Below, piece after piece: positions 1 through 37,072 of a stretch of DNA of 37,072 bases (positions are counted from its first letter, which is position 1; every line of letters begins with the position of its first letter). This DNA comes from Flaviaesturariibacter aridisoli (GTDB lineage Bacteria > Bacteroidota > Bacteroidia > Chitinophagales > Chitinophagaceae), in the NCBI RefSeq assembly GCF_004343705.1, contig NZ_SKFH01000046.1:1-37072 (forward strand), read 5' to 3'. The notes below the pieces were generated by a model. It searched no databases. It was not told the DNA's origin and saw only the letters and a program-made list of their open reading frames with translations. A program made the translations under genes and the position numbers.

Positions 1-57
1 GCATACGGTAGCTGCGGTTGCTTGTCCTTCCACCAACAGATGCACTGCGCTGCACGA

Positions 58-84
58 CAAAGGCCCCGCACCGCGGGGCCTTTG
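58..84. terminator. Stem-loop downstream of the giant surface protein gene
   Basis: A perfect 12-bp stem (CAAAGGCCCCGC / GCGGGGCCTTTG) encloses a 3-nt loop. It lies 45 bp beyond the stop codon of the minus-strand gene ending at 130. The T-tract is weak on either strand, so termination is inferred from the hairpin and its place. Confidence 0.6.
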
Positions 85-88
85 TACT

Positions 89-124
89 CCCCTTCCCTTT
101 GGGAAGGGGCCGGGGGATGGGTCG
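89..124. repeat. GC-rich extragenic palindrome (CCCC-hairpin family)
   Basis: A perfect 9-bp stem (CCCCTTCCC / GGGAAGGGG, loop TTT) is followed by a GGGG-rich tail. Related hairpins lie at 7978-8015, 8092-8120, 25130-25151, 25353-25386, 27552-27582, 28741-28762 and 28871-28891. Confidence 0.6.
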
Positions 125-129
125 GGTGC

Positions 130-3100
130 TTATTGCTTCACCACCGTCACCGCTTCGCTCGCCTCGCCATTGGCGGCGATCGCCTTCAGGTGGTAGGGAC
201 CCGCGGCCAGCCCGGCCAGGTCCAGGTTCACCGTGGTCGAAGCCCCGGCTTCCGTCAGCACGCTTTGCTGGCGTACTACGCGGCCCTGCATATCCGTAAG
301 CTGAAGCACCACGTTGCCCCCCTGGGCCGAGGCCTGCAGGCGAACCGAGGCAGCGCCCTTCACGGGGTTGGGGTAAATGCCATCCACGGTGATGATACCG
401 CTCTTGTCGCTTTTCAGCATGACCACCGCGCTGTATTTCGAGCGGCCATCGAGGTCTTCCTGCTTCAGGCGATAATACCACTTGCTGCCTGCCGTGATGT
501 TCTCAGCAAATGTGTAATTGATATCCGAGGTGCTGTTGCCCCCGGCCGCGCGGCTGGGTACAAAAGACACTTGTGTAAAGTTGAGGCCGTCCGTGCTGCG
601 CTCGATGGCGAAGCCGCGGTTGTTGCTCTCCGAAGCCGTCGTCCACTTCAGCTCGTTCCTGCCATTCGTGCGCTTGCCCGTGAAGCGAAGAAGACTTACC
701 GGCAGCGGGGCGTCGAAGTTGGAGATCGCGAAGGGCGAGAAGGTCTGCTGACCGCTCATGCTGACCGACTTCATTCCATTCACCGTCGCGGGCATGATGT
801 AACCCGATACGGCCATCCACTTGTTGTTGCTCTCGTAGTGCCATACGCGCACCCGGATGTTGTTGTTGAACGAGGCGCCTACGTCGGTCGTGCCGTTGTA
901 GCCGAAGCTGAGGCTGGTGGCAGTGGGCGTGGGGTTCGTCGACGGCGTGATGTTCCACATACGGCTCACGGCCTTGTCTACATTGGGCGCCTGGGGGCTG
1001 GCCACGTTCGTGATGGCATCGGCCACGTTCACGCTCCAGTCGAGACCGTCGGTGTTGCCAACGGCCAGCGGGTTGTAGCTGGTGTTGCCTACAGGGAAGT
1101 TAGCCGTGCTGCTCACACCCGTCACTTTCAGCGCACCCGTGCTGTTGGTCTGCACGTAGGAGGTTGCCGAGCCCGCGGGGGCGCCGGCGGCCGGTACCGT
1201 AAGGGTGTTGCTGCCGAGCACGAGCTTGCCGGTGGTCAGCGTGAGGGCGCCGGTGATGCCCAGGTTGCTGCCCAGCGATACGCCGGTGCTGCTGTTGTCG
1301 ATGGACAGGTTCTTCACGGCATCGCCGGTGAAGGTGCCCGCCGGGATCGTCTGGGGCGTGCTGCCGTTGAACAGCACGGTGGCGTTGGTGGCGATGTTGC
1401 CCGTGCCGACGCCGATGGCGCCTTTCAGGGTAAGCGTATTGCCGCCCATGGTCAGCGTGCCCGCGGTCAGGGTCAGGAGGTTGTTGACGATCGGCGTGCC
1501 GCTGAACGTAACGCCGTTGCTGTTATTGATGACGAGCGTGCCGTACTGCGACGAAGCGGCGAAGAGGGCCGGTACCGTCTGGGCGCTGCCGCCGGTAAAG
1601 GCGACCGTGCCCGTGGCGGCATTCACCGAACCCGACGTGCGCGCCATGCTGCCGCCAACGGTCAGCGTGTTGCTGCCGATGGACAGGTTGCCGGCGGTGA
1701 GCGTCAGTGCGTTGCTCACGGTGTGGTTACCCTGGAGGGTTACGCCACCCGCGCCGTTAAGCGTCAGGTTCTTCGTCGTGTTGCTCAGGAACGAAGCTGA
1801 AGCAACGGTTTGTGCGGAAGCGCTATTAAAGGTTACCAGACTGTTTGTAGCGTCGATGTTGCCCGCGCCGCGCGTGATGCTGCCACCGAGGGTCAGGTTG
1901 TTGGTACCCATCGACAGGGTGCCGTCGGTAAGTACCACGGCGCCGGAAATAATAGCATTGGAAGTCACACTGACACCCGCTGCGTTATTCAGAGTAAGGC
2001 CGGCCATCGTTGTATTCGGGAAGTTTGCCGTTTGCGCCGACGTGCCGTTAAACGTATAGTTCGCAGTGTTGGAAAAGGTATTGCTGGTGCTGGTAGTCTG
2101 TACGGTTGCAGTGTTGCCCGCGGTGTAAACGCCGTTCGCATTAGCAGTAGCAAGGCGACCTCCGGCATTGAGCTGAACACCCATACCGGCATTGCTGCCC
2201 GTGATAATGAAGGATTGGGCATCGAGCGTAGCTCCCGAATAAATGGTAACGTCGCCATTGGAGGAGCCGAGATTCAAGTTGCTGAGTAGTTGGACGGTGT
2301 TTGAAGTGCTGGCATTGCCTACGCCGATATTCAGCGTACGGCTGCCGGCGTTTATCGTACCACCCAGGCTGATCGTTTGTGTGCCGCTGTTCTTTACCAT
2401 GTTAATAGTAAGAGCTGTTCCGGCAGACCCTGCCAGCACGAGGGTACCGCCGGCTGCTGTGACGAAATTGCCCGACACATTGAATATGCCCTTGCCAGTA
2501 TTGCTGCCGCTCGACGAAGGGTCAAGTGAACCATTAGCCAGTACACTCAGGTTTCCGGCGATGTTAAACGTGACGGTTCCTGTGCTGCCGGCTACTTCGA
2601 GCGCTGCGGTCGTACCGTTTCCGCCGATGATCATGTCGCCGCCAACGGTCACGGTGGCCGTTTGGTTAGTCACATAGCGGATCACGTTCGATCCGGTATT
2701 GAGAATTTTCAAATCACCACGAACGGTAACAAGTCCTCCGCTGAGTCCGATCGGGAAGTTCTGGCTCGCGTTATTCCAGGTAAGGTTGTAAAAAGACTGT
2801 CCGAGGCCAGAGGGAGTTACACTGATGAGGCCAACGATGTTGCAAGTGCTGCCTGTGCTCCAAGAAGCAAAGAGAATGCTGCCGTTCGTCATGTTGTGCG
2901 TGTACGTACCCGTAGTTCCGATAACAAACGACGTGTTATTAGCCGCAAGCGTAGCGCCATTATTTGTAATGATCGGCGCATTGCCAGAACTGGTTCCCGT
3001 GTTTGTGAGCGTACCATTCACCGTGAAGGCGCCGGTACCATTCGCCAACGTGGAGCTGGCATTATTGTTCCAATTGCCACCCGATGCAACAGTGGTGGCA

Positions 3101-6100
3101 GTAGCGCCATTGAGATTAATCGTGCCGCTGTTGTTCACGGTTCCATTTACCGAAACCGTATTGCTGCCGCTGCTGAGCGTCAGCGTGCCGCCAACGGTCA
3201 GGGTACCGTCTACCGTCAGCGTAGTGCCGGCAGCAAGGGTCATCGTGCCGCTCGAAATAGTGAGCGAGCCGGCAGCCGCGATGCTCAGGTTCTTACCGGA
3301 AACAGTTCCGGTAGAAGTCATGGCATGACCGAGGATGCTGATCGAAGCGGCCGAAGAAGTGGGCGCCGAGCTGGCCGTCATCCAGCCGCCGTTGGTGAAG
3401 CTCTCCCAGTTGCTCGCCGTGCTCCAGGCACCGCTGCTTAAGGAGCGGAAGGCGTCGGTAGCGCTGGTGGCTACACCCGTCGTAGCGCTGGCCACCGTAT
3501 ACCCCGTTGCATAATAATTATAGGTAGCGGCATTCGTGCCGTCCCAGGTATAGGGAACGACTACATAATTATAAGTGGTGGACGGGGCGAGGCCGGTAGT
3601 GTTGCTGTAGGTAATGGTACCGCCTGCGGTAACCGCCCCCACAAGCGTTGTGTTGGCGCCGGCGGTGGCGGCTGCACCCGGTGTAGCGGTAAAGGCTACG
3701 GCGTCGGCGCCGGCCGTGCGGAAGATAAAGTAACCGGTGGCGGCGGCGGTGGCGGCCGACGGGAAGGTCGGCGCGACCCACGACAGGTTGATTTGCGAAG
3801 CACCATTGGCCGTAGCGCTTACAGCGGTAGCGGCGCCGGCGGGAGCCTCGGCCCAGGTGCGGAAATTGAGATAGCTGCCGTAAGACGTAGCTACTTCGTT
3901 CTTCACATAAGCAGCATAATAATATTGCGTCTGCGGGGCGAGCACCGTAGCGTTGCCGCTGCCCGTACCCAGGCTGCTGCTGAAGCTGGCGCTGCCCGTG
4001 GCGTCGGACGTGTACCCGTCGTTGGTGGCCAGCGTCGGCGTTGCGCTCGTGGCCGCCTTGGCATACACCACGCCTTGCTGGCTGATGCTGCCCGAATTGC
4101 CGCTGGCGCTGCTGCCACCCGATGTGGCGGTAGTCATAGTGATCGCCGTTGCAGCCGTAGTGGTTACCGACGGTGCGCCGATAACGAGGAGCGAGGCGCT
4201 GGCTGTATTGCTGGTCAGGTAATTATAGGTAGCGGCGCTGCTGCCGTTCCAGTTGTAGGCAACGAGCAGGAAGTTGTAGGTGCTGCCGGGCGTGAGGCCG
4301 CTGATGCTGGTAGACGTAGCACCGGCGCCTACGAGGGGAGCAGCCGTGCCGTTGTTCACGAGGGCCTGGCCGGGCGCGTTGCCGTTGGGCGAAGCGATGA
4401 GGGTGGGCGTACCCGTGCTGTACACAACGAGGTAGCCGCCCGTGTTGGCGAAAGTAGCGGCGCTCCAGTTGAGCGTGGCGGTGCCGGCCGCGGAGGCCGT
4501 GGCCGTCAGGTTCCAGGAGGCGGGAGCCGTGGGCGCAGCGGCATAGGCCGTGCCGCTCACCGCTACGGTAGCCGTGGCGCTGTTGTTGTCAACGCTCAGC
4601 GTTACGTTGCCGCTCTGGGCACCGGCGGCGCCGGGGGCAAAGCGCACCCAGAAGGTCGAAGGCGTCAGCGTATTGGCCGAGTAGGTAAGCGTGCTGCTGC
4701 TGTTCCAGCTGCTGTTGTCGTTCGACACCTGGAAGTGGGCCGGGGCAGTGACCGTTACGGTGCCGCTGCCGCTGAAGTTGGCTGCGGTAGGGGTTACCTG
4801 CGTGCCGGTGCCGGTGCTGCCGCTGGCAACGGAAGCAAACGAAATGCTGCCGGGGCTGGTGCTGAGGGCGGGGCTCAGGTTGGCCAGCGAGGAGCCGGTG
4901 GCCGTTACGGCGCCGGCCGTATAATAATTATAGGTAGCCACGTTGGCGCCGTCGTAGGTATACGGAACCAGCGTGTAGCTGTATTGCGTGGAGGCGGCCA
5001 GGCCGCTGTTCGGGTAAGAAGTAGCCGCGCTGTTGACGGCGGCGAGGTAGTTGGCCACACCGCTGTAGGCGGCGCCGTTTACCAGCACCGAAGCCGAAGG
5101 AGCCGTGCCGCCGGCGGCGCGCAGGATCACGTAGCCCTTTTCGGTAGCGCCCGCGCCGGGGAAGGTGGCGGCGGTCCAGGCCAGGTCGATCTGCGACGAA
5201 GACGAGCCGGTGGCGGTGAAGCCGGTGGCGCCGGCCGTGGCCGGGGCGGAGAAGGTGTAGAAGGAACCTTTGGGGCTGAAGCCGGTGCCGCTGCCGTTGG
5301 TAGCGTAGCCGGCATAGAAGTATTGCGTTTGCGCGCTCAGGCCCGTGCGGGCGTCGGTGAAGGCACCGGTCGTGCTGTTGGCGCCGAGCGTCGAGGGGTT
5401 GTTGCCGGTAGTGGCGCTGAAGTTCGTACCCGGATCGGTGCTGCTGTAGATCGTACCGTACTGCGTGGCGTTGGAACCGTTATAGTTTGTGATGTTGGCG
5501 CCGAGGGTAGCGGTGCTACTGGAGGTTACGGTTGCGGTGGATGTGGTTAAAGTGGGTGCGCTGGCGGCAGATGATGCAGTAACGGTTATTGTAGAACCGT
5601 TGTTCCAACGAACAGTAGTTCCAGCAGCTGTAGCACCATGCGGCACCAGATACAGTACAATGGATTTACCGGCTGCAACTGAAACACTGCCTGTGAAAGT
5701 CAAACTTGTTGCTGTTCCAGAGCTCGAAATGGATTGCACCGATCCAAATGTGGTAACCGTACCACCGTTGTTTGAGTACATCACAGTAAAGTTGCTGGAA
5801 TTTGTTGAGCCGCTAAGCTGGGCATTCCAAACAACGCTACTAAGCGTAAAGTTTGTAGTAGCGTTTGCAGTAATAGTTACTGAAAAATAGGCTCCGTTCG
5901 TCTGGTTAGTTGTGGCAGAAGCATTGTTGAATCCGCTTGCTGCTAGGCCGGTCCCTGCTGATACACAGGTTGCTGCTGATCCTCTTGACCAGTTCGAAAA
6001 GGAAACGCCAGCGGGCGGTGTTGTCCAAGTTGCTGTAGGCAAGTAAGGACATGTTCCAGAAGCGCCACCGCCTACAGTAACTACTGTCTGCGCCCAGCCA

Positions 6101-6255
6101 TTCATCCCGGCGCAAGCCATCAATACCAATAAGAGGATCGATCGGATCCGGCCGTTGCGGCCGTTGGTGTTTTGGGTACGTACACGTGTTCCGTTCACAC
6201 ACACAGATGCGGTTGCATTGCTTCTCATAGAGCAGCTGTTTTTTTGTTTGGTCAA
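130..6255 (-). CDS. Giant secreted fibronectin-III / beta-helix surface protein with T9SS sorting domain
   Basis: The 2041-residue product should be exported by Sec and then moved across the outer membrane by the type IX system. A long basic N-region precedes a hydrophobic segment at about residues 38-54 ending in GWAQ. Met10 (base 6228) is an alternative start. Fibronectin-III-like modules (motifs DLAW, LNWS, NLSW) occur near residues 350, 590 and 820. From about 985 to 1700 the chain is a Gly/Thr/Ser/Asn-rich run of short repeats (TLTVGGT, LTLTAG), which suggests a beta-helix. A module starting PLPVSLLRFTGKR (about 1850), common just before Bacteroidota tails, precedes the type A sorting domain (YPNPVKG, about 1957-2041). 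The role is probably adhesion or surface coating. The substrate is unknown, and no catalytic motif was seen. Confidence 0.9.
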   Translation of the reverse strand: MTKQKNSCSMRSNATASVCVNGTRVRTQNTNGRNGRIRSILLLVLMACAGMNGWAQTVVTVGGGASGTCPYLPTATWTTPPAGVSFSNWSRGSAATCVSAGTGLAASGFNNASATTNQTNGAYFSVTITANATTNFTLSSVVWNAQLSGSTNSSNFTVMYSNNGGTVTTFGSVQSISSSGTATSLTFTGSVSVAAGKSIVLYLVPHGATAAGTTVRWNNGSTITVTASSAASAPTLTTSTATVTSSSTATLGANITNYNGSNATQYGTIYSSTDPGTNFSATTGNNPSTLGANSTTGAFTDARTGLSAQTQYFYAGYATNGSGTGFSPKGSFYTFSAPATAGATGFTATGSSSSQIDLAWTAATFPGAGATEKGYVILRAAGGTAPSASVLVNGAAYSGVANYLAAVNSAATSYPNSGLAASTQYSYTLVPYTYDGANVATYNYYTAGAVTATGSSLANLSPALSTSPGSISFASVASGSTGTGTQVTPTAANFSGSGTVTVTAPAHFQVSNDNSSWNSSSTLTYSANTLTPSTFWVRFAPGAAGAQSGNVTLSVDNNSATATVAVSGTAYAAAPTAPASWNLTATASAAGTATLNWSAATFANTGGYLVVYSTGTPTLIASPNGNAPGQALVNNGTAAPLVGAGATSTSISGLTPGSTYNFLLVAYNWNGSSAATYNYLTSNTASASLLVIGAPSVTTTAATAITMTTATSGGSSASGNSGSISQQGVVYAKAATSATPTLATNDGYTSDATGSASFSSSLGTGSGNATVLAPQTQYYYAAYVKNEVATSYGSYLNFRTWAEAPAGAATAVSATANGASQINLSWVAPTFPSAATAAATGYFIFRTAGADAVAFTATPGAAATAGANTTLVGAVTAGGTITYSNTTGLAPSTTYNYVVVPYTWDGTNAATYNYYATGYTVASATTGVATSATDAFRSLSSGAWSTASNWESFTNGGWMTASSAPTSSAASISILGHAMTSTGTVSGKNLSIAAAGSLTISSGTMTLAAGTTLTVDGTLTVGGTLTLSSGSNTVSVNGTVNNSGTINLNGATATTVASGGNWNNNASSTLANGTGAFTVNGTLTNTGTSSGNAPIITNNGATLAANNTSFVIGTTGTYTHNMTNGSILFASWSTGSTCNIVGLISVTPSGLGQSFYNLTWNNASQNFPIGLSGGLVTVRGDLKILNTGSNVIRYVTNQTATVTVGGDMIIGGNGTTAALEVAGSTGTVTFNIAGNLSVLANGSLDPSSSGSNTGKGIFNVSGNFVTAAGGTLVLAGSAGTALTINMVKNSGTQTISLGGTINAGSRTLNIGVGNASTSNTVQLLSNLNLGSSNGDVTIYSGATLDAQSFIITGSNAGMGVQLNAGGRLATANANGVYTAGNTATVQTTSTSNTFSNTANYTFNGTSAQTANFPNTTMAGLTLNNAAGVSVTSNAIISGAVVLTDGTLSMGTNNLTLGGSITRGAGNIDATNSLVTFNSASAQTVASASFLSNTTKNLTLNGAGGVTLQGNHTVSNALTLTAGNLSIGSNTLTVGGSMARTSGSVNAATGTVAFTGGSAQTVPALFAASSQYGTLVINNSNGVTFSGTPIVNNLLTLTAGTLTMGGNTLTLKGAIGVGTGNIATNATVLFNGSTPQTIPAGTFTGDAVKNLSIDNSSTGVSLGSNLGITGALTLTTGKLVLGSNTLTVPAAGAPAGSATSYVQTNSTGALKVTGVSSTANFPVGNTSYNPLAVGNTDGLDWSVNVADAITNVASPQAPNVDKAVSRMWNITPSTNPTPTATSLSFGYNGTTDVGASFNNNIRVRVWHYESNNKWMAVSGYIMPATVNGMKSVSMSGQQTFSPFAISNFDAPLPVSLLRFTGKRTNGRNELKWTTASESNNRGFAIERSTDGLNFTQVSFVPSRAAGGNSTSDINYTFAENITAGSKWYYRLKQEDLDGRSKYSAVVMLKSDKSGIITVDGIYPNPVKGAASVRLQASAQGGNVVLQLTDMQGRVVRQQSVLTEAGASTTVNLDLAGLAAGPYHLKAIAANGEASEAVTVVKQ

Positions 6256-6539
6256 TCAGGGGGTTGGTCTCGAAGGATGTGGACTAGGGTACGGACTTTC
6301 GACAGGAGGATGGATTGGGAGGCCAAAGCTACTCCAAATAGTAAGTAGAAAAGGGGACGCGATGTTACGCAATCGTTTCCATTCGGCCAAAAGGAACCCT
6401 TAGCCGCCCGGAGGCTTGGGTTGGAGCGACGGAGCGGGGGAAAGAAACGGTGGGAGGGGGATGGAAAGGTTTTTAAGGTTTTTAGGGTTCTTCTGGTTCT
6501 GGACGTTCCCAGGGAGCTGAAACGGTCTAAGGTGGATGT

Positions 6540-6770
6540 CGCAAATGCCCCTCGGCGGGTGTTTTACGACAGTCGGCACGACGTTATTGCAGGTCGGCGC
6601 CTGTTTTTCGATGGTCGGCGGCTGTTTGGCGCGGCTCCGCCTGCCGTTATTGCAGGTCGGCACCCGTTTGGCGGCGCCCGGCAACCCGATCGGGCGGGCC
6701 CGCTTGTGCTTAGCGGCAACCGGCAACTGTTTGACGCTCCTCGCCGGCTGTTTGGCGGCAGCCGGCAGCG
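6540..6770. repeat. Degenerate period-21 repeat region
   Basis: GTCGG-like cores occur at 6572, 6593, 6614, 6656, 6677, 6719 and 6743, almost all separated by multiples of 21 bp. The fuller consensus is GGTCGGCRSCTGTTT, with TTATTGCA inserted before some units. Because 21 is a multiple of 3, both strands translate to seven-residue repeats (GRRLF on plus, KQxPT on minus). No convincing start, ribosome site or domain was seen. The gene-free stretch 6256-6891 holds this and little else. Confidence 0.6.
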
Positions 6771-6891
6771 CCGTCCCGCACCCCGCCCCGTACGCCAACG
6801 GGTACCCGCCGCCCCCGGTGCGGCGGCAGGCCGCGCGGGTAGTACGGCTGCAGCGAAAAATGCCGCCCCGCGCCGGTTTTCGGCCCGTCCG

Positions 6892-6928
6892 CCGTAGAAA
6901 TACGGAGTCAAATTCCGTATTAATACGG
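6892..6928. promoter_or_regulatory. Paired palindromic operator-like site A
   Basis: CCGTA-GAAA-TACGG (6892-6905), a 9-bp spacer, then CCGTA-TTAA-TACGG (6915-6928). Both 14-mers are perfect inverted repeats and their centres are 23 bp apart. The site ends 55 bp before the ATG at 6984. A weak -7 box TACCTTAC follows at 6953-6960, which would put the site in an activator-like position. Confidence 0.55.
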
Positions 6929-6983
6929 AGGCGGCGGGCCGAAGAGCTTGCGTACCTTACCGGTTCACCAAATATTTTATTTT

Positions 6984-7676
6984 ATGGACCAGGATCAACT
7001 GAACTTCCACACGATGATGGGCAAGCTGAAAGCGCACTTCCAGGGACATAGGTCCGCGTGGTCGAACGAACCACTGCTGACCGACCCGGTAGCGACCCTG
7101 TTAGCGCTCCACGACCGCATCGAAGCCGCCGCCAGCGCCCAGGAGGGGGGCAAGATCGCGGCGTTTTCCGCCAAAGACGCGCTCTTCGCCGAAGCGGCCG
7201 TAGAAACGGATAAGCTGGCCACCACCCTGCGCACCTTCGCGCGCCGTGCCGCCGACCCCGTACTGCTCAAGGCCATGGACCTGTCGCTCCGCGACTTTAA
7301 AACCGGCGCCCAGGCCGACCGGGTACGCCTGATGAACCGGGTGCTGGCCGAAGCCGAAAGCCGCCTGGCGCACCTCGCGCCCTACCGCATCGACGCAGCC
7401 CGGCTGGCCGCACTGAAGACCCTGCTCCACCAGGCCGCCGACCAGCACGACGACGGCCACGAGCAGCGCACCCACAGCACCGTCGCCACCGGCCGCCTCG
7501 CCGACCTGCTGGCCGAAGCGCGCACCCTGCTCGAAGGCCTCGACGACGATGTGCCTACGTTTATCGACGACGCCGAGTTCGTTACGGCCTACTTCGTCGC
7601 CCGCCGCATCACCGACCGACGCGCCACCCGCCCGGCGGAAGCACCCGCTGAGGCCGGAGGGAGAACAAGAGATTGA
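6984..7676 (+). CDS. Helical hypothetical protein (about 230 aa)
   Basis: I chose the ATG at 6984 (MDQDQLNFHTMMG) over an in-frame codon 36 bp upstream, because that one lies beside the likely promoter box. The product is Ala/Leu/Arg-rich and almost wholly alpha-helical, with no signal peptide or membrane segment, so it is probably cytoplasmic. The late segment FIDDAEFVTAYFVARRITD resembles the end of a common uncharacterised family of helical proteins in Bacteroidota; this match is from memory. No function is known. The last few codons are supplied by the octamer repeat array that continues downstream, so the C-terminus (GGRTRD) may be recent. Operator-like site A is upstream. Confidence 0.75.
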   Translation: MDQDQLNFHTMMGKLKAHFQGHRSAWSNEPLLTDPVATLLALHDRIEAAASAQEGGKIAAFSAKDALFAEAAVETDKLATTLRTFARRAADPVLLKAMDLSLRDFKTGAQADRVRLMNRVLAEAESRLAHLAPYRIDAARLAALKTLLHQAADQHDDGHEQRTHSTVATGRLADLLAEARTLLEGLDDDVPTFIDDAEFVTAYFVARRITDRRATRPAEAPAEAGGRTRD

Positions 7677-7771
7677 GAGGAAGAGAGAACGTGAGAACGA
7701 GAGGAAGAGAGGAAGAGAGAACGAGAGGAAGAGAGAACGAGAGAACGAGAGAACCAGAGAACAAGAGAACA
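7660..7771. repeat. Octamer tandem array AGAGAACG/AGAGGAAG
   Basis: Fourteen consecutive 8-bp units follow the pattern AGAG(AAC or GAA)N. It begins inside the end of the upstream gene and runs past its stop. The variants AGAGAACG and AGAGGAAG are interleaved. All purine on one strand except C. Confidence 0.85.
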
Positions 7772-7862
7772 AGAGGTGCGGCGGTTGCAGCCGGTTTTTG
7801 CGCCGGGCGCGGCTTTCCGGGGGTTCTCCGGTGGTTCGGGGAGGCCCGGCAGCGGGCCGGCC

Positions 7863-7899
7863 GCGTAGAAATACGCTTCGAAATACCGTATTTCTTCTC
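7863..7899. promoter_or_regulatory. Paired palindromic operator-like site B (orphan)
   Basis: GCGTA-GAAA-TACGC (7863-7876), a 9-bp spacer, then CCGTATTTCTTCTC (7886-7899), whose right half is degenerate. Spacing equals site A. The outer pair of the first palindrome is G-C where site A has C-G. A promoter-like TTACTTTG lies at 7923-7930, but no ATG-initiated gene follows. Confidence 0.5.
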
Positions 7900-7950
7900 T
7901 TGTGGGGGAGTCCCGGAGAGGTTTACTTTGTCTTCGCTCCAATTACATAG

Positions 7951-7974
7951 GGTTCCGGCCGCAGGGCCGGAACC
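7951..7974 (+). other. Hairpin just downstream of orphan promoter B
   Basis: A perfect 10-bp stem (GGTTCCGGCC / GGCCGGAACC, loop GCAG) would lie near the 5' end of any transcript from the TTACTTTG box at 7923. From here to 8260 I see only GC-rich hairpin repeats and no credible gene. Confidence 0.4.
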
Positions 7975-7977
7975 GGG

Positions 7978-8120
7978 TTTCACCCCAACCCCCTCGCCCG
8001 CGGTGGGGGTTCCATACCTTTCTCTGTCGGAAACAGGGTCCCGCGTACACCCGGGATCAGCCACGCCCCCGCAAGGGGGCGTTTTTGGCCCCACCCCAAC
8101 CCTCCCCGAAGGGGAGGGAG
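7978..8120. repeat. Two CCCC-hairpin family copies
   Basis: Copies at about 7978-8015 (CACCCCAACCCCC, then a GGTGGGGG arm) and 8092-8120 (CCCAACCCTCCCC / GGGGAGGG) share the layout of other hairpins in the window. Confidence 0.5.
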
Positions 8121-8200
8121 CGCAAACGCAACGCACAAAGGCTGCGCTGAGCGCGGGAAGCCCTCGTTCGGAAAAGATCCCAGTACCGCCCGATCGGAAG

Positions 8201-8230
8201 AGATCCCGTTCGCAGGCGAACGGGATGACG
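8201..8230. repeat. Extragenic palindrome AGATCCCG..CGGGATGACG, copy 1
   Basis: Arms ATCCCGTTCGC and GCGAACGGGAT flank a 2-nt loop and are followed by GACG. A second copy at 27462-27491 differs by a compensatory T-to-A change in both arms, so the hairpin structure is maintained. Confidence 0.65.
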
Positions 8231-8260
8231 ACGGGCGCCATGGAAGAATAATAAAAGAAG

Positions 8261-8281
8261 AGGGCGGCCGAAGGCCGCCCT
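8261..8281 (-). terminator. Terminator of the Gfo/Idh gene
   Basis: Perfect 9-bp stem AGGGCGGCC / GGCCGCCCT with a 3-nt loop, followed on the minus strand by a pyrimidine- and T-rich run (CTTCTTTTATTATT). It lies 82 bp past the stop at 8363. Confidence 0.7.
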
Positions 8282-8362
8282 GTCAAAGGGAAGAATGCTG
8301 TTGCTCCCCTGCCGCTTGCCGGCGAATGTCAGCGCAAGCCGTGGCCGGCAGATCGCGCCTGG

Positions 8363-9349
8363 TCAGGCCTTCCGCTTACCCGTCAGCCCTTCCATCAGTT
8401 GCAGCACCGCCACCCCGTCTTCGGCGGGTGCCGGGTTGGGGCCGCGGCCCAGGAAGTGGCCGGTTACGGCCGCGATCATCGGCTCCTGCACGTGCGCCAG
8501 CGGCGGGAAGTCGAAGCGGGCCGACACCGTGCCGTCGAAGCGCTCCAGCAGCAGCGGCTGCGCGGCGAACACGGCGCAGGAAAGACGCCCGTTGTCGCCC
8601 GTAAACACAAGCCGGTCGCGTTTTTCGGCTGCACCGAAGCGCCAGCTGCCCTCCAGGAGGATGCCGCCCGGGTAGCGCGCGGTGCCGGCGGTGGTATCGT
8701 CGGCGGCATAGTGGCCGTAGCTGTTCCACGACAGGCCGGCAGCCGCTTCGGGGGCGCCGAAGAAGTAGTGCAGCAGGTCCAGCGCATGGGGCGCCAGGTC
8801 GTAAAAGAGGCCGCCGCCCGATTCGGCGGGGTCGAGGCGCCAGGGCAGCTCCGTGCGGGCCACCAGGCCGCCCTCGTGGGGTTCCCACAGCTCCAGCCGC
8901 AGGTGGCGCACGCTGCCGATGGCGCCGGCGTCGAGCAGCTCCTTCACTTTGCGAAACAGCGGCTGCGCCCGGCGGTAGTGCGCCACGCAAAGGGGCAGGC
9001 CGGCCGCGCGGGCCGCATCGGCCATACGGGCCGCGGCGGCGGCGTCGAGGGCCATCGGCTTTTCCACGTACACCGGCTTGCCGGCCGCCAGGGCCTGCAG
9101 CGTGTAGGCTTCGTGGTAGCGCGGCGGCGTGGCGATGTACACCGCGTTCACGGCCGGGTCGGCCAGCAGGTCTTCGGCCCGGTCGTACCAGCGGGGCACG
9201 CCGTGGCGCGCGGCATAGTCGGCCGCTTTGGCCCCGTTGCGGCGCATCACCGCCGCCAGCCGCGACCCCGGCACTTTCCCAAATGCCGGCCCGCTCTTTA
9301 CTTCCGTTACGTCGCCGCAGCCAATGATGCCCCAGGAGATGTCGTTCAT
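8363..9349 (-). CDS. Gfo/Idh/MocA family NAD(P)-dependent oxidoreductase
   Basis: The 328-residue product matches the usual family length. The N-terminal Rossmann fold has the dinucleotide loop WGIIGCGDV (residues 6-14), then the IATPPRYHE segment and the conserved EKP motif with Lys97, the usual catalytic lysine. The C-terminal alpha/beta domain has the conserved D-x-x-x-H pattern (YDLAPHALDLLHYF). Family members oxidise or reduce sugars, inositols and related polyols with NAD(P). The substrate cannot be read from the sequence and no sugar operon is adjacent. It is a single-gene unit with its own terminator. The promoter box is only 4 nt from ATG, suggesting a leaderless mRNA. Confidence 0.92.
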   Translation of the reverse strand: MNDISWGIIGCGDVTEVKSGPAFGKVPGSRLAAVMRRNGAKAADYAARHGVPRWYDRAEDLLADPAVNAVYIATPPRYHEAYTLQALAAGKPVYVEKPMALDAAAAARMADAARAAGLPLCVAHYRRAQPLFRKVKELLDAGAIGSVRHLRLELWEPHEGGLVARTELPWRLDPAESGGGLFYDLAPHALDLLHYFFGAPEAAAGLSWNSYGHYAADDTTAGTARYPGGILLEGSWRFGAAEKRDRLVFTGDNGRLSCAVFAAQPLLLERFDGTVSARFDFPPLAHVQEPMIAAVTGHFLGRGPNPAPAEDGVAVLQLMEGLTGKRKA

Positions 9350-9353
9350 GCAG

Positions 9354-9361
9354 CGAAGCTA
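9354..9361 (-). promoter_or_regulatory. -7 box TAGCTTCG, 4 nt before ATG
   Basis: On the minus strand TAGCTTCG ends 4 nt before the start codon at 9349. It matches TAnnTTTG with one change, and the same octamer occurs upstream of dnaN. Confidence 0.55.
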
Positions 9362-9367
9362 GGAGCG

Positions 9368-9407
9368 TAATCCATTAATCGGTTAATCGATCAACCGGTT
9401 AATTCCT
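9368..9407. repeat. Octamer array TAATCGGT-like
   Basis: Five 8-bp units (TAATCCAT, TAATCGGT, TAATCGAT, CAACCGGT, TAATTCCT) lie just upstream of the oxidoreductase promoter. They resemble the arrays at 22452-22483 and 22580-22611. Confidence 0.65.
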
Positions 9408-9479
9408 GCGCCCGGGATGACCATGCTTCCTTGTCCCGCTGAGCGCAGCCGAAGCGCCCGTCACCCCATTACGAAGCCG

Positions 9480-9637
9480 TGTAAAAGGGCCACCCGGAGG
9501 CAGCCCTTGTCCCTAAAGCCGAAAACCTGTTATTGTTGAAGGAAGGGCAGCACCCGCAGCCCTTGGGGCGCCCGCACGAAGCGGCGTACGCCGGCGGCAG
9601 AAGGGAGTCCTTGGTTAGATGACGAACGTTCCCGATC
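9480..9637 (-). ncRNA. Candidate small RNA of about 150 nt
   Basis: On the minus strand a promoter (TTG, 20 bp, TACCTTCG) is followed by about 150 nt with several short GC-rich self-complementary segments. It ends in an AAGGGC / GCCCTT hairpin running into TTTT at 9483-9508. No ATG-initiated reading frame lies between. An in-frame TTG beside the box could encode a 57-residue peptide, which I consider less likely. I did not recognise an RNA family: 4.5S/SRP motifs were considered and not convincingly found. Confidence 0.35.
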
Positions 9638-9640
9638 AAA

Positions 9641-9671
9641 CGAAGGTACCCGGCACTGCTGGCGGGAACAA
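9641..9671 (-). promoter_or_regulatory. Promoter of candidate small RNA
   Basis: Minus-strand TTG (9671-9669) and TACCTTCG (9648-9641) are separated by 20 bp, close to the Bacteroidota layout of TTTG, 19-20 bp, TAnnTTTG. Among the few promoters where I looked for a -33 element, this has the best two-element match. Confidence 0.5.
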
Positions 9672-9693
9672 TACCCTGCGCGCGGTATTTTGC

Positions 9694-9791
9694 GGGAGGC
9701 GGGAGGCGGGAGGCGGGAGGCGTAAGGCGGGAGGCGGGAGGCGGGAGGCGGGAAGCGTGAGGCGTCAGGCGTGAGGCGTCAGGCGGGAAAC
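9694..9791. repeat. Heptamer tandem array GGGAGGC/GTSAGGC
   Basis: Fourteen uninterrupted 7-bp units: four GGGAGGC, GTAAGGC, three GGGAGGC, GGGAAGC, alternating GTGAGGC and GTCAGGC, then GGGAAAC. The AGGC tail is conserved and the first three bases vary. Confidence 0.9.
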
Positions 9792-10030
9792 CGGGGATCG
9801 CTGTTTTCCTCCGCCCGGCCTCCGCGCCATAGGCCGCTCCGGCCGGCGGCGCGCTGCGTCGTCTCTCGCAGCCTCCATAATAAACGACCTTCCAACCTAT
9901 AGTACTGCTTAGGTGCTCGCTGGTAGAGAAACAGTCTCTGTGTACTCTGCGAAAACGCGCTGCGCCCTCTGCAGCCTGCCCCGCCAAAGGCGGGGAGAAA
10001 CCTTGCCCTGTGGGAAATGCTAAACTCCGC

Positions 10031-10038
10031 TATCTTAG
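10031..10038 (+). promoter_or_regulatory. -7 box TATCTTAG upstream of 10064
   Basis: TATCTTAG matches TAnnTTTG except near its end and leaves a leader of about 25 nt. No clear -33 element was seen. Confidence 0.4.
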
Positions 10039-10063
10039 TCGTACCAAAATCCAGACTGTTCCG

Positions 10064-10879
10064 ATGCGAAAAACCATTTTCCTGGGTCTTTCGGGCCTCG
10101 CCCTGACCCTCGGCGCCGGCGCCCAGTGCCCCACGCCGCTTACCTTCCAGGTACCTTCTTCCTTCAGTATTTGCAACGGCGCGCAAACGCAGCCCCTCCT
10201 CTTCGGCAGCAACGACGCGTCGGCCACTTTTGCGTGGAGCAACAGTAATCCTTCCATCGGCCTCGCTCCATCCGGCAGCGACGACATTGCGCCCTTCGCC
10301 GCCGTCAACAGCGGCAGCACGGAGGTAACGGCCACGATCACCGTTACGGCTACTGCGGGGCCCTGCGTCAGCGCGCCGCAAAGCTTTACCATCAGCGTCC
10401 GGCCCTCACCGGCCACGCCCTCGCTGAGCGTGCAGGGCAACCTGCTGCAAAGCAGCGGCGGCGGCACGAGCTATGCCTGGTACTACAACGGCGCGCCGGT
10501 CGACGGCGTCACGGGCCCCTCCTTCGGGGCAACGCTAAGCGGCAACTACGCGGTGCAGGTAGTGGGTGGCAACGGCTGCGCCAGCGCGGTGTCGCCGGCG
10601 CTGAACCTCTTGATCACGGGGGTATCCGCACTGCGCGCCGGCTCGGGCCTCCAGCTGGCGGCCAACCCCGTGCGCGGGCAGGCACTGCTGCTGCAAACGG
10701 GCCCCGCCCGCAATTATACGGTTTGGGTACTGACCTCCGGCGGCGCGCTGCTGCAGTCGCAGCGCCTCCGCGGCGGCGGCGCCATCGACCTGTCGCGCTA
10801 CCCTGCGGGGGTGTACCTGCTTCTCGTCCGCGACGAGCGCAGCGGCGCGCTGTGGCAGGAGCGGGTGGTGAAGGCGTGA
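10064..10879 (+). CDS. Secreted Ig/PKD-like protein with T9SS-type C-terminal domain
   Basis: I chose the ATG at 10064 because it opens a clean signal peptide (MRKTIFLGLSGLALTLGAGAQ); the longer frame starts inside the promoter. The mature protein is about 250 residues. It has one Ig/PKD-like beta domain, a short segment of the YAWYYNGAPVDG type as in gliding-related surface proteins, and a tail with NPVRG, YPAGVYLLLVRD and a final basic strand (ERVVKA). This tail closely resembles that of the protein encoded at 13965-16964, so both are probably cargo of the same secretion system. Its stop lies 7 bp from the convergent caspase-gene stop. No catalytic residues were recognised. Confidence 0.85.
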   Translation: MRKTIFLGLSGLALTLGAGAQCPTPLTFQVPSSFSICNGAQTQPLLFGSNDASATFAWSNSNPSIGLAPSGSDDIAPFAAVNSGSTEVTATITVTATAGPCVSAPQSFTISVRPSPATPSLSVQGNLLQSSGGGTSYAWYYNGAPVDGVTGPSFGATLSGNYAVQVVGGNGCASAVSPALNLLITGVSALRAGSGLQLAANPVRGQALLLQTGPARNYTVWVLTSGGALLQSQRLRGGGAIDLSRYPAGVYLLLVRDERSGALWQERVVKA

Positions 10880-10886
10880 GGCCCCC

Positions 10887-13760
10887 CTACTGCACCCCGA
10901 TCGGGAAGTCAGGCACATTCGGCGGCACCACCGACGTGGGATGCTGGCGGCCCCTGGTGAGTTCTTTCACGCGCTCGGAGATGTAGGCGTCGAGGCTTTT
11001 CACCGTGATCTTGGTCTTGCCGGGAACGGAGGCCTTGCCGCCGAGGCCTTCGAGGAGCGCCATTGTAAAGGCGCCGTGCTCCCAGGAAGGATCTTCGAGC
11101 GAATATTCCTTGCCGGTGCTGCTGGTGAAGGTGATGGCACCGTTCTGCGTGCTCGACAGCTCGTTCACGATGGCGTTGATGTCGGCGCCGCCGCGGCGCT
11201 GGGCCGTGCCCATCACGTTGCCCGAATGGCAGGCGTCGATGAATACCACCACCTTGCCGGCGATGTTGCTCACGGTCTGCTTCAGCTCTTCGAAGTTGAG
11301 GCAGGTGGAACGCAGGCGGTTCACGTCGGCGCCCACGGGCAGCATGTAAAAGACGCCGTTGTTGTCGTTGATGCCGTGGCCGGCGTAAAAGATCATCGCC
11401 ATATCGCCCTGGCCGGTCTGCTCCTGGATCCACTGGAGGCCGTCCTGGATGGCCTCGCGGGTGGCGGCAGCGTTGGTGTATTGCTTCACCACCACGTCGC
11501 CGTACAGCTTGCCTTTTTGTTTCTGCATCCCGGCTACGAAGGCGTTGGCGTCCTTGTCGGCGTAATTGAGCTTGTACTCGGGGTTCTGGTACTGGCTGAT
11601 GCCGATGGCCAGCACGTAGAGCTTGGGTTTGCGCACGAACTCGTCGGCGCCGCGCTCAGCGGCCTTGAAGTGGAGGAATACGTTGGCTTCGGGACTGAGG
11701 CCGTTGTCGTTTTCGGCCAGCAGCGTCACGGTGCAATCGCCGCCGGGCAGGGTCACGTTCACGCTGTATTTGTTGGAAGGCTGCACCTTGATGCCGCGCT
11801 CCAGCGCCACGGGCCGCCCGTTGACGAGCACCTTCACGCTTTTCACCGGCGCGTCTTCGGGGGTGTTGACGCTGTAGTCGATGCGCACGGTCTCGCTGCT
11901 CACGGTGCTGCCGCCGGCGGGGTTGAGGATGCTGATGGTGGGCGGCAGCTTGCTTTGCACGGCGGCGGCGGTGGCGGTAGTGCGGCGGCGCTCGTCGCGG
12001 CTGTTGGCGAAGGTGATGGCCTGGTTCTCGTCGTAATTCTCAAACACGGCGTCGATGATGTCGGGGCGGTAGTAGGCTTCGCGGAAACGCGACACGGGGA
12101 AGAAGGCCGGCGTGCCGTCCTTGCCCTTGTTGATGTGCCAGCCGAGCAGGTCTTCAGCGCCTGCGGAGGCGTCGTAATAGCCCGAGGGTGTAAAGAGCAC
12201 CCAGCGCGTTTTGTCGTTGTGGAGGAAGAAGGCGAGCAGCTCCTTGCCGTTGGTCATGTTGTACCAGCGGATGGTGCCGTCGTTGAGCTGCACCAGCACC
12301 ACGCGGTCGTTGCCGCTAATGTTGACGCCCTTGCAGTTGGCGGGCAGCGTTGCTTTCCACACCTGCTGGCCGCGCACGTCGGAACAATAGAGGTTCCAGC
12401 TGCCGCCGATCACCACGTAGTTGCCGTCGGAGCTGACGTCGACGCCCACGCAGGATTCATAATTGTTCATAAAGGTCACCTCGCGCCCGTTGATGCTGGG
12501 TCGCTTGTCTACGCTGCCTTTGTCGGCGCGGGTGCCCTGGGCTTCGGTCACGGCCGGCTCGGTCTGGCTTTCCTTCTGCTGCAGGGTGCGGCCCGGCACT
12601 TCGAAGCTCAGGTCGGGCTGGTGGTAGGGCTGGAAGCCGAAAACGGCGCCGTTGCGGCCCACGCGGAAGGATCCCTTGCGGGTGCCCGAAAAGTCGTTGT
12701 TGTTGCTGTTGTGGTACCAGCCGGTGGTATGGGCCGCCGTCAGCACCGCCAGGTCGGGGTGCGAGCCGAGTACGGCGAGGCCGCCGTTGGGCAGGGCCTT
12801 CATGTCGGCAACGCTGTTGTTGAGCAGGGCCAGGTCGCGGAAGGAGCCCCTGCCGGCGTCTTCCCAGCAGCGGATCACGAAGTGGGCGTTGTTGTCGGCG
12901 TCCACGATGCTGTAGTGCGAGCCGCCGTAGAGGCGCTTGCCGTCGGCGGAGAAGCACACCTTTCCGAGGCGCTCGCCGCGCACATTGGCTTCGCCGAGCG
13001 CGGGGCGATAGAGCACGGTCAGGTCGGTGCCGCTGCGCACCTCCACGTCGGGACTGTCTTCGTAGGCTACGGCCACCAGCTTCCCGTTGGGGCTGAAAGC
13101 CACGCTGAAGGGTTCGGCGCGGCTGTCGTGGCGGGCGGTGGTCTGCAGGGCAAAGTCTTCGGAATAGAGGCGGATGAGGCCGTCCTCGCAGGTAGTCACC
13201 AGGCGGCCCTTCGCGTCGAAGGAGAGGTGGTACACGTCGCCTTCGTAGCTGCCCAGCACACGGGCCAGCGACCAGTTGGCGGTGCGCACGAGGGCGACGC
13301 CCTTGTTGCCGCCCATGCCCACGGCGAGCCACTGGCCGTTGGGGGAAAATTCAATTTCGTTGGCCATCCCCGCGAGGCCGGTAACGCGCTGGCGGATGTG
13401 GCCGGTCTGCGTTTCGATGAGGTAGAGGCAGTAGTCGTCTTCCCATTCGTAGCCGGTGCGCCCGCCTACTACGGCGAGCTTGCCGTCGGCGCTGAGGGCG
13501 CAGCTATAGAGCTTGCCTTCGCTGGCGCCTTCCACCGGCACGCGAAACACCTGCAGCTGGCGGCCCGTGGCGGCATCCCAAAGGCGGGCCGTCCGGTCGT
13601 CGGAGGAAGTAAGCAGGTATTTGCCCGCGGCGTCGGTGGCGATGCGCTTGCCGGCGGCGGAGTGCATCCCGGTTTCAAGGCGCAGGATCGGCTGGGTCGT
13701 TTGCGCGGATGCGGCGAGGCAGCTAAGCACTCCGAAGAGGAAGAACAGGCAGGATCTCAT
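10887..13760 (-). CDS. Exported WD40 repeat - caspase (peptidase C14) fusion protein
   Basis: The ATG at 13760 starts a signal peptide (MRSCLFFLFGVLSCLAASAQ), giving 957 residues. The first 400 or so contain WD40-like blades (LLTSSDDRTARLWDAATGRQ, VAFSPNGKLVAVAYED). More propeller-like sequence follows, then an Ig-like strand-rich segment (about 610-700). From about 710 comes a caspase domain with catalytic His795 in YAGHG and Cys844 in DACHSG. The Asp before that Cys suits the basic-residue preference of bacterial and metacaspase-type enzymes. Many WD40-caspase fusions lack a signal peptide; this one has one and lacks a T9SS tail, so it probably acts in the periplasm. The target is unknown. 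It lies between two T9SS cargo genes. Confidence 0.9.
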   Translation of the reverse strand: MRSCLFFLFGVLSCLAASAQTTQPILRLETGMHSAAGKRIATDAAGKYLLTSSDDRTARLWDAATGRQLQVFRVPVEGASEGKLYSCALSADGKLAVVGGRTGYEWEDDYCLYLIETQTGHIRQRVTGLAGMANEIEFSPNGQWLAVGMGGNKGVALVRTANWSLARVLGSYEGDVYHLSFDAKGRLVTTCEDGLIRLYSEDFALQTTARHDSRAEPFSVAFSPNGKLVAVAYEDSPDVEVRSGTDLTVLYRPALGEANVRGERLGKVCFSADGKRLYGGSHYSIVDADNNAHFVIRCWEDAGRGSFRDLALLNNSVADMKALPNGGLAVLGSHPDLAVLTAAHTTGWYHNSNNNDFSGTRKGSFRVGRNGAVFGFQPYHQPDLSFEVPGRTLQQKESQTEPAVTEAQGTRADKGSVDKRPSINGREVTFMNNYESCVGVDVSSDGNYVVIGGSWNLYCSDVRGQQVWKATLPANCKGVNISGNDRVVLVQLNDGTIRWYNMTNGKELLAFFLHNDKTRWVLFTPSGYYDASAGAEDLLGWHINKGKDGTPAFFPVSRFREAYYRPDIIDAVFENYDENQAITFANSRDERRRTTATAAAVQSKLPPTISILNPAGGSTVSSETVRIDYSVNTPEDAPVKSVKVLVNGRPVALERGIKVQPSNKYSVNVTLPGGDCTVTLLAENDNGLSPEANVFLHFKAAERGADEFVRKPKLYVLAIGISQYQNPEYKLNYADKDANAFVAGMQKQKGKLYGDVVVKQYTNAAATREAIQDGLQWIQEQTGQGDMAMIFYAGHGINDNNGVFYMLPVGADVNRLRSTCLNFEELKQTVSNIAGKVVVFIDACHSGNVMGTAQRRGGADINAIVNELSSTQNGAITFTSSTGKEYSLEDPSWEHGAFTMALLEGLGGKASVPGKTKITVKSLDAYISERVKELTRGRQHPTSVVPPNVPDFPIGVQ

Positions 13761-13812
13761 ATGCAGCGTTTTGGAGACCACTAAAGATCGATAAAAAACC
13801 GGATCCCTGCAA

Positions 13813-13828
13813 TACCCTCCGGAGGGTA
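13813..13828. promoter_or_regulatory. Perfect 16-bp palindrome in a divergent promoter region
   Basis: TACCCTCCGGAGGGTA lies between the divergent starts at 13760 (-) and 13965 (+), 52 bp upstream of the caspase gene. It could be an operator or a small hairpin; no regulator is identified. Confidence 0.35.
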
Positions 13829-13924
13829 GATCGGCGTTCGTGTACGCCCTAACGGTGAAGTGGAACACGTTGAGGAAAACAATAGGGCGGGGCCTGCAGC
13901 CAGAGTCATATACAAATCGATGCA

Positions 13925-13932
13925 TATATTTG
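13925..13932 (+). promoter_or_regulatory. -7 box TATATTTG upstream of 13965
   Basis: An exact TAnnTTTG match, about 32 bp before ATG. No strong -33 element is visible. Confidence 0.55.
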
Positions 13933-13964
13933 CCGCGCTGAAACTAAATCCACACTGCTATAAT

Positions 13965-16964
13965 ATGTTCCGAAAACTTTCGCTCCTCATCCTGTCGGGT
14001 TGTTTTGCCCTGGCAGGTTCGGCGCAGTCCGGCCTTCCCGATGCTTCGTTCAATGCTGTCGATGCCGGGTACGGGCGGGGCGATATGTCTGACAATCCGG
14101 TGTACCGGATGCAATTACAAGCTGATGGCAAACTGCTGATCAGCAACGACCCGCGCCATTTCAACAGCACCGTGCGCACCGGCCTGGCGCGTTTACGCGC
14201 CGACGGGCTGCTCGACAGCTCCTTTGTGCCGGCGATCGAAGCGAGCGTTGCCACCAACGATGCCGTGCTGCTGCCCGACGGAAAGGTGGTGGTCGGCGGA
14301 CATTTTACCATCGGCGGCGTCACCCGCTACATTACCCGCCTCCTGCCCGACGGCAGCCCGGACGCCTCCTTTGCTACCGGCACGGGCTTCAATGCGCGCG
14401 CCACCCGCCTGCTGGCACAGCCCGACGGAAAGGTGGTCGTCAGCGGCGAGTTTACCAGCTTCAACGGCACGGCCCGCAGGTACCTCGCGCGCCTCAACGG
14501 GGACGGCACCCTCGATACCGGTTTCAACCGCGGCGCCGGCCCCGACGGGGTCATCAGCACCTTTGCGCTGCAGGCCGATGGAAAAATCATCGTCGGCGGC
14601 AGTTTCAACAACTTTGACAACGTGCCGCGCAAAAACATCGCGCGCATCAATGCAGACGGCTCACTCGACGCGTCCTTCGACCCGGGCACCGGGGCAAACG
14701 CCGGCATCGCTTCCCTCAAGCTGTTGCCCGACGGGCGGGTGCTGGCGGTCGGCTACTTTACGGCCATCAACGGGGTGACGGCCAAATACCTGGCCCGCCT
14801 CAGCAGCACCGGCGTTCCCGATCCTTCCTTCAACACGGGCAGCGGCCCGAACGATTACCCGGCCGACGTGGCCGTACAGTCCGATGGCAAGCTCGTGGTG
14901 GTGGGTAATTTCCATACCTGGAGCGGCAGCACGGCGAATTGCATCGTGCGCCTGGACGCGAACGCAACGTCGGTGGATGCCAGCTTCGACGCCGGCACCG
15001 GCATCCGGGCCTACGGCCACTGCGTGCTGCTGCGCCCCGACGGGCGGATCGTGGTATCGGGCTCGTTCAACGACGTGGCGCGCCGTAGCCGCAACCACCT
15101 GGTGCAGTTCCTTTCCAACGGCAGCATCGACCTAGCCTTCAACCCCAGCACCGGCGCCGACAACACCGTCGCCGCGGTAGCGCTGGCTTCCAACGGCGAC
15201 CTGGCGATCGCCGGCGACTTCTTCGGGTATAACGGGCACTACCGTGGCGGCGTTGCCCGCCTGCACGGCGATGGCAGCATCGATACGAATTTTACGGCAA
15301 CGATCGGGTTCGACCGGTTCGCCGTCAACCGGGTGGTGCATGCGATGGCTTTTCTTCCCGACGGCAAGCTGCTCGCCGTTGGTGAATTCAACCGCTATTC
15401 CAACTGGCCGGTAAACTACATTGTCCGCATCCTGCCTTCAGGCGCCATCGACCAGACCTTCGACGCCGGGTACGGTGCCTACCATATGTATGGGATGGCG
15501 TTGCAACCCGATGGCAGGATCGTGGTCGTCGGGGATTTTTCCTACTTCAGCGGGGTGGCCCGCCGCAGTGTTGCGCGCCTGAACGCCGATGGCTCGCTGG
15601 ACGCCACCTTTGCCACAACCCCCAACTGGACGGCGCCGATGAAGGCCGTGGCCCTGCAACCCGACGGCAAGATCGTAACCGCGCTCTGGTACCTGCAAAC
15701 GCAGAACGAGCGCCCGCTCCGGCGCTTCCTGAGCAACGGCTCCCTCGATCCTTCCTTCGTGGTTCCCGCGGGGTCCAACGATGCCATCAACTCCATCGGC
15801 TTACAGGCCGATGGCAAAATCGTTGTTGCCGGAAACTTCACTACGCTCGGCGGCGTGACCCGCAACCGTATCACCCGGCTCAACAACGATGGAAGTGTCG
15901 ATGCGGCATTCAACCCGGGAACGGGTGCGAACGCAGCGATCGAACGCCTTTTGGTGCTTGCCGACGACCGCCTGCTGATCATGGGCCGCTTTACGCAATA
16001 CAACGGCGCTGCCTGCAACAATATCGCGCGCCTCAACCGCGACGGCTCGCTCGACAACAGCTTCCAGGGTTCGGGCAGCAACGGTATCGTATGGGATGCG
16101 TTGCAGAAGCCGAACGGCCAGCTGCTGGTCGCCGGCGCGTTCACGGCGTATAACGGGGTGGGCCGCAACCGCATCTCGGTGCTGCACAACCAAACGCTCG
16201 GGGTGAGCACGCTCGGCGCATCCACCTACTGCGCCGGAACGACCGTGGTGGTGCCCTTTGTGGCCGGCGCGGGCTTTTCCAGCGGCAACGTATTTACCGT
16301 ACAGTTAAGCAATGCATCGGGATCCTTTGCCGCGCCGGTTACCATCGGCACGCAAAGCGGCACCGGCAGTGGCAGCATCAACGCCACGCTTCCTGGCGGC
16401 CTTGCTGCGGGCAGCGGCTACCGGGTACGCATCATCAGCAGCGCGCCCGCCGGCACGGGTGCCGACAATGGTGTCAACCTCACGATCAACGCGCAGCCGG
16501 CACCGCCCGTGATCACGCAGAATGGCGCGCAACTGCAATCGTCGGCGGCCGCCGGCAACCAGTGGTATTTCAACGGCAGCGCCATCACCGGCGCCACGGG
16601 CAGTACCTACACCCCGACGCAGGCCGGCAACTATACGGTGCGTGTAACCACCGGCGGCTGCAGCAGCCCCTATTCCGCAGCGCTGGCCTGGGCGGCAACC
16701 GCCGTCAGCAGCCTTTCTGCCGAAACGGGCATCATCGCCGGGCCCAACCCGGTTCACAATGTATTGGTGCTGTATGCCAACGGCAATACCCGGAGCTACC
16801 ACTTGCGCCTCACCGATACCTGGGGTCGCGACGTGGTGCCGGGGCGCCGGTTCAGCGGCAACTACAGCCTGCCGACCGAAGGGCTCGCGCCCGGAACGTA
16901 CCTGCTGCTGCTCCGCGACGTGCGTACCGGCTGGCAATGGCAACAGAAGATCATAAAACAATAA
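13965..16964 (+). CDS. Secreted delta-60 repeat double beta-propeller with T9SS-type C-terminal domain
   Basis: Translation from ATG 13965 gives 999 residues, opening with a signal peptide (MFRKLSLLILSGCFALAGSAQ). Residues from about 30 to 745 hold 14 copies of the delta-60 repeat (LQPDGKIVVGGxF...ARLNADGSLDxxF), about 50 residues each. Fourteen suits two seven-bladed propellers. Two Ig-like modules follow, and then a sorting-type tail (GPNPVHN, LAPGTYLLLLRDV, KIIKQ) much like that of the protein at 10064. Family members are surface or secreted proteins of unknown ligand. A shared strong terminator follows. The promoter is TATATTTG at 13925. Confidence 0.9.
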   Translation: MFRKLSLLILSGCFALAGSAQSGLPDASFNAVDAGYGRGDMSDNPVYRMQLQADGKLLISNDPRHFNSTVRTGLARLRADGLLDSSFVPAIEASVATNDAVLLPDGKVVVGGHFTIGGVTRYITRLLPDGSPDASFATGTGFNARATRLLAQPDGKVVVSGEFTSFNGTARRYLARLNGDGTLDTGFNRGAGPDGVISTFALQADGKIIVGGSFNNFDNVPRKNIARINADGSLDASFDPGTGANAGIASLKLLPDGRVLAVGYFTAINGVTAKYLARLSSTGVPDPSFNTGSGPNDYPADVAVQSDGKLVVVGNFHTWSGSTANCIVRLDANATSVDASFDAGTGIRAYGHCVLLRPDGRIVVSGSFNDVARRSRNHLVQFLSNGSIDLAFNPSTGADNTVAAVALASNGDLAIAGDFFGYNGHYRGGVARLHGDGSIDTNFTATIGFDRFAVNRVVHAMAFLPDGKLLAVGEFNRYSNWPVNYIVRILPSGAIDQTFDAGYGAYHMYGMALQPDGRIVVVGDFSYFSGVARRSVARLNADGSLDATFATTPNWTAPMKAVALQPDGKIVTALWYLQTQNERPLRRFLSNGSLDPSFVVPAGSNDAINSIGLQADGKIVVAGNFTTLGGVTRNRITRLNNDGSVDAAFNPGTGANAAIERLLVLADDRLLIMGRFTQYNGAACNNIARLNRDGSLDNSFQGSGSNGIVWDALQKPNGQLLVAGAFTAYNGVGRNRISVLHNQTLGVSTLGASTYCAGTTVVVPFVAGAGFSSGNVFTVQLSNASGSFAAPVTIGTQSGTGSGSINATLPGGLAAGSGYRVRIISSAPAGTGADNGVNLTINAQPAPPVITQNGAQLQSSAAAGNQWYFNGSAITGATGSTYTPTQAGNYTVRVTTGGCSSPYSAALAWAATAVSSLSAETGIIAGPNPVHNVLVLYANGNTRSYHLRLTDTWGRDVVPGRRFSGNYSLPTEGLAPGTYLLLLRDVRTGWQWQQKIIKQ

Positions 16965-17005
16965 CAGCGGCACGCAGCTAGCGCGGGTCCGTGTTTCCTA
17001 CCAAC

Positions 17006-17036
17006 AAAAATCCCATCGCGTTGCGATGGGATTTTT
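17006..17036. terminator. Bidirectional terminator
   Basis: A perfect 14-bp stem (AAAAATCCCATCGC / GCGATGGGATTTTT, loop GTT) with T-runs on both strands separates the convergent genes ending at 16964 (+) and 17071 (-). Confidence 0.9.
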
Positions 17037-17070
17037 TATTTAGCTGCGTTACCCGCGTTATCGGCTTGCT

Positions 17071-18345
17071 TTAAACGACCACGAGTTCGTAAAAGGCTTC
17101 CGGCTGCAGGTACTTGTTGGCCAGCGCCTGCAGTTCTTCGGCCGTGATGGTACGGATGGTGCGCATCTGGTCGTCGAAATAGGTTTCGGGAACGCCGTTG
17201 AGGATGATGTTCTTCCAGCGGCCCATGATGTGGAAGGGGCCGTCGAGGTCGCCGAGGATGGAGCCCATCATGTAGTTGCGTACGAGCTGGAGCTCCCCGG
17301 CCTCCACGGGCTCGTTGCGCAGGTCGGCCATCTCCTTGTACACTTCGGTCACAGCCGCCTCGCATACGTCGCGGCCCGCCTCGGTGGAGATCACCCAGGC
17401 GCTTTGCTGGATGTGGTTTTCGAGGTAGCTGTAGATGCCGTAGGTGTAGCCTTTGTCTTCGCGGATGTTGGTCATCAGGCGCGAGCCGAAGAAGCCGCCA
17501 AAGAGGTTGTTGAGCACCTGCACCTTGAGGAAGTCGGGGTGGTGGCGGTTGGGAAACTCACGGCCCATGCGGATGGAGCCCTGCACGCCGTTGGGGTCGT
17601 TGGTAACGCGGTATTTCTTTTCACCCGCCGGCACGATCGGGAGGACGGGCAGCGCCAGCGCGGAGCAGGGCAGGTCGCCGAGCTGGTCGTCGAGCTGCCG
17701 GAAGATGTCGGCCGGCAGCTTGCCCGACACGAACACGATAAACTTGCCCTGGCGGTACCAGCGGTCGTAAAAGGCCAGCAGCTCGTCGCGGGTAAGGGCG
17801 TCGAAGTCCTCGAAGCGGCTGAAGCGGCCGTATGGATGCTCTTCGCCGTACAAATACGTATCGATGAGGCGGCCCGCCACGAAGTCGCTCTTCTTGAGGT
17901 TTACGTTGAGGCGCTGCTTCATGTTCTGCTTATAGGTCTCCAGCTCGTGCTCGGGAAATTCCGACTCCGTCAGCACCTCCTTCAGCACCGGCAGCAGGGC
18001 CGGCAGGTGCTTGCTCAGCGTGTGGATCGACACGGTGGCCGTTTCGTTGTAGCAGTTGCGGTTGAGGTAAGCGCCGTAGTATTCAAAGTGCTCGTTGATC
18101 TGGAAGGCCGTTTTGTTCTTCGTGCCGTTCTTGAGCAGGAAGTTGGCCGAGGCAGCAATGAGGTTGCGGTCTTCGAACCAGTTGCCGGCGTAGTACACCA
18201 GCTCGAGCTGCAGCACGTCTTCGGCACCGGCATTGATGGCGTATACGTCGGCGCCGTTGCGGAGCGTATACTTTTCATAGGGCTTCAGCTGCAGGTGCAG
18301 GTCTACGGCGTCTACGATATGGGGAGGCGTTTTGCGGTCCAGCAT
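17071..18345 (-). CDS. M16 family peptidase, inactive (R/Y) subunit
   Basis: The 424-residue product has the two-domain M16B fold. Where active members carry the zinc motif HxxEH it reads NLIAASANFLLKNG, so it cannot bind the catalytic zinc. It does carry the conserved Arg/Tyr region in its second half (SRLMTNIREDKGYTYGIY), which helps bind substrate. The upstream gene has the opposite pattern, with HxxEH but no R/Y region. In known heterodimeric M16 enzymes the site is split in just this way. The pair is therefore expected to form one functional heterodimer degrading peptides. I see no signal peptide, so the location is probably cytoplasmic. Confidence 0.9.
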   Translation of the reverse strand: MLDRKTPPHIVDAVDLHLQLKPYEKYTLRNGADVYAINAGAEDVLQLELVYYAGNWFEDRNLIAASANFLLKNGTKNKTAFQINEHFEYYGAYLNRNCYNETATVSIHTLSKHLPALLPVLKEVLTESEFPEHELETYKQNMKQRLNVNLKKSDFVAGRLIDTYLYGEEHPYGRFSRFEDFDALTRDELLAFYDRWYRQGKFIVFVSGKLPADIFRQLDDQLGDLPCSALALPVLPIVPAGEKKYRVTNDPNGVQGSIRMGREFPNRHHPDFLKVQVLNNLFGGFFGSRLMTNIREDKGYTYGIYSYLENHIQQSAWVISTEAGRDVCEAAVTEVYKEMADLRNEPVEAGELQLVRNYMMGSILGDLDGPFHIMGRWKNIILNGVPETYFDDQMRTIRTITAEELQALANKYLQPEAFYELVVV

Positions 18346-18359
18346 AGTTGCAATTTAAA

Positions 18360-18488
18360 CGTCATTGCGAGCGCAACGAAGTGGAGCGAAGCAATCTGAT
18401 CTACGTCCACGCTGCAGCCTTGGGCTTCGGAGCCAGCGTGGGTAAGATTGCTTCGGGCTTCCGCTTCGCTCCAGCCCTCGCAATGACG
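18360..18488. repeat. 129-bp fold-back element GTCATTGCGAG..CTCGCAATGAC
   Basis: The outer 12 bp are perfectly inverted (CGTCATTGCGAG / CTCGCAATGACG). Inner blocks TGGAGCGAAG and CGAAGCAATCT are also mirrored, with small offsets. It fills almost all of the gap between the two M16 genes and would be co-transcribed as a long hairpin. A partial end (GCTCGCAATGACGG) is at 32682-32695. Confidence 0.8.
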
Positions 18489-18503
18489 GTTATTAATGGG
18501 CTT

Positions 18504-19742
18504 TTAAACCTTCGCTCTGTAATAGAGCGTATTCGAATTGTTCTCGTCAAAAATGATAGCGGCTTCGTCCTTGATGTCCTGGGCGGTAACGCGGTTATAG
18601 CGGTCCAGCTCGGTGTTCATCAGTTCGGCGTCGCCGAGGAGCTCGTAGAAGGCGAGGGAGTTGGCGCGGTTCATCAGGCTCATGTCTTCGAAAGCGATGA
18701 CGCTTTCGGTCTTGTTTTTCACCTTCTGCAGCTCGGCCTCGCTGATGCCTTCGGCCTTCAGCTTTGCCAGCTCGCGTTCCACGGCCGCTTCGGCGTCTTC
18801 CATCGCCACCCCTTTCACCAACTTGCCTTCGATGCACAGCAGGCCCGGCTCCACGGTGCCGAAGTGGTAGCACTCGATGTTGGAGAACAGCTTCTGCTCT
18901 TTCACCAGGGCCTGGTAGAGGCGCGACGAGCCGCCGCCGCCGAGCACTTCGGTGATGAGGTCGGCCGCGTAGTAGCGCGGGTCGAGGCGGCTGTAGATGT
19001 GCCAGCACTTATAAAAGGCGTCCAGGGGCACGTCGGCCACCACCTCGATGCGGCGCGGCGCCGACTGCTTCGGCTCGGCGGGGATGCTGCGCTCGTAGCG
19101 TACGCCGGCCTCGATGGGGCCGAACCACTTCTCCGCCAGCTCGCGCACGCGTTCCGCCGTTACGTTGCCGGCCACCACCAGGATGGCGCTCACGGGGCGG
19201 TAGTGCTTGAAGAAGAAGTCTTTCACGTCCTGCAGGCCGGCGTGCTCGATGTGCGACAGCTCCTTGCCGATGGTCATCCAGCGGTAGGGGTGCACTTTGT
19301 AGGAGAGGTCGCGGAGGCGCAGCCACACGTCGCCGTAGGGTTTGTTGAGGTAGTGCTCCTTGAATTCCTCCATCACCACCTTGCGTTGCACGTCGAGGCT
19401 TTTTTCGGAGAAGGCCAGGCTCAGCATACGGTCGCTTTCGAGCCAGAAGGCCGTTTCGAGGTTCTCGGCGGGGATCTGGATATAATAATTGGTGAGGTCG
19501 TTGGTGGTGTAGGCGTTGTTTTCGCCGCCGGCCATCTGCAGCGGGTCGTCGTATTCGGGCACGTTGACCGAGCCGCCGAACATGAGGTGCTCAAAGAGGT
19601 GGGCAAAGCCGGTGCGCGACTCCTCCTCATCGCGGGCGCCCACGTCGTAGAGCACGTTCACCACCGCCATCGGGGTGGCCGTATCGGGCATGACCAGCAC
19701 ACGCAGGCCGTTGGATAATTGAAAGCGTTCAAACCGAACCAT
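18504..19742 (-). CDS. M16 family zinc metallopeptidase, catalytic subunit
   Basis: The 412-residue product has the M16 zinc motif H48-L-F-E51-H52, and the downstream acidic ligand lies in VVMEEFKEH (Glu125/126). The central layout (NAYTTNDLTNYY, ESDRM) is typical of M16B. The R/Y motif in the second half is absent and is supplied by the product of the downstream gene. The two genes form an operon separated by 158 bp that holds a fold-back repeat. There is no signal peptide. Family members cleave small unfolded peptides. The start region lies beside the heptamer array at 19746. Confidence 0.93.
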   Translation of the reverse strand: MVRFERFQLSNGLRVLVMPDTATPMAVVNVLYDVGARDEEESRTGFAHLFEHLMFGGSVNVPEYDDPLQMAGGENNAYTTNDLTNYYIQIPAENLETAFWLESDRMLSLAFSEKSLDVQRKVVMEEFKEHYLNKPYGDVWLRLRDLSYKVHPYRWMTIGKELSHIEHAGLQDVKDFFFKHYRPVSAILVVAGNVTAERVRELAEKWFGPIEAGVRYERSIPAEPKQSAPRRIEVVADVPLDAFYKCWHIYSRLDPRYYAADLITEVLGGGGSSRLYQALVKEQKLFSNIECYHFGTVEPGLLCIEGKLVKGVAMEDAEAAVERELAKLKAEGISEAELQKVKNKTESVIAFEDMSLMNRANSLAFYELLGDAELMNTELDRYNRVTAQDIKDEAAIIFDENNSNTLYYRAKV

Positions 19743-19745
19743 TCG

Positions 19746-19787
19746 TTTATTGAATAATATTTATTGAATAATGTGTATTGAATAACG
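19746..19787. repeat. 14-bp (2x7) array TTTATTGAATAATA, left arm of an inverted pair
   Basis: Three 14-bp units differing at their ends, just upstream of the M16 start. Inverted relative to the array at 19833-19867. Confidence 0.75.
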
Positions 19788-19832
19788 GGTCGAGTACCCG
19801 AAATAAGCCGGTAAATGTACCGCAAGGCCTAC

Positions 19833-19867
19833 ATTATTCAATATTCAATAGCTATTATTCACTATTC
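19833..19867. repeat. Heptamer array ATTATTC/AATATTC, right arm of an inverted pair
   Basis: Five 7-bp units ending 3 bp before the stop codon of the aspartyl protease gene (19871). With 19746-19787 it could fold over a 45-bp loop. Confidence 0.75.
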
Positions 19868-19870
19868 AAT

Positions 19871-21055
19871 CTAGAGGATGCTTTTCACCATAAACCGCAC
19901 CTCCTTCAGCTCGCCGTTGCGGCGGTACACCACCTGCACCGGCTCGCTGGTCTGTGTGAGCAGGGCTTTGTAGGCGCTGAGGCTCTGGCTGAAATTTCGG
20001 TTCACGGCCACCACCACATCGCCCTCCTTCAGCCCGGCCTTTTCGGCCGGCGAGCCCTTGGCCACGTCGCCGATCTCGATCACCCCGTTGATAAGGTAAA
20101 GCTCCAGGCCGCAGTAGCCGTATTCGAAGGGATCATCGAAGTGGCTGTTGGGCACGAGGTAGATCTCGCTGCGGTCGTAGTTGATGATGGCGTTGAAGCG
20201 GCGCAGCAGGTCGGAGCCGATGAGGCCGCCCAGCGTGGGATAGGACGTAACGTTGAAGGTGTCTTTGAACACGTATACCGGCACGTTGCGGAAGCGGTAG
20301 GGCCCGAGGCGCACCTGCTGGATGACGGTCATGTGCATGTCTACCTTGCCGCCCATGCCCTCGGCCTCCTTGGCAAAGAGGCGGCGCCCCTTTTTGAGAA
20401 AGCCGCTGTCGCGGATAAAGTCGGTGGAGAACATCAGGTTGAGGCCGGCGCCCATGTCGTAGAGAAAACGCGTTTCCACGGCGCGGTTGTCGCGCACGCG
20501 CAGCGACTGCACCGGCAGGGTATTGATCTGGGGGTGGAGCATAAAGCCGCCGCGGGGGTAGCGGATGGCCCCCTTCGTCCAGAACTCGATCCACGACGAG
20601 TCGTAGTTGACCTTCACCACGTAGCGGCTCAGCACCGAGTAGCCGACGATGCCGTCGATCCGCTCGCCGTAGATGCTGGTAAGCAGGCTGTAATCGTTGA
20701 CGTGAAAGGACATGCTGTCGATGCTGAGGCCTGGCACGTGGAGCGACTGCCCGTGGAGGAAGGAGACGTTCTTGATGCCGCCGATGCCGCGGATGGTGCG
20801 GTTGGAGGGCGTGGGCTTCAGGTTGAAGTGTTCCACCATCGCGGAGTCGAGCGAGATGCCGCCCGAGCCGGAGTCGAGGATGAAGTTGAGCGTATCGGGG
20901 AAGTTGCTGAAGCGCGCATTGAATACGATCAGGCCGCCGGTGAACTGCTGAAAGCGTACCCGCGTGATAAAGCGCGAGGGCTCTACGAATTCTTCCTGCG
21001 CACCCGCGGGCAGCAGGTGGCAGCTAAGCAGCAGGAGGAAAAGGGCTCGGCGCAT
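19871..21055 (-). CDS. Exported aspartyl protease-like protein with C-terminal PDZ domain
   Basis: A signal peptide (MRRALFLLLLSCHLLPAGAQ) starts the 394-residue product. Two retropepsin-like lobes follow, with the first catalytic-type Asp61 in FILDSGSGG and the second, Asp200, in FLYDMGAG. The canonical second motif is D-T/S-G, so Met at that Thr position may reduce activity. Each lobe ends in the hydrophobic-Gly signature (DGIVGYSVLSR, GGLIGSDLLRR). A PDZ domain occupies about 310-390 (GSPAEKAGLKEGDVVVAVN). Expected location is the periplasm; the substrate is unknown. It is likely transcribed with, or just ahead of, the M16 pair. A candidate -7 box lies near 21109-21116. Confidence 0.88.
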   Translation of the reverse strand: MRRALFLLLLSCHLLPAGAQEEFVEPSRFITRVRFQQFTGGLIVFNARFSNFPDTLNFILDSGSGGISLDSAMVEHFNLKPTPSNRTIRGIGGIKNVSFLHGQSLHVPGLSIDSMSFHVNDYSLLTSIYGERIDGIVGYSVLSRYVVKVNYDSSWIEFWTKGAIRYPRGGFMLHPQINTLPVQSLRVRDNRAVETRFLYDMGAGLNLMFSTDFIRDSGFLKKGRRLFAKEAEGMGGKVDMHMTVIQQVRLGPYRFRNVPVYVFKDTFNVTSYPTLGGLIGSDLLRRFNAIINYDRSEIYLVPNSHFDDPFEYGYCGLELYLINGVIEIGDVAKGSPAEKAGLKEGDVVVAVNRNFSQSLSAYKALLTQTSEPVQVVYRRNGELKEVRFMVKSIL

Positions 21056-21128
21056 GATGGTGGTTTGTGAGGAAGACAGCTCGGGCGGCCTAAAGGCTGC
21101 CTAGGGCAAATTACTTAAACAAGTAGAT

Positions 21129-21198
21129 AAGTGGGAAGTCGGAAGTCGGAATTGGATGGACGGCAACACTGCTTCGGACTTCCCACTTCCGACTTCGA
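21129..21198. repeat. Inverted pair of heptamer arrays (AAGTCGG / ACTTCCG)
   Basis: AAGTGGG, AAGTCGG, AAGTCGG, AATTGGA (21129-21156) face GCTTCGG, ACTTCCC, ACTTCCG, ACTTCGA (21171-21198). They could form a stem over a 14-bp loop. They sit between the divergent starts at 21055 (-) and 21226 (+). Confidence 0.8.
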
Positions 21199-21211
21199 TA
21201 CTTCCCTGTCG

Positions 21212-21219
21212 TACCTTTG
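21212..21219 (+). promoter_or_regulatory. -7 box TACCTTTG, 6 nt before mqnC ATG
   Basis: An exact TAnnTTTG match ending 6 nt before ATG 21226. A TTG inside this box is in frame but is taken as promoter, not a start codon. Confidence 0.7.
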
Positions 21220-21225
21220 CGGCCG

Positions 21226-22350
21226 ATGAACCTCTCCCCCCTTTACGACAAGGCCCTGGCCTTCGGCTTCCTCACCGTGGAAGAAGGCATGGCGCTCTTT
21301 GAGCACGCGCCCCTCACCGACCTGATGAACATTGCCGACAGCCTGCGCCGCCGGCAGGTGCCCCACGGCAAGGTCACCTGGCAGATCGACCGCAACGTGA
21401 ACACCACCAACGTGTGCATCGCCAACTGCAAGTTCTGCAACTTCTACCGCATCCCCGGCCACCCCGAGGCCTATATCACCGATATGGATACCTACCGGCG
21501 CAAAATCCGGGAAACCATCAAATACGGCGGCGACCAGCTGCTGCTCCAGGGCGGCCACCACCCCGGGCTCGGCCTGCAGTTTTACGTGGACACCTTCCGC
21601 GCCATCAAGGCCGAATTCCCCGACATCCGGCTGCACACCCTCGGCCCACCCGAGGTGGCGCACATCTGCAAGCTCGAGGGCATGAGCCACCACGACGTGC
21701 TGCGGGCGCTGAAAGAAGCCGGTATGGACTCGCTCCCCGGCGCGGGCGCCGAGATCCTGGTAGACCGCGTGCGGCGCCTCATCTCCAAGGGCAAGTGCGG
21801 CGCCGACGAATGGCTGGCCATCATGCACGAAGCCCATAAGCTGAATATCACCACCTCGGCCACCATGATGTTCGGCCACGTGGAAACGATCCGCGAGCGC
21901 TTCGAGCACCTCGTGCGCATCCGCGACGTGCAGGCCCTGAAGCCGGAAGAAGCCAAGGGCTTCCTGGCCTTCATCCCCTGGACCTTCCAGGACGTAGACA
22001 CCCTGCTGACGCGCATCCGCGGCGTGCACAACCTCACCACGCCCGAAGAATACATCCGTATGATCGCCCTGAGCCGCATCATGCTGCCCAACGTAAAGAA
22101 TATCCAGGCTTCCTGGCTTACCGTGGGCAAGCAGACCGCCCAGTTGTGCCTCCATGCCGGCGCCAACGATTTCGGCTCCATCATGATCGAAGAGAACGTG
22201 GTGAGCGCCGCCGGCGCGCCGCACCGCTTTACGAGCCGCACCATCCAGGATGCGATCCGCGAGGCCGGCTTCGAGCCGCAGCTCCGCAACCAGCAATACG
22301 AGTGGCGCGAGCTGCCCGCCGCTGTCGAAGAGCAGGTCATCGATTATTAG
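21226..22350 (+). CDS. mqnC: Cyclic dehypoxanthinyl futalosine synthase (radical SAM), menaquinone pathway
   Basis: The 374-residue product has the radical-SAM cluster motif C-x3-C-x2-C in NTTNVCIANCKFCNFYR, followed by QLLLQGGHHPGLG, LGPPEV, GMDSLPGAGAEIL and TTSATMMFGH, all typical of the MqnC/MqnE/CofH group. The length and motif spacing fit MqnC. MqnC closes dehypoxanthinyl futalosine into its cyclic form in the futalosine route to menaquinone, the respiratory quinone of most Bacteroidota. MqnE and CofH are related alternatives; MqnC is preferred on overall sequence. It is cytoplasmic and monocistronic here, with its own terminator and a promoter predicting a leaderless mRNA. The other mqn genes are not in the window. 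Confidence 0.93.
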   Translation: MNLSPLYDKALAFGFLTVEEGMALFEHAPLTDLMNIADSLRRRQVPHGKVTWQIDRNVNTTNVCIANCKFCNFYRIPGHPEAYITDMDTYRRKIRETIKYGGDQLLLQGGHHPGLGLQFYVDTFRAIKAEFPDIRLHTLGPPEVAHICKLEGMSHHDVLRALKEAGMDSLPGAGAEILVDRVRRLISKGKCGADEWLAIMHEAHKLNITTSATMMFGHVETIRERFEHLVRIRDVQALKPEEAKGFLAFIPWTFQDVDTLLTRIRGVHNLTTPEEYIRMIALSRIMLPNVKNIQASWLTVGKQTAQLCLHAGANDFGSIMIEENVVSAAGAPHRFTSRTIQDAIREAGFEPQLRNQQYEWRELPAAVEEQVIDY

Positions 22351-22359
22351 CAAGGCAGG

Positions 22360-22391
22360 CCAATCAGGTAACTGGTTTATTGGTAAAAAGG
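22360..22391 (+). repeat. Partial octamer array after mqnC
   Basis: CCAATCAG, GTAACTGG, TTTATTGG, TAAAAAGG: weak 8-bp periodicity related to the TTAATTGG/TCTATTGG arrays nearby. Confidence 0.45.
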
Positions 22392-22422
22392 GTCTTTTAC
22401 GCGGCAACATTCGCGGAACAGG

Positions 22423-22451
22423 AAAGGGTCGTCGTAAGGCGGCCCTTTTTT
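22423..22451 (+). terminator. Terminator of mqnC
   Basis: A 9-bp stem with one G-T pair (AAAGGGTCG / CGGCCCTTT) and an 8-nt loop, continued by TTT. It lies 73 bp past the stop. Confidence 0.75.
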
Positions 22452-22611
22452 AATTGGTTGATCGGTCTATTGGTTAATTGGTAAAGAACCTGTTACGGAC
22501 GCTTTTAATAAAACCGGGCGCCTGGTTGCTGTGGCCTTCCAAAACCCCGACGAAAAGCAAGCTGGGCAGGTCCTGGTTACCAATAGACCAGTAGACAAAT
22601 AGACCAATGGA
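22452..22611. repeat. Inverted pair of octamer arrays (TATTGGTT / CCAATAGA)
   Basis: Four units at 22452-22483 (AATTGGTT, GATCGGTC, TATTGGTT, AATTGGTA) face four at 22580-22611 (CCAATAGA, CCAGTAGA, CAAATAGA, CCAATGGA). The right arm is the reverse complement of the left-arm consensus. The 96-bp interior is not repetitive. Confidence 0.75.
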
Positions 22612-22619
22612 CACGAAAA

Positions 22620-22655
22620 CCGTATTTACCGGCATAAATCATAGTAGAAATACGG
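22620..22655. promoter_or_regulatory. Paired operator-like site C, upstream of the two-component operon
   Basis: CCGTATTTACCGG (from 22620) and GTA-GAAA-TACGG (ending at 22655) are outward-facing copies of the motif in site A. Centres are about 22 bp apart. The site ends 55 bp before ATG 22711, as at site A. The inner half-sites are degenerate. Confidence 0.45.
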
Positions 22656-22710
22656 TTGTTGGTATGGGAAATTGTGCGGATTTTGGCGTTTCAAATTAAT
22701 TCCACTGCTT

Positions 22711-23043
22711 ATGAATCATGAAATCGACCTCCAGACGGCCATCGACATGACCACGCTGTACCGTACCAACATCGGCAAAATGATGTCCGACGAGTTCCAG
22801 GGCGCCATGCCGCTCAGCGAAACATTCGACATTTCGGCGATCACTACCCTCCTGCAGCAAAACCCGACGCAGATCCGCATCTACTACGGTATGAATGCCG
22901 ACAACAGCATCCACGCCGTGCTCGTGGGTGTAGACGACAAAGGAAACGATATGTTCCCGGGCCAGCCCGAAGACGGCAAGATCATGGAAATGGCTCACCG
23001 TTGCCCGGTAACTTGCCCTCCCGCTTCCTTACTCAATCAATAA
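22711..23043 (+). CDS. Small hypothetical protein with C-terminal RCPxxCPPxSLLN motif
   Basis: The 110-residue product starts at ATG 22711 (MNHEIDLQTAIDM). An N-terminal helical half is followed by a beta-rich half (QIRIYYGMNADNSIHAVLVGVDDKG) and a Cys/Pro tail HRCPVTCPPASLLNQ. Tails of the RCPxxCPPxS type occur in many small Bacteroidota hypothetical proteins, recalled from memory; their role is unknown. The paired cysteines might bind metal or form a disulphide. There is no signal peptide. It is the first gene of the apparent operon with the 7-TM protein (6-bp gap), kinase and regulator, and has operator-like site C upstream. Confidence 0.75.
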   Translation: MNHEIDLQTAIDMTTLYRTNIGKMMSDEFQGAMPLSETFDISAITTLLQQNPTQIRIYYGMNADNSIHAVLVGVDDKGNDMFPGQPEDGKIMEMAHRCPVTCPPASLLNQ

Positions 23044-23049
23044 CGAGCA

Positions 23050-23700
23050 ATGAACGCGTACGCATTCATTTTTGCCTCTTCGTTTTCGATCATTATCGCT
23101 GTGCTGCTCGGTGCGTTCCGCATGCACCAGGTAGCACGGCGATATATCCCATTCCTCCTGTTTCTTTTGATGGGGCTTCTGAACGAAATAGCCAGCGAGA
23201 TCACGGGGCGCATCTGGCAAACGAATGCACCGAACTGTGACATTTACACCTTAGTGGATTCACTGGTCCTGATTTGGATGTTTTACGAATGGCGGCTCTT
23301 CCGAAAAACATTGGCGTATGTACTTGGGTCGATGCTGATCGTTATTTGGGTTTCCGATACATTGATTTGGGGAAACCTGATGGCGTTCAGCTCGCGGTTC
23401 AGTGTCTCCTATGCTTTGTTGACGGTTCTGATGAGCGTGCAGTATATCAATCACCTGATTGTTACCGAACAGCGGCTCACCCTGAAAAACCCGGATTTCC
23501 TGATCTGCATCTGCCTCGTTCTGTTCTACACCGCATCGGCAATCGTGGAAATCTTCTGGTTCTTCGGTTTTGACAACAATCCGACATTTGTAGGCCGCGT
23601 GTATATCATCATCCCTGTAGTTAACCTTCTTGTCAATCTAACTTACGCACTCGCCGTTTTATGGATCCCCAGGAAACCCGCCTTTATTACGCTATCCTGA
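23050..23700 (+). CDS. Seven-transmembrane protein of unknown function
   Basis: The 216-residue product has seven hydrophobic segments: FIFASSFSIIIAVLLGAF, IPFLLFLLMGLLN, YTLVDSLVLIWMF, YVLGSMLIVIWVS, YALLTVLMSVQYI, FLICICLVLFY to WFFGF, and YIIIPVVNLLVNLTYALAVLW. No enzymatic motif was seen. Its 3' end overlaps the kinase gene by 40 bp, so the two are translationally coupled. Since the kinase has only one membrane segment and no sensor domain, the 7-TM protein is a reasonable candidate for the missing input module; this is inference. Its base composition is visibly more AT-rich than the kinase and regulator genes, as is common for membrane proteins. Confidence 0.8.
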   Translation: MNAYAFIFASSFSIIIAVLLGAFRMHQVARRYIPFLLFLLMGLLNEIASEITGRIWQTNAPNCDIYTLVDSLVLIWMFYEWRLFRKTLAYVLGSMLIVIWVSDTLIWGNLMAFSSRFSVSYALLTVLMSVQYINHLIVTEQRLTLKNPDFLICICLVLFYTASAIVEIFWFFGFDNNPTFVGRVYIIIPVVNLLVNLTYALAVLWIPRKPAFITLS

Positions 23701-24407
23701 TTGCCTGCGGCGTCGTTGGTCTGATCATCGTCTTCTTTATTATTTCCATCATCCGACAGCAGCGCCGCAACCTCGTGCTGCACCGCCAGAACATGCTGGC
23801 CGAGATCACCACCCTCGAGAAGGAGCGCGCCCGCATGGCCCGCGACCTGCACGACGAGCTGGCGCCGGTGCTGGCCGCCGTCAAGATGCGGATCAACTCT
23901 TTTGCCCTTACCGACGCCGAAGACCAGGAGGAGCTCGGGCGCACTTCGGCCCACATTGACAGCCTGATGAAGCGGATCCGCGAGATCACCTTCGACCTCA
24001 TGCCCTCCTCGCTGGAGCGCGCAGGCTTCGCCGCCGCCGCCCGCGAATTCCTCGAATACATCCGCCGCAGCGGCCGCCTCGACATCCGCTTCGATTGCCC
24101 CCAACCCGTGGCCGTAGACGAGCGCAAGGCCGTCAACCTCTACCGCATCCTGCAGGAAGTGATGCAGAACACCCTCAAGCACGCCGAGGCCCGCCGCTTC
24201 GTGGTGTCGCTGAAGCAGGAGAAAAAAGAGCTCGTGCTCGCCACCACCGACGACGGTAAAGGCTTCGACTACGAAAAGCTTCTCGCCCAGAACGGCGGCA
24301 TCGGCCTCCGCAGCCTGCGCAGCCGTGTGGAGATCATGAACGGCGCCTTCTTTTGCGAAAGCCGCAAAGGGAAGGGCACATCTTATATCTTTAGAATCCC
24401 GATTTAA
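23661..24407 (+). CDS. Sensor histidine kinase (HisKA_3 / NarL-partner type)
   Basis: The 248-residue product has one membrane helix (about residues 9-32), then a dimerisation helix with the phospho-accepting His64 in ERARMARDLHDELAPVLAAVK. The ATPase domain shows the N box (LQEVMQNTLKH, Asn170), G1 (DDGKGFD, Asp198) and G2 (GGIGLRSLRSRVEIMNG). It lacks any PAS, GAF or periplasmic sensor region, which is short for the family. Signal input is therefore probably supplied by a partner, and the overlapping 7-TM gene is the obvious candidate. It should autophosphorylate His64 and transfer to the regulator encoded 11 bp downstream. Confidence 0.93.
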   Translation: MDPQETRLYYAILIACGVVGLIIVFFIISIIRQQRRNLVLHRQNMLAEITTLEKERARMARDLHDELAPVLAAVKMRINSFALTDAEDQEELGRTSAHIDSLMKRIREITFDLMPSSLERAGFAAAAREFLEYIRRSGRLDIRFDCPQPVAVDERKAVNLYRILQEVMQNTLKHAEARRFVVSLKQEKKELVLATTDDGKGFDYEKLLAQNGGIGLRSLRSRVEIMNGAFFCESRKGKGTSYIFRIPI

Positions 24408-24418
24408 CGCAACCAGCT

Positions 24419-25129
24419 ATGAACCAGACCGACGACAGGACCGGCGAAGACGCGCTCGCGCCCGGTGCCGCCGAAGACAGACCCATCCGCCTCCTCATTG
24501 CCGACGACCACGAGATCTTCCGCGACGGCTTCCGGGTGATGCTCCGCAAAAACCCCGACCTGGAGCTGGTAGGCGAGGCCGCCGACGGCGAACACCTCCT
24601 GGCCATGGTGGAATTCTGCAAGCCCGACGTCGTCATCACCGATATCCGCATGCCCAACATAGACGGCGTGGCCGCCACCCGCCTGCTGCAGCACAGCCAC
24701 CCCGACCTCCCGGTGATCGGCCTCTCCACCTACGACGAGGAGCAGGTGATCGTGGACATGCTCGAGGCCGGCGCCCGCGGCTACCTGCTCAAGAACGCCT
24801 CCAAGGAGGAGATCTTTACCGCCGTAGACATGGTACACCGCGGCGAGGTCTATTTCTGCGCTTCTACCTCGCCCCGCCTCGCCGAGCTTATTGCCAAAAG
24901 CTCCTTCAACCCCTTCCGTCGCCGCCCCTCCGCCGAGATCAACGACCGCGAAAAAGAGATCATCCGTCTCATCTGCCAGGAATTTTCCAGCAAGGAGATC
25001 GCCCTGCAGCTCAACAACAGCGTCCGCACCGTGGAATCCTACCGCGACCGCCTGCTCGACAAGATCGGCGCCCGCAACGTGGCCGGCCTCGTGGTGTATG
25101 CCATCAAACATGGCATCTACAAGCCCTAG
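24419..25129 (+). CDS. NarL/LuxR-family response regulator
   Basis: The 236-residue product has an unusual acidic N-terminal extension of about 20 residues. The receiver domain has the acidic pocket Asp29/Asp30, phospho-acceptor Asp75 (VVITDIRMP), switch Ser103/Thr104 and Lys125 (GYLLKN). A LuxR-type helix-turn-helix follows at about 175-230 (NDREKEIIRLICQEFSSKEIALQL, RTVESYRDRLLDKIG). It is the cognate partner of the kinase encoded just upstream. Promoters it controls are unknown. The paired palindromes at 6892, 22620 and 25510 are plausible targets, including its own operon, but nothing in the sequence proves this. Confidence 0.93.
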   Translation: MNQTDDRTGEDALAPGAAEDRPIRLLIADDHEIFRDGFRVMLRKNPDLELVGEAADGEHLLAMVEFCKPDVVITDIRMPNIDGVAATRLLQHSHPDLPVIGLSTYDEEQVIVDMLEAGARGYLLKNASKEEIFTAVDMVHRGEVYFCASTSPRLAELIAKSSFNPFRRRPSAEINDREKEIIRLICQEFSSKEIALQLNNSVRTVESYRDRLLDKIGARNVAGLVVYAIKHGIYKP

Positions 25130-25376
25130 CCCCCTGTCCCCCAAAGGGGGCGCTTAGGTCGATCTTTCCTTGCAGAAAGGATCGTTTACTAAAGTTGTCG
25201 ATACAAAAGCCCCGACGGTACCGCCGGGGCTTTTTACTGCAGAATTTTCAATACAATATTCAAACAGGCCTGCTATTAAAACTCGGGAATTAACGCTGGA
25301 ACATCATCGATTGGAAACATGATGGAAACATGAAAAACAGCCTCGATCTATGTGCCCCCTTTGGGGGACAGGGGGC
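25130..25376. repeat. Inverted pair of CCCC-hairpin repeats with terminator between
   Basis: The left copy (from 25130, CCCCCTGTCCCCC then AAAGGGGGCGCTTAG) starts directly after the response regulator stop. The right copy (to 25376) is its inverse and both have GATC at the inner edge. The interior carries the terminator at 25205. The second pair at 28741-28891 has an unrelated interior. Confidence 0.65.
25205..25234 (+). terminator. Terminator of the two-component operon
   Basis: A 10-bp stem (AAAAGCCCCG / CGGGGCTTTT) with a small inner GC-paired loop, continued by TACT. It lies 75 bp past the regulator stop. Confidence 0.8.
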
Positions 25377-25509
25377 CGGGGTGGGGCAGAAAAAAGCCCT
25401 GGCGAAAGCGCCGGGGCGGTGATACGGATCAGATAGCCAAACAAAAACCTACGCAGTAGAGACTGTGTTGATATGCTGCAAAGTACCGGAAGCGAATCGG
25501 TCTGTACAA

Positions 25510-25546
25510 GAGAGGAAATACGGCAAATTTTAGCGTAGAAATACGG
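25510..25546. promoter_or_regulatory. Paired operator-like site D, upstream of PAP2 gene
   Basis: GAGAG-GAAA-TACGG (25510-25523), a 9-bp spacer, then GCGTA-GAAA-TACGG (25533-25546). Centres are 23 bp apart, as in sites A and B. It ends 50 bp before ATG 25597. A -7-like CAAGTTTG follows at 25565-25572. Confidence 0.5.
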
Positions 25547-25596
25547 CAAACCGGGGTCGAAGCACAAGTTTGCACGCCGTTTGTATCCGTTGAACC

Positions 25597-26337
25597 ATGT
25601 TCCGGAACTTTTCCAAACGCGTACGCCGCTTTTGGGCAAGCTTTGCCCTGCTGTCGGTGGAGATGATGTTCGTCATGGCCATGTTCTTCGTGGCCCTGGT
25701 GGGATTCGCCTACCTGGTGCGCCGCGTGTTTGTGCTGGAAAACAACACCTTCGACCAGCAGGTGTTCGATTACCTCGAGGGATTTGTAACGCCGTCGCGC
25801 AACCGCGCCATGCAGGTGATCACGTTCTTCGGCACCCACCGCTTCCTCATTCCGGCCAACCTGGGCCTTATTGCGTGGTTCCTGTTTGTAAAGCCCCACC
25901 GCTGGTATTCGATTAAGATCCCGGCGATCGCGCTCAGCAGCCTCGTGCTGATGAGCGGTCTCAAGCAGTTCTTCGGGCGGGAGCGGCCCCTCATTCCCCT
26001 GTTAGAGCCGGCGCGGGGACTTTCCTTTCCCAGCGGACACGCCCTCATGAGCATGACGTTTTACGGGATGCTCATCTACATCACCTGGCATTCGGTGCAG
26101 GACAAGCGCCTCAAGTGGACGCTGATCGTGTGCCTGTTCCTGTTCATCCTCGCCATCGGCTTCAGCCGCGTTTACCTGCGGGTGCACTACACCAGCGACG
26201 TGCTGGCAGGCTTCGCCCTCGGCTGGCTGTGGATCGTGCTGGCACTCAAGTCGCTGCGCTTCATCGAAAAACAAAGCAAGAAAAAGCTCAATGCGGTGGT
26301 GGAAGCCCCGCAGGCCGAGCCGGGACAGGCCGCTTAG
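25597..26337 (+). CDS. PAP2 superfamily membrane phosphatase
   Basis: The 246-residue membrane protein has five or six helices. All three phosphatase motifs are intact: K123-x6-R130-P131 (KQFFGRERP), P145-S-G-H148 (SFPSGHA) and S190-R-x5-H197-x3-D201 (SRVYLRVHYTSD). The family dephosphorylates lipid phosphates such as phosphatidate, undecaprenyl diphosphate or phosphatidylglycerophosphate. The exact substrate is not readable here. The catalytic loops should face the periplasm. Its stop overlaps the stop of the convergent nuclease gene by about 3 bp. Operator-like site D lies upstream, hinting at co-regulation with 6984 and 22711. Confidence 0.92.
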   Translation: MFRNFSKRVRRFWASFALLSVEMMFVMAMFFVALVGFAYLVRRVFVLENNTFDQQVFDYLEGFVTPSRNRAMQVITFFGTHRFLIPANLGLIAWFLFVKPHRWYSIKIPAIALSSLVLMSGLKQFFGRERPLIPLLEPARGLSFPSGHALMSMTFYGMLIYITWHSVQDKRLKWTLIVCLFLFILAIGFSRVYLRVHYTSDVLAGFALGWLWIVLALKSLRFIEKQSKKKLNAVVEAPQAEPGQAA

Positions 26338-27104
26338 GCGCCTGTGCCGAAGGAGCGCTCCAGCACCCGCGCCAGGCGCAGGCCCGCGCTGAGCAGCTGC
26401 TGTTCTACGAGCGCTTTGTTCTGCGCGCAATAGCTCTTGTCGATCCGCCCTTCGCTGAACGCGTAGACCTGCGGCAGCAGCGCGCGCGATTCGGTCATCC
26501 AGCCCATCAGTCCGGTGTTGCGCACAGCCTCCGCCCGCCCGGGGGGCCAGCTGGCGTAGAGATTGAGGCAGTCGGCCACCGTGATCTTCTCGTCGGCGAT
26601 GAGCCGCGTATCCCAGAGGCTGTGCAGGTTTACCTGGCTGTTGTCGTAATCCACGTTGATGCTGTTGCCGCCCTTATCGGCGGGATAACCGGTGTGCAGC
26701 GGCTGGTGAATGTCGCCCACGAGGTGAAACAGCAGCAGGAGGTCGCGCTGCGCATTGCCGGTAAAAGAGGCCTGTTGCTGCAGCTTACCGATAACGCCGT
26801 TGAGGATGGTGAGCGCGTTCTTATCGACCGCCGGCTGGTAGTCTTTTCCCTTTTCAATGTCGATGTAGTGCCAGGGCCGCATGGCGTCGAAGGAGTGGTT
26901 GGCGCGGGCATCGTCCATCCAGGTGGCGGCCTCTTCGATGCTGAAGCCGTCGAGGGCTTTCAGCACTTTTTGCCGGACGGCGGGGTCGAGGAAGTGAAAG
27001 GCGATCTGGGCTACCATTTCGTGGCCTTGCTTGCCCCAGGCCCAGCTGCGGGCGGGCGCAGCCAGCAGCAGGAGCAGCAGTGGCGCCAGGAACCATCTTT
27101 TCAT
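26334..27104 (-). CDS. Exported S1/P1-type zinc nuclease
   Basis: After a signal peptide (MKRWFLAPLLLLLLAAPARS plus WA) the mature chain would begin at Trp23, as needed in this family where the N-terminal Trp binds zinc. All nine expected ligands are present: Trp23, His28, Asp64 (TWMDD), His79 (PWHYID), His127, Asp131 and His137 (HLVGDIHQPLH), His161 and Asp165 (NLHSLWD). Spacings agree with the fungal S1/P1 enzymes. The enzyme should cut single-stranded DNA and RNA and release 3'-phosphates in the periplasm or outside the cell, perhaps for phosphate or nucleoside salvage. It is 256 residues, normal for bacterial members. Confidence 0.93.
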   Translation of the reverse strand: MKRWFLAPLLLLLLAAPARSWAWGKQGHEMVAQIAFHFLDPAVRQKVLKALDGFSIEEAATWMDDARANHSFDAMRPWHYIDIEKGKDYQPAVDKNALTILNGVIGKLQQQASFTGNAQRDLLLLFHLVGDIHQPLHTGYPADKGGNSINVDYDNSQVNLHSLWDTRLIADEKITVADCLNLYASWPPGRAEAVRNTGLMGWMTESRALLPQVYAFSEGRIDKSYCAQNKALVEQQLLSAGLRLARVLERSFGTGA

Positions 27105-27177
27105 ACAGGTTTGTTTTCGGAGTGCGCAGTAAGGTACGGCAAGCAGCGCGGATGCGGCGGGCGCTTTCGGCGGGCAG

Positions 27178-27399
27178 CTATTCGATGTCGCCGGGAGTGG
27201 CCAGGATGGCGCGGGCGCGCTCCAGCTGTTCTTCGGGCACCATCAGCTTGATGTAGCCCATCGCGTTGTTCCAGAGGGGGTTGATGGTGAGGGTATGCTC
27301 GTCTTTCAGCCAGCAGCGGATGCCCTCTTCTTCCAGCCGGCCCTGCACAATGTGGGCGTCCACGTAGTTGTCATATGTCGCGAGCAGCACGAAATTCAT
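27178..27399 (-). CDS. DUF2007-type small protein
   Basis: The start at 27399 gives 73 residues (MNFVLLATYDNYVDAHIVQGRLEEEGIRCWL); the longer frame runs through the promoter. The pattern of an N-terminal strand, a helix reading VDAHIVQGRLEEEGI and a short strand-helix ending (IKLMVPEEQLERARAIL) matches the DUF2007 family, described as putative signal-transducing proteins of unknown function. It has no signal peptide or membrane segment. A -7 box lies 5 nt upstream of ATG, which predicts a leaderless mRNA. It is transcribed toward the nuclease gene, 73 bp away. Confidence 0.82.
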   Translation of the reverse strand: MNFVLLATYDNYVDAHIVQGRLEEEGIRCWLKDEHTLTINPLWNNAMGYIKLMVPEEQLERARAILATPGDIE

Positions 27400-27404
27400 G
27401 TGGG

Positions 27405-27412
27405 CAAAGATA
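27405..27412 (-). promoter_or_regulatory. -7 box TATCTTTG, 5 nt before ATG
   Basis: An exact TAnnTTTG match on the minus strand, with 5 nt to the start at 27399. The geometry is the same as thiL. Confidence 0.65.
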
Positions 27413-27461
27413 GGCACCCCGCTTTCCGAAGGAGTGCAGCGGCCTGATCGCAAGCGAAAAG

Positions 27462-27491
27462 AGATCCCGATCGCTTGCGATCGGGATGACG
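27462..27491. repeat. Extragenic palindrome AGATCCCG..CGGGATGACG, copy 2
   Basis: Arms ATCCCGATCGC / GCGATCGGGAT around a 2-nt loop, followed by GACG. It differs from copy 1 (8201-8230) by paired changes in both arms. Confidence 0.65.
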
Positions 27492-27518
27492 AAGCGCACG
27501 CTCGGGAGGGAAATAAAA

Positions 27519-27549
27519 AAGAGACGGAGCGCTGCGCGCTCCGTCTCTT
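27519..27549 (-). terminator. Terminator of dnaN
   Basis: A perfect 14-bp stem (AAGAGACGGAGCGC / GCGCTCCGTCTCTT, loop of 3) followed on the minus strand by TTTTTTATTT. It lies 33 bp past the dnaN stop. Confidence 0.88.
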
Positions 27550-27551
27550 AA

Positions 27552-27581
27552 GCTCCCCCTTCGGGGAGGTTTGGTGGGGCC
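27552..27581. repeat. CCCC-hairpin family copy downstream of dnaN
   Basis: CTCCCCCTTCGGGGAGG followed by TTTGGTGGGGCCC lies between the dnaN stop and its terminator. Confidence 0.5.
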
Positions 27582-28697
27582 CTACTGATTCAGCATCAGC
27601 GGCATCACCAGCATCAGAAGGTCTTCGTGCTCGTCGGCGTCGGTGGGGCGCAGGATACCGGCCTTGGTGGGCGTAGACAGCTCCACGCGCACTTCGTCGC
27701 CTTCGGCGGCGTTGAGCATCTCGATGAGGAAGCGGGCGTTGAAGGCGATGGTCAGGTCTTCACCGTCGTACTGGCACTTCATGCGCTCATTACCTTCGAA
27801 GGAAAAGTCGATGTCCTGGGCCGACAGGCTCAGTTCGGAGCCCGTGATGGCGAGGGCCACCTGGTTGGTGCTTTTGTTGGAGAAGACGCTCACGCGGCGC
27901 AGGGCGCTCTGGAACAATGGCTTGCTCACCACCATCTTGTACGGGTTGTCAGTGGGGATCACCACTTTATAGTCGGGGAAGCGGGCGTCGATGAGGCGGC
28001 AGCTCATCTGCGTGGAGCCGTGCTTCACAAAGAGGTGGTTGCCGTTGTAAGATACCGTCAGCTCGTCTTCGTTGTCGGGCAGGGCGCTCTTCAGCAGGTT
28101 GAGCGGCTTACGGGGCACAATGAAGGAGTCGGCTTTGGGGCAGCTCACGTCGGTGCGCTTGTAGCGTACCAGGCGGTGGGCGTCGGTGGCCACGAACTGG
28201 ATATAATCTTTGTTGAGCTCGAAGTATACGCCCGTCATGGCGGGGCGCAGGTCGTCGTTGCTCACGGCGAACAGCGTTTTGTTGATGGCCGTCACCAGCG
28301 CTTCGGCGGGCATGGTGAAGGTGGTGGCGTCTTCGGCGGCGGGCTCCTTGGGGAAGTTGTCGGGGTTTTCGCCCATCACCTTGTACTTACCGTTGTCGGA
28401 AGTGATCTCCACACCAAAGTTCTTGTCGATGGTGAAGGTCAGCGGCTGGTCGGGGATATTCTTGAGCGAGTCGATGAGGATCTTGGCGGGGATGCACACC
28501 TTGCCGGTTTCGCGGGCTTCCACATCGAGCTGGATGCGCATGACCGTTTCCAGGTCGGTGGCCACCACCGTCAGCTTGCCGGCTTCCACTTCAAACAGGA
28601 AGTCTTCGAGGATGGGCAGCACCGTGTTGGCATTGATGACGCCGGAGATCTGCTGGAGTTGCTTCAGTAACTGCGACGACGAAACGATAAACTTCAT
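27582..28697 (-). CDS. dnaN: DNA polymerase III beta subunit (sliding clamp)
   Basis: The 371-residue product is full length for the clamp: three repeated domains forming half of the ring that tethers DNA polymerase III. The start MKFIVSSSQLLKQLQQISGVI and the segments TVLPILEDFLFEV, GKVCIPAKILIDSLKNIPD, RLIDARFPDYKVVIP and the C-terminal LLMLVMPLMLNQ are characteristic. It is cytoplasmic and essential. It is not beside dnaA or recF here. The -7 box TAGCTTCG lies at 28723-28730 and a strong terminator follows the gene, so it is probably monocistronic. Confidence 0.97.
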   Translation of the reverse strand: MKFIVSSSQLLKQLQQISGVINANTVLPILEDFLFEVEAGKLTVVATDLETVMRIQLDVEARETGKVCIPAKILIDSLKNIPDQPLTFTIDKNFGVEITSDNGKYKVMGENPDNFPKEPAAEDATTFTMPAEALVTAINKTLFAVSNDDLRPAMTGVYFELNKDYIQFVATDAHRLVRYKRTDVSCPKADSFIVPRKPLNLLKSALPDNEDELTVSYNGNHLFVKHGSTQMSCRLIDARFPDYKVVIPTDNPYKMVVSKPLFQSALRRVSVFSNKSTNQVALAITGSELSLSAQDIDFSFEGNERMKCQYDGEDLTIAFNARFLIEMLNAAEGDEVRVELSTPTKAGILRPTDADEHEDLLMLVMPLMLNQ

Positions 28698-28722
28698 GGA
28701 TCTTACAATTAAACAGGATGGG

Positions 28723-28730
28723 CGAAGCTA
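28723..28730 (-). promoter_or_regulatory. -7 box TAGCTTCG of dnaN
   Basis: The minus-strand box leaves 25 nt before ATG 28697. It is identical to the box of the oxidoreductase gene. Confidence 0.5.
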
Positions 28731-28740
28731 AGGAAAAAAG

Positions 28741-28891
28741 CCCCCTGTCCCCGAAGGGGGCACTTAGATTTACTTACTTTTTTTGCACCGGCGGTTGCCC
28801 TGGGGCTGGCCGGCACTTTCGTTTACTTAAAAATTGCCCGCGTTGCTAATGAAAAGCCCTGATTTAAATGCCCCCTTCGGGGAACAGGGGG
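28741..28891. repeat. Second inverted pair of CCCC-hairpin repeats
   Basis: The left copy CCCCCTGTCCCC plus GAAGGGGGCACTTAG (28741) and the right inverse copy (to 28891) enclose about 90 bp in the divergent region between dnaN and the gene at 29009. The interior is unlike that of 25130-25376, so the hairpins, not the whole block, are the unit. Confidence 0.6.
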
Positions 28892-28917
28892 CGGCTCTTC
28901 CGTTGTAAATCACCGCA

Positions 28918-28937
28918 CTACCCTTACTTTCGGGTAG
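28918..28937 (+). promoter_or_regulatory. -7-like box inside a small palindrome
   Basis: CTACCC and GGGTAG flank TTACTTTC exactly. The box could serve the gene at 29009, leaving a leader of about 75 nt. Confidence 0.35.
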
Positions 28938-29008
28938 GCTGCGGCCCGTATTTTGAAGCAGTCGAACGTCCCCCGGGCTGCAGGCAGGAGGCGAAAAGGA
29001 ACGGCACT

Positions 29009-30352
29009 ATGTTGGAGCGATTTTTTGGCAGGTCAAAAAAGAAGGAGGAAGAAGTACCCGGCGCCCCCCCGATGGCACCGCAGATCCCATTTGGCCGCTA
29101 CTCCGACAACAACAAGCCGCCCGCCAAGGTCGATCGGTGGAACGAGGCCGAAACCCTTTTCAAGGAAAAGAAGATCCACGAAAGCATCGCCGCCTTTTTC
29201 GACTACCTACGCGACGAGGTGACCGGCAACGTGGTGCACACACCGGCCGCCGGCGGCACCTCGGGCACCTTCCTGTTTTACCAGGGCTCCAAGATCATCC
29301 GCGGCCAATACAACGAAGCCGGCTTCTCCGCCGCCGTGCCCCTCGCGGCCATGCCGCAGGCCAGCGTGCCCGTGATGCGGCGCCTGCTGGAAATGAACTT
29401 CGCCCTCTACTACACGCGCTTCGCCTTCCACGACGGGCGCCTCGAGATGCTCTTCAACTCCGACATCGCCACCACCAACCCCAGCAAACTCTACTACGGC
29501 CTCAAAGAGCTCGCCACCAAGGCCGACAAGCAAGACGACCTGCTGGTGCAGGACTTTGCGTCGCTGCTGCCCGTGGAGACCGAGCACGTGGAGCCGGTTG
29601 CCGACGAGGAAAAAGAGGTGAAGTACAAGTGGATGCAGCACTGGATCAAGGAAACCCTGGAGCTCATCGAAACGGTGGACGCCGATAAATATTCAGGCGG
29701 CATCGCCTACCTGCTGCTGGCCCTCGCCTACCGCATCGACTTCTGCATCGTGCCCGAAGGACGCCTGCTGCTGGCGCTCGAAAAGATCGTGGACATCTAC
29801 TTCCGCAAAGACGACCGGCCCGTGACCGAAAAGAACCAGGACATGGCCGACGAATTTCTGAAGCTCCAGGCCCGCCCTAAAGAGGAGGTGTTTCCCTACC
29901 TCTTCCGCAGCAAGTATACGTTTTCCATCGTACTGCCGCAGGCGCACAAAACGATTTCGGACGCCATCTATAACGCCAACCAGAACATCGGCTGGTACCG
30001 CGACAACAAGCATATGGCCATCGCCGCCAAGATCTCGGAATACGGCTTTTCGTACTGCCAGTATTCCTACAGCCTTCCGCGCCCGCTGACCGAGTATTAC
30101 CAGCTGTTCCTGATGGTGAACTATCCCAACTATTTCCGCGAGCTCGGCTTCACCGTTCCCTTTACCGATGCCGACGGATCCGTACTCATCGGCGAGGAGA
30201 TCCAGCGCGCCATCGAAGGCATCGAGGCCGAGTGGAAGAACAAATACCCGGACATGAAAATGCGCCCTGACAAGCTCCGCTACGACAGCCTGTTGTCGTT
30301 CAACCAGAGCTTCACGGGAGAGATCGAGTTTTTGAATATGGAAACGAAATAA
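29009..30352 (+). CDS. Uncharacterised YbjN/secretion-chaperone-like protein
   Basis: Translation from ATG 29009 gives 447 residues; AAGGA lies 8 nt upstream. A basic start (MLERFFGRSKKKEEE) is followed by a TPR-like helix pair (EAETLFKEKKIHESIAAFFDYL). Then comes a domain resembling YbjN or type III secretion chaperones (VMRRLLEMNFALYYTRFAFHDGRLEMLFNSD). A long helical region ends with a second such fold, possibly (HMAIAAKISEYGFSYCQYSY). No enzyme motif or signal peptide was seen. The gene is followed after a 72-bp gap by a protease whose own C-terminal domain is of the same type, so the two products may bind each other. Family assignment is tentative. Confidence 0.75.
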   Translation: MLERFFGRSKKKEEEVPGAPPMAPQIPFGRYSDNNKPPAKVDRWNEAETLFKEKKIHESIAAFFDYLRDEVTGNVVHTPAAGGTSGTFLFYQGSKIIRGQYNEAGFSAAVPLAAMPQASVPVMRRLLEMNFALYYTRFAFHDGRLEMLFNSDIATTNPSKLYYGLKELATKADKQDDLLVQDFASLLPVETEHVEPVADEEKEVKYKWMQHWIKETLELIETVDADKYSGGIAYLLLALAYRIDFCIVPEGRLLLALEKIVDIYFRKDDRPVTEKNQDMADEFLKLQARPKEEVFPYLFRSKYTFSIVLPQAHKTISDAIYNANQNIGWYRDNKHMAIAAKISEYGFSYCQYSYSLPRPLTEYYQLFLMVNYPNYFRELGFTVPFTDADGSVLIGEEIQRAIEGIEAEWKNKYPDMKMRPDKLRYDSLLSFNQSFTGEIEFLNMETK

Positions 30353-30353
30353 C

Positions 30354-30411
30354 GCTTCGGCTACGCTCAGCGTGACAGTGGGATTCCTGTCATCCTGAGC
30401 GCAGTCGAAGG
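30354..30411. repeat. Fold-back repeat of the CTGAGCGCAGTCGAAG type
   Basis: GCTTCGGCTACGCTCAG..GACAG and CTGTCATCCTGAGCG..CGAAGG are imperfect inverted copies around an 8-nt loop. It fills the gap before the protease gene. A partial copy is at about 9430-9462 (CTGAGCGCAGCCGAAG). Confidence 0.65.
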
Positions 30412-30424
30412 ATGAAAGGAAGCA

Positions 30425-31528
30425 ATGAACACACAGCAGATCATAGAACTCTACCGGCCTGCGATCATACAGATCGCTACGCAAACGAGCACGGGCACGG
30501 GCTTCTACGTGAAGGAGTTCGACCTCATCGTGACCAATGAGCACGTGGTGGGCAAAAACGCCGAGGTGACGATTGCGGGCCGCAACTTCGATAGGCGGCT
30601 GTCGCGGGTGTGGTATACCGACCGGAAGCACGACCTCGCTTTCCTGCAGCCGCCCGCCGAGGTGCAGGTTCCCGAGATCCGCCTCGGCAACTACGAAGAG
30701 GTGAAAGACGGCGGCGTGGTGGTGGCCATCGGGCACCCCTTCGGGCTCAACTACACGGCCACGCAGGGGGTGATCTCCAAAGCCGACCGCATCCGCGACG
30801 GCATCAAATACATCCAGATCGACGCGGCCATCAACCCCGGCAACTCGGGCGGCCCACTGGTAGCCAAAAGCGGCGAGGTCATCGGCGTCAACTCGTTCAT
30901 CATCCGGGGCGGCGACAACCTGGGCTTTGCCCTGCCGGTGAGCTACCTCCGCGAGGCCCTCGAGCTGTACAGTCCGCACCGGGGCGAGCCTTCCACACGT
31001 TGCCACAGTTGCGATACGCTGGTGACGGCCTCCAACATCGACGCTACCAAGTATTGCCCCTTCTGCGGCACCGAGGTGAAGCTTCCGGCGATGCCCGAAA
31101 AGGAAACGAAGCCCGTGGGCGTGGCCTCTACCGTAGAAGCCATTCTCAAAGAGCTGGGCAAAGACGTGAAGCTCGCCCGCGACGGCCACAACAACTGGAC
31201 GGTAAAGACCGGCAATGCCAAGATCAAGATCAACTACAACCCCGACAACTTCTTCGTGGCGGGTGATGCATACTTGTGCCTGCTACCCACGCAGACGAGC
31301 TCCATCCGGCCGCTCTACCAGTTTTTGCTGGAAGAAAACCACCAGCTCGACGGGCTCGTGCTGAGCTGCGTGAAGCAAAGCATCGTGCTGAGCTGCATCA
31401 TGTACGACCTCGACATGACCAAGGAAGCGGGCGTGGCCATGTTCCGCAACCTGTTTCAAAAAGCCGACTACTACGACCAGCTGCTGGAGAAGGAATTCGG
31501 CTGCCGCGAGCTGCTGGAAGAAGCCTAG
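30425..31528 (+). CDS. Cytosolic trypsin-like serine protease with zinc ribbon and YbjN-like domain
   Basis: The 367-residue product opens with a DegP/HtrA-like chymotrypsin fold having a full triad: His40 (VTNEHVV), Asp70 (KHDLAFL) and Ser141 (INPGNSGGPL). It has no signal peptide, whereas HtrA proteases are exported, and no PDZ domain. Instead it has a four-Cys zinc ribbon, C193-x2-C196 and C211-x2-C214 (CPFCG), and then a C-terminal domain at about 228-365 (YQFLLEENHQLDGLVLSCVKQSIVLSC) resembling YbjN or secretion chaperones. An AAAGGA ribosome site precedes ATG. The same module appears in the product of the upstream gene. A role in cytosolic protein quality control or regulated cleavage is possible but inferred. 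Confidence 0.88.
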   Translation: MNTQQIIELYRPAIIQIATQTSTGTGFYVKEFDLIVTNEHVVGKNAEVTIAGRNFDRRLSRVWYTDRKHDLAFLQPPAEVQVPEIRLGNYEEVKDGGVVVAIGHPFGLNYTATQGVISKADRIRDGIKYIQIDAAINPGNSGGPLVAKSGEVIGVNSFIIRGGDNLGFALPVSYLREALELYSPHRGEPSTRCHSCDTLVTASNIDATKYCPFCGTEVKLPAMPEKETKPVGVASTVEAILKELGKDVKLARDGHNNWTVKTGNAKIKINYNPDNFFVAGDAYLCLLPTQTSSIRPLYQFLLEENHQLDGLVLSCVKQSIVLSCIMYDLDMTKEAGVAMFRNLFQKADYYDQLLEKEFGCRELLEEA

Positions 31529-31603
31529 GAAAATGTTCAATAAACAACGCTCCATGTTCAAGGAAGGGCGCACTTGAGCATTGAATATGGAAAATTCTTT
31601 CCG

Positions 31604-32077
31604 ATGCAGAAAAAGATCCTTTCCAAAGAAGAAGCGCTTCAGAAACTGCGGCAATACTGCGCCTACCAGGAGCGCAGCCATCACGAGGTGCAGCAAAAGC
31701 TCTGGGATCTCGGTGTGCGCCGCGCCGAGCACGACGAGGTGATCTCCACGCTCATCGAGGAAAACTACCTCAACGAGGAGCGCTTCGCCAAGGCTTTCGC
31801 CGGTGGTAAGTTTCGGATGAAGGACTGGGGCCGCAAAAAGATCCTCTACGAGCTGAAGCAAAAGCGCGTGTCGGAATACTGCATCCGCCAGGGCATGAAA
31901 GAAATTCCCGAAGCCGATTACCACGCCACCCTGGCGCGCCTCGCCGAAAAAAAATGGGAGAGCCTCAAGGGCGAGCAACACCTCGTGCGGCAAAAGAAAA
32001 CGCAGGATTACCTCATCCAGAAAGGCTACGAATACGAGCTCGCTACCGCGGCGGTAAAAGCGCTGCGCGAAGGGTAG
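31604..32077 (+). CDS. recX: Regulatory protein RecX
   Basis: The ATG at 31604 gives 157 residues; an upstream in-frame TTG at 31574 is less likely. The protein is a chain of three-helix repeats with the RecX signatures EEALQKLRQYCAYQERSHHEVQQKL, VISTLIEENYLNEERFAKAF and KKILYELKQKRVSE. RecX binds RecA filaments and limits recombination and strand exchange. recA is not in the window. The length is normal for the family. It follows the protease gene by 75 bp and is probably in the same direction by chance or loose operon linkage. Confidence 0.93.
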   Translation: MQKKILSKEEALQKLRQYCAYQERSHHEVQQKLWDLGVRRAEHDEVISTLIEENYLNEERFAKAFAGGKFRMKDWGRKKILYELKQKRVSEYCIRQGMKEIPEADYHATLARLAEKKWESLKGEQHLVRQKKTQDYLIQKGYEYELATAAVKALREG

Positions 32078-32178
32078 CACGCAGAACGCGCAGAACGCAG
32101 ATATAGAGCACCCATCGCTTTGCGCTGGTTTTCTCCTGCTCCGAAAAATTGATCTGCGTGATCCGTGTTTTCTGCCTG
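32077..32178. repeat. Intergenic inverted repeat GCACGCAGAACGC..GATCTGCGTGATCC
   Basis: A left block with about 10-bp spacing of CGCAGA (32077-32106) and a right block (ATCTGCGTGATCC, 32149-32177) are inverted. A fragment, GCACGCAGATCGCGCGGA, recurs at 32646-32663, and a related block is at 33541-33650. Confidence 0.55.
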
Positions 32179-32188
32179 ACCCATTCCG

Positions 32189-32196
32189 TTACTTTG
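32189..32196 (+). promoter_or_regulatory. -7-like box TTACTTTG
   Basis: Fourteen nt before ATG 32211; T replaces A at the second position of TAnnTTTG. Confidence 0.45.
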
Positions 32197-32210
32197 GTAA
32201 AACAATCCGC

Positions 32211-32645
32211 ATGCGCGACAACGAACCCATCCAGATCACACAGGTGCTCGAAGCAGCGCCGGCCAAAGTATGGGCCGCGCTGACACAGCCCGACGAGATG
32301 AAGCAATGGTATTTCGACATCCCCGGTTTTCACGCCGAGCCGGGCTTCGAATTCTCCTTCAACGGCGGACCGGAAGAAGGACCGGTGTTCGTGCACCGCT
32401 GCCGCATCACTGAAGGACTGCCGCCCCACCTGCTGGCACACACCTGGCGCTACGAGGGCTATCCCGGCGACACGCTCGTCACCTTTCGCCTCGACCCCGA
32501 AGAAGGCGACCGCACCCGCCTTGTGCTGACCCACGAAGGCATCGAAACGATCGCACCGCATCACCCCGCCTTTGCCCGCGAAAACTTCGTGCAGGGCTGG
32601 ACGCATATCATTACGAAGGCGCTGCCGGAGTACCTGGCGAAGTAG
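32211..32645 (+). CDS. SRPBCC / AHSA1-domain protein
   Basis: The 144-residue product has the START-like fold of the Aha1 C-terminal-type family: EAAPAKVWAALTQPDEMKQWYFD at the start, a central strand FEFSFNGGPEEGP, and the usual ending VQGWTHIITKALPEYLAK. Such proteins form a deep hydrophobic pocket; ligands are generally unknown and only some act with Hsp90-like chaperones. It is cytoplasmic. There is no close functional neighbour. It has its own promoter-like box. Confidence 0.92.
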   Translation: MRDNEPIQITQVLEAAPAKVWAALTQPDEMKQWYFDIPGFHAEPGFEFSFNGGPEEGPVFVHRCRITEGLPPHLLAHTWRYEGYPGDTLVTFRLDPEEGDRTRLVLTHEGIETIAPHHPAFARENFVQGWTHIITKALPEYLAK

Positions 32646-32689
32646 CACGCAGATCGCGCGGAAAGGAAAAGCATCTCTTGCGCTCGCAA

Positions 32690-32709
32690 TGACGGGCGAT
32701 CGCCCGTCA
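32690..32709. promoter_or_regulatory. Perfect 20-bp palindrome upstream of the nitrilase gene
   Basis: TGACGGGCGATCGCCCGTCA lies 10 bp before the -7 box at 32720. It overlaps a remnant of the CTCGCAATGACG repeat. It could be an operator or a repeat end. Confidence 0.4.
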
Positions 32710-32719
32710 GTCCTTTCCC

Positions 32720-32727
32720 TAACTTGC
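32720..32727 (+). promoter_or_regulatory. -7-like box TAACTTGC, 4 nt before ATG
   Basis: It matches TAnnTTTG loosely (TAnnTTG) but shares the position of the exact boxes at mqnC and thiL. Confidence 0.4.
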
Positions 32728-32731
32728 AATC

Positions 32732-33535
32732 ATGTCCCCGCTCACTTTTACACTGATCCAAACGAACCTCCACTGGGAAGACCGCGACGCCAACCTGCGT
32801 GCGCTCGAAGAAAAGATCCTTGGCCGCACCGAAGCAACACAGGTGATCGTGCTGCCCGAGATGTTCAGCACCGGCTTCAGCATGAAGCCTGAAACGCTGG
32901 CCGAAGGGATGGACGGTGAAGCCGTGCGCTGGATGCAGCGCGTGGCCCGCGAAGGGCGGGTCATCCTCTGCGGGTCGCTGATGGTGCGCGAGGGCGACGC
33001 CTTTTACAACCGCCTCCTGTGGGTGCTGCCCAACGGCCACATCGGCCAATACAACAAGCGCCACCTCTTTGCCTATGCGGGCGAAGACGAGCACTACAGC
33101 GCGGGCAAGGAGCGCTTCATTGCTTCGGTGAACGGCTGGCGCGTGCACTGTCTCGTATGCTACGACCTGCGCTTCCCGGTATGGAGCCGCCAGCAATACA
33201 CGAACGAAGGCGCCGAATACGACGTACTGCTTTACGTAGCCAACTGGCCCGAACGCAGGGCTACGGCCTGGAAGGCCTTGCTGCAGGCCCGCGCCATCGA
33301 AAACCAGTGCTATGTTATCGGGGTCAACCGCATCGGCGAAGACGGCAACGGCATCTACCACAGCGGCGACTCGATGGTGGTAGACCCGCTGGGCGAAGTG
33401 CTGTACCACAAGGCGCACGAAGAAGACCTGTTCACCATTACGCTTGACAAAAACCATTTGAACGCCGTGCGCGAAAAGCTGCCGTTCTGGAGGGATGCGG
33501 ATGATTTCTCCCTGCCGGTAGAGAAGGAACGCTGA
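32732..33535 (+). CDS. Nitrilase-family amidohydrolase, omega-amidase-like
   Basis: The 267-residue product has the nitrilase catalytic triad Glu43 (LPEMFSTGF), Lys109 (YNKRHLF) and Cys143 (LVCYDLRFPVW). The last motif and the short length are typical of the omega-amidase group (YafV/Nit2-like), which hydrolyses alpha-ketoglutaramate or related omega-amides to keto acids and ammonia during metabolite repair. It is cytoplasmic and probably dimeric. It appears monocistronic. It converges with the S41 peptidase gene. Confidence 0.92.
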   Translation: MSPLTFTLIQTNLHWEDRDANLRALEEKILGRTEATQVIVLPEMFSTGFSMKPETLAEGMDGEAVRWMQRVAREGRVILCGSLMVREGDAFYNRLLWVLPNGHIGQYNKRHLFAYAGEDEHYSAGKERFIASVNGWRVHCLVCYDLRFPVWSRQQYTNEGAEYDVLLYVANWPERRATAWKALLQARAIENQCYVIGVNRIGEDGNGIYHSGDSMVVDPLGEVLYHKAHEEDLFTITLDKNHLNAVREKLPFWRDADDFSLPVEKER

Positions 33536-33540
33536 CCCCG

Positions 33541-33650
33541 CAAGCGGGATACGCGGATCTTTTAAGATTAGTTATGATTTGCTGACGCACGAAAAAGTGA
33601 ATCCGCGCTCATCATAAAAATCATAATGATCTGCGTTCCTTATCTTTTTC
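33541..33650. repeat. Intergenic repeat overlapping the S41 gene end
   Basis: Blocks GCGGATCTTTTAAGATT and GAATCCGCG, then ATCATAAAAATCATAATGATC, form imperfect inverted copies. The last codons and stop of the S41 gene lie inside it. No clear terminator between the convergent genes was found. Confidence 0.45.
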
Positions 33651-35105
33651 CCGGATCAGTTCCATCACCTTATCCATCTTATAATCCCGTCCGTCGCGGA
33701 TGGCTTCTACCGTTGGACCGGCAAATACTTCGGGCTGCACGCCGGTGCCTTTGCGTTCGTTCTTGTCGATCACGAGGCGGAAGAGCGGGAGGCGAAAGCG
33801 CACGCCCGTGCCGGGCAGCGTCACGTCGGGGATGAGCCAGGCGTTATTGCCGTAGGCGCCGCCGCCGGTTTCTTCGCCCACGATCGTTACGTTGGACTGC
33901 GCCCGCACGGCGCCGGCAAAGAGCGTCGATGCCGAAAAGGTGTTGCCGCCGGTGAGCACATATACGTGCCCGTTGAAATGGTTCTTTTTTTTCGGTCGAA
34001 AAAAGTGCTGCTCGAAATAGCGGAAGTGGTAGTTGCCGTCGGAGCGGCGGCCGGTCATGAATACAAGGAACAGGTTGTTCCAGAAGCCGTCCGACTGGTA
34101 GCGCAGGTAGCGGCTGTTGCGGCGCACGGCAAAGAGCGAATCGGCGATCTTGAAGCGGTGGTCGGCGATGTATTTCGTGAGCAGGTTGGAGTTGCTGACC
34201 GAGCCGCCGCCGTTGCCGCGCAGGTCGATCACGAGATTTTGCGTGCCCTGCTTGCGGAGGCCGCGGAAGCTTCGGCGGAAAAAGCCACGGAGGCCGTAGC
34301 CCTTGGTAAAGGTGCCCAGGTCGAGGTAAGCGGTGTGCGCGGTGCTGTCGAAGCGGAGGCGGCGCATGGCGTCGCGGAGAAGTCGCTTGCGCTGCGCCCG
34401 GGGCATCGCCGGCCGCCGCGGCGCCCGCCGGCTGCTGTCGCGCGAAGGCAGGAACAGGTTCACCGTCGCGGTATGCGCCGCGCCGAGCGTGTCGGTCCAG
34501 GCCAGCTTGTACTTGGGTTTGTAACCGAATACGGGGATGTAGGCGTTGCCGAATCCGCCGCGGTTGCTGAGGGTTTGAAAGAGGTGCGTGCGGTTGTAGC
34601 CGTCGCCGGAGAGGTAGCGGAACAGGGTGTCGGTTATGCTCCGCATGGGGCGCCCGTCGATCGACGTGACGATCGAGCCCACGGTGAGCTGGCTGTCGCG
34701 GCGGTCGCGGTTGTCGGTCACCACGGCGGTGTCGGGCCAGAACTTCAGCGCGATGGGATAGGAGAAGCCGTCGCCGGCGGCCCGGATAAAGGCTTTCGAA
34801 GGACGGGCATAGGTGTGGCCGCAGTGCAGCTGCGCGAGCACGTAGCTCAGAACGGCGCGGAAGCGCGTTTCGGTCATCGAGTCGGAGCCCAGCATGGCGG
34901 CACCGCGCTCGAAGTAGCGGTCCATGCTGTCTTTCGGCGTATACCAGTACAGCCCGGGGTGGCTGTCTTCCAGGATGGAGCGAAACAGGTGGTAGTCTTT
35001 CCGCACCACTTCGGGCGCGTATTTTTTCGTCGGCGAAAATTCCTTACTGCTCCGGCAACCTGCCAGGAAGGCCATGGCCATCAATCCCACCATCCAACTC
35101 CGCAT
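33621..35105 (-). CDS. S41 family (C-terminal processing-like) peptidase lipoprotein
   Basis: The 494-residue product begins with a lipoprotein signal, MRSWMVGLMAMAFLAGC, with lipobox Cys17, so it should be membrane-anchored on the periplasmic or outer face. A helical region, a degenerate PDZ-like part (TVGSIVTSIDGRPMRSI) and the S41 core (NLVIDLRGNGGGSVSNSNLL, TGGNTFSASTLFAGAV, GEETGGGAYGNN) follow. The nucleophile is probably Ser391 in TFSAS. S41 enzymes trim proteins near their C-termini. The substrate is unknown. It is 34 bp downstream of thiL in the same direction and possibly co-transcribed. Confidence 0.9.
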   Translation of the reverse strand: MRSWMVGLMAMAFLAGCRSSKEFSPTKKYAPEVVRKDYHLFRSILEDSHPGLYWYTPKDSMDRYFERGAAMLGSDSMTETRFRAVLSYVLAQLHCGHTYARPSKAFIRAAGDGFSYPIALKFWPDTAVVTDNRDRRDSQLTVGSIVTSIDGRPMRSITDTLFRYLSGDGYNRTHLFQTLSNRGGFGNAYIPVFGYKPKYKLAWTDTLGAAHTATVNLFLPSRDSSRRAPRRPAMPRAQRKRLLRDAMRRLRFDSTAHTAYLDLGTFTKGYGLRGFFRRSFRGLRKQGTQNLVIDLRGNGGGSVSNSNLLTKYIADHRFKIADSLFAVRRNSRYLRYQSDGFWNNLFLVFMTGRRSDGNYHFRYFEQHFFRPKKKNHFNGHVYVLTGGNTFSASTLFAGAVRAQSNVTIVGEETGGGAYGNNAWLIPDVTLPGTGVRFRLPLFRLVIDKNERKGTGVQPEVFAGPTVEAIRDGRDYKMDKVMELIREKDKERRSL

Positions 35106-35111
35106 ACGTCC

Positions 35112-35146
35112 TTATTCAATAGGTATTATTCAATAGCTATTATGCA
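35112..35146. repeat. Heptamer array TTATTCA/ATAGCTA spanning the thiL stop
   Basis: Five 7-bp units (TTATTCA, ATAGGTA, TTATTCA, ATAGCTA, TTATGCA) fill the gap between thiL and the S41 gene and include the thiL stop codon. The core TATTCAATAGCTATTAT also occurs in the array at 19833-19867. Confidence 0.7.
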
Positions 35147-36174
35147 TTCCCCATGTGATTCCAGCCCTGCGCGGTCACGGGGTATTTGTTGCCGCCCTTG
35201 CTGTATAGCTGCACGCCGGCCTCGGCGTCGGTGATGTACCCGATGACGGTGATGTCGTTCACATTGCCCAGCTTTTCGAAGTCGTCCTGGCGGATGGTGA
35301 ACAGCAGCTCGTAGTCTTCCCCGCCGCTGAGAGCACAGGCCGTGGCTTCGCTGTTGAACTTGAAGGCCGCCGCGCGCGTGTCGTCGTGGATGGGGAGCTT
35401 TTCTTCGTAGAGCATCGCGCCGACGCCGCTGCCTTTGCAGAGGTGCAGCAGCTCGGAGGAAAGGCCGTCGGAGATGTCGATCATGCTCGTGGGTCGGATG
35501 CCGGCGCCGGCGAAGAACTCGATAATGTCTTTGCGGGCTTCGGGCTTGAGCAGGCGGCCCACGATGTATTTCTCGCCTTCGAGGTCGGGCTGGATCTGCG
35601 GGTTTTCCATCCAGATGCGCTTTTCGCGCTCCAGCAGCAGCAGGCCCAGGTAGGCCGCGCCGAGGTCGCCGGATACGCAGAGAAGGTCGCCCTTCTGCGC
35701 GCCCGTGCGCTTCACGTACTGGTCGGGGGCTACCTCGCCGATGGCCGTGCAGGAAATGACGAAGCCTTTCTGCGAGGAAGTGGTGTCGCCGCCCACCAGG
35801 TCGACGCCGTAGCGGGCACAGGCCGCATAGACGCCTTCGTAAAACTCGTCGAGCGCTTCCACCGAAAAGCGGTTGGAGAAGCCGATGCTGAGGAGGATCT
35901 GCGTGGGCGTGGCGTTCATCGCGTAGATATCGCTCACGTTGACGGCCACGGTCTTATAGCCAAGGTGCTGCAGGGGTGTATACGACAGGTCGAAATGGAC
36001 GCCTTCGAGGAGCAGGTCGGTGCTCAGTACGGTCTGCTTGCCGAAGTGATCGATCACGGCGGCATCGTCGCCTACGCCCTGCAGGGTGGAGGCATTGTGG
36101 AACTCGATGTTTTTCGTCAGGTGCTCGATGAGGCCAAATTCGCCCAAGGAGCCTACTTCAGTGCGTTCGGACAT
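35140..36174 (-). CDS. thiL: Thiamine-monophosphate kinase
   Basis: The 344-residue product has the PurM-like fold of ThiL: GEFGLIEHL near the start, GVGDDAAV (Asp36/Asp37), VLSTDLLLEGVHFDL, VNVSDIYAMNATP, LVGGDTTSS and ALSGGEDYELLF. It phosphorylates thiamine monophosphate to thiamine diphosphate with ATP, the last step of cofactor synthesis, in the cytoplasm. The length is normal. The start at 36174 is 5 nt from an exact -7 box, so the mRNA is probably leaderless. It is divergent from the VOC gene with only 65 bp between starts. Confidence 0.95.
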   Translation of the reverse strand: MSERTEVGSLGEFGLIEHLTKNIEFHNASTLQGVGDDAAVIDHFGKQTVLSTDLLLEGVHFDLSYTPLQHLGYKTVAVNVSDIYAMNATPTQILLSIGFSNRFSVEALDEFYEGVYAACARYGVDLVGGDTTSSQKGFVISCTAIGEVAPDQYVKRTGAQKGDLLCVSGDLGAAYLGLLLLEREKRIWMENPQIQPDLEGEKYIVGRLLKPEARKDIIEFFAGAGIRPTSMIDISDGLSSELLHLCKGSGVGAMLYEEKLPIHDDTRAAAFKFNSEATACALSGGEDYELLFTIRQDDFEKLGNVNDITVIGYITDAEAGVQLYSKGGNKYPVTAQGWNHMGNA

Positions 36175-36179
36175 AAGAG

Positions 36180-36187
36180 CAAAGATA
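36180..36187 (-). promoter_or_regulatory. -7 box TATCTTTG of thiL, 5 nt before ATG
   Basis: An exact TAnnTTTG match on the minus strand. Confidence 0.7.
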
Positions 36188-36227
36188 GGTTCTGGTAGTT
36201 GTGGGGGTTTTGATGGTTTTGAAGGTT

Positions 36228-36235
36228 TATCTTTC
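36228..36235 (+). promoter_or_regulatory. -7 box TATCTTTC of the VOC gene, 4 nt before ATG
   Basis: A one-mismatch TAnnTTTG. TTTTG at 36208 is a possible -33 element, but its spacing of 15 bp is short. Confidence 0.55.
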
Positions 36236-36239
36236 GCGC

Positions 36240-36611
36240 ATGCTTACTTCCGCAAGTTCCATCCGCCCTTTCATCGGCGCCAAAGACTACGACGTATCGC
36301 GAAGATTCTATGCCGCCGTCGGCTTTGAAGAGCGTGTGCTCTTCCCCGACATGTCGGTGTTCATCCTGGGCCCCACGGCCTTTTACCTGCAGCGCTATTA
36401 TAAGGCCGAATGGGTGGACAATACCATGGTGTTTCTCGAAGTGGAAAACGTGGCCGCTTGTCACGCGCAGCTGGCCGCCCTCGACCTGCCCGGGCAGTTT
36501 CCCGGCGCCCGCCTCAATGACATCCGCCACGAGGACTGGGGCGATGCCTTCGCCCTCATCGACCCGTCGGGGATCCTGTGGCATGTGGGGGCGTTTAAGA
36601 AGGAGCAGTAG
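36240..36611 (+). CDS. VOC-superfamily (glyoxalase/bleomycin-resistance-like) protein
   Basis: The start MLTSASSIRPFIGAKDYDVSRRFYAAVGFEE gives 123 residues with the paired beta-alpha-beta-beta-beta modules of the VOC fold (IRPFIGAKDYDVSRRFY, then FALIDPSGILWHVG). Such proteins bind a metal or small ligand and include lyases, dioxygenases and antibiotic-binding proteins. The metal ligands are incomplete: the closing strand reads GILWHVG, where glyoxalases have a Glu, and no clear first His is seen. It may be a binding protein; function is unassigned. A promoter box lies 4 nt upstream. Confidence 0.87.
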   Translation: MLTSASSIRPFIGAKDYDVSRRFYAAVGFEERVLFPDMSVFILGPTAFYLQRYYKAEWVDNTMVFLEVENVAACHAQLAALDLPGQFPGARLNDIRHEDWGDAFALIDPSGILWHVGAFKKEQ

Positions 36612-36732
36612 TAGGAGGGCCGCAATCACTCGTCTACGCCCGCTCTGTGAGGCGGGCCGTGCCCCTTTCTTCCCTTCCTTAACCTCCATTCGGATCACCC
36701 GCCAAACCCGCACAAAAACCGGAGTTTTTCAG

Positions 36733-37055
36733 TTCCCCGGCGCGGGGAAGCCGAAAAACCGGAATAAATGACGTTCCCCGCAGCGGGGAAGCCCCAAAAC
36801 CGGAATAAATGGCTTTCCCCGGCGCGGGGAAGCCGAAAAACCGGAGAAAATGGCTTTCCCCGCAGCGGGGAGGTCGGAAAACAGGCAAAAAGCATTTCCC
36901 CGCAGCGGGGAAAGCCCCGGCACCGGTGCGGAGGCTTCCCATCGGAAAGGTTGTCAGGCGCACCCGTGCGGAAGTTCGCCCTTCGCAAGGGAAAGCCCCG
37001 GCACCGGTGCGGAAACCTCCCCACCGGAAATAATGTCAGCCGCACCGGTGCGGAA
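36733..37055. repeat. Period-41 tandem array of hairpin units, running to the window edge
   Basis: TTCCCC motifs recur at 36733, 36774, 36815, 36856, 36896 and 36936, then CACCGGTGCGG-like motifs at 36921, 36961, 37002 and 37043, always 40-41 bp apart. The first units carry the palindrome TTCCCCGCAGCGGGGAA (or ..CGGCG..). Later units carry CGCACCGGTGCG and a decayed first palindrome. The segments between palindromes are similar to each other, so this is not a CRISPR array. The period is not a multiple of 3 and all minus frames stay largely open, so it is unlikely to be coding. Confidence 0.8.
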
Positions 37056-37072
37056 GCAGATCTTTTACAAGA

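What the first reader, a model, noticed from the sequence alone, without database searches (positions are those of the whole stretch)
6892..25546. A four-copy paired palindromic operator (CCGTA-N4-TACGG, 23-bp spacing)
Sites at 6892-6928, 7863-7899, 22620-22655 and 25510-25546 each hold two related 14-bp motifs with a spacer of 9 bp (8 at the third), putting centres 22-23 bp apart, close to two helical turns. CGTA-GAAA-TACG is shared by three. The first palindrome of site B swaps the outer C-G for G-C, so inverted symmetry is kept. Three sites end 50-55 bp before an ATG (6984, 22711, 25597). This looks like a regulon with dimer pairs binding one face of DNA. The NarL-type regulator encoded at 24419 is one candidate; I know of no published assignment for this motif.
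Basis: partly seen in the sequence, partly recalled or inferred. Interest (0 to 1): 0.75.

Follow-up and report, generated by a model that had tools for sequence, protein, structure and literature searches.

The report
Two-component operator echoed genome-wide
The four double DNA sites look like landing pads that a bacterial sensor system uses to switch on its own genes, and the same short palindrome is also scattered, for reasons still unknown, through hundreds of other places in this genome.

Summary
The four sites are real and beyond chance, and have two layers. (1) Operator layer: in 13 of 16 assembled sites (here and in relatives) a TTG (-33-like) abuts the promoter-proximal 14-mer, and in 11 of 16 a second TTG lies 41-42 bp from its start, where a Bacteroidota -7 box would be (null 1.8% and 3.5%): palindromes near -43 and -66, activator geometry. 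Such a palindrome precedes the g22711-g23050-kinase-NarL operon at 7 of 16 operon heads seen, in 7 of 11 species, some with few other copies. Site D points to the minus strand, away from the ATG at 25597. (2) Dispersed layer: CCGTA-N4-TACGG is not four-copy. It occurs 240 times in this genome (control 10), nearly as densely inside genes as between them, and is partly conserved in one relative but not detectably in another. Three of 17 congeners share a clear excess; two of these (G151, G148) show no ortholog of the regulator, so it does not explain the dispersal, whose cause stays open. Exact 23-bp composites are rare: 6 genome-wide, control 0, three in this window.

The parts
6892..6905 (+). 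Site A, distal 14-mer CCGTAGAAATACGG (perfect palindrome outside the 4-bp centre)
6915..6928 (+). Site A, promoter-proximal 14-mer CCGTATTAATACGG
6953..6960 (+). Weak -7-like box TACCTTAC, 38 bp from start of proximal 14-mer; no TTG after the palindrome
6984..7676 (+). Gene downstream of A: 230 aa, no Pfam family and no NCBIfam match near its cut-off; two paralogs (30-31%) in the sampled part of the genome, one of them with motif sites on both sides
7863..7876 (+). Site B, distal 14-mer GCGTAGAAATACGC
7886..7899 (+). Site B, promoter-proximal 14-mer CCGTATTTCTTCTC (left half only), TTG at 7900-7902, TACTTTGT (TAnnTTGY) at 7924-7931
22620..22633 (+). Site C, distal 14-mer CCGTATTTACCGGC (spacing 22; half palindrome)
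22642..22655 (+). Site C, promoter-proximal 14-mer TAGTAGAAATACGG, TTG at 22656-22658, GATTTTGG at 22679-22686; a palindrome at the same place in 6 further species
22711..23043 (+). First gene of the two-component operon, 110 aa, no Pfam or NCBIfam family; found in 11 of 18 genomes of the genus (counting this one)
23050..23700 (+). 216 aa, hydrophobic in appearance, no Pfam or NCBIfam family (second operon gene; membrane sensor by inference)
23661..24407 (+). Sensor histidine kinase, HisKA_3 + HATPase_c
24419..25129 (+). NarL-type response regulator, Response_reg + GerE; best candidate for the protein that binds the operators
25478..25485 (-). TACTTTGC (TAnnTTGY) -7-like box of the D promoter, read on the minus strand
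25507..25509 (-). TTG (-33-like) abutting the proximal D site, minus strand
25510..25523 (-). Site D, promoter-proximal 14-mer in the minus direction (CCGTATTTCCTCTC); both members and the spacer nearly identical in G151
25533..25546 (-). Site D, distal 14-mer (plus strand GCGTAGAAATACGG)
25597..26337 (+). PAP2-family phosphatase gene next to D; the D promoter boxes point away from it

Best explanation
The four window sites are activator operators of the two-component system encoded at 22711-25129. The NarL-type regulator (24419), phosphorylated by the HisKA_3 kinase (23661), binds as a dimer to the 14-bp palindrome n-CGTA-N4-TACG-n whose edge touches a TTG -33 box, centred near -43; a second dimer binds 22-23 bp upstream (near -66) on the same DNA face and stabilises it. 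C gives positive autoregulation of the operon, A drives gene 6984, B an unassigned plus-strand transcript, and D an unassigned minus-strand transcript. Shown by sequence: the sites, the spacing, the promoter skeleton and the conservation at part of the operon heads. Inferred: the identity of the binder, activation rather than repression, cooperativity, and the exact transcription starts. The several hundred other copies in the genome are a second layer with partial, position-specific conservation towards one relative. For the most part they do not sit at promoters, and their function is not established.
For: Promoter skeleton: TTG immediately after the proximal 14-mer in 13 of 16 sites, TTG at 41-42 in 11 of 16, TAnnTTGY-like (5 of 6) at 37-38 in 10 of 16; nulls in intergenic sequence of this genome 0.018, 0.035, 0.014 (the 17th site, upstream of a paralogous regulator, lacks the first TTG and was dropped). 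Operon-head palindromes of at least 14 bits at a like distance from the first gene in G000, G157, G158, G147, G154, G161, G156. In G161 two of the three exact CCGTANAAATACGG in 5.9 Mb lie within 0.7 kb downstream of the regulator ortholog. D is nearly identical in G151 over about 43 bp inside an alignment of 75% identity. Exact pairs: 6 in this genome against 0 in the control. |d| = 23 is the most enriched spacing: 6 counts, from 4 pairs, against 0.36 expected, all intergenic; no other spacing up to 60 exceeds 2.
Against: G151 keeps D and many motif copies but shows no ortholog of the regulator (best 41%) or of gene 22711; its assembly is 92% complete. Of 16 operon heads, 9 lack a strong site: G150, G153, G155, G004 and five G157 paralogs, although the regulators of G150 and G153 and of four of these G157 copies are 50-54% identical to 24419. 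The recognition helix RT[VI]E-x-[YH]R does not discriminate: G153, G150, G004 and one G157 paralog without a head site have it too. The composite pattern for a single promoter site gave 15 matches in 18 genomes against 6 in the control, a modest excess, and in G161 only one of its four lies at this operon. Site A lacks the TTG. Several of the 16 sites are orthologs of one another, and orientation was chosen by eye, so the nulls overstate significance. The pair composite over all 18 genomes is 11 against 3 in the control.
Confidence: 0.57

Rival explanations
1. A genome-wide DNA-binding protein other than the 24419 regulator (nucleoid- or chromosome-structuring, or another NarL paralog) recognises CCGTA-N4-TACGG everywhere; the two-component operon and the window pairs are just some of its targets.
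For: 240 and 254 perfect copies in G000 and G151; aligned sites, mostly in genes, kept in G151 beyond their flanks; G151 and G148 have the copies without a found 24419 ortholog; 39 related regulator matches in G000, one of which has a motif site just upstream.
Against: In species with few copies the sites lie at this two-component operon. Distances between sites look random and orientation does not follow GC skew. No candidate protein was identified.
Confidence: 0.26
2. The dispersed copies are a drive-type sequence such as an uptake signal or a HIP-like palindrome created and kept by substitution, and the window sites merely resemble it.
For: Similar density in and between genes, all reading frames, differences mainly by substitution, some copies in terminator-like hairpins, lineage-limited excess.
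Against: Does not explain the fixed distance to promoter boxes or the operon-head sites. Density (70 perfect in 1.21 Mb) is far below the 1000-2000 per million given in PMC4390886 for alternate HIPs and said there to be like HIP1 (passage).
Confidence: 0.1
3. The sites work as nucleic-acid hairpins (CCGTA stem, GAAA loop), for example terminators or single-strand signals.
For: A few copies sit 25-27 bp after genes, three of them with flanking complementary G/C bases and a T run.
Against: No compensatory covariation: symmetric positions are complementary 52 against 57 expected (inner) and 74 against 70 expected (outer). Most copies are inside genes.
Confidence: 0.05

Closest known systems
NarL/FixJ (LuxR-type) response regulators with HisKA_3 kinases, such as NarL, UhpA, LiaR
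   Same: Receiver + GerE domains, HisKA_3/HATPase_c partner, palindromic operator next to the -35/-33 region (positions recalled for the classical members).
   Different: CGTA-N4-TACG palindrome abutting a Bacteroidota TTG box; four-gene operon with two orphan proteins; NCBIfam equivalog cut-offs for NarL, UhpA, MctR and the other equivalogs shown are not reached.
Bacteroidota promoters with TAnnTTTG or TAnnTTGY -7 boxes
   Same: B, D and their relatives carry TAnnTTGY, described as motif SM5 in Flavobacterium psychrophilum, or boxes near it (PMC9723704, two passages).
   Different: Here the box is paired with an adjacent palindrome; whether an alternative sigma factor reads it is not known.
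HIP1, highly iterated palindrome of cyanobacteria
   Same: Dispersed palindrome at high excess in some genomes of a clade and low in others.
   Different: 14 bp with a 4-bp centre, much lower density, no methyltransferase link tested, also used as a promoter operator (for HIP).
Chromosome-wide palindromes bound by MatP, SlmA or Noc (recalled, no call)
   Same: 12-14-bp palindromes inside and between genes.
   Different: Copy number here is higher, spread looks even in the 1.21 Mb sampled, and no such protein was tested.

Membership tests
NarL/FixJ response regulator | Receiver domain plus GerE/LuxR-type HTH | tested here: met
   Pfam Response_reg 94.6 bits (cut-off 30.2), GerE 43.8 bits (cut-off 23.5)
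NarL/FixJ response regulator | Adjacent HisKA_3-type histidine kinase | tested here: met
   HisKA_3 38.6 bits (cut-off 24), HATPase_c 46.3 bits (cut-off 26.4) for 23661-24407
NarL, UhpA, MctR, GacA equivalogs | NCBIfam equivalog cut-off | tested here: not met
   Best MctR 146.6 of 300 bits; GacA family 136.6 of 280; NarL 117.2 of 250; UhpA 91.6 of 258
Activator operator of this regulator | Palindrome at fixed distance from -33/-7 boxes | tested here: met
   13 of 16 and 11 of 16 sites; misses A, G147, G154 (first TTG) and A, three other pairs, G156 (second)
Activator operator of this regulator | Autoregulatory site conserved at the operon head | tested here: inconclusive
   7 of 16 heads, 7 of 11 species; without a strong site: G150, G153, G155, G004, five G157 paralogs
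Activator operator of this regulator | Physical binding and activation | not testable with these tools
   Needs DAP-seq, gel shift or reporter
Operator regulon (all copies) | Enrichment upstream of genes over coding sequence | tested here: not met
   232 of 277 sites coding; densities 0.223 against 0.26-0.32 per kb
Highly iterated palindrome (HIP) | Strong excess in coding and non-coding DNA | tested here: met
   240 against 10 in the control; 70 perfect against at most 12 for any other permutation of CCGTA, 56 of 70 coding
Highly iterated palindrome (HIP) | Cognate DNA methyltransferase | not tested
   No methyltransferase search was made
DNA uptake sequence | Preferential uptake in transformation | not testable with these tools
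   Bench assay needed
Polar chromosome signal (KOPS/AIMS-like) | Orientation bias with replication | tested here: inconclusive
   r = 0.09 between site orientation and local GC skew, 277 sites; origin and contig order unknown

The most novel reading that the evidence does not exclude
One lineage of this bacterial family has spread a regulator's 14-bp recognition palindrome through coding and non-coding DNA to several hundred positions that are partly kept by selection. It would be a genome-scale DNA signal, for chromosome organisation, uptake or titration of the regulator, that shares its specificity with a two-component operator, and promoter operators would be set apart from this background by a second site 22-23 bp away.
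Probability: 0.3. Interest if true: 0.85.

Novelty: new variant of a known kind. Interest (0 to 1): 0.6.

Why it matters
It gives a testable motif, promoter layout and candidate regulator for a four-gene two-component system whose first two proteins match no Pfam or NCBIfam family. It also exposes a dispersed, lineage-limited palindrome inside genes that looks constrained towards one relative. Uptake-type, HIP-type and chromosome-structuring signals are, as far as I recall, not described for this group; the top listings of eight paper searches showed none, but those lists were capped and the library is open-access only.

Tried and rejected
Hairpin reading: no covariation. Protein-level repeat: sites occur in all three frames and both orientations; the shortage in the same orientation fits the stop codon in one frame (inference). 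Insertion of a small element: no marked flank conservation around 136 sites, and aligned relatives differ mainly by substitutions, a few rows by gaps. Strand-polar signal: no correlation with GC skew. TA-type promoter box after sites in general: no clear enrichment at 36-39 (2 of 90 oriented intergenic sites at 38, mean 0.24 per offset). TTG at +14: 5 of 90 oriented intergenic sites (about 2 per offset on average) and 8 of 464 coding ones, no excess there. A comparable dispersed palindrome in other species: in 200-kb samples of G161 and G004 the best gapped palindromes have 5 copies. Regulator in G151 or G148 with a near-identical HTH: best 52% against 65% in G158. Small RNA from D: fold z-score -1.0 and no terminator flagged by the scan, so kept only as a note. 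Rfam: no match in the window. Conservation against G148 showed no excess: 5 of 22 sites with at least 13 of 14 bases kept, null 0.137. Four loci around sites in other genera (L315, L316, L317) or elsewhere in G161 (L109) were looked at without finding a regulator gene by eye.
Full report
Check of the observation. In the window, CCGTANNNNTACGG with up to one mismatch occurs 8 times against a mean of 0.88 in 100 shuffles. The outer C-G/G-C swap in B carries no weight, since symmetric positions of 136 sites vary independently.

The motif is genome-wide. The window is contig 46 of an 84-contig, 4.37-Mb draft genome. CGTANAAATACGG occurs 114 times there and its reversed control once; CCGTANNNNTACGG 240 times, control 10. 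In 1.21 Mb that I read (parts of contigs 1-5 plus the window) GTANAAATAC occurs 136 times. In the first 411 kb GTAGAAATAC is the 10-mer with the highest excess (42 against 0.8 expected). There are 70 perfect palindromes; the 4-bp gap is specific (70, other gaps 0-3) and so is the half-site (other permutations of CCGTA at most 12). A weight matrix gives 277 sites above 12 bits; the reversed matrix gives 24.

Most copies are not upstream of genes. With a simple gene finder of my own, 232 of 277 sites are coding and one lies at a contig edge; the density is 0.223 per kb in genes and 0.26 (tandem), 0.27 (divergent) and 0.32 (convergent) between genes; distances between sites look random (mean 4.2 kb). 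Coding copies occur in all frames and both orientations.

Phylogenetic range. Of 18 genomes of the genus, G000 (240), G151 (254), G148 (129) and G158 (32) show a clear excess of CCGTANNNNTACGG over their controls, G161 (14; control 6) a slight one and G154 (10; control 11) none; the other 12 have 0-6. Of 147 family genomes 27, counting this one, have any CCGTANAAATACGG; the largest other count is 13. Of 396 order genomes, a different draw, 53 have any; the largest other count is 7. In samples of G151 (91 kb) and G148 (200 kb) the same palindrome is the top gapped palindrome; in 200-kb samples of G161 and G004 it is not.

Conservation of dispersed copies. In strict alignments to G151 (101 kb, 80% identity) 13 of 17 sites are kept, site identity 0.91 against 0.77 in flanks, and 13 of 20 G151 sites are sites here. 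In looser alignments with more G151 sequence (142 kb, 73%) 14 of 27 are kept (14 of 29 in the other direction), and 13 of 27 have at least 13 of 14 bases identical against 13.5% for neighbouring windows; third codon positions are 0.70 identical in sites and 0.52 in flanks. Against G148 (98 kb), 5 of 22 are kept with no excess. So the copies look constrained over short times and turn over, mainly by substitution.

The pairs are special. At |d| = 23 bp the sampled sites show 6 counts (4 pairs) where 0.36 is expected, all between genes; no other spacing up to 60 has more than 2. Genome-wide, AAATACGG-N11-GTANNNNTAC occurs 6 times in G000, control 0: A, B and D of the window, and contigs 1, 29 and 34. 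Over all 18 genomes it is 11 against 3. The contig 1 and 29 pairs lie about 480 and 530 bp upstream of two similar 225-229-aa proteins. Three of six pairs fall in this 37-kb window, which also carries the two-component operon.

Promoter layout. Reading away from the pairs, a TTG follows the proximal 14-mer at once and a TTG or TTT lies near 41 bp. For 16 sites (A-D, three other pairs, D in G151, G157, G158, and the operon head in six relatives) TTG at +14 is found in 13, TTG at 41-42 in 11, a TAnnTTGY-like box at 37-38 in 10; nulls 0.018, 0.035 and 0.014. The rows are not independent and orientation was chosen by eye. TAnnTTTG is the sigma-A -7 consensus in Flavobacterium psychrophilum, and TAnnTTGY a second type, SM5 (PMC9723704, two passages seen). 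With a start about 50 bp from the first base of the 14-mer (inference), the palindromes are centred near -43 and -66. By this layout B reads plus and D reads minus, away from the PAP2 gene. A is the weakest case, without the first TTG.

Link to the two-component system. The operon 22711-23050-kinase-regulator has relatives in several species: the regulator is 50-63% identical in eight genomes (G157, G158, G153, G147, G150, G154, G161, G156), and gene 22711 has 16 matches in 11 of 18 genomes counting this one. I looked upstream of all 16 (first seen). Seven have a palindrome of at least 14 bits in the promoter region: G000, G157, G158, G147, G154, G161, G156; in G158 it is the middle of a perfect 40-bp palindrome. 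Nine do not: G150, G153, G155, G004 and five further G157 copies, three of which have weak sites of 8.5-12.1 bits within about 280 bp. Sites also lie downstream of the regulator gene in G157, G158, G147, G150, G154 and G161. In G161 two of its three CCGTANAAATACGG lie there. The recognition helices of the site-bearing orthologs are alike, but G153, G150, G004 and a G157 paralog without a head site share the same pattern, so this does not discriminate. I therefore think the 24419 regulator binds the operators and activates its own operon; this is inference from position, not a binding result.

What does not fit. G151 and G148 have the dispersed copies, and G151 has a nearly unchanged D, but neither has a regulator above 41%, a 22711 relative or an HTH above 52%. 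Either the gene is missing from 92% and 85% complete assemblies twice, or another protein also reads the motif. The dispersed layer therefore remains unexplained.

Literature. Eight searches of the open-access library showed no description of this motif in the listings; the lists were capped at 6-20 papers and one search found no paper. I saw listings only, plus passages of PMC4390886 and PMC9723704. Positions for classical NarL-type activators and the MatP/SlmA/Noc comparison are recalled.

Noticed in passing
window 22711-25129: Four-gene two-component operon headed by an orphan 110-aa protein and a 216-aa probably membrane protein without Pfam or NCBIfam family; G157 carries six matches to the first gene and several paralogous regulators.
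   Followed up: partly
window 25390-25485, minus strand: Stretch downstream of the D promoter is well conserved in G151 and contains a stem followed by a run of U; possibly a short RNA, but the fold is not significantly better than shuffles and the terminator scan found nothing.
   Followed up: partly
window 6984-7676; L062 (G000 C2:245183-245812): Gene 6984 has two paralogs of about 30%; the one at C2:245183 has a motif site upstream (C2:245092) and one downstream (C2:246015), the latter with TTG at +14 and TACCTTGT at +37.
   Followed up: partly
L209, L215: Two similar 225-229-aa proteins of unknown function each have a 23-bp pair about 480-530 bp upstream on the same strand.
   Followed up: no
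G000 C1:45493, C1:230148; C3:91198: Motif copies form the loop and inner stem of terminator-like hairpins just after genes.
   Followed up: no
L199 (G000 C5:118909-119550): A second NarL-type regulator (45% identical to 24419) has CCGTATAAATACGC just upstream of its reading frame, with TTTC at +40 but no TTG at +14.
   Followed up: partly
G161 samples L124-L133: Other over-represented words, such as AACCTGTCAAC, in the sampled 200 kb.
   Followed up: no
G047: A genome of another genus in the family has 16 CCGTANNNNTACGG (control 4), most of them with centre TAAA; perhaps a regulon with the same motif.
   Followed up: no
L250 and L280 (JABDCF010000039.1): Two places of one Bacteroidetes contig carry an identical D-like pair, GTATTTCTACGC...TTTGCCGTATTT.
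   Followed up: no
window 7664-7780: Purine-rich repeated GAGAGAACGAGAGGAAG-like stretch just after gene 6984 and before site B.
   Followed up: no
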